DNA of 64,000 nt from positions 129,992-193,991 of the forward strand of contig JAJCZM010000049.1 of assembly GCA_029262375.1 (NCBI GenBank). The letters run 5' to 3'. The position numbers and the translations under genes were made by a program. This document shows positions 1 through 64,000 of the stretch, one piece after another. How positions within the stretch are numbered: position 1 is the first letter of the stretch; each line of letters begins with the position of its first letter. The notes under the pieces are model-generated. The model saw nothing but the letters and a program-made list of their open reading frames with translations, was not told the origin of the DNA and ran no database searches. The stretch comes from Deltaproteobacteria bacterium. GTDB lineage: Bacteria > Desulfobacterota > Binatia > UBA1149 > SPBQ01.

Positions 1-929
1 CATTTATTCTTGATTCCGCGCACGAGCAGATCGGCGGTCAGATTCACCGCGAACGTAAAGATAAACAGCAATACGCCGATAGCGAACAGTGCCTGATAGT
101 GGTCGCCGCCCTGCGCGGTCTCTCCGAGCTCGGCAGCGATGGTCGCCGTAAGCGTACGTACCGAGTCGAGCGGGCTGTTCGGGATCTGCACTGCATGCCC
201 CGTCGCCATCAGCACGGCGATCGTCTCGCCGATTGCGCGCCCCACCCCCAGCAACACCGCCGCGAGCAGTCCGCTACGCGCCGCCGGAAACAGCACCTTA
301 TAAACCGTTTGCCACTTGGTCGCACCGAGCGCCAGGGATGCTTCGCGATAAGTGTCAGGAACCGCCTTCAACGCGTCCTCACCGATTGAAACGATGATTG
401 GGACACTCATGAGGCCGAGAATGACGCCGCCGTTGAGAACGTTGAGCCCGATGGGGGCGTTAAACACGTCGATGATGACCGGGTTCATGATCGCGAGACC
501 GATGAACCCCCAAACCACTGAAGGGATCGCGGCGAGAAACTCGACGATGATTTTCAGCGCTTCTTTGAACGGACCGTCGCAGAACTCCGAGATAAACACG
601 GCTGTTCCCAGACCGAACGGGACCGCGATCATCATCGCCAAGGTCGTGACGCTGAGCGTACCGGCAACGAGCGCCAACGTACCGTATCGCTTGTTAGATA
701 CCGAAGTGGGGTACCATTCGGGACTGGTCATGAACTCGACTACGTCGAGCCGGTTCATGATGAAGTCGGCCCCGGAGCTGAACACGAAGAAGAAAATCCC
801 GAAGACGAAAAATATCGCACTGAATCCGCATAGTCGGATCAGCCATTCGATCGCAGGCTCAACGATCGCAGCAATACGCCGGCTGGTGCTCACCTGCCCC
901 TCGTCGGTTCCGGATGTCGTGTCGGTCAC
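1..929 (-). CDS. pstC: Phosphate ABC transporter permease PstC (end just outside window)
   Basis: Inner-membrane permease of the high-affinity PstSCAB phosphate importer. I translated this from the complement because the gene runs off the left edge. From a GTG at 929 the frame stays open for 309 codons and ends in ...GIKNK followed by TG, so the stop very probably lies one base outside. Visible PstC features are an N-terminal hydrophobic segment, a periplasmic stretch with SPEWYPTS, and the permease signature EALKAVPDTYREASLALGAT followed by IGETIAVLMATGHA. The final bases read ATG overlapping the expected TGA stop, which is the usual pstC-pstA coupling. It follows pstS by about 20 bases. The start is uncertain: a second GTG twelve codons downstream is also possible. 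Confidence 0.93.
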   Translation of the reverse strand, partial: MTDTTSGTDEGQVSTSRRIAAIVEPAIEWLIRLCGFSAIFFVFGIFFFVFSSGADFIMNRLDVVEFMTSPEWYPTSVSNKRYGTLALVAGTLSVTTLAMMIAVPFGLGTAVFISEFCDGPFKEALKIIVEFLAAIPSVVWGFIGLAIMNPVIIDVFNAPIGLNVLNGGVILGLMSVPIIVSIGEDALKAVPDTYREASLALGATKWQTVYKVLFPAARSGLLAAVLLGVGRAIGETIAVLMATGHAVQIPNSPLDSVRTLTATIAAELGETAQGGDHYQALFAIGVLLFIFTFAVNLTADLLVRGIKNK

Positions 930-948
930 GGCCTGATACGCGCTGCTA

Positions 949-1833
949 CTAGCGAACTGGAACAAATCCGTTGTCGGCGACGATCTTCTGCCCAGCCGCC
1001 GACTTGATCCATTCCAGGTATGTGGCGACGGCCCCTTTCGGCTCGCCTAGGGTGTACATAAACAGAGGACGGGAAAGCACGTAACTTCCGTCGGCCGCGG
1101 TGGCAAGGGTCGGAGCAATGCACTGCTCGCCGGGAGCGGCCGAGAGGCAAACCGCTTTGACGCGATCGGTGCCGTATCCCAACCCGCTGTAGCCGATAGC
1201 GCAAGGCGTGCTTCCGACCAAATCGACGACATCTTTGCTGCCGGACAGATCGCGGCTTCCAAGTTTGAAATCTGTGTTCTTACCGAGCACCTCTTCTCGA
1301 ACGAACTCGTACGTTCCCGAATTTGATTGACGACTAACGCGAATGAGTTCTTGTCCGGAGCAACCGGGAACCTCGAGGCCGAGGTCACCCCAGTTTTCGC
1401 ACTTCCCGCCTTCGGCGTAGATGCACGCGAGCTGTTGAACGGTAATCGACTTGATCGGATTGTCCTTGTGAACGAAGAACACGACTGCGTCGACGGCCAC
1501 CGTGTGCTCCACAGCTCCTACGCCGTTCGATGCCTTCACCTTCTCCTGCTCTTCGAGCTTGATGCCGCGGCTCGCGTTGGCGATATCGACCGTGCCGTTG
1601 ATCAACGCCGCGATACCGGTTCCGGAACCGCCGCCGCTGACAGCGACACCGACACTCTCATCGACCTTCCGGTAATTCTCCGCCCAGGCCTGCGCTACGT
1701 TCACCAGTGTGTCGGAGCCTTTATTCTGGATCAGCGTGCGCGAGGCCCGGTCGCCTCCGCTACAAGCAGCGAAAAGCAGACTCATACAGGCGAGCGCTAT
1801 CGTTGCTCGCACCGGGTTATTGTTTCCAATCAT
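949..1833 (-). CDS. pstS: Phosphate-binding periplasmic lipoprotein PstS
   Basis: Substrate-binding component that delivers phosphate to PstC/PstA. The 294-residue product starts with a lipoprotein signal peptide ending in the lipobox LFAAC, so it should be anchored to a membrane. The mature part has the PstS motifs: KGSDTLVNVAQAWAENY, then SGGGSGTGIAALINGTVDIANASR, which forms phosphate contacts in the family, then SRQSNSGTYEFV near the middle and a C-terminal VATYLEWIKSAAGQKI segment. It starts directly after the phoU stop and precedes pstC, giving the order phoU-pstS-pstC on the minus strand. Putting phoU first is unlike the usual pstSCAB-phoU order. Confidence 0.95.
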   Translation of the reverse strand: MIGNNNPVRATIALACMSLLFAACSGGDRASRTLIQNKGSDTLVNVAQAWAENYRKVDESVGVAVSGGGSGTGIAALINGTVDIANASRGIKLEEQEKVKASNGVGAVEHTVAVDAVVFFVHKDNPIKSITVQQLACIYAEGGKCENWGDLGLEVPGCSGQELIRVSRQSNSGTYEFVREEVLGKNTDFKLGSRDLSGSKDVVDLVGSTPCAIGYSGLGYGTDRVKAVCLSAAPGEQCIAPTLATAADGSYVLSRPLFMYTLGEPKGAVATYLEWIKSAAGQKIVADNGFVPVR

Positions 1834-2973
1834 CTATTGTTCCTCTCTCACCGACGGTGCAGACAGTGGACTTCCGTGCAGTGCGCGAACCAGCTTGCTG
1901 ATTCGTGACACCAATTCGTCGAAGACGACTGCATAGCCGTCCACCTCTTCGGTGCTCTCTGCTTCTACGTCGGTGGGATTCTTCGTATCCCATTCCAAGA
2001 GAATCGATCGATAGCCCAGCGAGCTATTGGCACGCAATTCACGCGCGGCTTCGTCGCCGATCGCTACGATCGCTTTGAAGTGTCCCAAACTTTTCACGTC
2101 ACTCAACGCTCGAGTCTCGTGATCGGATATATCGATCCCGTGAGTGCGCAGAAACTCGATCGCCCGCGGATCCGGCTCGCCCGTATCGATACCGGCGGAC
2201 TCACAGGTAAAGTGATCGCCGGCGATCGTATGCCCGATGGCCTCGGCCATCATGCCACGACACGAGTTCGTCGAAGAAACGAACAGAATCTGCAGATCGC
2301 GTTGCAGCACATGGCGCAACGTCTCGCCGGTGAGTATGTACGAGACCTCGTCGCAAATGTTCTTGCCTTGGTCGGCAACGCGTTCGAGTCGATTGGAGAC
2401 GGACAGCAGCGAGAACACGAGCGACATACCAGCGGCATCTGACGGCGTGCGCGCGCAGAGGTCGCGATAGATCTCCTGATGTAGCTCGTTCGCTTTCTTG
2501 TCCAGTTCGCGGGTTCGTTGCGTAAGCTCGATGTCTTCGTCGAGGAATGCGCGCATCGCCTGGCGGATCATGTCGATCGCGACTTGTGCTAACGCATCAA
2601 ACTTCGCGAGATCACCTACCGCCTCACTTCCGGCGCCGGCCAGCAGGATGGCCTGCCGGTTGATGCTTTCCGAGTAGTCGCCGACGCGCTCGAGTTCCGA
2701 AATGATCTTTGCGACGGAATGCGCGAATCGTAGGTGTTTCGCCACGGGTATGTGGCGCACCATGAATTCGACGCACATCGTATCAATCTGGGTCTCCAGA
2801 TCGTCGATACGGCTATCACGCAGAATGGCCTTGTAGGCCACCCGCGTATCACCACCAATAAGCGCCGCCTTACAATCCTCGAGGCCCCGGACAGCCAAAT
2901 CGGCCATCTCGCGTACCTTGTCTCGGATATGCTCAGTGTCGCGTTGAAGTTGCTCTTCTAGATGTGAACCCAA
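1834..2973 (-). CDS. phoU: PhoU phosphate regulator fused to a catalytically degenerate LMW phosphatase domain
   Basis: Two-domain protein of 379 residues. Residues 1-215 are PhoU, which restrains the phosphate sensor kinase and the Pst transporter; the repeats ISELERVGDYSESI and SNRLERVADQGKNI are typical PhoU metal-binding helices. Residues 228-379 resemble low-molecular-weight tyrosine phosphatase/arsenate reductase. In the P-loop, where the family has Cys-x5-Arg, this protein reads Ser233-STNSC-Arg239, so the nucleophilic Cys is Ser. The usual acid Asp-Pro is Asn332-Pro333. The fold may therefore bind an oxyanion without turnover (inference). I start at TTG 2973, seven bases after GGAG; the frame continues to 3165, but the extra 64 residues do not look like PhoU and would leave almost no promoter space before the divergent gene. 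Confidence 0.88.
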   Translation of the reverse strand: MGSHLEEQLQRDTEHIRDKVREMADLAVRGLEDCKAALIGGDTRVAYKAILRDSRIDDLETQIDTMCVEFMVRHIPVAKHLRFAHSVAKIISELERVGDYSESINRQAILLAGAGSEAVGDLAKFDALAQVAIDMIRQAMRAFLDEDIELTQRTRELDKKANELHQEIYRDLCARTPSDAAGMSLVFSLLSVSNRLERVADQGKNICDEVSYILTGETLRHVLQRDLQILFVSSTNSCRGMMAEAIGHTIAGDHFTCESAGIDTGEPDPRAIEFLRTHGIDISDHETRALSDVKSLGHFKAIVAIGDEAARELRANSSLGYRSILLEWDTKNPTDVEAESTEEVDGYAVVFDELVSRISKLVRALHGSPLSAPSVREEQ

Positions 2974-3206
2974 GCCCTTCTCCCGGTCCAGCCATGTCTC
3001 GAGAGGCCGAATTGATACCGGCGAATCCCGTCTTACCCTGGATGGTGTGCAACGCAAGGAACGACTAGACATCGACCGTGCAAATGTTGGTGCGGCCGGC
3101 AATGCACTGCGGGGCTCTGCGGGAATATCGACGCCCCGAGTGGTCCCGATTCCGCCGACTCGCACCGCACATCGAACCGCGCTAGATCCTGTAACCAGGG
3201 ATAGGG

Positions 3207-4223
3207 ATGAAGATATACACCACAGTACCCGTCGAGAACCCGTGTGATGGGGGGCGTCTCTTCAACCACCTGGAAAACATCGGCTATGACGGCGCATTTT
3301 CCTACGAAACCAAGCATGACCCGTTTCTCCCGCTGGTCGCGGCGGCAGCGAAGACACAGTCATTGCGCCTAGGGACCGCGATCGCCATCGCCTTCGCGAG
3401 AAATCCGATGAATCTCGCGAACATTGGCTACGATTTGCAGGTCGCGAGCCGGGGGCGATTCGTACTCGGCCTCGGTTCTCAGATTCGACCGCACATCCGC
3501 AATCGCTACAGCTCGGTGTGGTCGAAACCTGCGCGCCGCATGCGGGAGATGGTTCTCGCTATTCGCGCGATCTGGGATGCATGGGAAGGCACCACCAAGC
3601 TCGCTTTCGAGGGGGAATTCTATCGCCACACGCTGATGACGCCTGCATTCGATCCCGGCCCCAACCCGTATGGACCGCCCAAGATCCACCTTGCGGGCGT
3701 ACAGCCGCGAATGATCGAGGTCGCCGGGGAAGTCGCCGATGGATTCATCGCTCACCCGTTCGCGACCGACAAGTCGCTGCGCGAGCACATCCTACCGGCG
3801 CTCCAGCGTGGCCGAGAGAAATCGGGGAGAAGCCGCAGCGACTTTGAGGTCGTCTGCGTCAAACTCGTCGCGACCGGCGATACCCAAGACGAGATCCGCC
3901 ACAACCGCGAAGTCGTTCGCAAGCAACTCGCGTTCTACGGTTCCACTCCCGCCTACAAACCGACGCTGGACTGCCACGGCTGGGGCGACCTCCAGCCCGA
4001 ACTCAATGCGGCATCCAAGCAAGGGAAATGGGACGAGATGGCCGACATGATTAGCGATGAAATTCTCGATGCGATCGCGATCTCGGGCCCCCGCGAAGCC
4101 ATCGCGCCGATGCTCGTGGACCGCCTCGGCGGCCTAGCGGACGGGGTGAGTATCGAGAACACGCGAAATCCCGACGAGCGAAACTTCGTAGACATCGTCG
4201 CCGCGTTCAAGAAGCTGCAATAG
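3207..4223 (+). CDS. Luciferase-like (LLM) F420/flavin-dependent oxidoreductase, left flank of Hxs locus
   Basis: 338-residue TIM-barrel oxidoreductase of the luciferase-like monooxygenase superfamily. Markers are the opening strand MKIYTTVPVENP, the segment LRLGTAIAIAFARNPMNLANIGYDLQ, then RFVLGLGSQIRPHI, and the substrate-side GPPKIHLAGVQPRMIEVAGEVADGFIAHPF. This pattern fits F420-dependent members common in actinobacteria and deltaproteobacterial lineages. A good ribosome site (AGGG) lies six bases before the ATG. It is divergent from phoU and converges on the radical SAM-methyltransferase gene that ends 16 bases downstream. A second LLM protein sits at the other end of the same locus (23.5 kb), so the pair may belong to it, though that is only positional evidence. 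The substrate is unknown. Confidence 0.9.
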   Translation: MKIYTTVPVENPCDGGRLFNHLENIGYDGAFSYETKHDPFLPLVAAAAKTQSLRLGTAIAIAFARNPMNLANIGYDLQVASRGRFVLGLGSQIRPHIRNRYSSVWSKPARRMREMVLAIRAIWDAWEGTTKLAFEGEFYRHTLMTPAFDPGPNPYGPPKIHLAGVQPRMIEVAGEVADGFIAHPFATDKSLREHILPALQRGREKSGRSRSDFEVVCVKLVATGDTQDEIRHNREVVRKQLAFYGSTPAYKPTLDCHGWGDLQPELNAASKQGKWDEMADMISDEILDAIAISGPREAIAPMLVDRLGGLADGVSIENTRNPDERNFVDIVAAFKKLQ

Positions 4224-4239
4224 TCGTGAAACTCGGCGA

Positions 4240-6021
4240 CTAGTTGCGCCGGTAGTGTAGGAACCATTGGTTGCTGGTATCAGGCCCGACATCAGCCCGC
4301 GCCAGCAATTCCAACGGCAACTCGGCCACCGAGCGAGTCGCCTCAGCAGCTCCGTCGTTGCGAAAGTGCTCGAACCGCGCCGGCCCTGCTTGCGCACGCT
4401 CGGCGTGATCTACGGTGCGCAACAGGCCGAAGGCCTCGTTGTCGGCGAGCAGCAACGTGCCACCCGGACGCAGCGCTCGCACCAGTCGAGAGATCACGTC
4501 GCCGGGATCGGCTATGTGGTTGTAGCTGCGTAGCAGCAGGATGTGATCGTAGGTGTTCGCTTCGAGGGCGAGATCTTCGATCCCGCACACATCGATCTTC
4601 GCCCACGGCCATTTCTTGCGCAGACGATCCGCCGCCGCCTGATCCGGCTCGACGCCGAGATAGCGAACCGTGCCCTTCTCGACCATAGGCTCGAGCACGT
4701 CGCCGTAACGACCGTCCCCGCATCCCACGTCGAGTATCGCGCCGCTCAGACCGGCGACGAGGTCACGAATCGCCTGATCATCACGCGTGAAAACGTCTTG
4801 CTCGTCCACGCGGTAACAACGCGCGCAACTTTCGAAAGCTTCGCAGCTTCGGCACTCGCCGAGTACGGTAAGTTTGCGAAGGTCCGCGGCGAAATCGTCG
4901 GGAGCGTCCTTGTCGCTCAGGTCAATGTAGACCTGCTCTGCATCGCGCTTGATGCTCGCGATCTCAACGTCCGAGAAATCCCGCGTGCGAGTTTCGAACA
5001 ACTGCATACGGTCACCGGAACGAACGAAGATCGATCGTCCGATATCGTAGGGTGTCACGCCGGTACCGAAGATCGGGCAAGGCGTTCCGTCCTTCCACTC
5101 GAGATCGCGGGCGGCCACGTAGTTGAACGAATTGCTGCGGGCAGCAGTGACTGGGCGCAATTCGTCGGCACCGAAGCTCTTGAAGTACTCGGTATAGATC
5201 CCGGGGCACGGACCGGCCAAACCGCAGCCCTTACAAGGATCCGGCTGCACTTTGTTGCGATCGTCTACGGGGAAGAAATCGTCCTCCCAAACTTCCGACA
5301 TCGTTGCGAACTTATGCGACTTCAGATCGCTGTACGCGCTCTCGATCCCCGGCATAAGACACAGCGGAAAACCGCCGTGACTCACGCGCGCGCCCATTCC
5401 CTTCTCGCGACCGTACGCAACCGCGTCGGCCACACGCTGCGCGGCGTGCGTGAGGTTGGGCACGATCTGTTGGAACAGATGCATCGCGCCGCCCTTGGCT
5501 TCGGTCATGGAGAAATTCAGATGCACGTCGTCGAGGCCCTGAACCGCGTCGACCACCGGTCGCAGTTGATCCACGTTGACGCGCGTGACTACGCAGTTCG
5601 CGGTCAGGTCCAGCCCCTTGCCGGAGCAGTTCTTGAGCCCACCGAACGTCTGCTCGAACGCTTCGGAGCGTACGTTGGCGTCATGCACCTTGGCTGTACC
5701 ACCGTGCAACGAGAGGTAGACGTATCGAAGACGCAGCGCGAGCAGCTTGTCGAGCAGCTTCGGGTAGCTGAGCATGCGCCCGTTAGTGACCAGCCCGAAA
5801 TCCAGGCCGAGTGCGGCAGTGCGCTGTGCCCAGTGCACGAGTTCAGGACGCATGGTCGGTTCGCCGCCGGAAAGCACGACCATCGAATGACCCAGTTCCG
5901 CGGCACGCACGATCTTACGGTCGATAGCCTCTTCGCTATCGTCGATATGGCGCACGTCGAACGTGTGGCAAAACGAGCAGTGGTCGTTGCAGGCATAGCC
6001 TACTTTGATGAGTGCCTTCAT
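4240..6021 (-). CDS. Radical SAM enzyme fused to a class I SAM methyltransferase
   Basis: 593 residues. An N-terminal radical SAM core carries the 4Fe-4S motif Cys11-x3-Cys15-x2-Cys18 and the SAM-binding SGGEPTMRP at 51-59. After the barrel comes an auxiliary cysteine region shared with three neighbouring enzymes: PLC at 219-221, then CKGCGLAGPC at 263-272. A second cysteine cluster, CRSCEAFESCARC, follows at 390-402. The C-terminal ~165 residues are a Rossmann methyltransferase with motif I DVGCGDGRYG at 431-440 and a typical LRPGGTLLLADNEAFG motif near the end. The two activities could act in sequence on a peptide (inference). It lies downstream of hxsB on the same strand with a 109-base gap that holds a small GC hairpin. 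Confidence 0.9.
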   Translation of the reverse strand: MKALIKVGYACNDHCSFCHTFDVRHIDDSEEAIDRKIVRAAELGHSMVVLSGGEPTMRPELVHWAQRTAALGLDFGLVTNGRMLSYPKLLDKLLALRLRYVYLSLHGGTAKVHDANVRSEAFEQTFGGLKNCSGKGLDLTANCVVTRVNVDQLRPVVDAVQGLDDVHLNFSMTEAKGGAMHLFQQIVPNLTHAAQRVADAVAYGREKGMGARVSHGGFPLCLMPGIESAYSDLKSHKFATMSEVWEDDFFPVDDRNKVQPDPCKGCGLAGPCPGIYTEYFKSFGADELRPVTAARSNSFNYVAARDLEWKDGTPCPIFGTGVTPYDIGRSIFVRSGDRMQLFETRTRDFSDVEIASIKRDAEQVYIDLSDKDAPDDFAADLRKLTVLGECRSCEAFESCARCYRVDEQDVFTRDDQAIRDLVAGLSGAILDVGCGDGRYGDVLEPMVEKGTVRYLGVEPDQAAADRLRKKWPWAKIDVCGIEDLALEANTYDHILLLRSYNHIADPGDVISRLVRALRPGGTLLLADNEAFGLLRTVDHAERAQAGPARFEHFRNDGAAEATRSVAELPLELLARADVGPDTSNQWFLHYRRN

Positions 6022-6091
6022 ATCGAAGTCGTGCCGGCCGCTCTTCGGGCGGGCACATCAAGCTTGCCGGGTCCACCACCGCATTGCCAGA

Positions 6092-6105
6092 GCCCCATCC
6101 GGGGC
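6092..6105 (-). other. Small GC hairpin between hxsB and the radical SAM-methyltransferase gene
   Basis: Perfect 5-base-pair stem GCCCC/GGGGC with the loop ATCC. No run of T follows in either direction, so it is not a good intrinsic terminator. It could stabilise the upstream message or damp read-through between the two enzyme genes. Confidence 0.3.
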
Positions 6106-6130
6106 GCGGACTAGACGCACTGACTCGGAA

Positions 6131-7609
6131 CTAAGCGTCCGCGGACTGAATGAACTGCTCTTGCGGCCGCGAGATCGTCCAGCGTTCAAAGATCGCACGT
6201 GTCTCGGGATCCGCACCGTTTAGGCGCTTCACCAGCATGTCGAAGATCCCCATGTGCTTGCGACACCACGTAGACTCGATCATCCGGCCCTGGATCGAGC
6301 CCTGCGTGACATAGTTATATTCGGGTTGCTGCCCGCAATACGGCTTGTAGGCACAGCTCGCACAGCCGGGAAGCTGATCGTTGGAACTCGCGAGCACCAG
6401 GCTCCGAGCGAGATCACCACCCATCATCTCTGAGTAGTTCGTATTGTCGACGTGACCGAGTTTGAAGAACTCATCGCCCATCGCCGCGACCATGCGGCCT
6501 TCGTCGCTTGTGTAGATGGATCCGTCGGGGTGGTAGGCCAGTTGCCCGACAACCGCGCCGCCGGGTGTTCGCAGGTCGAGATAGTTTGGATCGTAGCCGC
6601 CGATCATCTTGCTGAGCATGATCGCAGCAAGACGCTCCATCACCTGAACGCCCTGCTTGTTGAGCGAGATGATGTAGTCGAGCGCTCTCTCGTAGAACGC
6701 GAGGAATTCGTCAATGTCGTAGCCGAGCGTGTGGTTCGTGATTGCAGCGAAACCGAACGGATCGAGTACACGCAAGAAAATCGCGCGACAGCCGAGGTCA
6801 ACGTAGGTGTCGACGATCTCTTCGGCTCGGTCGAGTGAGTAGCGCGTGATCGTCGGCAGAGCTTCCGCGTGGTAGAGCCCCTCTTCGAGCCCCATGTCGC
6901 GATAGCGCTCGTTGATCTTGCGCACCCAACTCGAGGCATGCTCCCACGAGCTACCGCCTTCCTTGCCGCGCATGATGCGTACCTTGTCGTGAAGGTCTTG
7001 CGGGCCGTCGAGGCTGGTGCAGATCTGCACTTTGTTCTCGATGAGATAATCGAGACGCTCGTCGTCCATGAGCGTCATGTTCGTCACGACAGCGAAACTC
7101 AGCGTCTTGTTCGCGATCTTGTTGCGCTCACGCGCGTACTCGATGATGTGCTGAAGCACGGGCCAGTTGGCCATCGGCTCGCCGCCCTGGAACTCGATCG
7201 TCAGACCACCGGAGCTCGTCTGAAGTGCAAAATCGACACACTTCTCTGCGGTCTCGGGGCTCATGTCGGTCTCGGTGCGGTCCATCCCCACGACCGAGGA
7301 GTGGCAGTACTGACAGCCGAGATTGCAACGCTCGGTTAGAACGAATCCGTGCAGAATCGGTCCTTGATCGAGATGCGGCCGTCTCGCCCAATATCGATCG
7401 GCATAGGTGTCGTTGTCTACGGTGCCCGCAACGAAGGCTTTCGTGCGCAGTTCGTCCGTCGTGGCATCGTCGCAGGGAGCTTCTCCCTTCAAAAAGCGAT
7501 CGGCGTCGTCGTTGCTGAGAAAGGTGCACTCACCGAGGTCGTTGCTGAGGAACGAAAAGTCTTCGAAACGACGAAGATTGAACGGAAGCAGATCGAGAGA
7601 AGCGGGCAT
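6131..7609 (-). CDS. hxsB: His-Xaa-Ser system radical SAM/SPASM maturase HxsB
   Basis: 492 residues from the ATG at 7609, which has AAAGGAG eleven bases upstream; a longer GTG frame to 7699 would overrun the divergent promoter. The N-terminus (SLDLLPFNLRRFEDFSFLSND) is the HxsB opening. The radical SAM motif is Cys95-x3-Cys99-x2-Cys102 in LTERCNLGCQYC, with FQGGEP at 140-145, then TNMTLM, CTSLDGPQDLH, the HxsB-type IFLRVLDPFGFA and GSIYTSDEGRMVAAMGD. SPASM-type cysteines end the protein (CASCAYKPYCGQQP, then WCRKHMG). HxsB works with HxsC and HxsD on proteins with repeated His-Xaa-Ser, exactly the repeat encoded at 8.8 kb. This is the anchor for naming the locus. Confidence 0.92.
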   Translation of the reverse strand: MPASLDLLPFNLRRFEDFSFLSNDLGECTFLSNDDADRFLKGEAPCDDATTDELRTKAFVAGTVDNDTYADRYWARRPHLDQGPILHGFVLTERCNLGCQYCHSSVVGMDRTETDMSPETAEKCVDFALQTSSGGLTIEFQGGEPMANWPVLQHIIEYARERNKIANKTLSFAVVTNMTLMDDERLDYLIENKVQICTSLDGPQDLHDKVRIMRGKEGGSSWEHASSWVRKINERYRDMGLEEGLYHAEALPTITRYSLDRAEEIVDTYVDLGCRAIFLRVLDPFGFAAITNHTLGYDIDEFLAFYERALDYIISLNKQGVQVMERLAAIMLSKMIGGYDPNYLDLRTPGGAVVGQLAYHPDGSIYTSDEGRMVAAMGDEFFKLGHVDNTNYSEMMGGDLARSLVLASSNDQLPGCASCAYKPYCGQQPEYNYVTQGSIQGRMIESTWCRKHMGIFDMLVKRLNGADPETRAIFERWTISRPQEQFIQSADA

Positions 7610-7717
7610 GTGCGGTAGCACTCCTTTCGCATCGCGCGCGGTCAATGTGTGACAACCGACCGGCTGGACATGCGCCTGTAACCGAGCCAACGTTGCCACC
7701 CCCTACGGGGCACGCAG
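7610..7717. promoter_or_regulatory. Divergent promoter region of hxsB and the HxsC-like gene
   Basis: The 108 bases between the two divergent start codons must hold promoters for both directions. They contain the hxsB ribosome site (AAAGGAG near 7623) and, just before the plus-strand ATG, a CCCC-TAC-GGGG mini-hairpin. I cannot place a confident -35/-10 pair. Confidence 0.4.
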
Positions 7718-8650
7718 ATGCAGATTCTCATTATCTCGCTGGACCATAGTTGCAACAACCACTGCCGGTTCTGCAGCCAGGCCGACTTGGCTCCCCCGAG
7801 CGCTCCGCCCGATATTCGTGCGCGTTTGGAAAAAGCTCGCGGCGAAGGAGCCAACGTTGTCCACTTCGTCGGCGGTGAACCGACGCTGCACGATGCGCTG
7901 CCGAGTTGGATCGCCGCCGCCAAGCATCTCGGCTTCGAACGTATTGGACTGCAAACGAACGGCCGCCGTCTCGCCTACCCCTCATATGCGCGTACGCTGG
8001 CCGCCGAGGGACTCGGCCCGGTCGATATTGCGCTACAGGGCGCTACCGGCGCACTGCACGACTATCACACGAACGCACCGGGAAGCTTCAAGCAGACCAT
8101 CAGCGGGCTCAAGCGAGCCCACGAGGCTTCCCTGGAGGTGGCGGTGACCACCGTGATCACGCGTTCTAACATGCGCCATCTTCCCGATCTGGGCGCAGCC
8201 ATGGGAGTCCTCAAGGTCGCCAACTGGCGAATGCGCATGTCCCTGCTCGTGGGACGCGCGCGCGAAGATGGCTCACGCCTAGTACCTCGCTGGAGCATGG
8301 TCGAGCCATACGTGCGCCGCGCTCTCGACGAGACGGCCAAGAACGCCTGCACCGCGGTCGTGAGCGGACTACCGCTGTGTATCGACCCCTCGCTCCCCCG
8401 CTACGATCCGGCGTCGGATGAGGCGCCGCAGGGCGTCTATGGGCATGCCTGTGAAGATTGCGCCGCTAGGGCGGCCTGCGCGGGGTTCGATGCTGGATAC
8501 TTGACGCTTTATGGCGAGCGCGACCTGCGCCCCATGAAAGAAGGCCGCCCGGAGATGCGGGGCGGCCCTGATTTCAGTGATCCGCTGAAACTGCCTTTCG
8601 TGGGCGGACTGGGGAGAACGGTTGCGGACCAGCCGGTCCCTAGCGACTAA
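7718..8650 (+). CDS. HxsC-like radical SAM protein
   Basis: 310-residue radical SAM enzyme. The cluster motif is Cys12-x3-Cys16-x2-Cys19 in CNNHCRFCSQ, and the SAM site is FVGGEPTLHD. The CNxxCxxCSQ form is what I recall of HxsC, the partner of HxsB, but the rest is closer to the other small radical SAM proteins here, so I do not assign the symbol. The C-terminal part has the locus-specific auxiliary signature: LPLCI, then CEDCAARAACAGFDAGY and DLRPM. It is divergent from hxsB and converges on the Ser-His-Gly precursor gene. An 8-base-pair perfect stem (GGCCGCCC/GGGCGGCC) lies inside the last 40 codons; it may be fortuitous. Confidence 0.82.
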   Translation: MQILIISLDHSCNNHCRFCSQADLAPPSAPPDIRARLEKARGEGANVVHFVGGEPTLHDALPSWIAAAKHLGFERIGLQTNGRRLAYPSYARTLAAEGLGPVDIALQGATGALHDYHTNAPGSFKQTISGLKRAHEASLEVAVTTVITRSNMRHLPDLGAAMGVLKVANWRMRMSLLVGRAREDGSRLVPRWSMVEPYVRRALDETAKNACTAVVSGLPLCIDPSLPRYDPASDEAPQGVYGHACEDCAARAACAGFDAGYLTLYGERDLRPMKEGRPEMRGGPDFSDPLKLPFVGGLGRTVADQPVPSD

Positions 8651-8756
8651 CGGCACTCGTAGCAGCGGACAATCGGCGGACCATGCGGCGGATCGCGCGA
8701 TTCATCGCTCGAGTAGTCGCGCGAGCAATCGCTCGGTGAGCCGCTGCGACGAAGCG

Positions 8757-9035
8757 CTACCAGGAGCCGTGGGATCCGTGCGAACCGTGCGAACCGTGGG
8801 ATCCATGCGAGCCGTGCGAACCGTGGGATCCGTGAGATCCGTGCGAGCCGTGGGATCCGTGCGAGCCGTGAGAACCATGCGAACCGTGCGACACGTGCTG
8901 CGCAAGGATGATGTCTTCCGGAGAGCCATCGCCCGCGGTCAGATCGAGGTCCGATACCAGATCGTTCTCGTCGGACTTCAGCATGCCCTTGGCTGTACGC
9001 TCAAATTTAGGAAAGTCCTGGTCTTTTTTTGCCAC
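8757..9035 (-). CDS. His-Xaa-Ser repeat precursor-like protein with 14 Ser-His-Gly repeats
   Basis: 92-residue protein. Residues 1-48 form an acidic leader-like region without a signal peptide (MAKKDQDFPKFERTAKG..., then SPEDIILAQHV). Residues 49-90 are 14 uninterrupted Ser-His-Gly triplets, closing with Ser-Trp. Read in register this is His-Gly-Ser, i.e. a His-Xaa-Ser repeat, the hallmark of HxsA-type substrates of HxsB/C/D. The start is GTG at 9035 with AGAGG eight bases upstream. It is the last gene of the minus-strand run 12.9-8.8 kb, directly after the two HxsD-like genes. I infer that it is the core substrate; no cleavage motif such as GG is evident before the repeats. Confidence 0.85.
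   Translation of the reverse strand: MAKKDQDFPKFERTAKGMLKSDENDLVSDLDLTAGDGSPEDIILAQHVSHGSHGSHGSHGSHGSHGSHGSHGSHGSHGSHGSHGSHGSHGSW
8766..8891 (-). repeat. 14 x 9-base coding repeat (Ser-His-Gly)
   Basis: Fourteen in-frame 9-base units. Codons vary among copies: TCC, TCG and TCT for Ser; GGC, GGA and GGT for Gly; CAC and CAT for His. Amino acids are identical throughout. This points to selection on the peptide rather than very recent DNA slippage. Confidence 0.9.
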
Positions 9036-9084
9036 TGTATTTACCTCTTACTCCGTACCGATCGACCAAACCCTCAAACGAAGG

Positions 9085-9312
9085 TCAGCCGGCCTGCTCT
9101 TGATGAGCGTGTACGGAAGCTCCCAAAACATAATTAGCGAACGCTCCTACGAGCGCCCCCTCACTATCGGTGTCAGTCGCGTCCACGCTGACCTCAATGT
9201 AATCCGCATCCGATTCGTCAATTCGCAGTTGTCCGTATTCAGCGAACACCGCGACACCCTCGGATACGGCATCGGGAAAATATATTGAGCGATGAAATTT
9301 GACGGTGCTCAC
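9085..9312 (-). CDS. Second, short HxsD-like protein
   Basis: 75 residues. The pattern KFHRSIYFPDAVSEGVAVFAEYGQL, a beta-rich middle (YIEVSVDATDTDSE) and the C-terminal GALVGAFANYVLGASVHAHQE resemble a compact HxsD (strand-helix-strand-helix ending in an F-x-N-x-L helix). The similarity is by eye and weaker than for the gene upstream. The GTG start overlaps the upstream stop in GTGA, so translation is coupled. HxsD family members are small partners of the radical SAM maturases and are suspected to recognise the substrate. Alternatively this is a distinct accessory protein. Confidence 0.6.
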   Translation of the reverse strand: MSTVKFHRSIYFPDAVSEGVAVFAEYGQLRIDESDADYIEVSVDATDTDSEGALVGAFANYVLGASVHAHQEQAG

Positions 9313-9788
9313 TTCTTGGAGCCCTCTGTCTTCTCTTCATCAGGAGACTTCTTGCCGTATTTCTCTTCCCACGACATGGCAATGCCGAGAGGATCGTCGA
9401 ACGGCTCGTCATCGAGTTCCAGAGACTCGAGTTCGGAAAGATCGAGCGCTGACGTCGCACCCCCTCCCGCACCGGCCCCTACTAGGGCACGATTGACGAT
9501 CGCTTGGATCAAATCCCCGCTGCGCTCATAGACGGCGCTGCGTGTGGATTGCGCAAGGAGCTCGTTACCAAACTCACCCGCAAGATCCTCGAGCGCGCTG
9601 TCATCGTCGCCGCGCGCCCGCAATTCGACGACCAGATTGCCGTTCGCGGCTTTGTCGAGCCAAACGTAGCAGCGATCAATGAACACGTACGCCGCCCCGA
9701 AGACGGCATCGCGTGCGTGCACACCGAGGTCCACCTCGACGCGTACGGAGCGATTGGCAGTATCAACCGTTGTGGCTGCAGTGCTCAT
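9309..9788 (-). CDS. hxsD: HxsD-like accessory protein of the His-Xaa-Ser system
   Basis: 159 residues. Residues 14-105 match the HxsD layout: VEVDLGVHARDAVFGAAYVF, then CYVWLDKAANGNLVVELRAR, then the characteristic helix LAGEFGNELLAQSTRSAVYE and IQAIVNRAL. A Gly/Ala-rich linker and a charged tail (about 50 residues, ending in SDEEKT-type acidic/basic text) extend it beyond the usual ~100 residues. It sits 15 bases after the Tat-protein gene and overlaps the next HxsD-like gene by four bases. In the family it is thought to act with HxsB and HxsC on the repeat protein, possibly as a substrate-binding adaptor. Confidence 0.75.
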   Translation of the reverse strand: MSTAATTVDTANRSVRVEVDLGVHARDAVFGAAYVFIDRCYVWLDKAANGNLVVELRARGDDDSALEDLAGEFGNELLAQSTRSAVYERSGDLIQAIVNRALVGAGAGGGATSALDLSELESLELDDEPFDDPLGIAMSWEEKYGKKSPDEEKTEGSKK

Positions 9789-9803
9789 CGAGTTGTATAC
9801 CCT

Positions 9804-10415
9804 TTAGCCCTTGAGCGCGCGGTAGTTCATCGATGCCCACAGCTGCTTGCGCGTGGGCAGTTCGACGCTCGCCTGCGAGCCCTCGTTCGCGCGAATGCGA
9901 TCACGAAGTACCGCGACCACACGGCCGATCTGCTGCTCGGTGGGCGTACTCCCGTTCGCACCGTTACGGATGAACAGGCTGTAGTGCTCAGTCACCGCGA
10001 CGGGCCGCACGTTGGCGTCGTCACCGGCTCGCCGGCAGACCTCTACCGCCCAAGCGCGTCCGCGACCGTCCTGCACCGAGATCACACCGCGATCCCAAGC
10101 ATCAACGGCGATCGACTCCACCGTGGCACTCGCCACCGAGGAGCCCGCCGCAAGCGGCGACACCAACGAGGTGAGTGCCGATTCCAGCGAGGCCTTGCGC
10201 TGCTCTACCGCAGCTTGCTCGGCATCGATTTCACCCGGGTTCGCCGACGAGGACCCTGCCGGTGCCTGGCCTGCGCCCGCGCCCGCGACACTTGCTGCCA
10301 GAGGAAGCGTTGCCGCCACGCCGAGGCCGGTTGCGCCCATGCGAATAAAGTTTCTTCTCGAGAGCCGTTCGCTCATGTCCGTCTCCATGGAGTCAAGCGT
10401 CTTATCGTCTTTCAT
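9804..10415 (-). CDS. Tat-exported protein of unknown function in the Hxs operon
   Basis: 203 residues from the ATG at 10415 (GGTGG a few bases upstream). The twin-arginine signal SRRNFIRMGATGLGVAATL, followed by a hydrophobic stretch and Ala-rich cleavage region, predicts folded export by Tat, which often means a cofactor or pre-assembled complex. The mature part has an Ala/Gln-rich helical region, then strands such as RGRAWAVEVCRRAG and EHYSLFIRNG, and ends in KQLWASMNYRALKG. I recognise no family. It lies 19 bases after the cysteine-rich secreted protein gene and 15 before hxsD, so all are probably co-transcribed. Confidence 0.8.
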   Translation of the reverse strand: MKDDKTLDSMETDMSERLSRRNFIRMGATGLGVAATLPLAASVAGAGAGQAPAGSSSANPGEIDAEQAAVEQRKASLESALTSLVSPLAAGSSVASATVESIAVDAWDRGVISVQDGRGRAWAVEVCRRAGDDANVRPVAVTEHYSLFIRNGANGSTPTEQQIGRVVAVLRDRIRANEGSQASVELPTRKQLWASMNYRALKG

Positions 10416-10434
10416 CTTGCCACCCATCCGCCTG

Positions 10435-12867
10435 TTACGGGCAAACGTTCGCATTGCGGAACGTGCCGTAGATCTGAGGTGTGAAGTTAATGCCGTAGAA
10501 CTCAGTCGAGAGCGTCGACGCTGCATCAAAGATGCCGTCGATGGCCGTGTCGGTCGAGCCCACCTCGTAGGTCTCTCGAACGCCGATCGTCTGAGAGCTG
10601 CCGGAGATCGCGACAGCGGCCGTACCGGTCAGGTACGTCGAGGCCTCGGTGGCCAGAGCCGCCGGAGCCAGCGCCGTCACGTCAATCAGGCTGGAGAACG
10701 CAGCCCACGTGCCCGAGCTGGTATCCATGTCGAGTTCCCAGTTGTCGGTCGTCGGGCAACCGCCAGGTGGTGTGAAGCACGGAATGGCGTCGGCCGTACG
10801 TCGGTAGATGACCGTCGTAGTTCCCAGACCTGCTGCAGGAGCTCCTGCGAGGTCATCAATGGGTAGCGGCTCAGACGCTGAACCGTGAGGCGGAACCGCA
10901 CCCGGAACCGCGTCGTCGCTCAAGCCCCACCACATGTCGAGGTTGCCCGGCACACCCGCGAAGGTGTACGCCAGATCTCTCGTTCCTGTGCCTTCCGCCG
11001 GGGCCGTCGTTGCGCCGGCGCCGGTGTCGGCCGTTTCGACCGTACCCAAACCGTTCACGCTCCAAGGAGCGAGTGCGCCCAAGCTCACCGGTCCGCCGCC
11101 TACGACCGGCAGCATACGACGAATCTCGCATGCATCGCCGCAGGTGCAGGTCTCGGTGCCGTTCGTGGCGCAAATCGAATCTGCGTCGGTGTCAGCCGAG
11201 TCTGCGTTACCGTCACAGTCTTCGTCACCGGCTGTGTAGCAGAGCTCGGGGCCTTCCGCCGGATCGAGGTTGACGCAGTTGCCGGCGCCATCGCATTCGT
11301 CCGTGGTCGCGTCGCAAGCATCGTTGGGACCGCCTACCCCTTCGTCACAACCGGTAGTCGCCGGATCGAAGCAAGTGTCCGGCCCCTCGTTGCAGGTGAC
11401 GTTGCACTGGGCGCCGCCCAGGCAAGGATCGCCCGCATTGATGGAGCAGCTGCCGCTCCCGCAGGTATCAGCACCGTTGCAGAATACGCCGTCGTTGCAC
11501 GGCGCGCTGTTGTTGACGTTCAGACAGCCGCTGCCCGAGTCACAACTGTCGTCGGTGCAGATGTTCGAATCGTCGCAATTCGGCGGGGTGCTGCCGATGC
11601 AGATTCCGCCACCGTTACAGACATCCACCGTCGTGCAGGCGTCGGCGTCGTCGCAAGGAGCCACGTTGTTCGGATGTAGGCATGCGCCCGAGCCGTTACA
11701 TTCGTCGTCCGTGCAGACGTTGCCGTCATCAGTGCAGCCTGTGCCTGAAAGATCGAAGCAGTTATCCGCCGCTTCGTTACAGACCTGATTGCACTCGCCG
11801 CCGGCCGTGCAGGGATCGCCTGCGTTGGTGCAGGCACCCGCGAGGCAGCTGTCTGCGCCATTGCAGAAGGCGGAGTCATCGCAATCGAGACCGTCGAGTT
11901 CGTTGGTGCAGGTCGCGGAGCAGCAAATCGGCTCTGCACCGTTGTCGCACTCTTCACCCGGGTCGATGTTGCCGTCACCGCAGACCGGAGCCGCCGCAGC
12001 GCAAGACAGGTCGGCAAGACCGTTGTCGAAGAGGTCGCAGTCGACGGAGAGACCGTTCGTGCCCCCGACGGTCGTGCAAGCACGGCATTCCGCCAGTGCG
12101 TCCACGCAGTTGTCGAAGTCCACCGGTGTGGCCGCGCCTGCACAGTCGCCGGGAAAGATGGTCGCCAGAGGCAGCGCATCGCAGCTCTTGGCGCGCGTGC
12201 TGGCCAATTTGGCGATTGCCTTCTGTACTTTCGTATCGCCCTGTACGCCGAGTAGACAATTGTCGAGCGGTACGTTGTCGGTTGCTGTAGTCAGCGCCGC
12301 TTTCAGGCACTTGGCAAAGGACTTCAGTTTGGTAGCCAGGACCTTGTCAGCGGCCTTCTGGACCTTCTGCTGGCACTTGGCGTTCGACTTGTCGATCTGC
12401 ACCGCCGTATCGAGCGTGCCGCCCAAAAGATCGGTCAGTAGTGCGAGCGTCTGGAACTCGTTCGACGTGTTGGTCTGGGCACCGTTGATCGACACGAAAC
12501 CGGTTCCGGTCGCGCACTTGCCGGCTTCGTCGGTCAGGGTTTTGGCCTTCGATTTCGAAACCTTCCCCTTCTCGTCGTCCGAGATGCAGAGATCAGCAGT
12601 CGTGAGCAGCTTGCCGTTGGCACCATCCTTTAGGCACTTCTGGCCGAGCTTGCTCTTCGACTTCGATACCTTGCCGCCGTCCTTGTTCAGCGTCTGCACA
12701 CACTTGGATTGATCTTTGTCCAACTGGGCGTACGAAGTTGCCGGCGTGACGAGCATCGCCACAATCGGCAAGAGAAAGAGCAGAGGCACGACACTACGAC
12801 CCCAATTGCAGGCGTGCTCTGGATTAAAACCGTTCCGGGTTATGCGCTCACGCTTCATTCTCGGCAT
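10435..12867 (-). CDS. Large secreted cysteine-rich protein with Myxococcus-type repeats (paralogue 1)
   Basis: 810 residues, Sec signal peptide ending near TSYA-Q. Residues ~50-290 are the N-terminal domain shared with the proteins at 17.8 and 19.6 kb: Lys/Ser-rich helices with spaced cysteines, ending in FPGDC..., CRAC and CDLFDNGLADLSC. Next is a Myxococcus cysteine-rich repeat (VCGDGNIDPGEECDNG) and a long array of CxxDxC-type modules with text such as NVCTDDECNGSGAC and NICTDDSCDSGSGC. The last ~230 residues are Cys-poor, beta-rich and lack a recognised sorting tail. It heads the operon with the Tat protein, HxsD-like proteins and the repeat peptide. The start chosen has AGGAG nine bases upstream; an ATG three codons earlier is possible. 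Confidence 0.85.
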   Translation of the reverse strand: MPRMKRERITRNGFNPEHACNWGRSVVPLLFLLPIVAMLVTPATSYAQLDKDQSKCVQTLNKDGGKVSKSKSKLGQKCLKDGANGKLLTTADLCISDDEKGKVSKSKAKTLTDEAGKCATGTGFVSINGAQTNTSNEFQTLALLTDLLGGTLDTAVQIDKSNAKCQQKVQKAADKVLATKLKSFAKCLKAALTTATDNVPLDNCLLGVQGDTKVQKAIAKLASTRAKSCDALPLATIFPGDCAGAATPVDFDNCVDALAECRACTTVGGTNGLSVDCDLFDNGLADLSCAAAAPVCGDGNIDPGEECDNGAEPICCSATCTNELDGLDCDDSAFCNGADSCLAGACTNAGDPCTAGGECNQVCNEAADNCFDLSGTGCTDDGNVCTDDECNGSGACLHPNNVAPCDDADACTTVDVCNGGGICIGSTPPNCDDSNICTDDSCDSGSGCLNVNNSAPCNDGVFCNGADTCGSGSCSINAGDPCLGGAQCNVTCNEGPDTCFDPATTGCDEGVGGPNDACDATTDECDGAGNCVNLDPAEGPELCYTAGDEDCDGNADSADTDADSICATNGTETCTCGDACEIRRMLPVVGGGPVSLGALAPWSVNGLGTVETADTGAGATTAPAEGTGTRDLAYTFAGVPGNLDMWWGLSDDAVPGAVPPHGSASEPLPIDDLAGAPAAGLGTTTVIYRRTADAIPCFTPPGGCPTTDNWELDMDTSSGTWAAFSSLIDVTALAPAALATEASTYLTGTAAVAISGSSQTIGVRETYEVGSTDTAIDGIFDAASTLSTEFYGINFTPQIYGTFRNANVCP

Positions 12868-13519
12868 GGATACCATCTCCTAGCTGCCCCGCGGATCGGG
12901 GCCGTCGCTACTGATTTCGACCGAAAGCGGTACTCGACAAGCGAGCGAACCTCGGCCTAGGCGGGAATTTAAGTTGTCAAGACGCGCCATCTAGTCCCCC
13001 AACTCACAGGTTGCTTGCGCTATTCTCCGACAATAGATGCAAAGAAAGCTACATCAGAAGCCGCAGATGCGTCAAGAGCAACACGGGCGTTCCGGCGTCT
13101 TTCCGCTGACCTCATCCGAGCATGGATGCGGATCGCTCGCCCAGCGATGGTGAGGATGCTGCGAATGGGGCCGTGCATCCCCGCCTGCGTCGGTCACGAT
13201 CTCCGCCCATCCCCTTGCAGCCCGTGACAACTCGACCAATCAGCGATTCGCAACGGCACCGATGGGAGGCAGGGCCCGGTAATGGCGCGCCGCGTCCCAA
13301 AGTCGGCGGGCGCACGCATTTGCGCTGCTGAAGGCTCCAGTACCGCCCCTGCGCCGCTGCTCGCGTCGCCTCAGTCAGGGGGCAGGATGTTGAAAGCCAT
13401 TGCATCGAAGTCGAAGGAGAATGAAACTACTAAGTCTCGACAGTCGCCGCCGTCGAGAATGCGCGTGGGCCGGACTTGGTCGCACGCAACCAACAGGCCG
13501 ACGGATAGAGTAAACAGAG
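12868..13519. promoter_or_regulatory. Divergent intergenic region between secreted protein and radical SAM genes
   Basis: 652 bases without a convincing gene; open frames here have no ribosome site or family text. It must carry promoters for both sides. On the minus strand a perfect TTGACA (complement of 12975-12980) stands about 110 bases before the start codon, but I see no good -10 at the right distance. A hairpin at 12886-12902 lies in the 5' leader of the minus gene. Confidence 0.4.
12886..12902 (-). other. 5' leader hairpin before the secreted protein gene
   Basis: Perfect 6-base-pair stem GCCCCG/CGGGGC with a 5-base loop, ending a few bases before the AGGAG ribosome site of the 12867 start. 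It could modulate translation of a protein made in large amounts; function not proven. Confidence 0.3.
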
Positions 13520-15325
13520 ATGGACAAACAAGAGTCACACGAGGAAGCAGCCCACGAGAAGCGCAACTGGGTTCGCCTCACCAGCATGTGCAACAACAAG
13601 TGTACGTTCTGTCTCGACATCCTGGCCCACAACGAAACCATGGCCTCCGAAGAGGAGATCAAAAAACGTATCATCGACGGCCGCCGCAATGGCGCAACGC
13701 GGCTGATTCTTTCGGGCGGTGAGCCGACAATTCATCCGAGCTACATCAAGTTCATCAAGTACGGCGCGCTCGCGGGCTACCGGCGCGTGCAGACCGTGAC
13801 GAACGGTCGGCTATTTTCCTATCCGAAGTTCTTGAACCGCTGCCTCGACGCGGGACTCCAGGAGATCACGTTCTCCATTCACGGACACAACGCGAAAGTT
13901 CATGACGCGCTGGTGGGCGTGAAGGGTGCGTTCGAGGAAGAAGTGGAAGGACTGCGCCTCGCACTCGAGGACGGTCGCCCGATCGTCAACATCGATGTCT
14001 GCCTCAATCGCGGCAACATCAAAAAGCTTCCGGAGTTGTTGGATCGTTTCATCGCGATGGGCGTCGGTGAATTCGACCTGCTCCATCTCATCCCGTTCGG
14101 CTACGCGTGGGACGAGAAGCACCGCGACACACTCGTGTACGACATCGACGAAGCGATGCCGCACATTCAAACAGCGCTAGCGTACAGCGAACGCGAAGAT
14201 CTTCACATTTGGTTCAATCGCTTCCCGCCGCCTTATCTCGAGAACTTCGAGCACCTCATTCAAGATCCGTACAAGCTCAACGACGAGGTTCGCGGGCGCT
14301 ACGAAGAGTATGAGTTGTGGACCACGCGCGGCATGCCGCTCAGCTGCCGCGAGAAGATTCGGTGCGATCGCTGCTACCTGCAGCGGGTCTGCGACACGCT
14401 TGAAAACAAGATGGATTCGGTTCGCGACGATAGCTTCGATGCGTTCCGAATCACGGGAAACGGCGACGAAGTGCGCGAATCGCCCGCACAGTACGGCACC
14501 GTCTGGGTGCGCGCGGACGACCTCGCTTCGGCACGCCCTGCCATGAAGAGCGCGGGCTGGCAATCGCTGATTCTCGAACTCGCCGACAACGCGGACCTCA
14601 TCAGCGGCCTTGCCGACGGAAGCATTGCGGCCGATCGTATCGACCGCGTCATCGTCGAGGGCACGAGTGACTTGGACACGCTGCTCACAGCCGACTACGC
14701 GTTCGAGGTGCAGCTGAAGCTGACAAGCGACAACGCAGACCACGTTCGCAAGAACTATCCGACCGGACACCCACGCCTCGCGCTGACGCTGCCTAACTAC
14801 GAACGCCTCACCGACGCGCGCGACAAGATCCCCAACCTGGAGGAGTTCTTCAGCGAATTCGAGGCGGAGATTCCCGTCGAGAACGTTCCGACCTGCATTA
14901 CCGGTCGGCCGACACGCAAGCGCCTGAGCGTTCTCGATGATTCGGTGCTGCGCGACATGAACGCCTCGAGACCGGAGCTCACTCCGGGCGACACCGGCGG
15001 TAAGGGCTCGATCCTCGAAGCGCTAGACGAGCTCACAATCGGCGATCCCGCCGCGAAAGATAAGTTTGACCAGGGTCTCCTCGGCCGTCTCAAGCCCGAG
15101 ATCGACAAGGGACAACTCGATACGTTCGGCTTCGCACGCAACTACGTAGTCGAGGACTACTACACCCACAGCCACCGTTGTAGGGACTGCGCAATGCGCG
15201 AGCACTGCGAGGGGCTCCACATCAGCGCCGTGCGTGCACATGGCTACAAGTGGATGAAGCCGATCGACCCGCAAGATCGCGCGCTTGCGGACGACTCGCA
15301 AGAGATGGCTGCATCGACGGGATGA
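13520..15325 (+). CDS. Large radical SAM protein with duplicated C-terminal cysteine signature
   Basis: 601 residues. The radical SAM motif is Cys24-x3-Cys28-x2-Cys31 (SMCNNKCTFC) and SGGEPTIHP follows at 65-73. A first auxiliary motif appears around 275-295 (MPLSCREKIRCDRCYLQRVC). A ~170-residue segment without radical SAM cysteines follows, then a second copy of the auxiliary signature: NVPTCITG, and near the end CRDCAMREHCEGLHISAVRAHGYKWMKPI, written here only as landmarks. This looks like one and a half radical SAM units fused, the second half degenerate (inference). The next gene, an HExxH protein, starts on its stop (ATGA), so the two are coupled. Confidence 0.88.
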   Translation: MDKQESHEEAAHEKRNWVRLTSMCNNKCTFCLDILAHNETMASEEEIKKRIIDGRRNGATRLILSGGEPTIHPSYIKFIKYGALAGYRRVQTVTNGRLFSYPKFLNRCLDAGLQEITFSIHGHNAKVHDALVGVKGAFEEEVEGLRLALEDGRPIVNIDVCLNRGNIKKLPELLDRFIAMGVGEFDLLHLIPFGYAWDEKHRDTLVYDIDEAMPHIQTALAYSEREDLHIWFNRFPPPYLENFEHLIQDPYKLNDEVRGRYEEYELWTTRGMPLSCREKIRCDRCYLQRVCDTLENKMDSVRDDSFDAFRITGNGDEVRESPAQYGTVWVRADDLASARPAMKSAGWQSLILELADNADLISGLADGSIAADRIDRVIVEGTSDLDTLLTADYAFEVQLKLTSDNADHVRKNYPTGHPRLALTLPNYERLTDARDKIPNLEEFFSEFEAEIPVENVPTCITGRPTRKRLSVLDDSVLRDMNASRPELTPGDTGGKGSILEALDELTIGDPAAKDKFDQGLLGRLKPEIDKGQLDTFGFARNYVVEDYYTHSHRCRDCAMREHCEGLHISAVRAHGYKWMKPIDPQDRALADDSQEMAASTG

Positions 15326-16557
15326 GCCGCAAAGACTCTCGGTCTCTTCCACATTTCGTGGACCTGACCCTACCCAGCGATGACTCGACGACGGTACGAA
15401 CACTACTGTCGCAGTATCTGAGCTTGCAGTATCGCGATCTCATGCGCATGCGGCTCGCGCAGCAAAGCAGCGAGCAGCGAGCGCTCGAAGCGCTACAGAA
15501 GCACTGCAAAGGAGTCGCCGCGTCCGAGCCCGGCGCTATCCTCAGCGCGCTGCGCAAGCCGACGATCGGCGGCTTGATTCGCTTCCTCGCGGGCGCCGCC
15601 GGCGCATCGAGCGACGCACCGAAGTGGATCGCTCAGCTTTGCGCCACCCTCTACGCGGAGCTCGCTATCGCCGGCAACGCAGCCCCCGCGATCCTGCTCT
15701 CGCCTACGCCGCGTCGTTTCATCCTGATCGGTGCCGACACGATGCTCACGCTTCCGAGCGATACAGCGAGTTGCCGGATGCACGCCGACGGACTCACGTA
15801 CGTGGGCACGTCAGCACCGACGACATTGTCTTGGGAGGAGATCGCGTCCGGGGAAACTCCAATCAGCTCACCGGCTGCAGCCCACGTCTCAGGCGCGGTC
15901 CGTCTCGCACTGGCCGACGACAGCCCGCTCGCCGAACACGAGACGCATCCGGACAAAGCTGGAAACGCACTGGATCTAGGCGGCAAGTCCGACAACGAGT
16001 GGGCAGGAGCGATGCGTGCGGGTCTCGAGCTGGTTCGCACCGGTGTTCCTGCCGTTGCCGATGAGATCGAATTGCTAATCCAACAGCTCGTGCCTGTCGG
16101 TTTCGACGCACACTCCCATCTCTCCGCGTCCTATCAGGAAATGATCGGAACGATCTATCTATCGTTGCACCCGGAACCGATGACGCTCGCCGAAGCGCTC
16201 ATCCACGAGCACTCGCACAACAAGATCAACATGCTTTGGACCATGGCTCCGGTCATCGAGAATGCGTTTGCGCCGAACTATCCGTCACCGTTCCGCCCCG
16301 ATGAGCGACCGCTTCACGGCGTACTGTTGGGCGTTCACGCGTTCCTGCCGGTCGAGCGCCTGTACGAACGCCTCGCCGAAGTCGCGCATCCCGTGACCGG
16401 CGATCCAAACTTCGAGCGGCGGCGGCGCGCAATTCGAGAAAACAATCGCGCCGCGTGCGAGACGTTAGAACGCTACGCCGAGCCGTCGGCGGCGGGTCGA
16501 TCGGTCATGGATGAGATCATGAAGTGGAATGCCCACTTCGAAGCGATCGGGTCGTAG
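15322..16557 (+). CDS. HExxH-motif putative peptide modification protein
   Basis: 411 residues from an ATG that overlaps the upstream radical SAM stop as ATGA. The key motif is ALIHEHSHNKINML, with His295, Glu296 and His299 forming HExxH, which in related proteins binds a metal. This matches the HExxH domain family (TIGR04267 type) found in radical SAM and other RiPP clusters. From memory, some such proteins are iron/2-oxoglutarate peptide hydroxylases; the activity here is untested. The long N-terminal region (1-250) is mostly helical and Ala-rich. There is no signal peptide, so it acts in the cytoplasm with the radical SAM enzymes. Confidence 0.82.
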   Translation: MSRKDSRSLPHFVDLTLPSDDSTTVRTLLSQYLSLQYRDLMRMRLAQQSSEQRALEALQKHCKGVAASEPGAILSALRKPTIGGLIRFLAGAAGASSDAPKWIAQLCATLYAELAIAGNAAPAILLSPTPRRFILIGADTMLTLPSDTASCRMHADGLTYVGTSAPTTLSWEEIASGETPISSPAAAHVSGAVRLALADDSPLAEHETHPDKAGNALDLGGKSDNEWAGAMRAGLELVRTGVPAVADEIELLIQQLVPVGFDAHSHLSASYQEMIGTIYLSLHPEPMTLAEALIHEHSHNKINMLWTMAPVIENAFAPNYPSPFRPDERPLHGVLLGVHAFLPVERLYERLAEVAHPVTGDPNFERRRRAIRENNRAACETLERYAEPSAAGRSVMDEIMKWNAHFEAIGS

Positions 16558-16580
16558 CGGCTGCGCGAGCTGTGCGCCGG

Positions 16581-17750
16581 TCAGTCTTCGTTAACGGCCG
16601 GCCGTTCCATCGAGACGCCGCGCTTCTCGGCTCGGCGCCCTTCGGACTTCCTCTTCGAATGATACAACCGCAGGCCTTGGTCCGTGACCTGACCGACTCC
16701 CGGCAACGCGTCGCCCTGTTCTGGCACGGAGTCGGGGTCGGCGGCGCGACGAGCGTTGTGCGCGTCGAAGGCGGCGCGCCACTCGGTAACATTCTTAAAC
16801 TGGGTCGTGGGATCACCCGGATCATTCAGAATCGTTTCAACGATCGGCTCCAGCGGCATGAACAACGGATATAGTTCTGCTGGATCGTAACCATCGCCGC
16901 GATTGAACAAGCCCCCACATATTTCGCGTACCGAACAGGCGGCACAGACGTCGGCGTACAGATGGTCCCAGTCCGTCTGCCGGACGGTTTGCTTGTCGTC
17001 GAGGAAGTGCACGATGCGCTCTTCGAGTTTCACGATCTTTCGTGTCTCGGTGCTCGCCCATGCGAAGTCCGCCATGTAACACAGCGGAACTTTCTCGACT
17101 CGGAACGTTCGCCCACTATCGTTGAGCAGGGTCAGTGCACGACGCAGCGAATGCTCGAAATCGGCCAACCGCGGCGTGTACTGGTCTTGATTGACCTCCG
17201 CCCTCCCCATCGAGGGGTCGAGGTTGTTCCACACAAAGTGGCGAATGTAGGGGTGATGTTCGAGCCAGTACTCAATGTTCTCATGCAGATGATCCGCATT
17301 GAACGCATTGATCACGCAGTTGATGTTGATGTCTATGCCGGCGTTGTGGGCAGCTTCGATTCCACTCATCGCGCGACCGAGCGTATCTTTCATGCCACGC
17401 AGCCGTTCTTCGACGTCAGGGCGGATCGAGTAAACCGACACGTGCGCGAGTTGAAGCCCCGCATCGGCCATTTCCTGCGCAAAACCTTCGTTCCCGAGGT
17501 TGTGACCGTTCGTGATCATGCGGACGTGGAGTCCACAATCGCGCGCATAGCGCGTGATCTTCGGTAGCTCGGGGTGAAGCGTAGGTTCACCGCCGGTCAG
17601 GATGATTCCGAAATAGTCGCGCTCGACAAAGTCGTCCACCAGGACCTTCATTGAGTCGAAGTCGTGTGTGTACGGAGACGTCGGGTTCGAGCAGAAACCG
17701 CAAAGATGATTGCAGTGTCTGACGACTTGAATGTAACCGATATTGGCCAA
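16581..17750 (-). CDS. Radical SAM protein linked to the secreted cysteine-rich proteins
   Basis: 389 residues, TTG start supported by GGAG six bases upstream. The cluster motif is Cys13-x3-Cys17-x2-Cys20 (HCNHLCGFC) and the SAM site LTGGEPTLHPELP. The barrel text MITNGHNLGNEGF and VNCVINAFN-type strands follow. It ends with the same auxiliary signature as its neighbours: KVPLCYMADF, then VCAACSVREICGGLFNRGDGYDPAELYPL, followed by a charged 70-residue tail. It is the last gene of the minus-strand run 23.1-16.6 kb, behind two secreted proteins and a strong hairpin. It converges on the HExxH gene. Confidence 0.88.
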   Translation of the reverse strand: MANIGYIQVVRHCNHLCGFCSNPTSPYTHDFDSMKVLVDDFVERDYFGIILTGGEPTLHPELPKITRYARDCGLHVRMITNGHNLGNEGFAQEMADAGLQLAHVSVYSIRPDVEERLRGMKDTLGRAMSGIEAAHNAGIDININCVINAFNADHLHENIEYWLEHHPYIRHFVWNNLDPSMGRAEVNQDQYTPRLADFEHSLRRALTLLNDSGRTFRVEKVPLCYMADFAWASTETRKIVKLEERIVHFLDDKQTVRQTDWDHLYADVCAACSVREICGGLFNRGDGYDPAELYPLFMPLEPIVETILNDPGDPTTQFKNVTEWRAAFDAHNARRAADPDSVPEQGDALPGVGQVTDQGLRLYHSKRKSEGRRAEKRGVSMERPAVNED

Positions 17751-17769
17751 ACGGGTCTCCGCAAGTCAG

Positions 17770-17798
17770 CCGGAGCGTTTCACTGAGAAACGCTCCGG
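17770..17798 (-). terminator. Strong hairpin between secreted-protein gene and radical SAM gene
   Basis: Perfect 12-base-pair stem CCGGAGCGTTTC/GAAACGCTCCGG with a 5-base loop, located after the stop at 17806 and before the radical SAM ribosome site. No U-run follows, so full termination is unlikely. It would fit partial attenuation or mRNA stabilisation, giving more of the upstream secreted protein than of the enzyme. Confidence 0.6.
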
Positions 17799-17805
17799 TG
17801 CTCGC

Positions 17806-19551
17806 TTACTCGCAAGTCGATGCGGCCAGATCCAATGTTGCCGAATCGATGGTCGCGTCGAAGAAAATCACGTCGAACGGGTTCAAGACATCGACAGGCG
17901 ACGGATTCTGCATCACCAGCAGTTCGCCAGGAGCCGGCGGCACACTGGAGTACGTCCCCTGCAGATCGATCACTGTATCGTGATGGATCACCGTATTGAT
18001 GATGCCCACGATCTCCGCCTCGATAAACGTATCGAACTGGACAGTAGCGCTACCGCCACCGCCGAGCGGCGTGATATCAATCTCGCCCGGGATCACATTG
18101 ACGGTCTCCTCGATGATACCGCGCGTTCTCTGATCCACGGCCGGGTGTGCCGTGTCGTCGCGCAGCCTAAGCTCGAGGTCGCCCTGCGCGGTCGATGATT
18201 CAAACAACATGTCGATGACCTCAGCCTCGACATCGTCCAACCCGTCCGTATCTGCGTCGCCGAGCGTACCGAGCTCAACGCGCACGGTGACCGAACCGAA
18301 GGTCTTGATCTGCTGCGGACCACCGGCGATCGGAATATTGAGGACCGCGTCGATACACGCCGTCGGGAACACGAAGATCAGATCGTCAGGTAGCGTCGTG
18401 GTCGTGGTGGTCGTCGTCGTGGTCGTGGTGGTCGTCGTCGTAGGCGGCAACGTAGTGCCAGGGCAGGAGCAGTCCGGCAGACAGGCGCCCGGACACAGCG
18501 AACTGGCGATACCGTCACACGCTTCCTCCGCGCCGCCCGGCCCACTCGTGCACGACGCGTTCGAACAGCGCACGTGGTCGCCGCAAATCGCAATCGTACA
18601 CGCGTTGGTACAGGTGTCTTGATTGTTCGGGTTGCCGTCGTCGCACTCTTCGCCTGCCTGAGGGAAGCCGTCGCCACACTGCTGCATCGTCGTCGTCGTC
18701 GTGCTGGTCGTGCTGGTCGTGGTCGTCGTGACCATCGCCGGGCAACTGTTGTTCACGACGCCTTCGTCGAAGAAATCACAATCCTGGGTCAGACCGTCGA
18801 CGCTGTTGAGCATCAAACAGGAGCGGCACCTTACGAGACGATCCATGCACAGACCGAAGTCGAGGACCCCGAGTGCGCCTCCACAAAAGCCGGGCAATAC
18901 GTTCGGCACCTGCGTGAGCGGGCACTTCCCGAGGAAGCTCACCATCAGCTTCGTCGTCGCCTTGCGAAGCTTCCCCTTCACGTCGGTCGCGACAGTATTG
19001 AAGCAAGCCTCGAGTTGCGCCGACGAACCGATACCAGCCGTCTTCAGCCCATCGCTCTTACACTTCACGAAATCTTTGAAGACCTGATCCGACAGCTTCG
19101 TGTAGGCTTTGCCCACGGCCGCACGGCAACCGGACGGGTCAGGAGGAATCGTCCCTCCGGTGTCTTCGCCGTAGATGTCTTCCGCAAGCTCCAGTCCCTC
19201 CAGGAACACCGCGGTGTTGGCCGTTGCGCCGTTCGTATAGCCGAAGTCCGGCACGTTGGAACAGTTCTTGGCTTCCTGCACGAGCAACTTGCCCTGCGCC
19301 TTCGCGATTCGTCCGCCCGGATCGGCGGCCACGCATTCGACCGGGTCGAGCGTTCCACCGCTCTCAACCTGCTTCGCACATCGCGCAACCGACTTGCTGA
19401 AAGTCTTCGCCAGCTTGCCGGCCGCCTTGTTGATCGACGTGATGCACTTGCGCTGTTCCGGGTTCTGGAACTGCGCCGACGCCGGCACAGTGAACCCAGC
19501 CACGAGCAACGTCGCGATAAGAATGGTGGATGCGTGTTTGGATCGCTTCAT
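17806..19551 (-). CDS. Secreted cysteine-rich protein with threonine linkers (paralogue 2)
   Basis: 581 residues. The ATG at 19551 has AGGA five bases upstream and starts a clean signal peptide (cut near PASA-Q); an in-frame ATG at 19605 overlapping the upstream stop is the alternative. Residues ~30-250 are the shared N-terminal domain: QRKCITSINKAAGKLAKTF..., PGFCGG, CRSC, CDFFDEGVVNNSC. Two threonine-rich linkers frame a Myxococcus-type cysteine repeat (QCGDGFPQAGEECDDG) and another cysteine-rich stretch. The C-terminal ~190 residues are beta-rich and end in Cys-Glu. Such Thr linkers are often glycosylated in exported proteins (inference). The gene follows the EGF protein gene and precedes the radical SAM gene. 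Confidence 0.85.
   Translation of the reverse strand: MKRSKHASTILIATLLVAGFTVPASAQFQNPEQRKCITSINKAAGKLAKTFSKSVARCAKQVESGGTLDPVECVAADPGGRIAKAQGKLLVQEAKNCSNVPDFGYTNGATANTAVFLEGLELAEDIYGEDTGGTIPPDPSGCRAAVGKAYTKLSDQVFKDFVKCKSDGLKTAGIGSSAQLEACFNTVATDVKGKLRKATTKLMVSFLGKCPLTQVPNVLPGFCGGALGVLDFGLCMDRLVRCRSCLMLNSVDGLTQDCDFFDEGVVNNSCPAMVTTTTTSTTSTTTTTMQQCGDGFPQAGEECDDGNPNNQDTCTNACTIAICGDHVRCSNASCTSGPGGAEEACDGIASSLCPGACLPDCSCPGTTLPPTTTTTTTTTTTTTTTTLPDDLIFVFPTACIDAVLNIPIAGGPQQIKTFGSVTVRVELGTLGDADTDGLDDVEAEVIDMLFESSTAQGDLELRLRDDTAHPAVDQRTRGIIEETVNVIPGEIDITPLGGGGSATVQFDTFIEAEIVGIINTVIHHDTVIDLQGTYSSVPPAPGELLVMQNPSPVDVLNPFDVIFFDATIDSATLDLAASTCE
18395..18442 (-). repeat. GTC/GTG-rich trinucleotide tract encoding a Thr16 linker
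   Basis: Mixed gtc/gtg triplets on the plus strand encode about sixteen consecutive threonines (ACC/ACG) on the minus strand. Codon mixing lowers slippage, but the tract could still vary in length between strains. A shorter similar tract lies at about 18685-18735. Confidence 0.75.
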
Positions 19552-19601
19552 GGTCGTCCTGCTCGTCCCGGATCGATTCTCGTTTGACGGCTTCCTCTCG
19601 T

Positions 19602-22600
19602 TCATGGGGCCGCCACCGTCGTGAGGAAGATGCCGATGAAGTCTCCGGTACGCGCGACATCAACCACCGAGGGTTGTAGACCCAAGAAGGCAGGCAGCGG
19701 GAAGGCTCCGAACGCACCGGCCAGGCTCGGAACGATCGGCGCAATCAGACCCGGCAGTACGAACTGCACGGTTGCCTCACTGATGCCGAGCGGGTTGTCG
19801 AGCACCGAGAAAGCGATGTTGGCCGGATCGGGCTCGATCAGCGACGGCACCAGATCACCGGTCCCGACGTCGATCGCCAAGTCGAACGCCGACAGTAGAT
19901 CCAACGTCAGCACACCGTAGCCGGTTTCCGGCAAGCCTACCGTGACGACCTCGATGAGCATGTGCGAGATCAGCAGTTCCGCGACCTCGCCCGCGCCGCC
20001 GGTATTGCCACTGAGCACCGGCGTGATCGTCGGCGTGATGCGCAACTTGAGCGGTGTCAGCGGATCCAATTGTCCGAACTCCGGCAAGAACGACGACAGC
20101 ACGCCCGCCGTGATGGTCTGCAACCCGGTCCCCGGTACAAACTCAACCTCGGTAATCTCCGAGCTCAAGGAACCCGCTTCGACCTGCGACGCGAGCACCT
20201 GATTGAACACCGAGTCCGACATCACCATGGCCATGTCGTAAGCGACGCCATTGGGGCTCGTACCGGAGGCCAGCTGCGCGAACGGATAAGTCTGCGGGAT
20301 GTAGTACGTCTCGGTAACCGTCGGCGCACTCGGATCCGGAGTGATCGTCGACATGATCGCGCCCGAAGCGAGCGTGATGCCGAAGTTGTCTTCCGGAATC
20401 GAGAACAGCGGCGTGTCCAGGTTCACGCCGAAACCACCACCGATGGCTCCGGTCAGCTCAACGTCAGCCAACGTGTCTTCGATCGCTTGCGCAACAGGAG
20501 CGTCCTGTGGCCCGCCTCCGTCCGGATCGGCCAGGAAGCCTACGAAGCCGTCCCTCGTAAGTTGCTCGATATCACCCACGAGAGACTGGACGATGTCGCC
20601 GATAATCGGCGCATCACAGATGCCGCTATAAAATTCCGACGCGAACGACGGCAAGAACTGAATGCCCACATCCGCCAGCTGGTTGACGTCGATGATCGTG
20701 TTGTCCGAGGGATCGGGTTCGAGAGCGTAGTCACCGGAAATGACCGTCTCGAGGGCAAAGATCCGAAGACCGCAGCTGATGTCGCCCGAGATCTGAACAT
20801 CGACGTCCAAGCGATCGAGCGTGATGTCGCCGTGAACGAGATTCGTCCTCGAATCCAGTTCGAGAGAAAAGCCGTCGAGACTTACCGACGCTAACGTTGC
20901 ATCGACGCAGATGAGGCCCAACAGGTAACACTCGTTGTCGATGATTTTGGTGCCCACCGGCAATAGAGTCGACGGATCGAGGTCAACGAGGCTGGTCAGT
21001 ACCGGACCGAATGCGTCGAAGCCGGCATCGGTGATACGCAATCCGACGCTCTGTTCGACTTCACCACCGTACGGCCGCGAGTCGCCGGAAATAACCACCA
21101 CACGGTCACGTACCGTGAAGCCGGTAGAGAGCTGCGTAACCTCGGCGCGCACGCCGTTGAAGATGAGTACCGGATCGAGCGGTATCGTCGTCGAGAACGA
21201 GCCGTCTACCGGATTGATCGGTACGACGATCGGCGAATCGTCGCCGGCCATGATCGTCAGTTGCACATCCCCGTACGGATTCGCCACGACCACACCCGTC
21301 ACACCGATGGTGCCGGCCTGCGTGAAGATGCCATGGGTCGGCGACGTCAGCGTCACCGTGATCGGGCTACAGACGCTAGCGAACGGATTGCCGTAGTGGC
21401 CGTCTCGACATTCGCAGTCGAAGGTACCCGGCTCATTGATGCAGTTCGCATCGACGGAACAGTTATCGCCGCCGTTCTCGCCGGCACACTCGTCGTAGTC
21501 GGTGCAGGTGACACCGTCGCCGAAGTAACCGGCGTTGCAGGTGCAATCGAAGCTGCCGCTCGTATTCAAGCACGTCGCTTCCGCGTGACAGTTGTCGGTG
21601 CCGAGAGCGCACTCGTCGTCATCGTCGCAGATCGCGACGCCGTCACCCGAGAAACCCGGCGCGCAAGCGCAGGAGAACGAGCCGGCGGGCGCATTGGTGC
21701 AGATAGCATTGAGATGACAGTTGTTGCCCGTGCCTTCACCGATGCATTCATTGTCGTCAACGCAGACGACGCCGCTACCGCTGTAACCCGGGTCGCACGT
21801 GCAGGTAAAGCTGCCTGGGATGTTGGTACAGAACGCGTGGATATCGCAGTTATCGACGAACATCGCGCATTCGTTCTGATCGATACAGTCCTGCCCGGGG
21901 CCGACGTAGCCGGGATTACAGTCGCAGGTGAACCCACCGACCGTGTTCATGCAGGTAGCGTCAGCGTGGCAGTTATTGCCCGTGCCTTCGCCAATACACT
22001 CGTTGTCGTCAACGCATAGGATCCCGTCGCCGCTGAAGCCTAAGTCACATGCGCAATCGAAGCTGGCCTCGGTGTTCGTACAAGTCGCGAACGCGTGGCA
22101 ATTGTCGGTGCCTTCGGTGCACTCGTCGATATCGGTGCAGTTGACGCCGTCGCCTTCGTAGCCGGCATCGCAAGAGCAAGAAAACCCATCAACTTCGTCG
22201 GTGCACGTCGCATTGACGTCGCAATTGTTGCCGCCGTTCTCGCCGGCGCACTCGTCCGCAGCAGGATCGACGCAGCTGCCGTCGGCGAGATTGTTGTCGT
22301 AGAGCTCGCAGGCGATATCGAGATTGTCGGTCTGTTTCAGGGTCAGGCAGGTCCGGCATCGTGAGCGCTGATCCATGCAGGTGAGAAGGTCACCGGACCC
22401 AACGCAGTCGCCTGGGAACGTAGCGGCGATATCGGCCACATCGATGCAGCGCTTGAGATACGCGCGCGCCAGCTTCTCGAACGATTTCCCGATGCGGCCC
22501 TTGATGTCGAAATCGACGGAGTCCATGCAGTTTCCGAGCTGCGCAGACGACTCAATAGAACTGATCTTGAGCCCGTCTTTCTTGCAATCGATGAAAGCCC

Positions 22601-23123
22601 GCAGGCGCGCATCGTTGACTCGCGTGTAGGTCTTGGCGACGGCCTGTTGGCAAGCGTTGCGCAAAGCCGTCGACGACCCCGGCGTAAGCGGCGTTTCCGC
22701 GTCATCGCTAAGCAGATCGTGGAGGTGCTCGATCGCTTGCGCTCGTGCTGAAGCGCTACCCGTTGCTGCCGGCACGTAACCGAAGTCGGGAACGGTGGTG
22801 CACTTCTTGGCATCGGTCTTGGCGGCTTTCTGCTGCGCCTTGACCACGCGGCTTTCGGCCGCCGCCAGGCACGCGTCCATGTTGCCCGGCGTCGCGGCAA
22901 GCACTCCGTCGGTCATGTCGTTGACGCAATCCGCAACGAGGCGATGTTGAGCCTTGGCCACTTTCGACAGCGCGCGGTTCATCCCGACAATGCATGATTG
23001 TTGACCTTTCGTTTGCGGCTGGGCTTCAACCGCGATGGGCAGCAGCGCCATTGAGAAGACAACGAAAGCGGCAAAGGTGGTCGAAAATACAGAACGGCAG
23101 TGACGCATTGGCGAACTCGACAT
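19602..23123 (-). CDS. Very large secreted protein: shared N-domain, seven EGF modules, BPI/TULIP-like C-terminus (paralogue 3)
   Basis: 1173 residues from the ATG at 23123 (AGGGG five bases upstream), with a signal peptide ending near AVEA-Q. Residues ~40-285 are the shared N-terminal cysteine domain ([22 protein letters not shown]). Residues ~290-580 hold seven calcium-binding EGF-like modules; most carry the aspartate/asparagine hydroxylation pattern C-x-N-x4-F-x-C-x-C, e.g. [12 protein letters not shown] and [12 protein letters not shown]. The last ~500 residues alternate strands and amphipathic helices, with two spaced cysteines (ISCGL, GICDAP) and a tail [12 protein letters not shown] that recall the eukaryotic BPI/LBP lipid-binding (TULIP) fold. 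That last assignment is by pattern only. No membrane anchor is seen. Confidence 0.85.
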
Positions 23124-23505
23124 GAGACCCCTAACTCCCGGCACACGCGCCCCACGTTCGCGCACACCCTATCTCCACGATCCGAATAGCCCGATAAGGA
23201 CGGGCCCGGTAGCTCCTACGATTTCGGCAGCTTATTCCAATTGAGCATTCAATGTACAGGGCGGAAACGAGTTTATGCTCACCTTGGGACGGCGAGCACG
23301 GATCGACGCCCGGCGGTAGCCCCTTCGGGTGGACGCAGGCGCTCGTTGTCCTGACCGGCTAGCCGGCCAAGCACCCGCCCGAATGGGGGCGTGCCCGACG
23401 TATGTGCATCGGACGGGGCCGCTTGCCTCCCATAGTGGACCGGGCAAAGCTCTGCCCGCCTCGGGGAACTGCGGCAGTACGACCCACGGAGACATCTATT
23501 ATAAT
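23124..23505. promoter_or_regulatory. Divergent intergenic region, right end of the Hxs locus
   Basis: 382 bases without a gene. Contains a perfect 12-base palindrome CCGGCTAGCCGG at 23355-23366, and an imperfect GC hairpin at about 23371-23394. TATAAT occurs directly before the LLM start codon, too close to serve as its -10 unless that start is wrong. The leader of the minus-strand EGF gene begins here too. Confidence 0.4.
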
Positions 23506-24480
23506 ATGCGTATTTCCTGCGGCCTGATTCCCGGTCCTGACTGCGTTGCTCACGCTCGCCTCGCCGAAGAGCTCGGCTACGAGAGAGTCTGGCTCGCCGA
23601 TTCGATCGCGATCTACGAAGACATCTTCATTTGGCTCGGCCAGATTGCCCGAGAGACTGAGCGCATCGGTCTTGGCACCGGCGTTCTGGTACCGCACACC
23701 CGCCACGTCATGACCACGGCGTCGGCGATCGCAACTATGGAAGAACTCGCCCCCGGCCGAATGGCATACGCATTCGGGACCGGTGCATCCGCGAGATGGA
23801 TCATCGGAAAAAAGCCGCTCACGCTCAAATACGTGCGAAATTACATCGTAGCCCTTCGCGGCCTGTTACGCGGAGAGGTCGTCGAGTACGACGGCGCGAA
23901 GCTACAGATGATCCATCGGCCGGGCCTGGCGCCGGCACGCCCCATCGACGTTCCGCTGCTCCTGAGTGCGGCCGGGCCCAAGGGTCAGGCTATCGCGAAA
24001 GAAATCGCCGATGGACTGATGAGTCTCTCCGGCGGCGTTCCCGATTGGGATTGGCACATCCAACTTGTCAGCGGCACCGTCTTGGCCGAAGGCGAAACGA
24101 TCGAAAGTGACCGCGTAAAGTCTTCGATTGGACCGTGGTACACGGTCGTCTACCACGGCATGTGGGAAGGCGATCCTACCAGCGTGGACATGCTGCCGCT
24201 CGGTGCGCAGTGGCGCGCCGCAATCGAGAAAGAACGCCCGGAAGACGAACGACATCTCTGCGTGCACGAAGGACACGTGACCGAAGTCACCAAGCGTGAC
24301 CGCGCAATCGTCGATGCCGCCGGCGAAAACCTATCGATGATGAGTTGGGTCGGAGACGCCGACGCGGTTCGGTCGATGGCCGACGCCGCCGGTAAGGACG
24401 GCGTCAGCGAGATCATGTACTGGCCCGCGGGGCCCGACATTGCGCGCGAGCTACGAGCCTTCGCCGAATCGGTCGGCTAG
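23506..24480 (+). CDS. Luciferase-like (LLM) oxidoreductase, right flank of Hxs locus
   Basis: 324 residues from the ATG at 23506; the frame is open further upstream, but that text is not protein-like. Family signs: MRISCGLIPGPD, ARLAEELGYERVWLADS, RIGLGTGVLVPHTRHVMTTAS, GRMAYAFGTGASARWI and VPLLLSAAGPKGQAIAKEIADG. This is the flavin/F420 luciferase-like TIM barrel. It is divergent from the EGF protein gene and shares its stop with the convergent membrane-protein gene. Identity to the LLM protein at 3.2 kb is limited, so they are not a recent duplication. The substrate is unknown. Confidence 0.9.
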   Translation: MRISCGLIPGPDCVAHARLAEELGYERVWLADSIAIYEDIFIWLGQIARETERIGLGTGVLVPHTRHVMTTASAIATMEELAPGRMAYAFGTGASARWIIGKKPLTLKYVRNYIVALRGLLRGEVVEYDGAKLQMIHRPGLAPARPIDVPLLLSAAGPKGQAIAKEIADGLMSLSGGVPDWDWHIQLVSGTVLAEGETIESDRVKSSIGPWYTVVYHGMWEGDPTSVDMLPLGAQWRAAIEKERPEDERHLCVHEGHVTEVTKRDRAIVDAAGENLSMMSWVGDADAVRSMADAAGKDGVSEIMYWPAGPDIARELRAFAESVG

Positions 24481-24932
24481 GCGAGCAGCAGATTCATGAT
24501 CGTGGCAAATTCGAGTACCGCGTAGGGAAGCAATACCCACGGGCTCAGAAGCGCATCGCGCAGCGCGCCCTTCTTGTCGGCGCCATCGAACGGATTGACG
24601 GGAGTTGCCCATGAGGCGACCTCGTCGCTCGACTCAGTCGGCAGATCCGCAATCATCCGTCTCACCGCCAAGCGGCGCACTTTGTAGACGACTCCGACGT
24701 AGGAGAAATACACGTCGACCACCCAGAGGGCGATCAGACCGGGAAACACCACGAGCGCAATCGACAGCGGCCCCACGCCCTCGCCCGCAATGCCGAGCAT
24801 CCCCACAATCCACGCAGCGGCGGCCAGCGCCCGACACAGCGCGGTCGCAACGACCTCTTGCTCGACGAAAGCCGACAACGTGCCGTGCTCGTCGAACAGG
24901 CAGTCTTGTTTGAATTCCTTGATGTCTTCCAC
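24477..24932 (-). CDS. Small membrane protein of unknown function
   Basis: About 151 residues from GTG 24932, preceded by an AGAGAG ribosome-like site; the frame extends to 25010 with less plausible text. The N-terminus is soluble (EDIKEFKQDCLFDEHG), followed by three hydrophobic segments (ALCRALAAAAWIVGMLGIAG, then PLSIALVVFPGLIALWVVDV, then near the C-terminus SPWVLLPYAVLEFATIMNLLL). I recognise no family. Its stop overlaps that of the LLM gene tail to tail. Confidence 0.65.
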   Translation of the reverse strand: MEDIKEFKQDCLFDEHGTLSAFVEQEVVATALCRALAAAAWIVGMLGIAGEGVGPLSIALVVFPGLIALWVVDVYFSYVGVVYKVRRLAVRRMIADLPTESSDEVASWATPVNPFDGADKKGALRDALLSPWVLLPYAVLEFATIMNLLLA

Positions 24933-25149
24933 TTTTTCTCTCTCGCTTCGATAGGAGGCCGATTCGATCCTAAGCGCCGGCCCGGTCACGTCGCGCGCTA
25001 GACGGCGCAAGTTGATCTGAAAGCAGAAGATATAGCAGTACCGATGAGGGCTCCAAACGGCCGCTGCGACCCCGCAGAAAACAAAGCGGCAGGCGGTACG
25101 ATCACTCTGATAGCCTTAAACCGCGCATTCGACTCACTCTCGACATCCG

Positions 25150-25173
25150 TACGCCAATTCAGTTTTAGGCGTA
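25150..25173. promoter_or_regulatory. Inverted repeat upstream of TonB receptor gene 1
   Basis: TACGCC and GGCGTA arms separated by 12 bases, nested inside a wider CATCCG/CGGATG pair (25144 to about 25195). Position 50 bases before the receptor start suits an operator or leader structure; no known regulator consensus recognised. Confidence 0.3.
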
Positions 25174-25224
25174 TGGCATAAGCCTTGTCGGATGCGGCCT
25201 ACATCGTTGGGGGCGGAGGTGATG

Positions 25225-27309
25225 ATGAGTCTTCACAAGAGTTGGATGATCGGGCTGGCAGCCCTGAGTTTCGCGCTATTGGCGCCAACCCATAGCGCCG
25301 CACAGGACGACTTCGCAGGGTTCGACCTCGAGGCGCTCATGGACGTGGAGGTCTTCTCGGTCTCCAAGAAAGCGCAGAGTTTGGCGGATTCCGCGGCAGC
25401 GGTTTACGTACTCAATCAGCAGGATATCAAGCGGTCGGGTGCGACGACGATTCCCGAACTACTTCGCCTGGTACCAGGCATGGAAGTCGCTCGCTTGGAC
25501 TCGAACGCCTGGGCGGTCACGGCGCGAGGATTCAACGGCCGCTTCGCCAACAAGCTCCTCGTCCTGATCGACGGCCGTAGCGTGTACTCACCGCTTTTCG
25601 CCGGCGTTAACTGGGACGTCCAAGACACGATGCTCGAAGATATCGATCGCATCGAAGTGGTGCGCGGTCCCGGAGGCACAATCTGGGGCGCCAACGCGGT
25701 AAACGGCGTAATCAACATCATTACCAAATCTGCGGTCGACACACAGGGCACGCTCGTTTCAGCCGGCGGAGGTACGTACGAGCACGGGTTCGTCAGCGTT
25801 CGGCAGGGCACGAAGATCTCCGAGTCGGGTCACGTTCGCGTGTACGGCAAATACTTCGACCGCGATCACTTCGAGAATACGCCGAGCGACTCGGGCAACG
25901 ACGAATGGGACCAGGGTCGCGTCGGCTTCAAGGCCGAATGGGATCTCGATGAAGTCTCCACGCTCACAATCCAAGGCGACGCGTACAAGGGCGAGATCCT
26001 AGGCAGCATCACCGATCCGACGCCCACACCTCCCTATTCGTCCTTCAACGCTGAACAACAGACGGACATGACCGGCGGCAACGCGGTCGTGGAGTTTCGA
26101 CGTTGGCTGGGCGACGACAACGTCATGGAGTTCAAGGCCTACTTCGACTCCACGTCGCGCGGCGACGATGGCGGATTCAGCGAGAAACGTCGTACCATCG
26201 ATGCGACGTTCCAACACAACGTCGCACTCAGCGACTCCTTCGACTTCATCTGGGGCCTCGGTTATCGCTTGAACAGCAGCGATATTCGTAGCGACTTCGC
26301 CGTCAGCACCGTGAAACCGGCCGAACAGAACCCGGTGTACAGCGCATTCCTGCAAGGCCAGCTGAGTCTGCTGGACGACAAGCTGCGCTTCACCGTGGGA
26401 TCGAAGTTCGAGGACAATGAATTCACTGGTTTCGAATGGCAGCCAAGCGCGCGCGTGCTACTGCGCCCAGACGAGACGAACACCTTCTGGGGCTCGATCT
26501 CCCGCGCGGTTCGTACGCCGTCAAATGCAGAAGACAGCATTCGTACGTTGATCTCGGTCGTACCGCAGGCGGGGCTGCCGCTGATCGATCCGGCGCTTGC
26601 GGGCTTGATCCCTTTCCTTCCTTGCGCGACCTGTGACGTCGCCTTCGGTTTCGCCGGAGTGGACAGCTACGAGTCCGAGGAACTGCTCGCCTACGAGCTC
26701 GGTTGGCGCGGCAAAGTAACCGACCGCCTCAATCTCGACATTGCCGCTTACTTCAACGACTACGACAATCTGCGCACGACCGAAGTCATCAGCCCCTTAG
26801 TGAATCCCACCACAATTGGCTTCGACGCCGCGAATCTCCTGAATCAGGTATTCCTGACCTCAGCGAACAACATGGAAGGCGAAGTCTACGGCGCCGAAAT
26901 CGCCGCAGCGATACAGCCTACCGACAACTGGAAAATTCGCAGCGGCTACAACTACATCAAGCTCGACCTGGAACTCGACGCAGGAGTGACGGATCCCGCG
27001 TCGCTCGGGTTCGAGCACGCGAGCCCGCATCATCAGGTCTTCGCACATTCGATGGTGGATCTCCCCGCCAACTTCTCTCTCGACACAATCCTGCGTTGGA
27101 AAGATCGCGTGAGCGACCACGACGTAGACTCCGCCTGGAACGCCGACGTACGCATCGCGTGGAAACCACTCGAGCAAATCGAGTTCTCGCTCGTAGGTCA
27201 GAACCTCGCCACACCCAGCGAGCGAGAGTTCGGTAACAACGTCGTAATCGGGAACGCCAACACGCGTGCGCCGCGCGGTGTGTATGGTAAGATCACCTGG
27301 ACTCCGTAA
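25225..27309 (+). CDS. TonB-dependent outer membrane receptor (copy 1)
   Basis: 694 residues from the ATG that sits five bases after GGAGG. A signal peptide ending THSAA-Q is followed by a short TonB-box-like region (VEVFSVSKKAQSL) and a plug domain with SGATTIPELLRLVPGMEVAR, GFNGRFANKLLVLIDGRSVY, IEVVRGPGGTIWGANAVNGV. The rest is a 22-strand-type beta barrel ending in a final strand GVYGKITWTP with aromatic residues. The plug is nearly identical in pattern to the receptor at 56-58 kb. The next gene encodes a YfiR-like protein, as in the second copy. This suggests a sensing role alongside transport; the ligand cannot be told from sequence. Confidence 0.93.
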   Translation: MSLHKSWMIGLAALSFALLAPTHSAAQDDFAGFDLEALMDVEVFSVSKKAQSLADSAAAVYVLNQQDIKRSGATTIPELLRLVPGMEVARLDSNAWAVTARGFNGRFANKLLVLIDGRSVYSPLFAGVNWDVQDTMLEDIDRIEVVRGPGGTIWGANAVNGVINIITKSAVDTQGTLVSAGGGTYEHGFVSVRQGTKISESGHVRVYGKYFDRDHFENTPSDSGNDEWDQGRVGFKAEWDLDEVSTLTIQGDAYKGEILGSITDPTPTPPYSSFNAEQQTDMTGGNAVVEFRRWLGDDNVMEFKAYFDSTSRGDDGGFSEKRRTIDATFQHNVALSDSFDFIWGLGYRLNSSDIRSDFAVSTVKPAEQNPVYSAFLQGQLSLLDDKLRFTVGSKFEDNEFTGFEWQPSARVLLRPDETNTFWGSISRAVRTPSNAEDSIRTLISVVPQAGLPLIDPALAGLIPFLPCATCDVAFGFAGVDSYESEELLAYELGWRGKVTDRLNLDIAAYFNDYDNLRTTEVISPLVNPTTIGFDAANLLNQVFLTSANNMEGEVYGAEIAAAIQPTDNWKIRSGYNYIKLDLELDAGVTDPASLGFEHASPHHQVFAHSMVDLPANFSLDTILRWKDRVSDHDVDSAWNADVRIAWKPLEQIEFSLVGQNLATPSEREFGNNVVIGNANTRAPRGVYGKITWTP

Positions 27310-27335
27310 CCTAGACACTTCCGCGGACACGATAC

Positions 27336-27908
27336 GTGACACATGAAATTCATAGGGGGGACCGGCGGAGCTTACTCCGACGGCTGGCTGCGCTTTGCAT
27401 CGTGGGAGGCCTACTTGTCTGCCCACCTGCGGTCCAGGCCGAGAGCAGCAAAGAGTACAAGCTCAAGGCTGAGTTCCTGTACAACTTCGCGAAGTTCGTC
27501 TCCTGGCCTGACGACGCGCTTGGGCCGAACGGTGAACCGATCGTCTTCTGTCTCGTGGGTGACGGCCCAATTCACACACTGCTCGACGAACTCATGGAAG
27601 GGCGTGAAGTGAAGAACCGGGGAATCCAAGTTCGCGCGATCGAATCATCCGAGTTCCTCAGCGACTGCCATGTGTTGTTTGCGCCGACGGACACCGACGA
27701 GCTCGCGGCTCCGCTGCTGGAATCCGCGAAGAGCCGTAGCGTGCTGACGGTAGGCGAGTCCGACTCGTTCTACGACGCAGGCGGGATCATCCGCTTCATT
27801 CTCTCCGGCGGTCGCCTGCGATTCGACGTCAACGCCTACGCCGCCAGCACCGTGAACCTCAAAATCAGCTCGCAACTCCTCAAGCTCGCGCGCGTCGTCC
27901 AGCAATAG
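27336..27908 (+). CDS. YfiR-family (DUF4154) periplasmic protein (copy 1)
   Basis: 190 residues, GTG start, with an N-terminal signal sequence (LCIVGGLLVCPPAVQA). The mature text KAEFLYNFAKFVSWP, FCLVGDGPIHTLLDEL, CHVLFAP and VLTVGESDSFYDAGGIIRF...RLRFDVN is diagnostic of the YfiR/DUF4154 family. In Pseudomonas YfiR restrains an inner-membrane diguanylate cyclase; related proteins are often next to TonB receptors and sensor kinases. It lies 26 bases after the receptor gene. No kinase follows here, unlike the second copy at 52-58 kb. Confidence 0.92.
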   Translation: MTHEIHRGDRRSLLRRLAALCIVGGLLVCPPAVQAESSKEYKLKAEFLYNFAKFVSWPDDALGPNGEPIVFCLVGDGPIHTLLDELMEGREVKNRGIQVRAIESSEFLSDCHVLFAPTDTDELAAPLLESAKSRSVLTVGESDSFYDAGGIIRFILSGGRLRFDVNAYAASTVNLKISSQLLKLARVVQQ

Positions 27909-27946
27909 CCCTACTGGCTGATCTCGATTAGTCTCGCCGCACACGC

Positions 27947-28243
27947 ATGCGGCACTTCATATTTGCATCTCTGCTGATCGTCTCGCTTGCTCTCGGAGCA
28001 ACCGGTGGTGCGAAAGCCGATGAACCAAGCCTCGCGTTCCCGTCGAATCTGACGACGATCGACGGCACACTGCTCGCAAGTTCGCTCGGACTACGGTTAA
28101 GCGCGGACGAAATCGCACCAGCGATACTGATGCTGAACAACGACCTCAGCATCCGCTGGATGCAGCAAGGTCGCAACGCAGTCTACTACGGTGACTGTGA
28201 GTTGATGAAAAGGATCGCTTGTTGGGAAAAGATTCCGATCTGA
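27947..28243 (+). CDS. Small exported protein of unknown function
   Basis: 98 residues with a good signal peptide (MRHFIFASLLIVSLALGATGGAKA cut near GAKA-D). The mature 70 residues hold three cysteine-poor helices and a C-terminal GDCELMKRIACWEKIP, so two cysteines could pair. It lies between the YfiR-like gene and the amidohydrolase gene, 21 bases before the latter. No family recognised. Confidence 0.65.
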   Translation: MRHFIFASLLIVSLALGATGGAKADEPSLAFPSNLTTIDGTLLASSLGLRLSADEIAPAILMLNNDLSIRWMQQGRNAVYYGDCELMKRIACWEKIPI

Positions 28244-28264
28244 CCGAACAAGAAGGAGAGAGCG

Positions 28265-29683
28265 ATGTCGCACCGAACTGCGGCGAACATCCGCGAACGC
28301 ATAGACCACCCGATCATCGACGCCGACGGACATTGCCTCGAGTTCCTGCCTCTCGTGCGAGAGTATCTGCGTGACGCCGGAGGCGCGCGTGTCGACGACG
28401 GTTTCTGGGCAACGTTCGAAGGCGCAAGGGCGATGGCGCACGCGACGCCCGAACAGCGTCGCGATTTCGGTGTGATGAGGCCGCCATGGTGGGCGTTCCC
28501 CGCAGAGAACACGCTCGACCGTGCGACCGCGATGCTGCCGCGCCTAATGCACGAGCGCCTCGACGAAATCGGGCTGGATTTCGCCGTCGTCTATCCAACC
28601 TACGGACTGATCATTTTCAACATCGCCAACGACGAGATTCGTCGCGGGAGCGCTCGCGGCTTCAATCTCTACCTGCGCGACGCATACGCAGACTTTGGCG
28701 ACCGACTCACGCCGGTTGCGATCATCCCGATGCACACGCCGGAGGAGGCGATCGAAGAGCTGGACTTTGCTTGCGGGGAACTCGGTCTCAAAGCCGTGCT
28801 GCTCGCAGGTCACGCGATGCGCGACGTGCGCGCGGCGGGCGAAACGCCCCGGCCGATGCAGTGGATGGATACATTCGGCTGGGATAGTCCACACGACTAC
28901 GACGCAGTCTGGCAGCGCTGCGTCGATCTCGGCGTCTCACCGACGTTTCACTCCAGCGGCATGGGCTGGGGCAGCCGCATGTCGCCGTCGAGCTACGTAT
29001 ACAACCACATCGGCAACTTCGCCGCCGGCGGCGAGGCCTCGTGCCGATCGCTGTTGCTCGACGGTGTCCCGCATCGCTTTCCGTCGCTCCGCTTCGCATT
29101 CCTAGAAGGCGGCGTCGGTTGGGCCGGCACACTGTACAGCGACATCCTTGGCCACTTCGAGAAGCGCAACAAGTTCTCGGTCGGCCGCTACGACCATACA
29201 CGAATAGATCGCGCCGAATTGCTGCGCCTGTTCGAGCGCTACGGAAGCGATCGCGCGCTCGCACACATCGACGCGATGGACGACGCACTTTGGCCGTTCT
29301 CCGACCCGGGCGGAAAAGAAAATCCGATCGACGAGTTCAAGCGCAGCGGAATCACGCGACCGGAAGACGTGCGCGACATTTTCGCGCGCAATTTTTTCTT
29401 CGGCTGTGAAGCCGACGATCCCGCCAACGCAACGGCGTTTGATACGCGCCGCAATCCGATGGGCGCCCGTTTGAACGCCGTGTTCAGCTCCGATGTCGGG
29501 CACTGGGATGTCCCCGACAATCGACAAGTACTCGGCGAAGCGTGGGAATTAGTAGATGAAGGATTGATCGACGCCGACGACTTCCGCCGCTTTACGTTCA
29601 CAAACCCGGCGGCGCTGTATACCGGAACCAACGAGGATTTCTTCGAAGGCACGGTCGTCGAGCAACAGATAGCGCGGCTCTAA
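28265..29683 (+). CDS. Amidohydrolase-family (amidohydrolase_2) protein
   Basis: 472 residues. The opening HPIIDADGHCLEF carries the first metal-binding D-x-H pattern of the amidohydrolase_2 family (decarboxylases and hydrolases, TIM barrel). Further signs are DFAVVYPTYG, VAIIPMHTPEEAIEELDFA, LGVSPTFHSSGMGWG and the C-terminal FSSDVGHWDVPDNRQVLGEAW, where a late Asp and His lie. Ribosome site AAGGAGAGAG lies a few bases before the ATG. Its stop overlaps the convergent CoA-transferase gene. The neighbours suggest degradation of an organic acid, but the substrate is unknown. Confidence 0.88.
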   Translation: MSHRTAANIRERIDHPIIDADGHCLEFLPLVREYLRDAGGARVDDGFWATFEGARAMAHATPEQRRDFGVMRPPWWAFPAENTLDRATAMLPRLMHERLDEIGLDFAVVYPTYGLIIFNIANDEIRRGSARGFNLYLRDAYADFGDRLTPVAIIPMHTPEEAIEELDFACGELGLKAVLLAGHAMRDVRAAGETPRPMQWMDTFGWDSPHDYDAVWQRCVDLGVSPTFHSSGMGWGSRMSPSSYVYNHIGNFAAGGEASCRSLLLDGVPHRFPSLRFAFLEGGVGWAGTLYSDILGHFEKRNKFSVGRYDHTRIDRAELLRLFERYGSDRALAHIDAMDDALWPFSDPGGKENPIDEFKRSGITRPEDVRDIFARNFFFGCEADDPANATAFDTRRNPMGARLNAVFSSDVGHWDVPDNRQVLGEAWELVDEGLIDADDFRRFTFTNPAALYTGTNEDFFEGTVVEQQIARL

Positions 29684-30909
29684 GAGACGACCCCGGCTTT
29701 CTTCAACGCGTCGATTTGTTCCCAGTCCAACCCGGCGTCGAGCAGCACGAGTTCGGTGTGCTCGGCGAACTCAGGACCACGCTCCAGCGCGACCGACGTT
29801 TCGTCGAACTGCACGGGACTGTTGACCAGCTCGAACTGCGAACCGTCGCCTGCGTTGACCTGCGCGATCATGTCGTTCGCTCGTACCTGCGGATCGGACA
29901 TGACGCTGATGCTGTCTTGGACCGGAGCCCACTGTCCCTCGAGCGTCGCAAACTTCTCGCACCAGTACGCGAACGTCTGCGACTCGATGACGGGTTTGAT
30001 GATCGCGGCAGCCTCGGCGGCGTTTTTCATCAAGTCGTCAGCGTCAGCGAAGCGTTCGTCATCGATCAATTCGGGCTTGCCTATGTGCCGACAGAAATCG
30101 GCCCAGTAGCGTCCGGGCTGGAGCATGCAAAAATTCACGTGCCGACCATCGCTCGTGCGATAGGTTCCAGTGAGAGGATTGTGAGGTGCGCCGCCCGAAG
30201 CGGGCATCCCTTGCCCCCATGTGGTGCCGGTAAGGATCGACAAATCGACCGCCAGGCCCATGGCCCACAGCCCCGTGGATAGTAGCGAAACGTCGATCGT
30301 CTTCGCCTCGCCCGTACGTTCGCGGTGAAACAGCGCAGCCGAGATCGCACCCGCGATCGTCATGCCTCCCATCGAGTCGCCGTAGCCAGGCGCCGGCTGA
30401 ACGATGATGCCGTCGAGACCTTTCGGCGTCGCTCCGCTCGCGCTACCGGCGCGGCACCAGAAACCGGTCATGTCGTAACCACCGCTCTCTCGTTCCGGCC
30501 CCTTGTTGCCGAGCGCAGAACCACGCGCGTAGATGATGTTCGGATTGTGAGCGCGAACGTCCTCGCACTCGATCTTCAGTTTGCGCCGCGCGTCCGGGAG
30601 AAAATTGGTCACGAACACGTCGGCGGTGGCGGCCAAACGGCCAAGCACGTCACGACCTTCGGGGCGCGACAAATCCAAACCAATGGATCGCTTTCCGCGG
30701 TTCGAATGCTCCATGAGCATGTTGCGCGGCGTCTCATGTGTGTTCACTGAACCGATGTTGCCCAAGCCACGCTGCGCATCGCCGCTGACGGCGTGCTCGA
30801 CCTTGATGACATCGGCTCCCCAGTCGGCCAGCACCGCGCCGGCGGCCGGCACGAATGTGAATTGCGCAACCTCGAGAATGCGAATGCCTTCCATCACACG
30901 CGTCATCAC
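29680..30909 (-). CDS. CaiB/BaiF family III CoA transferase
   Basis: 409 residues. Family III CoA transferases move CoA between carboxylic acids. Text typical of the family: LEVAQFTFVPAAGAVLADWGADVIKVEH, RGKRSIGLDLSRPEGRDVL, ADVFVTNFLPDARRKL, and YGDSMGGMTIAGAISAALFHRERTGEA. The catalytic Asp expected near residue 170 falls in the GYDMTGFWCRAG region (one Asp present there). It precedes the glyoxalase on the same strand in reverse order (glyoxalase first, 7 bases apart), so both may be one transcript. Together with the amidohydrolase this looks like organic-acid metabolism. Confidence 0.9.
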   Translation of the reverse strand: MMTRVMEGIRILEVAQFTFVPAAGAVLADWGADVIKVEHAVSGDAQRGLGNIGSVNTHETPRNMLMEHSNRGKRSIGLDLSRPEGRDVLGRLAATADVFVTNFLPDARRKLKIECEDVRAHNPNIIYARGSALGNKGPERESGGYDMTGFWCRAGSASGATPKGLDGIIVQPAPGYGDSMGGMTIAGAISAALFHRERTGEAKTIDVSLLSTGLWAMGLAVDLSILTGTTWGQGMPASGGAPHNPLTGTYRTSDGRHVNFCMLQPGRYWADFCRHIGKPELIDDERFADADDLMKNAAEAAAIIKPVIESQTFAYWCEKFATLEGQWAPVQDSISVMSDPQVRANDMIAQVNAGDGSQFELVNSPVQFDETSVALERGPEFAEHTELVLLDAGLDWEQIDALKKAGVVS

Positions 30910-30916
30910 AGTCCTC

Positions 30917-31336
30917 TTACCAATCGCCTACGTTCTCCATCGAGGCCCACGGCTCCGCGGGCGCGAGCGCTTGGCCGGCCTGCAGCAGTTCGATTGAGAT
31001 GTTGTCGGGGGAACGCACGAAGGCCATGTGCCCGTCGCGCGGCGGTCGGTTGATCGTCACACCGCCATCGAGCAAACGCCGGCACACCGCGTAGATGTCG
31101 TCGACTTCGTATGCCAGGTGGCCGAAGTTGCGGCCGCCTTGGAGCGGCTCAGGATCCCAATTGTACGTCAGTTCAACCTGCGCTTCTTGGTTACCGGGCG
31201 CCGCGAGAAACACGAGCGTAAAGCGACCCGCCTCGATCTCAAACCGGCCCAGCTCGTCGAGCCCGAGCTTGTTGCAGTAGAAGTCGAGTGACGCGTCGAG
31301 ATTCGCGACGCGCACCATCGTGTGGAGATACTTCAT
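30917..31336 (-). CDS. Glyoxalase I-like lyase
   Basis: About 139 residues starting MKYLHTMVRVANLDASLDFYCNKLG as positional landmark; a start three codons earlier is equally possible. The fold is a vicinal-oxygen-chelate domain. All four metal ligands of lactoylglutathione lyase can be placed: His in LHTM, Glu in VELTYN, His in NFGHLAYEVDD, Glu in ISIELLQ. It should convert the methylglyoxal-glutathione adduct to lactoylglutathione, though substrate may differ. It lies seven bases upstream of the CoA transferase gene and is divergent from the SRPBCC gene. Confidence 0.85.
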   Translation of the reverse strand: MKYLHTMVRVANLDASLDFYCNKLGLDELGRFEIEAGRFTLVFLAAPGNQEAQVELTYNWDPEPLQGGRNFGHLAYEVDDIYAVCRRLLDGGVTINRPPRDGHMAFVRSPDNISIELLQAGQALAPAEPWASMENVGDW

Positions 31337-31424
31337 GGCAGTCATTTTTAGTCGGCTGCACGTGCCGTGGCGAGCGCGGCTTTGAATCTTGCGGCCGGTT
31401 GGAATACCGGTCGGACGCAACGCT

Positions 31425-31913
31425 ATGTTCGACTGCGAAAAAACAGACATGGATTTCTTCGATCGCGCGTCGGCCTGCTATGTGGCCGAGGTTCGAATTC
31501 GCGCAACCCCCGATCGCATCTTCGATGCCTTCGAGAACGCGCACGCATGGACCGTTTGGGCGCTTCCGATCACGGCCGTCCATTGGACATCGCCCCGCCC
31601 GTTCGGCGTCGGAACGACCCGCACCGTTCACATGATGGGCGGGATGCTGGGCGTGGAAGAGTTCATCGCGTGGGAGCGCGGCAAGCGAATGGCGTTCTGC
31701 TTCACCGCCTGCTCAAAGCCGGCGGTTCGTGCGTTCGCGGAAGACTACGAGGTCGCTGATCAGGGCGACGGCACCTGCACGGTGCGATGGAAAATGGCGC
31801 TGGAGACGGCCGGCATCAGCCGCATCTTCATGCCGGTTACCGGCTTTGCGATGCAACCCGGCCTTCAGTGGATGCTCGGACGCTTCAAGTCTTACGTCGA
31901 AGCCGGCCGATAG
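31425..31913 (+). CDS. SRPBCC-family (polyketide cyclase/dehydrase-like) protein
   Basis: About 162 residues. The opening strand after the start, then EVRIRATPDRIFDAFENAHAW, followed by the beta-sheet text VGTTRTVHMMGGMLGVEEFIAWERGKRMAF and a C-terminal long helix (MQPGLQWMLGRFKSYVEA) is the helix-grip START/SRPBCC fold, which binds hydrophobic ligands. No catalytic residues can be assigned. The start is uncertain: ATG at 31425 or 31449, neither with a clear ribosome site. The gene converges on the FKBP gene with nine bases between the stops. Confidence 0.8.
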   Translation: MFDCEKTDMDFFDRASACYVAEVRIRATPDRIFDAFENAHAWTVWALPITAVHWTSPRPFGVGTTRTVHMMGGMLGVEEFIAWERGKRMAFCFTACSKPAVRAFAEDYEVADQGDGTCTVRWKMALETAGISRIFMPVTGFAMQPGLQWMLGRFKSYVEAGR

Positions 31914-31922
31914 CGCGGCGTT

Positions 31923-32357
31923 CTACTCTACGGCGGTGATCTTCACCGCGAAACGAAGCTCTTGTCCCGCGAGAGGATGATTGAAATCCAACGTGGTCGT
32001 AGCACCGGCGATCTCGTGTACGCGCACCGTGAGCTGGTCACCGTCCGGGGTTTCCGTGACGAGTAAAGCCCCGACGTTGCGCGCATCTTCGGGAATCTGA
32101 TCCGTCTCGACATCGCGAAACGCGTCGTCATGGATTGGGCCGTAACCGTCTTCAGCCGAAAGCTTGACGTCCTTCGTGTCGCCAACGCTCAACCCTACGA
32201 GCGCTTCTTCGAGCTTCGGGAGTATCTCATCGCTACCATGTTTGTAGACGAGAGGCTCATCTCCAATGTTGGTCGCGACTTCCGTACCGTCGGCGAGCGT
32301 CAGCGTATATTCGATGGAAACCTGGGAACCTTCGGTGATCACCGTATCCTCCGCCAT
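31923..32357 (-). CDS. FKBP-type (SlyD-like) peptidyl-prolyl isomerase
   Basis: 144 residues from the ATG at 32357. The FKBP half-barrel (VSIEYTLTLADGTEVATN, PLVYKHGSDEILPKLEEALVGLSVGD) is interrupted by an insert-in-flap domain (KLSAEDGYGPIHDDAFRDVE...LTVRVHEIAGATTTLDFNHPLAGQEL), the SlyD layout. It catalyses prolyl isomerisation and has chaperone activity in the family. There is no His-rich metal tail as in E. coli SlyD. The start codon lies inside a triplicated repeat (32356-32448), and the frame stays open through the repeats to 32423, so translation could also start there. Confidence 0.9.
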   Translation of the reverse strand: MAEDTVITEGSQVSIEYTLTLADGTEVATNIGDEPLVYKHGSDEILPKLEEALVGLSVGDTKDVKLSAEDGYGPIHDDAFRDVETDQIPEDARNVGALLVTETPDGDQLTVRVHEIAGATTTLDFNHPLAGQELRFAVKITAVE

Positions 32358-32448
32358 ATTCGGATCTCTCGTGTGCGAGATCCTTTGCAATATTCGGATC
32401 TCGTGTGCGAGATCCTTCCGCAATATTCGGATCTCGTGTGCGAGATCC
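32356..32448 (-). repeat. Three tandem ~33-base hairpin repeats at the 5' end of the FKBP gene
   Basis: Units start at 32356, 32390 and 32423 and share ATATTCGGATCTCGTGTGCG plus AGATCC on the plus strand. Each contains the inverted pair GGATCTC/GAGATCC around GTGTGC; the first has an extra TC. On the minus strand the unit junction AATATTGCGGAAGGAT closely mimics the gene start AATATGGCGGAGGAT, so the repeat seems to have arisen by copying the start region. Confidence 0.85.
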
Positions 32449-32721
32449 GTGTCGACTGACCCGCAAGCACTTCGTAGAAGCGACCGCGGTCGACGCGCTG
32501 ATTGTGCGTCGTCAGGCCTAAAGCGCTCGGGTCAATCGAGTGTTCCGCTAAGACGGGAACGCGCAGGCGTGATGGCGCGAACGCTATCACAACAGTCAGC
32601 GAGCGCAACGAGGAAAACCCCCGACAACCACGCCCGGCGCGGGAATTCTCGCGGTTAGTATGCGACCGGGACGACGCGTCGTAGCGATCGTTGAACTCTC
32701 ATCTGCACCAGCCGAGCGTGT
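32449..32721. other. Intergenic stretch without recognised features
   Basis: About 270 bases between the FKBP repeats and the small membrane ORF. Short open frames exist on both strands but have no ribosome site or family text. I see no terminator or RNA motif. The promoter for the FKBP gene is expected here. Confidence 0.4.
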
Positions 32722-32835
32722 CTATGTCTCGATCGTTCTCGGCACGTCGGCGACGTGGCTTCGTCCCGTCGCGTAGAACGCGGCTCCGGCGACTACCAAT
32801 CCAATCACCGAACCGGTGACCGTGTTCCAGAACAT
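32722..32835 (-). CDS. Possible 37-residue single-span membrane protein
   Basis: Starts with ATG directly after the TGA of the upstream membrane-protein gene (TGAATG). The product MFWNTVTGSVIGLVVAGAA followed by FYATGRSHVADVPRTIET has one hydrophobic helix and a short soluble tail. The tight junction suggests reinitiation. It may be a real small protein or the remnant of a longer membrane protein split by a stop codon. Confidence 0.4.
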   Translation of the reverse strand: MFWNTVTGSVIGLVVAGAAFYATGRSHVADVPRTIET

Positions 32836-33135
32836 TCAAATGCCGCCACACAACGGATTCGCCAATGCGACGAATCCAAGCGGCACCATCATGACCGCTC
32901 CGCAGAGGGGGCCGCGTAGGAACCAAGCAACGGGCCAGGCTGTCACCCCGACCAACACGCCGATGAGCCCGCGGGCGATGTAATACGCCCAGACCAGAGT
33001 CGCACCGTCGATCGGCGTATTGCCGTAGTAGAAATAGCTCCACTTCTCCGGAATCGGCCCATGAAAGAACGCCGGCAACACGGCCAGCACGCCGCCGAGA
33101 GCTGCGCAAAACAAGGGGTACGGAACATTCGCCAT
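32836..33135 (-). CDS. Small integral membrane protein, unknown function
   Basis: 99 residues from the ATG at 33135, chosen because the longer frame would run through the TetR operator. Hydrophobic segments: VPYPLFCAALGGVLAVLPAF, then LVWAYYIARGLIGVLVGVTA, then WFLRGPLCGAVMMVPLGFVA. No family recognised. It is divergent from the tetR-type gene, whose operator lies between them, so it may be under the same control. Confidence 0.6.
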   Translation of the reverse strand: MANVPYPLFCAALGGVLAVLPAFFHGPIPEKWSYFYYGNTPIDGATLVWAYYIARGLIGVLVGVTAWPVAWFLRGPLCGAVMMVPLGFVALANPLCGGI

Positions 33136-33198
33136 ATCCCCCAACCTAGCGGCCGGCGGGCGGTGGCTCCAGTTGGGAGGCTCAGGACGGGAAGCCCT

Positions 33199-33227
33199 TG
33201 ACTGACTGACCTGGTCAGTTATATTCA
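33199..33227 (+). promoter_or_regulatory. TetR-type operator within a sigma-70-like promoter
   Basis: Perfect inverted repeat ACTGACC-T-GGTCAGT at 33205-33219, in the 17-base spacer between TTGACT (33199-33204) and TATTCA (33222-33227). A repressor bound there would block RNA polymerase, the classical self-repression arrangement. The -10 ends only five bases before the ATG at 33233, so the message may be leaderless. Confidence 0.65.
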
Positions 33228-33232
33228 ATCTC

Positions 33233-33931
33233 ATGTCGCGCACGATCCCGACCGACCGTTTCCGACACCTTGCAGAGACCGCTGTCGACGTCTTCATTCG
33301 CCAGGGCTACCGGCGCACCCAGATGTCGGACATCGCGGCCGCGCTCGGAGTCGCGAAAGGCACCCTCTATCTCTACGTCGAAAGTAAAGAAGCCCTGTTC
33401 GACCTCGCGCTTCGCAACGCCGACCACGAACACCTGCTCGAGGTCCCCTCGAGCCTGCCGCTCTCCACTCCACAGGCAAACGAAACGGTCGCAGCCGCTG
33501 CAAGTTTGCTTGCCGAACGCGGTGCCACGCCGGTGCTGATGGCGGCAATCGATGCCGCCCCCACCGGTGACGTACGAACCGAACTCGATGCGATCGTGCG
33601 CGAACTGTACGGCGCGTGCGCCAGGAATCGGCGCAGCATCAAGCTCGTCGATCGCTGCGCCGCCGATCATCCTGATATCGGCGCGCTGTGGTTCGAAGGC
33701 GGGCGCGAAGGTCAGATGGCGCTACTCGTGCGCTACCTCGACGCACGACCGCAGCTCGCGCTGGGCTACGCCGACACGAGCATCGTCGCAAGGATCATCG
33801 TCGAAACGATCGTCTTTTGGTCGGTCCATCGACATTGGGATCCACACCCTCAGGAAGTCGACGAACACGCCGCCGAAGAAACCGTCGTCTCCTTCGTTCG
33901 CCGGGCACTCATACCGGAGGTCGACACATGA
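33233..33931 (+). CDS. TetR/AcrR-family transcriptional regulator
   Basis: 232 residues. The N-terminal 50 residues form the TetR helix-turn-helix: FRHLAETAVDVFIRQGYRRT, then MSDIAAALGVAKGTLYLYVESKEALF. The C-terminal ligand domain is helical with no recognisable ligand class. A perfect inverted repeat overlaps its own promoter, so it very likely represses itself. The following acyltransferase gene starts on its stop codon (ATGA, with GGAGG upstream), so the regulator probably controls the fusion protein and cyclase downstream. Confidence 0.93.
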   Translation: MSRTIPTDRFRHLAETAVDVFIRQGYRRTQMSDIAAALGVAKGTLYLYVESKEALFDLALRNADHEHLLEVPSSLPLSTPQANETVAAAASLLAERGATPVLMAAIDAAPTGDVRTELDAIVRELYGACARNRRSIKLVDRCAADHPDIGALWFEGGREGQMALLVRYLDARPQLALGYADTSIVARIIVETIVFWSVHRHWDPHPQEVDEHAAEETVVSFVRRALIPEVDT

Positions 33932-35628
33932 CAACTTCACCACGAGCGGCTATGCGCAGAAACGACATTGACGCACTGCGCATTTTCGCGACGTTTACAC
34001 TGTTCATCTTTCACAGCGCAATGATTTTCAATCCAGCGCCGTTCTTCCACATTCGCAACGACGAGGTCTCGATCGTCTTCCTCATCGTCTGCGGATTCAT
34101 CAGCCTGTGGCACATGCCATTGTTCTTCTTCCTGGCGGGATGGTCGCTGTTCCACTCAATCGCCGGACGCGGCGCAGGCGGCGTCGTACGCGAGCGACTG
34201 CGACGCATCGGCATTCCGCTCGTGCTCGGCAGCGCGGTGTTCGGCCCGCCGATCAAATACCTGGAACTGAAGAGCGGGCTGGATTTCAATCACGCAGGTT
34301 TTCGCGTGCGCGAGGACCTTCAGGACAGCTTCCGCGAGGTAATTCCGTCGGGCCTCGACGTCATGCCGGCATTCGACGAATCGTTCACGGAGTTCCTGCC
34401 GACGTTCTTTACCAATGTGGATCGGTTCTCGTGGTCACACCTGTGGTTCATCGCATACCTGCTCACCTTCACACTCCTTTACCTGCCGCTACTCGCGCGA
34501 TTCGCCCGCACACCGAAAGCCCACGGCCAAATGAAAGCGCAATGGCTGTATGCGCCGATTGCCCTACTCGCATTGATCCAAATGACTCTGCGCCCGCACT
34601 GGCCGGGCATCCAAAACCTCTACAACGACTGGGCCAACGTCGCGTACTACTCGACGTTTCTCTTTCTCGGCTTCGCGTTCGCGCGAAGACCCGACCTCGA
34701 ACGGCTGGCGCATACGGAGAGTAAGCGCGCGCTGGCAATCGGCCTCGGCGCTTGCGGGGTTTTGCTGCTGGCGGTCGCCGAGATCGTAACGTCATCCGAC
34801 ATCGTTCTCGCGATGACCGCAGTAGCCGGTTGGTGTTTCATCATTGCGATTCTCGGCTTCGCGCATGCGCGATTCACAGTTCGAACGCAGCGATCGGCCT
34901 ACCTCTCGAGCGCAGCGTTCCCTATCTACGTCCTGCACCAGCCGGCCATCGTGTTCATCGGCTACCCGATCGTCGCACTGACGGCCGGTATCGCGGTGAA
35001 GTTCGCGCTAGTGACGACATTGGCGCTTGCCGCGACGATGTTGCTGTACCACGGCGTCGTACGGCGCTGCGCCGCGCTGCGTACCGCCACCGGAATGGAC
35101 GAGCGGTACTCAATGACAGCAAAGACAAGAAGGACACCACCCGCACCCCCCGCAGCTGCGGCTATCCTGATGGTAGCGATGCTGCTCACTTCGTCGTTGG
35201 CCCAGGCGTCGGGCCCCACGCCGCTGGGATTATGGTGGGCCGAGGGCGGCACGGCGAAGGTACGGATCGAACATTGCGGCGACGTCTTGTGCGGCCGTGT
35301 CGAATGGCTCCACGCGCCGCTCGGACGCGACGGCTGCCGGCTACGCGATGAACACAACCCGTCCGCCCGGCTCCGCGAACGGGCCGTAGAAGGACTGCGC
35401 ATTCTTTCCGACCTTCAACTCGGCGACGATCGCCGGACGTGGAAGGGCGGCAACATCTACGACCCCGGCAGCGGAAGAACGTACAGCTGCACACTGGAAA
35501 TGGTAGACAAAGATACGTTGGAGATCCGAGGCTACGTCGGCATCCCACTGCTCGGCCGCACTACCGCGTGGCATCGTGTCGGATCGCTCGGGCGCATGTG
35601 CGCGCTTGATCAAGAGGATCTGGAATGA
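33928..35628 (+). CDS. Acyltransferase 3 membrane protein fused to a secreted DUF2147 domain
   Basis: 566 residues. Residues 1-390 are an acyltransferase 3 with about ten membrane spans (RRNDIDALRIFATFTLFIFH, LWHMPLFFFLAGWSLF, HLWFIAYLLTFTLLYLPL, AFPIYVLHQPAIVFIGYP); this class acylates sugars or lipids on the cell surface. At residue 396 a Met begins what looks like a signal peptide (AILMVAMLLTSSLAQASG), then residues ~430-566 are DUF2147 (GLWWAEGGTAKVRIEHCGDVLCG, GGNIYDPGSGRTYSCTLEM, LEIRGYVGIPLLGRTTAWHR). DUF2147 is normally a separate exported protein. No stop lies between the parts, so this is either a true fusion or two proteins using an internal start. Confidence 0.9.
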   Translation: MTTSPRAAMRRNDIDALRIFATFTLFIFHSAMIFNPAPFFHIRNDEVSIVFLIVCGFISLWHMPLFFFLAGWSLFHSIAGRGAGGVVRERLRRIGIPLVLGSAVFGPPIKYLELKSGLDFNHAGFRVREDLQDSFREVIPSGLDVMPAFDESFTEFLPTFFTNVDRFSWSHLWFIAYLLTFTLLYLPLLARFARTPKAHGQMKAQWLYAPIALLALIQMTLRPHWPGIQNLYNDWANVAYYSTFLFLGFAFARRPDLERLAHTESKRALAIGLGACGVLLLAVAEIVTSSDIVLAMTAVAGWCFIIAILGFAHARFTVRTQRSAYLSSAAFPIYVLHQPAIVFIGYPIVALTAGIAVKFALVTTLALAATMLLYHGVVRRCAALRTATGMDERYSMTAKTRRTPPAPPAAAAILMVAMLLTSSLAQASGPTPLGLWWAEGGTAKVRIEHCGDVLCGRVEWLHAPLGRDGCRLRDEHNPSARLRERAVEGLRILSDLQLGDDRRTWKGGNIYDPGSGRTYSCTLEMVDKDTLEIRGYVGIPLLGRTTAWHRVGSLGRMCALDQEDLE

Positions 35629-36971
35629 ATTCGAGCGACGTCGTTTCTCGAGTCGAACGGCTCAACGCAGCTTTCCATCGTGAGGAGCTGCGCGCGGTGC
35701 GCATGATGGCACGCTCAGCGCTGGCGGTAATCGCGTGCATTGTGCCATGGATTACGATCGAGAACGGACTACCGGCGGCATTCTTTCTATACGCAATTCT
35801 CGCCGCCCTCCTGCTGCTACTTTTTGCAACGCGCCATCTGCTGGCACGCGATGTCGAGCGGCGCTGGCCGTGGTACGTCTTCATCGCCACAACGGCGATC
35901 CTCGTGACAGTGGCATTCATCGCGAACAATCCGCTGCAATCGACCGAGCTCCCGATCGCTTACCGGCTCGGACTCGGCAACCAAGCCTACCTGTTTCTGA
36001 TCATCGTACTGTCGGCATTCAGTTTCTCGCCTCGTATCGTCGCGTGGGCGGGCACTTGCTGTGCCGGGGTGTGGGTTCTCGCGACCTTGTATGCGCTCAC
36101 CCGCCCCGACTCGCTACCGCCGCTCACGAACGCAGATGCGATGGGCATGACGAGCGAGCATTTGGCCGCACTCGCCGGCGACCCTCGACGAGTAGACATC
36201 GGTGAGTCGATCAGACACGTCCTCGCGATGCTCGGTGTTACTGCGATCACCGCGTTGTGCGTAGGACAGGCGCGACGCTTCGTGGTCGGGCAGGTCGAAG
36301 CCGAGGATCGACGCAGTAACTTAGCTCGCTACTTCTCACCCGATCTCGTCGAAGAACTCGCCGAAGGCGACGCGAGAATTCTCGGACCGAGCAGTCACGA
36401 AGTCGTAATCGTATTCATCGACATAGTCGGCTTCACACGCATGGTTGAGTCGTGGAAGCCCGAAGCCGTACTCGATCTCTTGCGCGGTTATCACGGCACG
36501 ATTGCGCCCATCGTCTTCCGCCACGGCGGCACGATCGATAAGTACATCGGCGACGGCATCATGGTCACGTTCGGGACCCTCGTGGCCGGCTCGGACGATG
36601 CCGCAAACGCCATGCGCTGCGCCCAAGCAATCCTCACGGGTGTCGATCATTGGAACGAAGATCGAACCAGCGACGGCATGGTGCGTGTCGTCGTATCGAT
36701 CGGTGTTCACACCGGGCCGGTCGTCAGCGGAAACGTCGGCGGCAGCGATCGTCTGGAGTACACCGTCATCGGCGACGCGGTGAACGTAGCCAGCCGTATC
36801 GAGCGGCTGACACGGCGTCTGAACACGCCCTTACTCGCCAGCAACGCGGTCGTGGAACGTATCGAGGACACTTCGATGTACGATCTCGTGCGGATCGATG
36901 CCCAGGCGCTACCGGGCCGCAGCGCTCCGATCGACGTTTGGGCCCAAGCAAACCCTACATCGCCCGCCTAG
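35625..36971 (+). CDS. Membrane-bound class III adenylyl/guanylyl cyclase
   Basis: 448 residues. About six hydrophobic spans fill residues 25-230, then a cyclase catalytic domain. Metal-binding aspartates are in VFIDIVGFTRM and KYIGDGIMV; the transition-state Asn/Arg are in NVASRIERL; the base-recognition Lys is in IDKYIGD and a Thr in LEYTVIGDAVN, which favours ATP over GTP. The gene overlaps the preceding fusion gene by four bases (ATGA), so TetR regulator, acyltransferase-DUF2147 and cyclase form a coupled three-gene unit. The membrane part is an unclassified sensor. Confidence 0.92.
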   Translation: MNSSDVVSRVERLNAAFHREELRAVRMMARSALAVIACIVPWITIENGLPAAFFLYAILAALLLLLFATRHLLARDVERRWPWYVFIATTAILVTVAFIANNPLQSTELPIAYRLGLGNQAYLFLIIVLSAFSFSPRIVAWAGTCCAGVWVLATLYALTRPDSLPPLTNADAMGMTSEHLAALAGDPRRVDIGESIRHVLAMLGVTAITALCVGQARRFVVGQVEAEDRRSNLARYFSPDLVEELAEGDARILGPSSHEVVIVFIDIVGFTRMVESWKPEAVLDLLRGYHGTIAPIVFRHGGTIDKYIGDGIMVTFGTLVAGSDDAANAMRCAQAILTGVDHWNEDRTSDGMVRVVVSIGVHTGPVVSGNVGGSDRLEYTVIGDAVNVASRIERLTRRLNTPLLASNAVVERIEDTSMYDLVRIDAQALPGRSAPIDVWAQANPTSPA

Positions 36972-37038
36972 TTCGAGCACCGATCCCAACCAGCTCGATC
37001 GTTCGAAAACTTCCCAAATTTGCATTCTTGTCTGCCGG

Positions 37039-37048
37039 CCCCCCCCCC
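37039..37048 (+). repeat. Ten-base poly-C tract upstream of the HerA-like gene
   Basis: A run of ten C residues, 57 bases before the ATG at 37105. Such tracts can vary in length during replication and alter promoter spacing; no evidence of a promoter on either side was found. Confidence 0.5.
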
Positions 37049-37104
37049 TTCCCGTACCATGAATAGAACCGTCGCATTCCGGCGACCCAGGGGTATTGCA
37101 AGAC

Positions 37105-38805
37105 ATGTCTAATGGAACGGCGACGCCGAACGGCGCAAGCGGGCAGAACCCGATGACGAACAGACGCGAGTTCTCGGCCGACGCAGCGCGATCCCGTCAA
37201 TCGCAGCCCTACATGATCGGTCGCGTGGCATCGGTCTCAGTATCGACGGTAACCGGCGTTATCTGCCCGAACGAAATTGAAGGCGCAGCCGAGGCGGGCC
37301 AACAACTTCAAGTTGGTGCACTCGTCCGCATGCGTACTCTCGCATCGCACGCTTTCGGTCTCGTCACCGGACTGCGCGTCGAACAAGATGTATCGGGCCC
37401 GATCGTTACAGAGCGTCGTGTTTGCGACATCCGTCTCGTCGGCGAGATTCCGGACATCGTGGCTAACGACGGTCCACCATCATTCCAACGCGGCGTATCG
37501 ATCTATCCAGGACTGGGCGCAGAGATTTTCACGACCACCGCTCGTGAGCTGGGCTTCGTGTACGCACGGCCCCACGCATCGAACGTCAAGATCGGTACGA
37601 TCCATCAAGACCGCACACTGCCTGCCTTCGTCCTGACCGACGAAATGCTGGGCAAGCACTTTGCCGTGCTCGGCACGACTGGTTCCGGCAAGTCCTGCTC
37701 GGTCGCTCTCATCCTACGCTGCGTCCTCGAAAAGCACCCCGCAGGACACACGTTGCTTCTCGACCCACACAACGAGTACTCGCGCGCTTTCGGCGACCAG
37801 GCGGAAGTCGTTTCGCCGACGAACCTCGAGTTCCCCTACTGGCTGCTCAACTTCGAAGAGATCAAGTCGATCATGGTCAGCCGTCGCGAAGACTCCGCGG
37901 AAGCTGAAGCCGGAATCCTCAAAGAGGCGATCGTCGAAGCCAAGCGACGCTTCCTCGAAGAGTCTGCAGATGTGCAGCACATTACCGTGGATACCCCGAC
38001 GCCGTACCGGCTCGGAGAAGTGATGAAGCTCATCGACCAGACGCGCGGCGAACTGGAGAACCCGGAAAACTCTACGCCCTACCTTCGCTTGATGAACCGC
38101 ATCGAAGCGCTGCGCGCCGACCGGCGCCTCGACTTCATGTTCTCCGGTCACGTCGTACGCGACAACATGGCGGAAATCCTCTCGCAGCTGCTGCGCATTC
38201 CGGTTCGCGGCAAACCGATCACCATTCTCGACATTTCAGGGCTGCCCGCCGAGATCGTAGACGTGGTCGTCTCGGTTCTTTGCAGAATGATCTTCGACTT
38301 CGCCATGTGGAGCGATCGTGCGGACGGCCAGCCCGTTCTCCTCGTCTGCGAAGAAGCGCATCGCTACGCGCCTCAGGACGAGAGTCTCGGCTTCGGCCCG
38401 ACGAAACAGGCGATCTCGCGCATCGCCAAGGAAGGTCGTAAGTACGGCGTGTCGCTGTGTCTTGTGAGCCAACGGCCGTCGGAACTCTCTACGAGTATCT
38501 TGTCGCAGTGCAACACACTGTTCGCACTACGCATGAGCAACGAACGCGATCACGAGTACGTTCGCAACGCACTGCCGGACAGCGCGCACGGACTGATTGC
38601 AGCGCTTCCTTCGCTTCGAACGCAGGAGGCGATTGCCGTCGGAGAAGGTGTAACCGTTCCAATGCGATTACGGTTCGACGATCTCGCCGAGCAGTTCCGC
38701 CCGATGAGCGGCACGGCGAACTTCTCGACTGCGTGGCAAGAAGACGAACAAGACGAATCCTTCATCGAGAAGGTCATCGATCGTTGGCGACGCCAGCTTC
38801 GCTAG
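37105..38805 (+). CDS. HerA-like hexameric ATPase (DUF87)
   Basis: About 566 residues from the ATG at 37105 (a TTG three codons upstream is possible). Residues ~30-150 form the small HerA beta-barrel (MIGRVASVSVSTVTGVI). Walker A is FAVLGTTGSGKSCSVAL; the relay LLLDPHNEYSRAF follows; Walker B is PVLLVCEEAHRYAP; then a sensor/arginine region (RIAKEGRKYGVSLCLVSQRPSELS). HerA motors translocate DNA and usually pair with NurA nuclease; no nurA is in the window. It ends before a strong terminator. Confidence 0.9.
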   Translation: MSNGTATPNGASGQNPMTNRREFSADAARSRQSQPYMIGRVASVSVSTVTGVICPNEIEGAAEAGQQLQVGALVRMRTLASHAFGLVTGLRVEQDVSGPIVTERRVCDIRLVGEIPDIVANDGPPSFQRGVSIYPGLGAEIFTTTARELGFVYARPHASNVKIGTIHQDRTLPAFVLTDEMLGKHFAVLGTTGSGKSCSVALILRCVLEKHPAGHTLLLDPHNEYSRAFGDQAEVVSPTNLEFPYWLLNFEEIKSIMVSRREDSAEAEAGILKEAIVEAKRRFLEESADVQHITVDTPTPYRLGEVMKLIDQTRGELENPENSTPYLRLMNRIEALRADRRLDFMFSGHVVRDNMAEILSQLLRIPVRGKPITILDISGLPAEIVDVVVSVLCRMIFDFAMWSDRADGQPVLLVCEEAHRYAPQDESLGFGPTKQAISRIAKEGRKYGVSLCLVSQRPSELSTSILSQCNTLFALRMSNERDHEYVRNALPDSAHGLIAALPSLRTQEAIAVGEGVTVPMRLRFDDLAEQFRPMSGTANFSTAWQEDEQDESFIEKVIDRWRRQLR

Positions 38806-38832
38806 ACGCTTCGACGAGAGTCTGAAACAACG

Positions 38833-38864
38833 AAGGGGTAGGCCGAGTGGCCTGCCCCTTTTTT
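38833..38864 (+). terminator. Rho-independent terminator of the HerA-like gene
   Basis: Stem AAGGGGTAGGCC/GGCCTGCCCCTT with one wobble pair, loop GAGT, followed by a run of six T. Placed 28 bases after the stop and directly before the next start codon. Confidence 0.92.
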
Positions 38865-38865
38865 C

Positions 38866-39594
38866 ATGGATCTACCCTGGAGTGCCACCGAGCTATTGCT
38901 GGCGTTCGTTACGACGACCGTCGCGTCAGCAGTGCAGGGCTCTGTAGGTTTTGGACTCAATCTCCTCGCTGCGCCTATCCTTGCATTGATCGATCCGGCC
39001 TTCGTGCCCGGGCCGGCACTGGCCGCCGGCATCGTACAGCCCATCATCATGGGATGGCGCGAGCGAGCGTCCGTCGAATTGGGTCATATCGGCTGGGCGG
39101 CCATAGGTAGAGTGGCCGGAACGGCGACGGGCGTCGTCGTCCTCACGCTAGCCAGCGCAACGCAGGCAAACGTCACGTTCGGCGTCTTGGTATTGCTCGG
39201 CGTCGTGCTGAGCATACTCGGCTTGAATCTATCCCCCACACCGCGAGCGCTGATCGGAGCGGGCTGCGCGTCCGGCGTCATGGGGACAATTTCGTCGATC
39301 GGCGGACCGCCGATCGCTCTGCTCTACCAGCACGAACGCGGCAACAAGCTTCGTGGAACACTCGCCGGCCATTTCATGATTGGCAGCGCGATCGCGTTGG
39401 CAGGACTGACAGCGGCCGGACACTTCGGACTACACGACGCGATCGCCGCGTCCGTATTGGTGCCCGGAATCCTGCTCGGCTTCCCTCTCGCAACTCCGCT
39501 GGCACGTATCATCGACCGCCGCTCGGCGCGCCCGGCGATTCTAGCGCTAGCCGCGCTTGCAGCGCTACTCGTTATAGTCCGAGAGTTCGTCTGA
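38866..39594 (+). CDS. TauE/SafE (TSUP) family transporter
   Basis: 242 residues with seven to eight hydrophobic spans. The repeated family motif appears as VQGSVGFGLNLLAAPILALID in the first half and GCASGVMGTISSIGGPPIALLY in the second. TSUP proteins export or import small sulfonates, sulfite or organic anions. The ATG follows two bases after the terminator T-run, so it must either be read through from the HerA gene or use an initiation site within the terminator region; a later start is possible. It converges on the DUF3467 gene. Confidence 0.88.
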   Translation: MDLPWSATELLLAFVTTTVASAVQGSVGFGLNLLAAPILALIDPAFVPGPALAAGIVQPIIMGWRERASVELGHIGWAAIGRVAGTATGVVVLTLASATQANVTFGVLVLLGVVLSILGLNLSPTPRALIGAGCASGVMGTISSIGGPPIALLYQHERGNKLRGTLAGHFMIGSAIALAGLTAAGHFGLHDAIAASVLVPGILLGFPLATPLARIIDRRSARPAILALAALAALLVIVREFV

Positions 39595-39605
39595 CATCGC
39601 CACCT

Positions 39606-39920
39606 TCAGTGCACGACCTTCGGCATATCGGTCGCAACTTTGATCTCGCCGAACTTCTCTTCGTAGCGGCGGATGTTGTCACCGAGCGCAGCCACGATGC
39701 GTTTGACGTGCTCGGGCGTCGTAATCACGCGCGAGCGCAGATTCGCGACTCCCTGGCCCTGATCCGATTTCTGCGGCTGCACGAACAGGAAGTCGAGAAC
39801 GAACTCCTCCTTGCGGTGACTGACCATCATCAGGTTCGAGTAGACGCCCGAAGCCGATTGGGGATCGGTCTGAATCGAGATCTGTTGAGACTGCTGTTCT
39901 TGTTCTTTCTTGTCCGACAT
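39606..39920 (-). CDS. DUF3467 protein
   Basis: 104 residues. The short beta-rich body matches DUF3467: GVYSNLMMVSHRKEEFVLDFLFVQP, then RSRVITTPEHVKRIVAALGDNIRRYEEKFGEI. The N-terminus is Gln/Glu-rich. The function of the family is unknown. It is divergent from eboD and its stop is 11 bases from the TauE-type gene. Confidence 0.88.
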   Translation of the reverse strand: MSDKKEQEQQSQQISIQTDPQSASGVYSNLMMVSHRKEEFVLDFLFVQPQKSDQGQGVANLRSRVITTPEHVKRIVAALGDNIRRYEEKFGEIKVATDMPKVVH

Positions 39921-40052
39921 CCGTGTCTCCTCACGCGGCCGTCGCGATAGCTCCGGCTCGGCATTCGCCGGCGTAACGCCGTAGCCGCGACTGACGACTC
40001 ACTCAAGCGCCATAGAATCGATCTTGACCACCGCACAGGGCGCAACTAGGGT

Positions 40053-41321
40053 ATGCCTCGTCTCTCCGGTTCGGGCGTTCCCGGCATGTCACATAGGAAT
40101 CTCTTGCGACGCGCAGCCGAACACGCGGAGCCGAATATCGCGATCAGCCCCGTGACCGACACCTACATCCAACGCTTCTCCGTGCCGTTCGAGTACCCCG
40201 TCTTCTTCACCGACGGCGTCTTCGATCCGACCAATTCCACGCTCGTAGAGGCGCTCTCACGACTGGAGTCGACGCGACGTCATCGCGCGCTCGTCATCGT
40301 CGACTCAGGCGTCGCCGATGCGTTGCCCGCCCTGATCGCGCGCATCGAAGCATATGCGACAGCACACGACTCACGATTGACGCTGGCGGCTGCGCCATTG
40401 GTCGTCCCAGGCGGCGAGCGAACAAAGAACTCACCCGAGGTCGTTTCGCAACTACACGAGGCGATCGCGTCGGCCCACCTGGATAGGCAGTCGTTCGTAA
40501 TCATCGTAGGCGGCGGCGCCGTTCACGATACGGCCGGCTACGCCGCTGCGACCGCGCACCGTGGCGTACGCGTGATCCGTATTCCCACGACAGTCGAGGG
40601 ACAGAACGATTCCGGCGTCGGCGTAAAAAACGGATTGAACGCCTACGGCGCAAAAAACTATCTGGGAACGTTCGCGCCCCCATTCGCCGTCATCAATGAT
40701 ATTTCATTCATCGACACGCTGCCCAACCGTGACCGGCTCTCGGGCATCGCGGAAGCCGTCAAAGTCTCGCTGCTTCGCGACGAGAACTACTTTGAGTGGC
40801 TGTGGAACCAGTGCGACGCACTCACGCGTTTCGAGCGCGCGGCGATGCAACACATGATCCGGCGCAGCGCCGAACTCCATCTCGAACACATCGCCGGATC
40901 GGGCGATCCCTTTGAGTTCGGGTCGGCGAAGCCGCTGGATTTCGGCCACTGGGCCGCTCACAAGTTGGAAATCCTAAGTGACTACGACCTTCGGCACGGA
41001 GAGGCGGTGGCGATCGGAATCGCGATCGATGCGCGTTACTCCGCCGAGCACGGCCTACTCGATGAAGCCTGCGTCGCCAGAATTTGCGTGCTGCTCGAAC
41101 GCCTGGGCTTCACGCTGTGGCATCCGTCCGCCAGCACACGAAACGGCGACGGCCGTCGTATTGTGATGGACGGTCTGGACGAGTTCAGAGAGCATCTCGG
41201 CGGTGATCTCACCCTCACGCTGATCGATGCGATCGGGTCCAGTGTCGACACCAGCGGCATCGATACCGTGCGCATGGAACGCGCGATCGATTGGCTCGAA
41301 TATCGGGCCAAAGCGAGTTGA
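40053..41321 (+). CDS. eboD: EboD: 3-dehydroquinate synthase-like sugar phosphate cyclase
   Basis: 422 residues (a start at 40086 is as likely). The body begins YIQRFSVPFEYPVFFTDGVF, the usual EboD opening. NAD and substrate regions typical of the dehydroquinate synthase superfamily follow: IIVGGGAVHDTAGYAAATAHRG, RIPTTVEGQNDSGVGVKNGLNAYGAKNYLG, and the metal-binding Glu/His set in GIAEAVKVSLLRD, FGHWAAHKLE and LRHGEAVAIGIA. The ebo cluster makes or moves an unidentified small metabolite; it is known from scytonemin-producing cyanobacteria, algae plastids and a Pseudomonas repellent locus. This is the first of three coupled forward genes (eboD-E-C). Confidence 0.9.
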   Translation: MPRLSGSGVPGMSHRNLLRRAAEHAEPNIAISPVTDTYIQRFSVPFEYPVFFTDGVFDPTNSTLVEALSRLESTRRHRALVIVDSGVADALPALIARIEAYATAHDSRLTLAAAPLVVPGGERTKNSPEVVSQLHEAIASAHLDRQSFVIIVGGGAVHDTAGYAAATAHRGVRVIRIPTTVEGQNDSGVGVKNGLNAYGAKNYLGTFAPPFAVINDISFIDTLPNRDRLSGIAEAVKVSLLRDENYFEWLWNQCDALTRFERAAMQHMIRRSAELHLEHIAGSGDPFEFGSAKPLDFGHWAAHKLEILSDYDLRHGEAVAIGIAIDARYSAEHGLLDEACVARICVLLERLGFTLWHPSASTRNGDGRRIVMDGLDEFREHLGGDLTLTLIDAIGSSVDTSGIDTVRMERAIDWLEYRAKAS

Positions 41322-41325
41322 AGCC

Positions 41326-42534
41326 GTGAACCTTGGCGGATCCCCTGCCGTTCACCTGACCTACTGCTCGAACATCCATGCGGGCGAAAGCTGGTCGGAA
41401 ATCCGCGCGAACTTGGAGTCACACATCCCGGCGGTGCGCCGTCATCTCGGTCGCGACGGAAGCTTCGGAATCGGCTTGCGTCTTGGCGGCCGTGCAAGCC
41501 ACGAACTCGGGCTCGGGCAAGAGCTGGATCGATTTCGCGGCTGGCTCGACGACAACGGACTTTACGTCTTCACGATCAACGGCTTCCCTCACGGAAAGTT
41601 CCACGGCGCCCGCGTCAAGGAGCGCGTCTACCGGCCGGACTGGCTCGAGGACGAACGCCTCGTCTACACCGACCTGTTGGCTGAACAGCTCACGCGTTTA
41701 CTTCCGGATGGCGAAGCAATGGCAGGCAGCGTCAGCACCGTACCCGGCGCCTTCCGTCCTCGCGTGCCGTCGCACGACGACGCGCGCGCAATGGCACTGC
41801 GTATGGTGCGCCACGCCACGCGGCTGCACCGACTCGAGGGCGAATCAGGAAAAACCGTAACGCTCGCGATAGAGCCGGAACCGCACTGCCATATGGAGAC
41901 CATCGCAGAAACCGTCACGTTTCTCTCGGAACACATCGTTTCACGCCAAGCACTCGAGCTATTTGCGGCAAACACGGCCACGACGACGTCAGCTGCGGAA
42001 GAATTCCTGCGCGCACACATTGGAATCTGCCTGGACACCTGCCACGCGGCGGTCGAGTTCGAAGACCATACGGAATGTGTAAACGCCGTCGAACGAAACG
42101 GCTTCCACATTTTCAAGATGCAACTAAGCGCGGGGCTGCGCGTAGACGGCATCACCGACGTCACGGCGCGCGCACTCGACCGCTGGAACGACGACGTATA
42201 TCTTCACCAGGTCGTTGCGCGTACCGGAAGTTCGCTCGAACGGTTCGTCGACCTGCCGCAGGCGCTCGCCAACTTTCGTCTTCACAAGAGCACCGGTACC
42301 GATTGGCGCGTACACTTCCACGTCCCGTTGTTTCGCCGCGATCTCGGCGCCTTCATCAATACGCAGGATTTCCTCGAAGCCATCCTCGAGCGACAACGTA
42401 ACCTTCCGTTCACCACACACCTCGAGGTCGAAACCTACACATGGGACGTACTGCCATCCGAATTTCGCGCCGCCGGCGTCGACGAAGACATCGCACGCGA
42501 ACTGGCGTGGGTACTCGAGCAGCTCGAACGATGA
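41326..42534 (+). CDS. eboE: EboE: xylose-isomerase-like TIM-barrel protein
   Basis: 402 residues from GTG 41326, five bases after the eboD stop; a longer upstream frame overlaps eboD and is rejected. Typical EboE text: HLTYCSNIHAGESWSEI at the start, LGGRASHELG, VFTINGFPHGKFHGARVKERVY, then IEPEPHCHMETIAETV and HIGICLDTCHAAVEFED, which provide candidate metal ligands (Glu, His, Asp), and HLEVETYTWDVLP. It probably isomerises or epimerises a cyclic or sugar-like intermediate. Its stop overlaps the eboC start as ATGA. Confidence 0.9.
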   Translation: MNLGGSPAVHLTYCSNIHAGESWSEIRANLESHIPAVRRHLGRDGSFGIGLRLGGRASHELGLGQELDRFRGWLDDNGLYVFTINGFPHGKFHGARVKERVYRPDWLEDERLVYTDLLAEQLTRLLPDGEAMAGSVSTVPGAFRPRVPSHDDARAMALRMVRHATRLHRLEGESGKTVTLAIEPEPHCHMETIAETVTFLSEHIVSRQALELFAANTATTTSAAEEFLRAHIGICLDTCHAAVEFEDHTECVNAVERNGFHIFKMQLSAGLRVDGITDVTARALDRWNDDVYLHQVVARTGSSLERFVDLPQALANFRLHKSTGTDWRVHFHVPLFRRDLGAFINTQDFLEAILERQRNLPFTTHLEVETYTWDVLPSEFRAAGVDEDIARELAWVLEQLER

Positions 42535-43442
42535 GCACTTCGAGTACGCCTGCGGCCGCAACACAGCGAAACACGAAGCTGCGCGTGCTGCTACGACTCG
42601 GGCGCGTCTCGAACCTGCCGACCGTTTGGTCGAACGTCATTGCCGGCGCAGTGCTCGGCGGATCGACTCTGGTCACCGAGAACGTGTTCCTACTGGTCGT
42701 CTCTGCGTCTCTTTTCTATGTAGGAGGGATGTTCCTCAACGACGCATTCGACAGGGATATCGACGCTCGGGAGCGACCTGAGCGACCGATTCCGTCGGGG
42801 GAGATCTCCGCTGCGCAGGTATTCGGCGGTGGCTTCGGTCTTCTCGCCGGCGGAGCGGCCGTCGCGTTGCTCGCGGCTTCATCGCTGGGCGTCGAGACCA
42901 CGGGTGTCGCGATCGCCGCCGCCGCACTTGCGGCAGCCATCGTGTTGTACGATCTCGCGCACAAAGGAAATCCTCTTGCGCCTATCGTCATGGGATCGTG
43001 CCGTGCGATCGTTTACGTACTGGCAGCACTCGCGAGTGGAGGCGACTTCGACGCGGGTCTACAACTTCCCGCGATCGCGATTCTCGCGTACGTCGCGGGC
43101 CTTACTTACGTCGCTGCACAGGAAAATCTTCGCGAAGTGAAGAACTGGTGGCCCGTCGTGCTCTTGGCCGCGCCGGCTTTGTTCGCACTACGCCAGCTGC
43201 CGCAGCAGCCGATCTCCGCTGCGTTCCTGATGCTACTCATCGTCTGGACGGGCGCAGCATTGGCGCGTATTGCCGGCAAAGGTCCGCGCGACGTTCCCGG
43301 CACCGTCACCAGGCTGATCGCAGGGATATCGCTGGTCGATGCGCTTGCGATCGCCGCCGTCGGCGGAACCGGCCCCGCTGCAATAGCCGCCGTCGGGTTG
43401 GTCGCGACGCGTATATTCCAAAGAAGTATCCCAGGTACGTAG
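42531..43442 (+). CDS. eboC: EboC: UbiA-family prenyltransferase
   Basis: 303 residues from the ATG that overlaps the eboE stop. Eight to nine membrane spans. The first Asp-rich motif of UbiA enzymes is present as NDAFDRDIDARERPERPI, and the second region appears as LYDLAHKGNPLAPIVMGSCR. UbiA enzymes attach a prenyl chain to an aromatic or cyclic acceptor; here presumably the product of EboD/EboE (inference). It ends five bases from the stop of the convergent eboF. Confidence 0.9.
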   Translation: MSTSSTPAAATQRNTKLRVLLRLGRVSNLPTVWSNVIAGAVLGGSTLVTENVFLLVVSASLFYVGGMFLNDAFDRDIDARERPERPIPSGEISAAQVFGGGFGLLAGGAAVALLAASSLGVETTGVAIAAAALAAAIVLYDLAHKGNPLAPIVMGSCRAIVYVLAALASGGDFDAGLQLPAIAILAYVAGLTYVAAQENLREVKNWWPVVLLAAPALFALRQLPQQPISAAFLMLLIVWTGAALARIAGKGPRDVPGTVTRLIAGISLVDALAIAAVGGTGPAAIAAVGLVATRIFQRSIPGT

Positions 43443-43447
43443 CGGGT

Positions 43448-44824
43448 CTATTTTTGAAAGACGTGATCGAGGATGAGCTGCTTGACGTCGGTCGCGTGTA
43501 CGCGCTCGTCGGGCAACAATTGCGCTTCGGTCGAAATGAAAATCGGTCCGGACGCGTCATCCGGGGTGATTCGCCCGTGTGACCCTTTGACCAGATCCGG
43601 CTGCAACGGAATGACGTCCATGAGGTAGCGCATGCCGGCGACCTTCTTCAGAAGCCGCCAGCCCACTTGCAGCGGTGGTACGATGAGGTCCGGATCCAAG
43701 AACAATTCGACCGGGTCGTAACCCGGCTTACGGTGAATATCCACGCAACGCGCAAAGTCGGGCGCACGATCGTCATCGGTCCAGTAGTAGTATGTGAACC
43801 ACTTGTCGGGTGCGCTCAGCGCAATGAGCTCACCCGCACGCTCGTGATCCAGACCCATCTCTCGCTTGCCGTCTTCGTCGAGCACACGGTCTACACCGGG
43901 AAGGGCCTCGAGAATTCGTTTTACCTCCGCCGTACATGCGGGATCGGCAACGTAGACGTGTGCGAGCTGGTGGTCCGCAACCGCGAAAGCCGCCGATGCG
44001 CCGGGGTCGAGTAACTCACGCTCGAGTTCCACCCTGACCGCTAGAAGACCCGCCTCGCGTAGTGCGCGATTGATGTGAACGGCGCCGTCGACTTCGACGA
44101 TTCCGTACTCAGACAGAGCGATGATCCGTGTTCCGTCACGATCGGCCCGCTCGATAATTTCACCACACAGCGCGTCCACGGCTCGCACCTCGGCAGCGAT
44201 GTTAGGATGATTCGGCCCGTACTTTTGCAGGCAGTAGTCGAGATGCGGCAGGTACACGAGACTGAGCGTCGGTGCGTGTTGCTCGTAAACGTAAATTGCC
44301 GCATCGGTGATCCATTTGCTCGCAACGATGCCGGCGTTCGGCCCCCAGAAATTAAATAGCGGGAACGTACCGAGTTCCGACGTCAGCTGGTCTCGCAGTT
44401 CGCTCGGATGCGCGTACACGTCCGGGAGCTTGCGTCCATCGGCCGGATACATCGGTCGCGGGGTCACCGACCAGTCCGCGGTGGAGTACATGTTGTACCA
44501 CCAGAACATCTTCGCGCAGGTGAACGCGCTATCGCGCTTACGTGCGGTCTCCCAGATCTTCTCGCCGCCGACCAGTTTGTTCGACTGGCGCCAAAGCCAC
44601 ACTTCCGAGAGATCGCGAAAGTACCAACCGTTTGCGACCGCTCCGTGGCCGCCCGGCATCAGGCCGGTGGTGAACGTCGACTGGACCGTCGCAGTCACGG
44701 CGGGGGTTACGGTAGTGAGCGGGCGACGGCCGCCACGGTCCGCTAGTGCGTTGAGGTTCGGCGTATCGGCGCCCATCAGCGCCGGCGTCATGCCGACGAC
44801 ATCGATAACAACGGTTCGCTGCAT
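43448..44824 (-). CDS. eboF: EboF: alkaline phosphatase/nucleotide pyrophosphatase-like hydrolase
   Basis: 458 residues. The metal-binding Asp is in VVIDVVGMTPAL, the nucleophile Thr region in PAVTATVQSTFTTGLMPGGHG, and later metal ligands in LVYLPHLDYCLQKYG and a C-terminal HGRI segment, as in type I phosphodiesterase/nucleotide pyrophosphatase proteins. In ebo clusters this member is thought to remove a phosphate or pyrophosphate group. It is the last of the reverse trio eboA-eboB-eboF, 17 bases after eboB. There is no signal peptide, so it is cytoplasmic. Confidence 0.87.
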   Translation of the reverse strand: MQRTVVIDVVGMTPALMGADTPNLNALADRGGRRPLTTVTPAVTATVQSTFTTGLMPGGHGAVANGWYFRDLSEVWLWRQSNKLVGGEKIWETARKRDSAFTCAKMFWWYNMYSTADWSVTPRPMYPADGRKLPDVYAHPSELRDQLTSELGTFPLFNFWGPNAGIVASKWITDAAIYVYEQHAPTLSLVYLPHLDYCLQKYGPNHPNIAAEVRAVDALCGEIIERADRDGTRIIALSEYGIVEVDGAVHINRALREAGLLAVRVELERELLDPGASAAFAVADHQLAHVYVADPACTAEVKRILEALPGVDRVLDEDGKREMGLDHERAGELIALSAPDKWFTYYYWTDDDRAPDFARCVDIHRKPGYDPVELFLDPDLIVPPLQVGWRLLKKVAGMRYLMDVIPLQPDLVKGSHGRITPDDASGPIFISTEAQLLPDERVHATDVKQLILDHVFQK

Positions 44825-44841
44825 CGTTCGCCCGACGACCT

Positions 44842-45726
44842 TTATCCGTCGATCCGCGGATCTTGGCCGCGCAGGACGGAGTTGCCTTCCCAGAGACGGC
44901 TCTGATCGACCTTCGGCAACGAAGCGTCGGCGTCGATATCGAGCCGCCCGCTCTGCGCGAAGAACTCAATCGGGTTGCGCCAGACAATGGTTTCGATGGA
45001 CTCGTCGCCGATACCGGCTTCCTGCATCGCGGCCACGGTCTTCGGAACCTTCAGGGGATCGCTGACGCCCCAGTCAGCCGCACTGTTGATGATGATGCGC
45101 TCGTCACCGTACTGCTTCACCAACTCGACCATGCGCGCCTCGCTCATCTTGGTATTCGGATAGATCGAGTGCCCGGCCCAGCATGCCGTTGCCAGCACCA
45201 ACGGTAACGTCTCCTCGTTGTTGTGATCGACGAGTGTCAATTGTTCCGGGAATCCGGCGTCGCGAATCAGATCGAGCGTTCGCTCGGTCCCGCGTTTCTT
45301 ATCGCGATGCGGGGTATGAATGAGCACCGGCAATTCGAACTCACGCGCGAGCTCGAAGTGTTCGAGAATCCGACGCTCCTCGGCGGCGCTCATGTCGTCA
45401 TAGCCGATCTCTCCGACAGCGACGACGCCGTCCTTCTCGAGAAATCGCGGCAGCATCGCCATCACGTCATCCGCGAGTGCTTCGTTGTTCGCCTCTTTCG
45501 GATTGAGCGCCATCGTGCAGAAATGGCGGATGCCGAACTGTGCTGCGCGGAACCTCTCCCATCCTACTAGGGATAGAAAATAGTCCTCGAACGAGCCGGC
45601 GTTGGTTCGAGGCTGCCCCAGCCAAAACGCAGGCTCTATCACCGCGGCGATGCCAGCCGCTGCCATCGCCTGGTAGTCGTCGGTCGTTCGCGAGGTCATG
45701 TGGATATGCGGATCGAACATCTTCAT
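44842..45726 (-). CDS. eboB: EboB: TatD-like metal-dependent hydrolase
   Basis: 294 residues with the TatD/amidohydrolase barrel. Metal ligands are visible as DPHIHM near the N-terminus, VGEIGYDD (Glu), PVLIHTPHRDK (His), LVDHNNEET (His) and NSAADWG (Asp). The family is linked to ebo clusters under the name EboB. It follows eboA by 23 bases and precedes eboF by 17 on the minus strand. Confidence 0.9.
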   Translation of the reverse strand: MKMFDPHIHMTSRTTDDYQAMAAAGIAAVIEPAFWLGQPRTNAGSFEDYFLSLVGWERFRAAQFGIRHFCTMALNPKEANNEALADDVMAMLPRFLEKDGVVAVGEIGYDDMSAAEERRILEHFELAREFELPVLIHTPHRDKKRGTERTLDLIRDAGFPEQLTLVDHNNEETLPLVLATACWAGHSIYPNTKMSEARMVELVKQYGDERIIINSAADWGVSDPLKVPKTVAAMQEAGIGDESIETIVWRNPIEFFAQSGRLDIDADASLPKVDQSRLWEGNSVLRGQDPRIDG

Positions 45727-45749
45727 GGCTGATACCTATCGGCTTCTAC

Positions 45750-46457
45750 CTAGGCGGGTCGTACGTTCGCGGTGATGAGATCCAGATCGGACGGTACTTC
45801 TCGACCCGCCGCTTCGCGCTCGGCGGCGAAGTGCTCGGCCATGCGCGAAAGCTCGCTATTGCGACGTCCTTCGAGTCCGACGACGCGCGCAAGCGGAAGT
45901 CCGATGAACACCGTCTTCATCACCATCTGATTGAAGCTGGCTTCGGGGAAGTAGAGCGACGGATACGCATTTTCACAAGCGATCGCCGCGAATACGGTTT
46001 CGACGTTGCTTCGGCAGGACTCGATCGCCGTCTCCAAAAACCGTGTCGGATCGGGGAACGCAGCGAGTCCCGCCAAGAGTGCCTCTCGCTCGGAGTTGTC
46101 CCCGGATCTGAAGATCTCGTCCAAGATGGCGGCGTGATCCATCGCGGGGGTGGCGCCGAGCACGGTCGAGATGAATGCGCATCGCGCGAATCGCGAGAGC
46201 GGCCATTCTTCTAGAGCGCGCGTGCCCAGCATCTCCAAGCGTTTGATATCCGCCGCCGAGAGCGTTGCATCGAACGCACGAAGCCTGCGATCGGCGCCGG
46301 CGTAGGCTGCCAGGAATGCGTTTCGATCATAACCGGTGGCAAGCGCGCCAAGCGCTTCGTTGAACCAGGCCGTCGCCTTCCCGTCGGCTGCGCCGGTGAC
46401 GATCTGAGCGAGCAGCAGGGTAAGCTCAGTAGAATCTTCGGTGGCCACGGCCGTCAT
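45750..46457 (-). CDS. eboA: EboA-family protein
   Basis: About 235 residues (ATG 46457; a TTG nine codons earlier is possible). All-helical protein with the EboA C-terminal text ETAIESCRSNVETVFAAIACENAYPSLYFPEASFNQMVMKTVF, quoted here only in parts: SNVETVFAAIACENAYPSLY, FNQMVMKTVFIGLPL, and GRRNSELSRMAEHFAAERE. No known catalytic motif; the helical repeats resemble HEAT-like scaffolds. It heads the reverse half of the split ebo cluster, so its promoter lies before 46.5 kb, between it and the antiporter gene downstream in position. Confidence 0.86.
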   Translation of the reverse strand: MTAVATEDSTELTLLLAQIVTGAADGKATAWFNEALGALATGYDRNAFLAAYAGADRRLRAFDATLSAADIKRLEMLGTRALEEWPLSRFARCAFISTVLGATPAMDHAAILDEIFRSGDNSEREALLAGLAAFPDPTRFLETAIESCRSNVETVFAAIACENAYPSLYFPEASFNQMVMKTVFIGLPLARVVGLEGRRNSELSRMAEHFAAEREAAGREVPSDLDLITANVRPA

Positions 46458-46536
46458 TATAAGGTTCCACTTCGCACGCGACAATCTGGTCGGACCGCTC
46501 GGGCTGCGAGGGACTTACGTCCGCAAAAGTCCGTGG

Positions 46537-48519
46537 TCATGTTTCGCTGACTGAGACAGAAGGCTCCATTCGATCACGCGCAGCGGCCAGCTCGGCGTGG
46601 TTGCCAAGCAGCACGAGAATATCGCCGCGCTCGAGAACGAACCCCGCCCCGACTTCACTGAAGGCTCTGCCCTTGCGCACGACATTGAGAACGACGGCGC
46701 CAGTATCCTGTCCAAGTGCAAGCCCACCAAGTGATTTACCGACAGCCGGGCTGTTCTCGCGAATGAGGAACGTGATCGTGGTCGCGGCGGTGAAGAGTTC
46801 GTACAGACTCTCCACGTACTGCTTCGACGTCCCCTGTCCTCGTAGAATCGCGTATTGCTCGGCGCGCACGACATCGACCTGCGCGCTAATGACATTTCGC
46901 GGGATATGCAGTCGTTCTAGAACACGCGCGAACAACTCGACGGAGGTCTCGAACTCGTCCGGTATTACTTCGTCGGCACCTACACGCGTCAGATCTTCTA
47001 TCTCAGAGACGTAACGTGTTCTCACCACTATCGACGCGGTCGGGTTCATGTCGCGAACCAGCGAAATGATACGACGTGCAGCTGCAGGATCGGAGATCGT
47101 AATAACGACCACGGCTGCTGCCTCGGCGTAGACGTGACGCAGGACGTTCAGTCGCGTCGCATCGCCGTAGACGAGCGGTTCGCCTCGCTCACGCGCTTGC
47201 TCGACCGCGTCCGCATCGAGATCGATCACGGTATAGGGAATACCGGCGCCACCGAGAACCCGCGTAAGGTTACGACCGTTGAGACCATAACCCACAATCA
47301 CGACGTGCCCCTTCCCTGCCGGCGCACCGCGCCCCAGGCCGCCAAAGGAGAGTCCGGGGACTTCGTATGCCTCGAGTACTGAGGACACTGCGCTACTCGC
47401 GAGCGGGCTCGCTAGCATCGTAATCACTGAGACCGCCATCGCGATCTGGTACTGGGCATCGTCGAGTGCGCCTAGTCGTACCGCTTCGCCAGCCATCACG
47501 AATGAGAATTCGCCGACATGTGCAAGCCCGAGACCCACCAGGATCGCCAGTCTCGGAGATGCTCGAAACGGCAGGACGGCAGCGCCGGCCAATGTCGTCT
47601 TCAGCAACAAGACGATACCCGCCAACATGCAGACGTACGGTAGGTTCGACGTGAGGAAGTCGAGGTCGAGAAGCATCCCGATCGACACGAAGAAAACACT
47701 ACTGAACAGATCGCGCAGCGGGAGGATTTCCGCGACCACCTGATGGCTGTAGTCCGATTCCGAAATCAGAAGACCCGCCAGAAACGCACCGATGGCCAAT
47801 GAGAGACCGAGAACCGAGGTGAGCCAGGCCGTTCCGAAACAAACGATCACGACCATCCCGATGAATAACTCGCGACTGCGCAGTCGCAAAATCTGGCGCA
47901 TCAAGAGAGGGAGCAGCGTCTTCGCCGAGTACACGGCGATTGCGACGACGACGATTGCGATCGTCATCTGCGAGAAAATATCAACGAGCGTCGCATCACC
48001 GCCGCCCGCTACCAAGGGCAGAACCAGCAGCATCGGAAGGACACAAAGGTCCTGGAACAACAGCACGGCCAGCATGACGCCGCCGTGGGGTGAATCGAGT
48101 TCGCCTCGATCTTCGAGCACCGCAAGCGCAACGGCCGTACTCGACAGCGCGACGATGAAACCGACGACGATTGCCGGCCCGAATGCGAGCCCGGCGAACT
48201 GCGCGAGCACCGTCGTGACGACTACCGTTGAACCGACCTGCAGACTGCCGGCGCCGAGCATTACACGAGAGATCTTCGCCAGCCGTTCGAGCGAGAACTC
48301 GATGCCGATCGTAAACATCAGCAGTACGACGCCGATCTCAGCAAGCGTGGACACGCGATCGACGGAGTCTACCAATCCTAACGCAGAGGGCCCGATCGCC
48401 AGTCCCGTGACGAGAAAGCCGACCACAGCGGGAAGCGCCAGCCGATGACACAGGAAAACGATCGGAAGCGAAGCCGTCAGCAGGACGACGAGATCTAGAA
48501 GAAGCGGTTCAGCGTGCAC
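46537..48519 (-). CDS. KefB/CPA2-type monovalent cation:proton antiporter with TrkA domains
   Basis: 660 residues, GTG start. Residues 1-395 form a 12-span CPA2 exchanger (GFLVTGLAIGPSALGL, IGVVLLMFTIGIEFSLE, DLCVLPMLLVLPLV, HVGEFSFVMAGE). A TrkA-N Rossmann domain follows (HVVIVGYGLNGRNLTRVLGG...VIDLDADAVEQARERG, VYGDATR), then a TrkA-C domain at the end (AVVLNVVRKGRAF, GDILVLLGNHAEL). It exchanges K+ or Na+ for protons under control of bound nucleotide. It starts 24 bases after the YkgJ-type gene and may be co-transcribed with it. Confidence 0.92.
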   Translation of the reverse strand: MHAEPLLLDLVVLLTASLPIVFLCHRLALPAVVGFLVTGLAIGPSALGLVDSVDRVSTLAEIGVVLLMFTIGIEFSLERLAKISRVMLGAGSLQVGSTVVVTTVLAQFAGLAFGPAIVVGFIVALSSTAVALAVLEDRGELDSPHGGVMLAVLLFQDLCVLPMLLVLPLVAGGGDATLVDIFSQMTIAIVVVAIAVYSAKTLLPLLMRQILRLRSRELFIGMVVIVCFGTAWLTSVLGLSLAIGAFLAGLLISESDYSHQVVAEILPLRDLFSSVFFVSIGMLLDLDFLTSNLPYVCMLAGIVLLLKTTLAGAAVLPFRASPRLAILVGLGLAHVGEFSFVMAGEAVRLGALDDAQYQIAMAVSVITMLASPLASSAVSSVLEAYEVPGLSFGGLGRGAPAGKGHVVIVGYGLNGRNLTRVLGGAGIPYTVIDLDADAVEQARERGEPLVYGDATRLNVLRHVYAEAAAVVVITISDPAAARRIISLVRDMNPTASIVVRTRYVSEIEDLTRVGADEVIPDEFETSVELFARVLERLHIPRNVISAQVDVVRAEQYAILRGQGTSKQYVESLYELFTAATTITFLIRENSPAVGKSLGGLALGQDTGAVVLNVVRKGRAFSEVGAGFVLERGDILVLLGNHAELAAARDRMEPSVSVSET

Positions 48520-48542
48520 GGTTGAAGCCCTCTATGACCGCA

Positions 48543-48974
48543 CTACTCATCGTCCCACGCTTCCTTCTCGGCCATCGTCGCCTCGACCACGTCGGCCGGC
48601 CAAGCGTCGCCTTCGCCTATGCCTTCGCAGATCTGCTGTACTTCGGGGGTCCACTCGGACTTCTCCACGAAATCGCGCCAGAAGGGGAACGTGCGGCACT
48701 GTGTGGGGCGCGCTTCATAGACGGTACATTTGTTGGTCTCAGCGTCGAGGAAGCGACAAGCGGCATCGTCGAATCGCAGTTGTCGCCAACCCAACTCATC
48801 CAGAAATGTGTGTCGGCGCATGAAACTACGTCGTGTGAGATCGAGATGCTCCGCGAGTGCGTCGACTTCCGCGTCGTTGATGTAGACGAACGCGTAGCTG
48901 CCACGTCGGCGACAACAATCGCCGCATTCCGTGCATTCGAACCGTAGACCGGCTCCGCCCTCTTCTCGTGACAT
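48543..48974 (-). CDS. YkgJ-family cysteine cluster protein
   Basis: 143 residues. Cysteines occur as FECTECGDCCRR near the N-terminus, then ACRFLDAETNKCTVYEARPTQCRTFPFW and a later QICEG, the standard eight-cysteine layout of the YkgJ/CxxCxxCC family thought to bind Fe-S or zinc. Function is unknown. It lies upstream of the antiporter gene on the same strand and is divergent from the His-rich protein gene. Confidence 0.9.
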   Translation of the reverse strand: MSREEGGAGLRFECTECGDCCRRRGSYAFVYINDAEVDALAEHLDLTRRSFMRRHTFLDELGWRQLRFDDAACRFLDAETNKCTVYEARPTQCRTFPFWRDFVEKSEWTPEVQQICEGIGEGDAWPADVVEATMAEKEAWDDE

Positions 48975-49204
48975 GGGTGGTCTTTCCGTCGCAAGTCGCC
49001 TTGGCCGAACCGATGCCGGCGCATAGGGCGTTTGCCAGGGAGTACTGCTGATACCACATGTGGGGCGTGGCCGCTAAGTCGTTGATAACAATTCAGAATC
49101 GGACCGATTCGAAAATATGAGTGAAGCAATCGCGGGCTCGAGTCGTCTCAACAAGCACAACGAGGTAGCCACATTCTCAGTCGCCGCCAAGGAGTAGCAC
49201 CATC

Positions 49205-49792
49205 ATGAAACGATTTGCCACCACGAAATCCACCGCGACGCTCAGCGCCGCAGCCTTCGTCTTGGCGCTCGGCGTACCCACTGTCGATGCGGCGGGATCG
49301 AGCACCGCGAAACTGGACCAATCCAAGCAGAGCCACGGATACTCCAGCCGTGGTTACGGTGATCGCTCAAGTCACGGCGGCTATCGCGACAACCGCGGGC
49401 ACCACAGTTCGCACGACAGACACCACGCAAGTCAGCCGAGCCATTCGAGTCGTCACCCGGGCCACTACCCCAGCCGCAACCATGGATACCGCCCGAGTTA
49501 TCCTTCCCATAGGCCGCCCACGTACGGCGGACACGGCGGGCATGGCGGATATGGCGATCACGGCGGCTACGGTCCGTACCGTACGTACGGACACCACCCA
49601 CAGCCGCGACACCACGGCTACTATTGCTCACGCTGTCAGTTCAGAACGGCCTCGTACTCGCTCTTCTACAACCACGTGCATCACCTGCACCACGTTCCGT
49701 GGTACGACATCGCCGCGCTGATCGCCTTCGATCCCGTGAAACTATTCTTCACGTTCGGCGGGCACGGTCCGGTACACGCAGGCCACCACTAG
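49205..49792 (+). CDS. Exported His/Gly/Tyr/Ser-rich protein with a C2H2-like motif
   Basis: 195 residues. A signal peptide (ATLSAAAFVLALGVPTVDAAG) is followed by ~110 residues very rich in His, Gly, Ser, Tyr and Pro (e.g. SHGGYRDNRGHHSSHDRHH, YGGHGGHGGYGDHGGYG), likely disordered and metal-binding. After it comes YYCSRC-x12-HVHHLHH, which fits the spacing of a C2H2 zinc-finger (Cys-x2-Cys-x12-His-x4-His), then a hydrophobic tail. A GGAG-type site lies nine bases before the ATG. A strong two-way terminator follows. I recognise no family; a zinc or copper binding role is inference. Confidence 0.8.
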   Translation: MKRFATTKSTATLSAAAFVLALGVPTVDAAGSSTAKLDQSKQSHGYSSRGYGDRSSHGGYRDNRGHHSSHDRHHASQPSHSSRHPGHYPSRNHGYRPSYPSHRPPTYGGHGGHGGYGDHGGYGPYRTYGHHPQPRHHGYYCSRCQFRTASYSLFYNHVHHLHHVPWYDIAALIAFDPVKLFFTFGGHGPVHAGHH

Positions 49793-49816
49793 GCACTCGA
49801 CGAAATAGGAACAAGA

Positions 49817-49844
49817 AAGGCCGTGGGCTCACACCCACGGCCTT
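49817..49844. terminator. Bidirectional terminator hairpin
   Basis: Perfect 11-base-pair stem AAGGCCGTGGG/CCCACGGCCTT with a 6-base loop, followed by CTCTTTT on the plus strand. It lies between the convergent His-rich and VWA genes and suits both. Confidence 0.85.
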
Positions 49845-49868
49845 CTCTTTTGCGCAACTGAAAGAGGA

Positions 49869-51071
49869 TCAGGCGGCTTCGCCGGTCGAAACGCGCGCGC
49901 CGACCAGACCATTGACTGCATCGCCGATTCCCTCGACGCTCAGGTGGTACATGGGAAAGAGCTTCTTCACCATACGAGCAGTGTAGCTGTGCTCCCAAAA
50001 TCGCCGTTCATCCGGATTGAGCCACACCGTACGATCGAAGTGTTCGTGGATCTTGTGGAGCCATGTAATCGACGTCGTCTCGGAGGTCATCGATGGATTG
50101 ATGTTTCCGTACGGCTCCAGGAGCTCGGCCGGATGCATCGCCGCATCGCCGACCACGATGACCTTCCAGTGCTCGTTGTAGTAGCGCAGTAGATCCGCGG
50201 TATTGACGGCGGCGTCGGGCCGCAAAGTCGCGTTCTTGTACACGCAGTCGTAGATCGTGTTGTGAAAGTAGTACGCTTCGAAGGCTCGCAACCCACGCTC
50301 TTCGTAGAGAGCGGTGAGTAGCTGGCTGACCGGCTCGAAGTAAGGGTCCATCGTGCCGCCGACGTCCATCAACAAGAGCACCCGAAGGTTGTTGCGCTTG
50401 GGTGCGCGAAAAACGAACTCTATCTCGCCGGCGTTACGACAGGTTTCGTCGATGGTTTCGTCGAGATCCAGCTCCGTCTCGACTCCGTGGCGGGTCACGT
50501 GACGTAGTCGTTTGAGCGCAACGCGGATTTGGCGAACATCGAGCGCCTGGTCAGTTCGATAGTCTTTGAACTTGCGCTCGCCAATGACTTTCATCGCCGA
50601 ACGATTCTTTCCAGGTCCACCCACGCGGACGCCCGTAGGGTGCACACCGCCGTGACCGTAGGGGGAGTGCCCGCCGGTACCGATCCACTTGCCTCCGCCG
50701 TCGTGGCGCTCGTCTTGTTCAGCCAGCGTCTCGAAAAACTTGCGCATCAGCTCGTCTTGCGAGAGCCGTTCGAGCTCCGCGAGCTGTTCGGGGCTGAGCT
50801 GCTGGTGGTTCTCCGGATTGCGCAACCACTCGAGAACTTCTTCCTCGATCGGAAGCGAGCCTTCAATGTCGTGGAAGACACGCGCGAACACGCGGTCGAA
50901 CGCGTCGTAGTACGTCTCGCTCTTCACGAGGCACGCTCTGGAGAGATAATAGAAGCGAAGCAGGCTCGAACCGTGGAGCCCCTTGCCGAGCGCGTCCATC
51001 AGCGTCATCCATTCTTGCATGGCGACGGGGACACCTTCGTCCCTCAGTCCGTAGAAGAGCGTGGAAAACAA
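49869..51071 (-). CDS. CoxE-like VWA-domain protein
   Basis: 400 residues from TTG (ATG-like start; GGAGG lies 13 bases upstream). The N-terminal ~200 residues are helical (FYGLRDEGVPVAMQEWMTLM) with a Gly/His loop. A VWA domain begins at LRVLLLMDVGGTMDPYF. The usual MIDAS triad D-x-S-x-S reads D-x-G-x-T, so metal binding may be weakened. The last 100 residues include HWKVIVVGDAAMHPAEL and a typical C-terminal MVKKLFPMYHLSVEGI. It lies 25 bases after the MoxR gene; such pairs usually insert metals or assemble complexes. Confidence 0.88.
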   Translation of the reverse strand: MFSTLFYGLRDEGVPVAMQEWMTLMDALGKGLHGSSLLRFYYLSRACLVKSETYYDAFDRVFARVFHDIEGSLPIEEEVLEWLRNPENHQQLSPEQLAELERLSQDELMRKFFETLAEQDERHDGGGKWIGTGGHSPYGHGGVHPTGVRVGGPGKNRSAMKVIGERKFKDYRTDQALDVRQIRVALKRLRHVTRHGVETELDLDETIDETCRNAGEIEFVFRAPKRNNLRVLLLMDVGGTMDPYFEPVSQLLTALYEERGLRAFEAYYFHNTIYDCVYKNATLRPDAAVNTADLLRYYNEHWKVIVVGDAAMHPAELLEPYGNINPSMTSETTSITWLHKIHEHFDRTVWLNPDERRFWEHSYTARMVKKLFPMYHLSVEGIGDAVNGLVGARVSTGEAA

Positions 51072-51096
51072 GGTAGCTGCCGGGCCTCCTAACTAC

Positions 51097-51978
51097 CTAC
51101 TGATTGTAGCGCGGTCCGAGATCCGCCCAGTTCGAAGGGTAGCGGCCGGAACGATCGTCGTACGAAGCGAGCGCCTCGGTATCCTGCTCGTTCTTCAACA
51201 GCGCCCCCATAAACGGGATGTGCTCCTCGAGCTGATCGAGGGCAATGCCTCCGCGCAAAAGTGCGGCGATCCAGTCGATCAACTCCGACGTGGACGGCTT
51301 CTTACGTAGTTCGTTCTGTTCGCGCAGCCAGTAGAACTTAATCAACACCTGATCGAGAAGCGTCGTATCCAAATTAGGATGGTGAACATCGATGATTTTT
51401 TTCATCATCTGCGGTTCAGGAAACTCGATGAAGTGAAAGATGCAACGGCGCAAGAAAGCGTCCGGCAATTCTTTCTCATTGTTCGACGTGATGATGACGA
51501 ACGGCCGTTCCTTCGCCACCACTTCCGCGCTGGTCTCGGTGATCGTGAAACGCATCTCGTCGAGTTCTCGCAGAAGATCGTTGGGGAACTCGACGTCGGC
51601 CTTGTCCACCTCGTCGATGAGCAACACCTGACGCTTGTCGGCGCTGAACACGCGACCGACCGGGCCGAGCTTGATGTAGTTCGATATGTTCGAGACATCG
51701 GAACCACCGAAGCGACTGTCGTTCAGACGCTGGACGGTATCGTAGACGTACAGACCGTCAGCGGCCTTCGACGTCGACTTGATGTGCCACTGCTCCATGA
51801 ACATCTCGAGTGACTCGGAGACGTGACGTGCGAGCAGAGTCTTGCCCGTACCGGGCTCGCCTTTGACGAGCAGCGGCCGCTCGAGTGCGAGCGCGCAATT
51901 GACCGCATCCACGAGAGACTCGGAAGCGATGTACCCCTGGGTACCGGTGAACTTGTAGAATTCCTCTTTAGCCGACAT
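51097..51978 (-). CDS. MoxR-family AAA+ ATPase
   Basis: 293 residues, ATG with GGAGG upstream. Walker A PLLVKGEPGTGKTLLARHV, Walker B VLLIDEVDKADVEF, sensor 1 PFVIITSNNEKELPDAFLRR, and the arginine FRRCIFHFIEFP region are typical MoxR. MoxR ATPases act as chaperones with the VWA partner encoded directly downstream. The target complex is not evident from the neighbours. Confidence 0.92.
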   Translation of the reverse strand: MSAKEEFYKFTGTQGYIASESLVDAVNCALALERPLLVKGEPGTGKTLLARHVSESLEMFMEQWHIKSTSKAADGLYVYDTVQRLNDSRFGGSDVSNISNYIKLGPVGRVFSADKRQVLLIDEVDKADVEFPNDLLRELDEMRFTITETSAEVVAKERPFVIITSNNEKELPDAFLRRCIFHFIEFPEPQMMKKIIDVHHPNLDTTLLDQVLIKFYWLREQNELRKKPSTSELIDWIAALLRGGIALDQLEEHIPFMGALLKNEQDTEALASYDDRSGRYPSNWADLGPRYNQ

Positions 51979-52053
51979 TTAGCGCCTCCGCGCAACGTTA
52001 GAACGCCGAGGCTTATTGGAAAGGATCGCTTACTTCAAATACTTCAAACGACA

Positions 52054-52086
52054 TACGCCCCCATCGAGGCGGCGCCGTGGGGCGTA
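52054..52086 (-). terminator. Stem-loop downstream of the hybrid kinase gene
   Basis: Perfect 8-base-pair stem TACGCCCC/GGGGCGTA with a 17-base loop, about 45 bases after the kinase stop. No T-run, so only a weak terminator candidate. Confidence 0.35.
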
Positions 52087-52129
52087 AGCGAAGGTTGTCG
52101 GATTGAGATAGGGGTCGGGGCGAGACGAG

Positions 52130-55100
52130 CTAGTGCAGGATCTTGGGCCGCTCTTCTTCGTCCTCATCGCCGGCTTGTTCCGCCCACGAGAGCTTGCTCA
52201 GCAGCTGCGCGAGCGCTGCGCGGACGGTCTCGTTGGGGGCCGGCGTCAGATCGGCGCCTAGCGACATCGCGTTGGTACCGTTCACGTCCATCGCGGTAAG
52301 CAGTACCACCGGAATCGCTGCGGTACGCTCGTCGTTACGAAGCGCTTCCAGAATCTCTTGACCGTTGATCGCAGACGCCGGCGAGCCGAGGATGATCAGA
52401 TCGGGCTCGAGGCGACGCGCGAAATCGACACCCGACTTGCCGTTGAAGGCCTGAACGACCGCATATCCCTGCGCCGCGAGATTGGTCTTGATCGCGGCAC
52501 TCTCACCGAGATCGTCGTCGATGATCAACACATCGCGGCTTTGTCCGCCCAGCAAGCGGTTGACTGAGCCCAGCAAGCGAGAGGCCGAGATCGGTTTGCT
52601 CAGATACGCATTGGCGCCGACGCGCAGCGCGTGGTCGCTGTGGTTGTCGCCGGGCAGCACCGAGAGCAGCAACACAGGAACCTCTTTGAGCTCACTGTCG
52701 GTCCGCAAGGCTTCGAGGACATCGTACCCCGAGAGATCGGGCATCATCACGTCGAGAGTGATGAGATCGGGCTTCCTGGCCCGGGCCATCTGCAGCGCTT
52801 CTTCACCGCCGGAGGCCTGCAGCACTTCGAAACCGTTAGACTTGAGATGGAACGCAATGATCTTGCGCGTAGGCTCGTCGTCGTCGACGACCAGTACACT
52901 CGGCGCCATGTCGGGCTTCACATCGAGAGAATCGGGAGTCACCGGCGCGGGTGATTTCGCCTCTCCGGCGTCCTCGGTTTTGGCCGCGTCAGCCTTCTCC
53001 GCATGGCAATCCGATTGACTGATCAAATCCTCAATCATGGACGCGGCAACGCTCTCTCCGGTCTCGGCGACCTCGAGGCCCTGCTTCATGTGCGTCGTCG
53101 AGATCGGCACGGTGAAGGTAAACGTACTTCCTTCGCCTTCTTCACTCTCGACCCACAGCTTGCCCCCGAAGAACTGCACGATCTCGGCACAGATGGGAAG
53201 ACCTAGTCCGGTTCCTTGCGGGCGGTCGGTCTGAACGTCGCCGATCTGCTTAAACCGTTCGAAGATCACCGACTGGTCTTTCTTAGCGATGCCGACGCCC
53301 GAATCTTTGACACTGAAACACACGAAGCCGGTCTGGCCCGAAGAGCGATGAGCGCTTACGGTGACCTTGCCGCCCGGGTCGCTGAACTTCACGGCATTGC
53401 TCACAAGATTGGTGAGTACCTGAATTGCCTTGTCTCGATCGACATAAACCGGCGGAACATCTCGACCGACGTTGCTGCCGATCTCGATCTCGCGCTCGGC
53501 AGCCTGAGCCTGGAACGCGGCGATAATCGGCTCGACCAAGCCCGCCGCCTGTTCGTCGGCAAAGTTCCACTCGACGCTGTTCGAATCCATCTTGGACAGA
53601 TCGAGCAGGTCGTTGATCAATCGCGTCAGGCGCTTGCCTTCATCGATGATGATGTTCGAGAACTTCGGCGTAACTTCCGGTCTAGTCTCACCGTTGCGAT
53701 TGAGAATCTTCGCGGACGACATGATGCACGCGAGCGGTGTGCGGATCTCGTGCGAAACCGTAGAGATGAAATCGGCTTTCATGCGATCCAATTCATGTTC
53801 ACGGGTTACGTCTCGAACGATTGCCGTATAGAGCGTCTGGTCGCCGAGTTGCATTTCGCCGGCTGCGATATTCATCGGGAAAACGGTACCGTCGGCACGA
53901 ATTCCCTCGATTTCGCCACGCGTGCCGATGAAGTTCCCGACGAGGATTTCCGGATGCTCGAGTGTCTCGGCCTCGAGAGCTCCGTCTCCGGGGAACCGCA
54001 TCAGCGTAGAGACGCTACGCCCCTTTACAGCGTCCGGATCACAGCCGAAGATCTGCTCTGCTGCAGGATTAATCGTTTCGACGATGCCGTCGGCACTGAC
54101 CGTAATGATGCCGTCGGCAGCACTTTCAAGAATTGCTCGCGTGGATGACTCTGAGCGCTGCAGGTCGGCTTCCACCTCGAGCCGCTCGAGTTCGGCAGCG
54201 GCTCGCGACGCGAACACGCGTAGCATGTCGTTGTCTTTCGCGACCTCGGGTAGCGGCCCATCGTGAATTGCGCTCAGGAGCCCGATGCCACGACCATTCT
54301 GGTCGCGCAACACATAGCCCACGTAACTCTCGGCGCCCATCTCGGCAAGCATTGTGTCGGCCGGGTAAGCATCAATGACGCCCGATTCCACGACACAGTG
54401 GCCGTCCTTGACGGCGTCCGCGCATGGAGTGCCTTTGAGCGGATAGACGAGATCGTGCCGGACCTCTTCCCCGTTCCACAGCGCCATCGCCCGCACCTCT
54501 CCGCCGCGCAGGCGGCCAACGACGACCCAACGCATACCGAGCGCACTCGCGAGTGAGCGCGACAACGCATCGAAGAAGTCGGCGCCGGTCTTGGACGCGG
54601 TTCCCTCGACGATCGCTCGCAGGCGAGCTTGATTGGATTCCAGCTCCCTGTTGACATCGCGCAGTTCGCCGGTGCGTGCCGCAACCTCTGACTCAAGCTC
54701 GTCACGATGCCGCTCGAGCATTGCGTCTCGCTGTTCAATCTGCCCGAGCATTTCGTTGAAGCCGTCAATCAACGCACCGACTTCGTCCTCTCCGCGCTTG
54801 GATGCACGAAGGGTGTAGTCTTTCTCGCGTGAGATACGTTTTGCGGTCTGCGCCAACTTGAGAATCGGGTCGGAAATCAGGCGCTGAAGTTTGGACGACG
54901 CAAAGATGACGACCAACATGGCGGCCGCGATGATGGTCACTACCATCATCAAGAATCGGTTAACACGCACCTTGAGCGCTTCGAGATCCGACTCGATATA
55001 GACGTAGCCGAGGAGGTCGCCGTCAAAACGGATCTCCCTGCGAACAGCCAACCGCTCATCGGTGAACATATGGCCGATGCGTCTGATCAGCGGCCCACGC

Positions 55101-55438
55101 GACTGGGTGCCGCTGTCACGAATGTACTGAGCAACGACTTTGCCATCGGCCGACTCGAGCGCGGCCTTCACAACGCTCGGTTCCTTGTAAAGCGCGCCTA
55201 GTGTTTGGCGCGCGGAATCGAAGTCTTCGAACGTCAGTGCGGCCGTACTAGTCATCGCGATGATGTCGGCTTCCACCGAGATATCGCGAACCATCTTCGC
55301 CCGAAAAGTGGATTTGTCGTATGCGACGAATGCAACCGACGCGAGGAGCAGCGAAACGCAGCTCGTAGCAACGATGATCGAGATCAGCTTGTGTCGAAGC
55401 GGTAGATCTCGGAAGTTCGGGAAGTTCGCTGGCATCAT
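52130..55438 (-). CDS. Hybrid sensor histidine kinase with GAF-like, PAS and two receiver domains
   Basis: 1102 residues. Order: membrane span 15-40; periplasmic CHASE8-like sensor 40-160; second span 161-182; HAMP 183-235 with coiled coil; GAF-like region ~275-420; PAS ~425-545; HisKA with His563 in VSHEIRTPLA; ATPase (NLVSNAVKFSDPGG, GVGIAKKDQ, GTGLGLPIC); receiver 1 with its Asp in LITLDVMMPD; receiver 2 where the Asp position reads LIILGSPA, so it cannot be phosphorylated in the usual way. The start overlaps the YfiR-like gene (ATGA). It most likely relays a signal detected by the YfiR protein and TonB receptor. No response regulator gene follows. Confidence 0.93.
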   Translation of the reverse strand: MMPANFPNFRDLPLRHKLISIIVATSCVSLLLASVAFVAYDKSTFRAKMVRDISVEADIIAMTSTAALTFEDFDSARQTLGALYKEPSVVKAALESADGKVVAQYIRDSGTQSRGPLIRRIGHMFTDERLAVRREIRFDGDLLGYVYIESDLEALKVRVNRFLMMVVTIIAAAMLVVIFASSKLQRLISDPILKLAQTAKRISREKDYTLRASKRGEDEVGALIDGFNEMLGQIEQRDAMLERHRDELESEVAARTGELRDVNRELESNQARLRAIVEGTASKTGADFFDALSRSLASALGMRWVVVGRLRGGEVRAMALWNGEEVRHDLVYPLKGTPCADAVKDGHCVVESGVIDAYPADTMLAEMGAESYVGYVLRDQNGRGIGLLSAIHDGPLPEVAKDNDMLRVFASRAAAELERLEVEADLQRSESSTRAILESAADGIITVSADGIVETINPAAEQIFGCDPDAVKGRSVSTLMRFPGDGALEAETLEHPEILVGNFIGTRGEIEGIRADGTVFPMNIAAGEMQLGDQTLYTAIVRDVTREHELDRMKADFISTVSHEIRTPLACIMSSAKILNRNGETRPEVTPKFSNIIIDEGKRLTRLINDLLDLSKMDSNSVEWNFADEQAAGLVEPIIAAFQAQAAEREIEIGSNVGRDVPPVYVDRDKAIQVLTNLVSNAVKFSDPGGKVTVSAHRSSGQTGFVCFSVKDSGVGIAKKDQSVIFERFKQIGDVQTDRPQGTGLGLPICAEIVQFFGGKLWVESEEGEGSTFTFTVPISTTHMKQGLEVAETGESVAASMIEDLISQSDCHAEKADAAKTEDAGEAKSPAPVTPDSLDVKPDMAPSVLVVDDDEPTRKIIAFHLKSNGFEVLQASGGEEALQMARARKPDLITLDVMMPDLSGYDVLEALRTDSELKEVPVLLLSVLPGDNHSDHALRVGANAYLSKPISASRLLGSVNRLLGGQSRDVLIIDDDLGESAAIKTNLAAQGYAVVQAFNGKSGVDFARRLEPDLIILGSPASAINGQEILEALRNDERTAAIPVVLLTAMDVNGTNAMSLGADLTPAPNETVRAALAQLLSKLSWAEQAGDEDEEERPKILH

Positions 55439-55995
55439 TTTTTGATCACGCGACGGGCAAGCTTCAGCAACTGCGAGCTGATCTTCAACCCCTCTTCGTC
55501 TGACCGTCTGATATTCACATCGAAACGGACCTTCTTGTCGTCCAAGTACAGCTTGATGATCCCACCAGCGGCAGCGAATGCGTCACTTTCACCGACGGTA
55601 AGAACACCATTACCCCGCAAATCCTGCAGTATCTGTGCCACCTGGGCGTCGCGATTCGCGGGCACGAACGCAACATGGCAACTGCTTGGGTCAGTGACCT
55701 CGCCCGCCGTCGCAAGTTTGAGTTCGCGCCCCTGCGCGGTGCGCCCCTTCAACACGGCCTCAAGCGATCCCTCGAAGGGACTGTCCCCGATGATGCAGAG
55801 TCGAAGCGGTTCGGTTTCCGACTCGAAGGTCCCCTGCGACCAACCGACGAATTTGGCGAAGTTGTACAAAAATGCAGCCTTGACCTGATGTTCGAGAGCG
55901 TCGTTCGCACGTGCCTGCGGCACGCGCGCGAACGCCATCACCATGGCAAGTGCCATGAGCAGACGGAGCGTCATGCTGTCTCGAATCGTTCGCAT
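55435..55995 (-). CDS. YfiR-family (DUF4154) periplasmic protein (copy 2)
   Basis: 186 residues with a signal sequence (LMALAMVMAFARVPQARA). The body repeats the family text: KAAFLYNFAKFVGWSQ, RLCIIGDSPFEGSLEAVLKG, CHVAFVPANRD, VLTVGESDAFAAAGGIIKLYL and KVRFDVNIRRSDEEGLKISSQLLKLAR, the last stretch shared in form with copy 1. It lies between the TonB receptor and the hybrid kinase, overlapping the kinase start by four bases. Periplasmic location suits a link between an outer-membrane receptor and the kinase sensor domain. Confidence 0.92.
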   Translation of the reverse strand: MRTIRDSMTLRLLMALAMVMAFARVPQARANDALEHQVKAAFLYNFAKFVGWSQGTFESETEPLRLCIIGDSPFEGSLEAVLKGRTAQGRELKLATAGEVTDPSSCHVAFVPANRDAQVAQILQDLRGNGVLTVGESDAFAAAGGIIKLYLDDKKVRFDVNIRRSDEEGLKISSQLLKLARRVIKK

Positions 55996-56015
55996 CAGGT
56001 GTCGACTGGGCTCTC

Positions 56016-58079
56016 TTAACGCTTGAGCGTAATCTTCCCGTAGAAGGAGCGCTCGATACCCGTTGCGGACCCCGGCGCGAACACCGATGCGCCGAACTCT
56101 TTGTGGTCGTCCTCAAAGAGATTCAGACCCACGACCGATACTTCGAGAGAATCGGTCAGCTCGTACGCAAGCCGGACATCGCCCGTCAGGTAGCTGTCCA
56201 CGCGCGTCGCGACTCCGGCCGTCTCAGTCGCGAGGCTATCGACGTATCGCAGGTTAAAGTCGAACTCGACACCGCCCGGCAACGTCGCCAACGAGCGCAA
56301 GAAGGCTCGGTTCTGCGCGCTGGCGCTGTCGATACCGGTCTCGATCGCACCCGTATCGTCAACATCGAGAGAGAGGAAGGTGTAGCCGAGCCGTAGTCGC
56401 CAATCTTCGGTAAGCACGAGATCGGCGGCCACTTCAGCGCCGGTTGTGGTGGCTTCTCCATCGTTGCCGATGTCGACGAACTGTACCGCATGCGTGGGCG
56501 CTGGATCGAGTTCCACACCGTTGGCGCCGAAGTTCAAGCTACGCAGTTGGTTGTAAGAATTGTGGAAAGCCGTGACATCGAGGCTGAATCGATCATTGAT
56601 GTCGGTACGCCAGCCAAGTTCGAACGACAACAGTTCTTCCGACTGATACCCACGCGCGCCCCGCAGCGCGAGCACAAGTGGAATAGGATTGGGGTTGCTG
56701 GGAAAACCAGGAGGAACCACCGCCGAGTTGATGCGAATGTCATCCTCAGCACGTGAAGGCGTTCGTACCGCACGCGATACCGCGCCCCAAATGGTGTGCT
56801 TCTCGGCCGGCTTGAAGATGAAACGTCCACTCGGCTGATACTCGAAGCCGGTGTAGTCGTTGTGCTCGAGTTTCGTACCGACGGTGGCGCGCAACGCGTC
56901 GTCGAGCAGACTGAACTCCAGCTGAGCGAAGCCGGTGAATAGATTCGTCCTGCGCGCGGCCGGCGTCAGACTGAAGCCGAAGCTGGAGCGCGAATCATCC
57001 GACACCATGCGGTAGTTCAATCCCCAGATCAGCTGGTGATCGCCGAAGACGGGTCGGTTGTGCTGAAACTCGGCATCGAACGTCGTGCGGTAGTAATTGA
57101 AGCCGTCTGCCTGACGATCGGTGTGATCGACGTACATCTGCACTTCCGTTTGCTCACCGTCGCCCAAGTCACGCGTCCAACGCGTGAGAAGATGACCGCC
57201 CGCGTAGTCGTTGACCGAGCGGAACGGCGCCGTCTGGTATGGCGGAACCAGCAGGGCTGACTGCGACTCGATATGGCTCTTGCCGTTGTAGTACTCGCCC
57301 TGAACGGTCACGTCGTCGTCGCCGTAGTCGAGGTCGGCGCGGAAACCGGCGCGGCCGTTGCGCCATTGGTCCATGGCACTGCCGCCGCCCGGGCGTTCCG
57401 AAGAGTCGCGGTCGAAATACTTCCCGTACAAACGAACGTGGCCGTGCTCGCCAAGCTTGGCGCCCTGGCGAACCGCATAGGTGCCCTTCTCTTCATCGCC
57501 GATGAGCAACGAAGCAACGGTGCCCTGGGTATCCTTCGCGCTCTTTGTGATGATGTTGATGACGCCGTTCACGGCGTTGGCGCCCCAGATCGTGCCACCG
57601 GGTCCACGTACGACTTCGATGCGGTCGATATCCTCGAGCATCGTGTCCTGGACGTCCCAGTAAACACCGGCGAACAGCGGAGTGTAGACACTACGTCCGT
57701 CGATCAGGACCAGCAGCTTGTTGGCGAACCGGTCGTTGAAACCGCGAACCGACACCGAGTACAGCGTATTGTTGACGTTCGCTACTTCAACACCGGGCAC
57801 CAGCCGTAGCGCATCCATGATCGTGGTTGCACCTGACCGCTCGATGTCGTCCTGCGTCAATACATAGATCGCCGCAGCCGACTCCGAGAGCTTCTGCTTC
57901 TTCTTCGACACCGAGTACACCTCGATGTTGAGCAGCTCCTCAAGGCTAAGATCGCCCAGCACATCGGCCATGGACGAATCGAGATCGGCCTCTTCCTGCG
58001 CCACCGCGTTCGCGGGAATCCAAACAAATGCGAGGCTGCAAAGCAGCGACGCCCCCAGAAACTCAATTGCCTTGTTCAT
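56016..58079 (-). CDS. TonB-dependent outer membrane receptor (copy 2)
   Basis: 687 residues from the ATG with GGAG nine bases upstream; a longer frame to 58109 is rejected. Signal peptide ends near ANAVA-Q. The plug reads SGATTIMDALRLVPGVEVAN, GFNDRFANKLLVLIDGRSVY, TMLEDIDRIEVVRGPGGTI, nearly the same as copy 1 at 25-27 kb; the barrels differ more. The last strand is SFYGKITLKR. The gene is followed after 20 bases by the YfiR-like gene and then the kinase. Divergence in the barrel suggests a different ligand from copy 1. Confidence 0.93.
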   Translation of the reverse strand: MNKAIEFLGASLLCSLAFVWIPANAVAQEEADLDSSMADVLGDLSLEELLNIEVYSVSKKKQKLSESAAAIYVLTQDDIERSGATTIMDALRLVPGVEVANVNNTLYSVSVRGFNDRFANKLLVLIDGRSVYTPLFAGVYWDVQDTMLEDIDRIEVVRGPGGTIWGANAVNGVINIITKSAKDTQGTVASLLIGDEEKGTYAVRQGAKLGEHGHVRLYGKYFDRDSSERPGGGSAMDQWRNGRAGFRADLDYGDDDVTVQGEYYNGKSHIESQSALLVPPYQTAPFRSVNDYAGGHLLTRWTRDLGDGEQTEVQMYVDHTDRQADGFNYYRTTFDAEFQHNRPVFGDHQLIWGLNYRMVSDDSRSSFGFSLTPAARRTNLFTGFAQLEFSLLDDALRATVGTKLEHNDYTGFEYQPSGRFIFKPAEKHTIWGAVSRAVRTPSRAEDDIRINSAVVPPGFPSNPNPIPLVLALRGARGYQSEELLSFELGWRTDINDRFSLDVTAFHNSYNQLRSLNFGANGVELDPAPTHAVQFVDIGNDGEATTTGAEVAADLVLTEDWRLRLGYTFLSLDVDDTGAIETGIDSASAQNRAFLRSLATLPGGVEFDFNLRYVDSLATETAGVATRVDSYLTGDVRLAYELTDSLEVSVVGLNLFEDDHKEFGASVFAPGSATGIERSFYGKITLKR

Positions 58080-58464
58080 GGCAATTCTCCCCACCGTCCG
58101 CACGTACACTTCGCCTGCCGCCGTGCGCGACTGGGCTGGATCCGTATTCGCCTGATGGCGCTCGAGAGGGATGTGGATGTCTTAGCTTCGCGAGTGAGTA
58201 ACGGATTCGAGCAATCCGCCGAGACCGGAATCCTCAAGGATTCTCCATGCACTCTCCCACCCCCGCATCCACGTCCACCCGTCCATCAGAGAACGCACGG
58301 ATCCCGTCGTCCGGTGATACCTCTCTAAGCTTAGCACCGCGCATATACCCAGTGTTTGGGAATGTTATTTTGGGGGTCATGTAGCCAAGAACGGCCCATG
58401 ACGTTGCCGGGAGCATAGCATCTGCGGGGTCTGGTCGGCTGAGACTCCGGCCGCTTAACGCAGT

Positions 58465-58526
58465 GTGGGCCGAGAGCGTCCCGATTCACTCCTTTCGGTA
58501 GCGATCGGTGCGCACTCTCGGCCCAC
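58465..58526. repeat. 12-base-pair inverted repeat with 38-base loop downstream of amtB
   Basis: Arms GTGGGCCGAGAG (58465-58476) and CTCTCGGCCCAC (58515-58526) are perfectly complementary. The size suits a stable RNA 3' structure or a small RNA end; no promoter was identified. Confidence 0.6.
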
Positions 58527-58558
58527 TGCCAGGGAGGTGGTCCATGTCAGGTAAGGAA

Positions 58559-58593
58559 GCGGCCCGTCAACGGGGACCATGTCGACGGGCCGC
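58559..58593 (-). terminator. Terminator-like hairpin of amtB
   Basis: Perfect 10-base-pair stem GCGGCCCGTC/GACGGGCCGC with a 15-base loop, 11-45 bases after the amtB stop. No T-run follows, so it may act with the larger inverted repeat downstream. Confidence 0.5.
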
Positions 58594-58603
58594 AGGTACC
58601 GTC

Positions 58604-60016
58604 CTAGGAGACCGCTTTTTCGGTCTGATAGTCGGGTACGTACCCTGTTTCCGCGCTGCGCTGTGAGCCGGACTGCGACGCGGGGTGTCCACCGCCGAAG
58701 CTCACTGTAGAGAAGTCCGGGTAGGCAGACATGCCGTGCTCGGCGATATCGAGCCCCTCGAACTCTTCGTCCGGATCGACACGAAGACCCATCGTGGCTT
58801 TGATGATCGAGAACACCGCGAGTGCGAAGATGACGGTCGTCACGCCGTAAGCCGCAACACCGATCGCTTGCGTCATGAGCTGCGCGGGACTGGCCATCGC
58901 ACCGAAGAGACCGACGGCAAGCGTTCCCCAGATTCCACAGACCAAATGCACCGAGATCGCACCGACCGGATCGTCGATCTTGATGCGATCGAAGAACATC
59001 ACTGCGTAGACGACGATCACACCAGCAATCAGGCCGATCATGATCGACGAACCCATCGCCATCTGATCCGCACCGGCGGTGATGCCGACCAAACCGGCGA
59101 GAATGCCGTTCAGGGTCATCGAGAGATCCGGTTTCTTGGCGACTATCCATGAAGCGACCATGGCACCGATGCAGCCGGAAGCCGCCGCGAGGCAGGTCGT
59201 GACCAGCGTCAGCGATGTCAGGGCAGGATCGGCGCTAAGCACGGAGCCGCCGTTGAATCCGAACCAGCCTAGCCAGAGCAGGAAGACGCCGATGGTTGCC
59301 AGCGGAAGATTGCTGCCGGGGATCGGCACCAGACGTCCGTCCTTGGTGTACTTGCCGAGTCGTGGGCCGAGCATCCATGCGCCGACCAGAGCGCCCCAAC
59401 CGCCGACAGAGTGAACGAGAGTCGACCCCGCGAAATCATAGAAGCCCATGGCGTCGAGCCAGCCGCCGCCCCACTTCCACGAACCAACCCAGGGGTAGAG
59501 GAAGCCGACAAACAAGGTCGCGAACACCATGAACGATGCGAGCTTCACGCGCTCAGCCACCGCTCCGGAGACGATCGTGGCTGCCGTCGCGGCGAACATG
59601 GCTTGGAACAGGAAGTCCGTCCAGTAGGTGTAGCCGCCGTCGGCGTAGGCGATGGTCTGATCGGCTTCACCGGGAAATAGACCGGCACCGGCGAAACCGA
59701 AGATGCCGTTGAAGTCGCCCGGGTACATCAGGTTAAAGCCGACCGCTGCATAGGTGAGGATGCCGATCGACACGATGAAGGTGTTCTTGAACAGAATGTT
59801 GGTTGTGTTCTTGGCGCGCGTCAGCCCGCTCTCGAGCGTGGCGAAGCCAAGGTGCATGATGAACACGAGGCCGGCGCACAACATCATCCAGACGTTGTTG
59901 GCCGTGAACACTCCTGCCGATACCTCGTCGGCCGCAGCAGCCGGATCCGCCGAAGCGGCGAGAAGCAGTGCGGCCAACAGGCCGGTTTTCATAAGAGTTG
60001 GGGCGTTGGTTGTCAT
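58604..60016 (-). CDS. amtB: Ammonium transporter AmtB
   Basis: 470 residues: a signal-peptide-like start (LLAALLLAASADPAAAA) then eleven spans. Amt/Mep signatures are WMMLCAGLVFIMHLGFATLESGL, MFAATAATIVSGAVAERVKL, the conserved Asp and first pore His in YDFAGSTLVHSVGGWGALVGA, and the second pore His in AISVHLVCGIWGTLAVGLF, quoted as landmarks. The C-terminal tail is cytoplasmic and Gly/Ser-rich. The usual partner glnK is not adjacent. A sigma-54-type promoter lies upstream, consistent with nitrogen control. A LysR regulator is divergent. Confidence 0.95.
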   Translation of the reverse strand: MTTNAPTLMKTGLLAALLLAASADPAAAADEVSAGVFTANNVWMMLCAGLVFIMHLGFATLESGLTRAKNTTNILFKNTFIVSIGILTYAAVGFNLMYPGDFNGIFGFAGAGLFPGEADQTIAYADGGYTYWTDFLFQAMFAATAATIVSGAVAERVKLASFMVFATLFVGFLYPWVGSWKWGGGWLDAMGFYDFAGSTLVHSVGGWGALVGAWMLGPRLGKYTKDGRLVPIPGSNLPLATIGVFLLWLGWFGFNGGSVLSADPALTSLTLVTTCLAAASGCIGAMVASWIVAKKPDLSMTLNGILAGLVGITAGADQMAMGSSIMIGLIAGVIVVYAVMFFDRIKIDDPVGAISVHLVCGIWGTLAVGLFGAMASPAQLMTQAIGVAAYGVTTVIFALAVFSIIKATMGLRVDPDEEFEGLDIAEHGMSAYPDFSTVSFGGGHPASQSGSQRSAETGYVPDYQTEKAVS

Positions 60017-60090
60017 AGCGATCAGTTCCTCCTCTGACGTTCGCTTAGAGCATCGATAAGAAGATGCTCTGAATGCATACGCAGTGAATA

Positions 60091-60106
60091 AGCAGGATCG
60101 ATGCCA
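60091..60106 (-). promoter_or_regulatory. Sigma-54 (-24/-12) promoter of amtB
   Basis: The minus strand reads TGGCATCGATCCTGCT: GG and GC are spaced ten bases apart as required, with 2 mismatches to TGGCAC-N5-TTGCW. It is about 75 bases before the amtB ATG, and nitrogen-regulated amtB genes commonly use sigma-54. Confidence 0.6.
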
Positions 60107-60196
60107 AACCTCTGTGGTCGCCTAGGCGCTCAAAACGCTGCGTTCGCGAACACATTCCCCATATTCCCAAGATTATGGCGATTAATCGCTGCTCAA

Positions 60197-60215
60197 CTGC
60201 CTGTTTTTCAGGCAG
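60197..60215. promoter_or_regulatory. Inverted repeat CTGCCTG/CAGGCAG in the amtB-LysR intergenic region
   Basis: Perfect 7-base arms around TTTTT, 58 bases before the LysR start and about 90 upstream of the amtB sigma-54 site. It could be a regulator binding site (LysR autoregulation or an enhancer) or a hairpin; unproven. Confidence 0.35.
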
Positions 60216-60272
60216 GCATCCGAGCACTATTCGATTTGACGATTCTTATTCTGACTGCGATAAGCAAATAGA

Positions 60273-61181
60273 ATGGAATTACGCGAACTAAAGACATTCA
60301 TCGCAGTCGCAGAGACCGAGAACTTTACGAGGGCGGGTCGTCGATTGGGAATCAGCCAGTCGGCCGTGAGCCAGCAGATGAAGGCATTGGAAGGGTCGGT
60401 AGGAACGCGCCTGTTCACCCGGCGCGCTCGCTCGGTCACGTTGACCCAGGCCGGTGAAGTACTGCTCCCGTATGCCCGGCAGATCGCGGGCAAGGCCGAA
60501 GAAGCCGCAGCGGCCGTTTCAGATTTTGAAGGCATGGGCCGTGGTCGTGTCGCCATCGGCGCCGGCGGTGCGATCTGCCATCACGTCCTCCCCATCATCC
60601 TGCGAGAATTCTCACAGCGCTTCACGCGGATCGAGATCCAAGTGTTGTCCGGGTTCAGCGTCGAGACGATGCAGCGGGCACTCGACGGTGCGATCGATCT
60701 GGGAATTCTTTTGCTCCCGATTCGCGACACCAACCTGGTCACGACCGAGATCGGTCGCGATCAGCTCGTCGCAATCGCGCCCCCCAATCACCCATGGCAG
60801 TCGCTATCTCGCATCAAAGCCGCCGACTTCACCGGGGAAAAACTCATCACCTACGATCGCAAGAGCGAGACGTTCGGTATTCTCGAACGCTTCTTGCTCG
60901 AAGACGGCGTGTTCCCGCGTTTCGGGATGGAAATCAGCGACCTCGAAGCGGTGAAGAAGATGGTCGGCGCCGGATTGGGCGTGGCGGTAGTAGCAGGCTG
61001 GGCAGTACGTGCCGAGGTCGCCTCAGGCGCGCTCGTCGCCCGCCCGCTCGGTGCGCGTGGTCTCTATCGGTCCTGGGGAATGGTGTATCGATCGAGCGAA
61101 ACACTCACGGCGCCACAGCGCGGATTGATCAATATCTGCAAAACGGAGTTTCCGTCGCTCGTCTCGAGCACGCAGGACTGA
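60273..61181 (+). CDS. LysR-family transcriptional regulator
   Basis: 302 residues. N-terminal winged helix: MELRELKTFIAVAETENFTR, GRRLGISQSAVSQQMKALEG, GTRLFTRRARSVTLTQAGEVLL. The C-terminal 200 residues form the periplasmic-binding-like effector domain (VAIGAGGAICHHVLPIILREF, DLGILLLPIRDTNLVTTEI, VGAGLGVAVVAGWAV). The effector is unknown. It is divergent from amtB, so it may regulate nitrogen uptake, but the sulfotransferase downstream is on the other strand and convergent. Confidence 0.93.
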   Translation: MELRELKTFIAVAETENFTRAGRRLGISQSAVSQQMKALEGSVGTRLFTRRARSVTLTQAGEVLLPYARQIAGKAEEAAAAVSDFEGMGRGRVAIGAGGAICHHVLPIILREFSQRFTRIEIQVLSGFSVETMQRALDGAIDLGILLLPIRDTNLVTTEIGRDQLVAIAPPNHPWQSLSRIKAADFTGEKLITYDRKSETFGILERFLLEDGVFPRFGMEISDLEAVKKMVGAGLGVAVVAGWAVRAEVASGALVARPLGARGLYRSWGMVYRSSETLTAPQRGLINICKTEFPSLVSSTQD

Positions 61182-61194
61182 GAGCGCTAGTCCG

Positions 61195-62223
61195 CTAGTC
61201 TCTCAAGAGCACGTCGGCCACGAGTCGCAACCGCTCGAGCAGCTTGCGAAAAGCACCGCTGCGGCTGACGAGCCCTCGCAACTTCACGATCACCTTGCGT
61301 TCCATCCGATAGCGGTCGAGCTTCTTGGGCTTCGGTACCGCGCCCGATTCGCGGGCCGCGGCCAACGGCTCCCAAATCGTCTCCAGCGGATGTCCCCACA
61401 GAGCGAGATCGTCAGGGTCGAGTTGCGCGATGATGCGCTCGCAAAGGGCCAGACGGTCGTCGCGTGCAGCGACTTCGGCGGCCCATTTGTGCAGCGATTC
61501 GGTGGTCGGACGATTGTGCCGAGAGACACCGATCGGATCACCCAGCCCCTTCTCTACATGCTGATGCTCGCCGTAGTTGACGGCCTGCGGTTCGTTGGGA
61601 ATTCCGAGAAACTCGAAGATCCCTGCGAGCGCACTCTCGGGATCCGCGACCATCTCCTCGTAGACCACGTGGTAGATTGGGGCCTTCTTTTCACGCAAGA
61701 ACTTCGCAATCGCGGGAACGTAGCGGTTGGCGATGGGATTGTAGTCGTTCGCGGTTTGATAATCGCTGTCGAAGAACGACTCGGCGTACGAACTGAACAC
61801 CGCCAGCGGGTGACGCGTGAGAACCACATAGCGCGCGTTCGGATAGATCTTCGCCATGAAATCCAAGACGAGTCCGTAGGCCGGTGTCTTGTCGAGAAAC
61901 AGCCGAGAATCGGGACGCGTCGCGAGAGCACGGTGGTAGAGCGTATCGGTGTAGGCGCGGCATGCGTCGATGTAGTCTTGCTCGCCGCCGGGTAGATCCT
62001 CGACGAACTGACGAATCGACTCGGCCGCGAGCACGGCATCGTAAGGCGCCTTCTCTACCTTGTCGTAGTAGCCGAGGTGCGCGAGCGGCGTGAGCATATG
62101 TGGCTCGGGCCGCGAGTATACGAGCGAATGCGAACCGATCATCCGCGCAAGGAGCGTCGATCCGGACCGTGGAGGCCCGACTACGAAAAATACCTTCTCT
62201 TCTGTGGATGAACCGTCGTTCAT
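61195..62223 (-). CDS. PAPS-dependent sulfotransferase-family protein
   Basis: 342 residues. The 5'-phosphosulfate loop is FFVVGPPRSGSTLLARMIG near the N-terminus; the 3'-phosphate site is YVVLTRHPLAVFSSYAESFF, where an Arg and Ser bind the nucleotide in the family. Later text (YHVVYEEMVADPESALAGIFEFLGIP) is typical of the bacterial sulfotransferase_3-like group. It would transfer sulfate from PAPS to a lipid, sugar or protein. It ends 13 bases from the LysR gene and is preceded by the hydrolase gene 54 bases upstream on the same strand. Confidence 0.9.
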   Translation of the reverse strand: MNDGSSTEEKVFFVVGPPRSGSTLLARMIGSHSLVYSRPEPHMLTPLAHLGYYDKVEKAPYDAVLAAESIRQFVEDLPGGEQDYIDACRAYTDTLYHRALATRPDSRLFLDKTPAYGLVLDFMAKIYPNARYVVLTRHPLAVFSSYAESFFDSDYQTANDYNPIANRYVPAIAKFLREKKAPIYHVVYEEMVADPESALAGIFEFLGIPNEPQAVNYGEHQHVEKGLGDPIGVSRHNRPTTESLHKWAAEVAARDDRLALCERIIAQLDPDDLALWGHPLETIWEPLAAARESGAVPKPKKLDRYRMERKVIVKLRGLVSRSGAFRKLLERLRLVADVLLRD

Positions 62224-62277
62224 GAAGCTTGTTATCTTAGCAGAATCGCGCGCGCTCGTTCGGAGAAGGCGTCGTGC

Positions 62278-63072
62278 TTACGCGGTAGCACTCGCCTTGC
62301 AGCGCGGTTCGATCCACGCCCAGAGGTCCTTCAAGACCTCCTCACGGTTCACCTCATTGAAACTCTCGTGGCGCCCGTCTTCGTAGAGATGGAACGTCTT
62401 GTCGTCGCAGGACATGCCCTCGACGTAGGCCTTCGCGCCTTCCCAGCTGCAAAGTCGATCGTCGGTACCGTGGAGCAACAAAATCGGGATCGAAATCTCA
62501 GCGGCGCGCCCATCAACCATCACCAAGCCGTCGGCGAGCTTCAAATAGAGCTGGTCCTGGACGCGTTCTCGTAAGATGAGCGGATCGTTGAGGTAGGCTT
62601 CTTGGACCAGCGGGTCGCGACTCAAGCGGGTGGGATCAATGGCCGGCGCGTCCGGATCGACGATCGGCACCAGCGCAGGCCCCGATAGGATCGCGAAGTC
62701 GGGCTTCAGGGGTCGCTCGAGCAGGTAGGCAACGGCGATTAGCCCCCCCATCGAATGGCCGAGCAGCACAATCGGGAGCCCCTCGTTGTCCAGGCGCATG
62801 TACGCGTCGAAACTGGCCAGATCGTCCAGGAAAATGGAGAAATCGGAGACGGTGCCGCGCGGTCCGCCGCTGCGGCCGTGGCCCTGGTGGTCCAGCGCGT
62901 ATACGGAGACTCCACGCTCGGCCAGATAGTTGCCTACGTGGTCATAACGGCCGCTGTGCTCGCCCAACCCGTGCACCAGAAGCAAGGCGGCAGAAGGCTT
63001 GGCTGCACGCCACACGCGGTAAAACGCGTCTTCCCCGCTGGCGCTCTCGAAGGATCCGGTTTCTGCAACCAT
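62278..63072 (-). CDS. Alpha/beta hydrolase, monoacylglycerol-lipase-like
   Basis: 264 residues from the ATG at 63072; the frame to 63138 looks non-coding. Signs: LLLVHGLGEHSGRYDHVGNYLAERG, DHQGHGRSGGPRG, the nucleophile elbow VLLGHSMGGLIAV with its Ser, the acid Asp in ILLLHGTDDRLCSW and the catalytic His in YEDGRHESFNE. This matches the monoglyceride lipase/lysophospholipase family. No signal peptide. It precedes the sulfotransferase gene on the same strand. Confidence 0.92.
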   Translation of the reverse strand: MVAETGSFESASGEDAFYRVWRAAKPSAALLLVHGLGEHSGRYDHVGNYLAERGVSVYALDHQGHGRSGGPRGTVSDFSIFLDDLASFDAYMRLDNEGLPIVLLGHSMGGLIAVAYLLERPLKPDFAILSGPALVPIVDPDAPAIDPTRLSRDPLVQEAYLNDPLILRERVQDQLYLKLADGLVMVDGRAAEISIPILLLHGTDDRLCSWEGAKAYVEGMSCDDKTFHLYEDGRHESFNEVNREEVLKDLWAWIEPRCKASATA

Positions 63073-63545
63073 CGGGCCCGTAATAGAGGAACCCGACCCT
63101 GCTGTCGACCATCGCCACCCCTGCGAGCCCCCCTTCAAGGGGAGACTTCAGAATTTGAGCCGCGGCTCAACTTTTCGAAAAGTGCTCGAATTACCCTCTT
63201 GGGGGATTGACGAACCCTAGTGTGATTAGGTAAATGCCTAGTATCTGTTTCGGATCCGTAGCCCGTTGTGGGGGTAACATGTTGGAATCCTTTTGCTTAG
63301 TGGTTGGTTTTTTTCTCCTTGGCTGGCTCTTCCCTGAGAGCTAGACGCATCGCGTCACGATCGATAACCGAAACGACGCCCCCGCCCAGCGCGCTCGCGC
63401 TCATCCATCGGGGGCCCGCCAGTCTTCTGTCTAATTCAAAAAACTGAGTGAGCTTCGCCACTTGCGATACCTACCGGCGTGCCGGTAGGCGTGGCTTTCG
63501 GCGATACTAGCCGCGAGAGTACGCAATCCGTATCGACGACGTCGC
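63073..63545. other. GC-hairpin-rich intergenic region
   Basis: 473 bases without a gene. Contains a branched-looking structure: GCCCCCG (63378-63384) pairs with CGGGGGC (63409-63415) around an inner AGCGCG/CGCGCT hairpin (63388-63401). A perfect 9-base-pair hairpin CCTACCGGC/GCCGGTAGG stands at 63470-63489. On the minus strand a run of T follows that hairpin about 30 bases later, so it may help end the rhomboid transcript. Resemblance to a known riboswitch not found. Confidence 0.45.
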
Positions 63546-64000
63546 TCAGTGAAAGGTGGGAGGCTCGTCGTTCGTGCCCCAGCGCTTGCGCTGGAGACGC
63601 TTGAGGCGCCAGCGATAGTACGCGCGCTTGATGTCGCTGATGCCGGGCACTCCGGTCGCGGTCGCAGGACCTCGTGCCCCCCACCAGCGCAGGTAGACGT
63701 ACCCGAACGCCATCCCTCCGAGATGCGCCGTGTAGGCGATGCCGGCCCCAGTGGCTTCGATGGCTTGAAGCGTCTGGAGAATGACCAGGAAGACGATCAC
63801 GTGCCGCACGCGAATGGGGAACAGGAACGCCAGCAGTACCACCCGGTTGGGGAACCAGATCGCGTAGGCCATCAGCAGCCCGTAGATCGCGCCGGATGCT
63901 CCGACACTCGGCGCATTTTGCCCGAGGCTAAGCAGCGAATAGGTAAGTCCGCCGCCAACGCCGCACAGAAAATAGTACTTGAGGAAGAATCGAGAGCCCC
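63546..64000 (-). CDS. Rhomboid-family intramembrane serine protease (5' end outside window)
   Basis: The C-terminal ~150 residues of a rhomboid, read from the complement. Catalytic Ser is in SVGASGAIYGLLMAYA and catalytic His in YTAHLGGMAFGYVYLRWW, the GxSx and H motifs of the family, with hydrophobic spans between (VVLLAFLFPIRVRHVIVFLV). The tail is basic (YYRWRLKRLQRKRWG) and cytoplasmic. The gene continues past base 64000, so its N-terminal spans are missing. Substrates unknown. Confidence 0.9.
   Translation of the reverse strand, partial: GSRFFLKYYFLCGVGGGLTYSLLSLGQNAPSVGASGAIYGLLMAYAIWFPNRVVLLAFLFPIRVRHVIVFLVILQTLQAIEATGAGIAYTAHLGGMAFGYVYLRWWGARGPATATGVPGISDIKRAYYRWRLKRLQRKRWGTNDEPPTFH

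Follow-up and report, generated by a model that had tools for sequence, protein, structure and literature searches.

A candidate enlarged His-Xaa-Ser peptide-modification locus with multiple radical SAM enzymes and a predicted Tat-exported partner

The prediction of His-Xaa-Ser (Hxs) systems goes back to 2011 (Haft and Basu, as cited in PMC9062424), and our literature search found no Hxs product or enzyme reaction. The canonical system comprises a repeat precursor (HxsA or HxsA2), HxsD, HxsB and HxsC (TIGR03976 to TIGR03979 and NF038296), and NCBIfam also holds the families HxsA4, HxsD-like (HxsD_rel) and HxsC4 (NF038313, NF038315 and NF038332). We analysed a 64,000-nucleotide stretch of DNA, hereafter the window (G000:C49:129992-193991), from a deltaproteobacterial draft genome of 4.8 Mb, using open reading frame calling and profile HMMs scored in bits against the family cut-offs. 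All genes named by an earlier sequence-only reading were recovered where it had placed them: HxsB, an HxsC-like protein, two HxsD-like proteins, a repeat peptide, three more radical SAM proteins, an HExxH protein and a Tat protein, together with three paralogous exported giants. Gene content, co-occurrence, repeat conservation, domain fusion and the complementarity of export signals were the observations from which we judge that the locus probably encodes an enlarged, RiPP-like system of the HxsA4 type for peptide modification and export. Our searches of the open literature found no account of the enlarged gene set, the Tat partner, the domain fusion, the inactive HxsB or the cassettes described below, and those on HxsA4, on Hxs in Myxococcota and on hydroxyhistidine with HExxH returned nothing useful.

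The repeat peptide (8757-9035, minus strand) scored 91.7 bits against the HxsA4 family NF038313 (cut-off 55), while its 14.1 bits against the classical HxsA family TIGR03979 did not reach the cut-off of 121.65. The precursor has 92 residues, with a 48-residue leader, 14 Ser-His-Gly (SHG) repeats encoded with mixed synonymous codons and a C-terminal Ser-Trp (SW), and HxsA4 occurs in three copies in this genome. Among 40 tails distinct at the DNA level, 681 of 709 triplets were exactly SHG, the repeat number ranged from 6 to 52, and the tails nearly always ended in SW, QW or AW. Serine was encoded by six codons and glycine by four in these tails, and this synonymous variation indicates that the amino-acid sequence of the repeats, not a DNA repeat, is under selection. 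One HxsA4 match, in genome G041, was treated as false since its SHG repeats sit inside a methyltransferase frame. A small exported protein of the window (49205-49792) has a very high content of His, Gly, Ser and Tyr and shows no SHG periodicity.

The leader-core junction of the HxsA4 precursors reads LAQHxSHxSH, and canonical precursors likewise carry H-x-S repeats after a similar A-x-H-x-S-H motif; the canonical HxsA2 from Acidiphilium has AEHYSHSSH at the corresponding point, and the canonical pre-core motif AEHYSHSSHSSH resembles the AQHxSHxSH found here. Canonical HxsA2 has its own signal peptide, the HxsA4 of the window has none, and the window differs further in its SHG repeats, which are many, in its two different HxsDs and in the lack of a true HxsC. 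The precursor and HxsD2 pass the cut-offs of the curated NCBIfam families, in contrast to HxsC4. The earlier proposal of a new, larger class held as to size but not as to novelty, because the peptide already matches the curated HxsA4 family; on its family matches, the locus is classed as a larger form of Hxs system. Another reading would make the peptide a classical RiPP, with its repeat region cleaved into small modified tripeptides for release, either as a signal or as an antibiotic. Repeated cores occur in other RiPPs, and the enzymes of RiPP type and the conserved leader-core junction would suit such a product. We nevertheless consider it unlikely, as the repeat number is large and variable and the conserved set includes neither a dedicated protease nor an ABC exporter or immunity gene.

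HxsB, a SPASM-type radical SAM maturase (6131-7699, minus strand, probable start near 7609), scored 508.4 bits against TIGR03978 (cut-off 370) and has an intact CNLGCQYC motif. Four other radical SAM proteins in the window resembled HxsC and HxsC4 in HMM searches, at scores far under the cut-offs. They are a 593-residue fusion of an HxsC-like radical SAM protein with a class I methyltransferase (4240-6021, minus strand; PF04055 and Methyltransf_11), a 310-residue HxsC-like protein (7718-8650, plus strand), a 601-residue protein with a long C-terminal half (13520-15325, plus strand) and a 389-residue protein that serves as the marker of the enlarged system (16581-17750, minus strand). The CxxxCxxC motif is present in the last three and at residue 11 of the fusion protein. 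No protein of the window reached the HxsC cut-off (TIGR03977, 267.9 bits): the best score, 100 bits, belonged to the 389-residue protein, and the other three scored 69.5 to 94 bits. The lowest of these was that of the fusion protein, for which the label HxsC-like is, judged by this score, right and HxsC would be wrong. The HxsC4 cut-off (NF038332, 500 bits) was likewise not reached, with a best score of 115.6 bits in the window and 144 bits for a protein outside it.

The gene set continues to the left of the window with three more radical SAM genes (C49:117129-122276; L029:7130-12277), which encode a B12-type double radical SAM protein with two CxxxCxxC motifs in a single chain and proteins of 298 and 563 residues. 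The range first assigned to the locus, 3207-24480, thus held for the core genes but was drawn too short on that side, and it took in two flanking LLM-class F420 oxidoreductases (3207-4223 and 23329-24480) that are absent at the loci of relatives and look unrelated. In the same window, a PhoU domain fused to an arsenate-reductase/low-molecular-weight phosphatase-like domain (1834-3165) adjoins a PstS-like gene. The same genome has a further cluster that encodes large radical SAM proteins, among them one containing two radical SAM domains (L030:7200-18638; G000:C16:112199-123637); this cluster is homologous to genes beside a pseudo-hxsB in genome G030 and to an Hxs locus in G036.

The HExxH protein (15322-16557, plus strand) scored 93.9 bits against TIGR04267 (cut-off 40), carries the motif HEHSH and matched ChlH (8s5f) in sequence with an E value of 6e-9, features that it shares with the aKG-HExxH peptide beta-hydroxylases ChlH, BpmH and PosC/PflC. 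ChlH-type enzymes hydroxylate the Cbeta of Asp and His, ChlH works after a radical SAM enzyme, and PosC hydroxylates runs of one residue, Gln (PMC12636437). In contrast to the ChlH-type enzymes, the HExxH protein of the window, with its predicted activity, is a separate protein, and its partner is HxsB-type, not cyclophane-forming. By analogy with these hydroxylases, beta-hydroxyhistidine in the SHG repeats would be the most likely single modification, and the methyltransferase fusion and the B12-type protein would point to methylation. Compared with canonical Hxs systems, the enlarged system adds four to eight radical SAM enzymes, the predicted aKG hydroxylase and a Tat partner, none of which is annotated near the canonical locus on an Acidiphilium plasmid (L196).

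This enzyme complement also bears on the possibility that poly-(Ser-His-Gly) is an exported metal chelator or buffer, whose ligands the enzymes merely trim or tune. The repeat tracts, which reach 52 His-containing units and nearly always terminate in Trp, and the TonB receptors downstream in the window would be in keeping with such a role, which we regard as improbable: simple binding does not need four to eight co-kept radical SAM enzymes, and no metal transporter or regulator accompanies the set in relatives. The window holds two copies of a module of a TonB-dependent receptor and a YfiR-like protein (25192-28243 and 52130-58079), the second also with a long protein bearing an N-terminal membrane segment.

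The genes are arranged in tightly spaced runs, as had been noted from the sequence, with intergenic spacing of -4 to 49 nt within 8757-12876 and 17806-23165, both on the minus strand. The reading frames of HxsD1 and HxsD2 share 4 nt, and the better start of the HExxH gene, an ATG at 15322, forms an ATGA overlap with the preceding radical SAM gene (13520-15325); both pairs are therefore likely to be translationally coupled. HxsD2, an HxsD-like protein of 75 residues (9085-9312, minus strand), scored 51.1 bits against NF038315 (cut-off 41), and HxsD1, with 159 residues (9309-9788, minus strand), scored 48.0 bits against TIGR03976, slightly under the cut-off of 50. The AlphaFold model of HxsD1 has a core with pLDDT above 90, and its C-terminal motif DDPLGIAxxWEEK is conserved. 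Fold searches of the PDB with HxsD1 and the Tat protein gave no match with an E value below 0.001, and the HxsD1 profile matched no PDB sequence. Weak matches of HxsD1 to type III secretion chaperones such as YscB/SycN were discarded.

The Tat partner (9804-10427, minus strand) consists of a twin-arginine signal, SRRNFIRMGA, and a conserved domain of about 120 residues. The pattern SRR-x-F-I followed by a hydrophobic stretch is kept across the family, and export is predicted on this basis. In five class relatives (G104, G110, G049, G036 and G107), the Tat domain is part of a single chain of 700 to 731 residues, with the domain order HxsD2, Tat domain, HxsD1, radical SAM and [2Fe-2S] ferredoxin (L166:5335-7497, L167:3385-5577, L168:2574-4676, L169:5587-7770 and L170:4668-6863). 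The domains were assigned by hhalign with E values of 2.5e-14, 1.5e-26 and 4e-14, controls gave no match, and Fer2 was matched at 7.5e-15. This five-domain fusion is absent from the genome of the window. Because the domains are fused in five genomes, the sequences argue that HxsD1, HxsD2 and the Tat domain work as a single functional unit, in a complex with a radical SAM enzyme.

Relatives also have a second HxsB operon, often arranged as Tat-HxsD1-HxsD2-HxsB'. The second HxsB paralogue has no CxxxCxxC motif in six genomes (L033:2102-3583, L034:1547-2977, L042:2157-3632 and others), and it has an intact motif in G110 and L063 (loci L158 and L063). A search of the window's genome found no such paralogue. 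The HxsB that has lost its radical SAM motif may have turned into a structural partner.

The export signals of the precursors complement those of the Tat family. HxsA4 peptides lack a signal wherever the genome has the Tat domain, and precursors with a hydrophobic or twin-arginine segment of their own were found only in four genomes without it (L090, L112, L119 and L121). The contrast of about 20 to 4 genomes (p ~1e-4) is weakened by kinship, for the counts are not independent, and three of the four genomes are small and deep-branching. On the simplest reading, HxsA4 would leave the cell by means of the Tat protein. This protein is probably the peptide carrier because the HxsA4 of the window has no export signal and because the Tat domain is fused elsewhere with HxsD1, HxsD2 and a radical SAM domain.

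We examined the distribution of the system in 148 genomes of the window's class and in a phylum-wide sample of 395 genomes. Within the class, HxsA4 and HxsB each exceeded their cut-offs in 12 of 148 genomes, and both did so in 11 (Fisher p 1e-14); the remaining HxsA4 hit is the one in G041. The Tat family was found in 12 of the 148, namely the 11 genomes with both HxsA4 and HxsB and one incomplete sibling, and nowhere else (p 1e-15). This obligate linkage bears out the proposal that the secreted Tat protein belongs with HxsB. In the phylum-wide sample, HxsA4 occurred in 1 of 395 genomes, that of the window, so the system is patchy. A tight operon in class relatives has the order rSAM580, rSAM13520, rSAM16581, B12rSAM, rSAM298, HxsD1, HxsD2, HxsB and HExxH (G056C3:553442-565217).

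The marker family of the 16581-17750 protein has 80 loci in named genomes, mainly of Myxococcota, with carriers in Nannocystis, Paraliomyxa, Labilithrix, Polyangiaceae and Myxococcaceae. At 22 of the 80 loci HxsB is no more than 10 kb from the marker, and genomes checked among the others usually encode it at a different place: of 16 marker-bearing genomes examined genome-wide, cultured myxobacteria among them, all carried HxsA4 and 15 carried HxsB. Homologues of the 13520-15325 protein adjoin the marker family at many of its loci. Most of the window's gene combination, including the radical SAM-methyltransferase fusion, is found together in a Polyangia genome (L191) and in Paraliomyxa miuraensis (L175), in both of which 600-residue full-length homologues of the fusion adjoin HxsD1, HxsD2, HxsB and HxsA4. 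Homologues of the 7718-8650 protein adjoin the genes of the Tat protein, the HExxH protein and the HxsC-methyltransferase in L191 and L192. The prediction that the extra enzymes belong with HxsB was thus borne out by their neighbourhoods, and the outcome named beforehand as its refutation, homologues that never adjoin hxsB in other genomes, was clearly contradicted. With 37 radical SAM matches across the genome, unrelated radical SAM operons could happen to adjoin in the window, but the genome-level co-occurrence (p ~1e-14 to 1e-15), the operons conserved in relatives and the domain fusions make such a coincidence extremely improbable.

In the tree of the marker family, the window falls in a Myxococcota clade (30 rows, 100/100), apart from the relatives of its own class, a placement consistent with either horizontal transfer or an old paralogue. 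Freshwater Myxococcales (L077 to L094) have HxsD1-HxsD2-HxsB with enzymes of the 13520 and 16581 types and no precursor nearby; in the four checked (L078, L084, L085 and L092), the HxsA4 gene is located elsewhere in the genome. A metagenome-assembled contig labelled Klebsiella pneumoniae (L082) groups with Myxococcales on the tree and is probably a mislabelled bin. HxsB was also found at three loci in viral contigs, whose gene lists gave no sign of the enlarged system.

The three exported Cys-rich giants (giant1, 10435-12876; giant2, 17806-19605; giant3, 19602-23165; all on the minus strand) are paralogous as proposed, sharing an N-terminal domain of about 290 residues at 33% identity (E 2e-44 and 3e-38). 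This Cys-rich domain, about 240 residues long in the genome-wide comparison, occurs at 31 places in the window's genome, a large exported family with many different C-terminal parts. Giant3 further has EGF_CA repeats and a conserved C-terminal domain of about 590 residues, for which a BPI/TULIP lipid-binding reading was rejected (Pfam E 0.056 only; an empty PDB profile search). Full-length homologues of giant3 adjoin the system in G030, G050, G056 and G104. Its C-terminal domain is enriched among genomes with Hxs (10 of 11, p 3e-7), and it was found in 30 of the 148 class genomes, 20 of them without Hxs. The link of giant2 to the system is weak.

Giant1, a repeat protein, is encoded by the first gene of a cassette that also holds the Tat protein and HxsA4 (in the window giant1-Tat-...-HxsA4), and two further giant-Tat-HxsA4 cassettes lie at G000:C18:122613-132140 (L156:4614-14140). 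No maturation enzymes were found in the 20-kb stretch read around these two, and the enzymes therefore probably act in trans on the C18 precursors. Several such cassettes also occur in relatives, where the giants bear disintegrin-like or disulfide repeats. The giant1 type is the only one that occurs in repeated cassettes with the Tat protein and HxsA4, so that the membership claimed for the giants stood for this type; system-specificity of all three was ruled out by the 31 places of the N-terminal domain and by the giant3 domain in genomes without Hxs. These findings bear on whether the giants themselves are the true substrates or scaffold, modified or cross-linked by the radical SAM enzymes, with HxsA4 as a tag or linker for a surface layer. 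The recurrent cassettes would agree with this, as would the giants with disintegrin, EGF or disulfide repeats that adjoin precursors in most class relatives. However, the Myxococcota loci examined have no giants, and this, with the general occurrence of the N-terminal domain and the presence of giant3 outside Hxs genomes, makes it quite unlikely that they are the substrates or scaffold.

We favour HxsA4 as the presumed substrate of an enlarged Hxs system. HxsD1 and HxsD2 would hold the HxsA4 leader, and HxsB, aided by several HxsC-like radical SAM enzymes, would put radical-derived changes into the Ser-His-Gly repeats. The aKG-HExxH enzyme would hydroxylate them, most likely at the histidine Cbeta, and further steps, perhaps the addition of methyl groups, would fall to the radical SAM-methyltransferase fusion and to the B12-type double radical SAM protein. 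The Tat partner would probably dock on the enzyme-peptide complex and take the finished HxsA4 through the Tat pore. In the window's class, a large exported Cys-rich protein would accompany each precursor and may retain the product or present it. The complete picture, with a leader-binding trio of HxsD1, HxsD2 and Tat carrier, piggy-back Tat export and display with a giant Cys-rich protein, is tentative, and we would put it forward as a possibility that the sequences suggest.

A far larger Hxs variant and the minimal gene set kept with it are now defined, and cultured carriers can be named, Nannocystis exedens DSM 71 and Paraliomyxa miuraensis SMH-27-4. If the complete picture is true, the trio would present a long (Ser-His-Gly)n to many radical SAM enzymes, including the radical-SAM-dead HxsB in relatives, and the system would represent a new peptide-export logic and a peptide polymer of an undescribed kind on bacterial surfaces.
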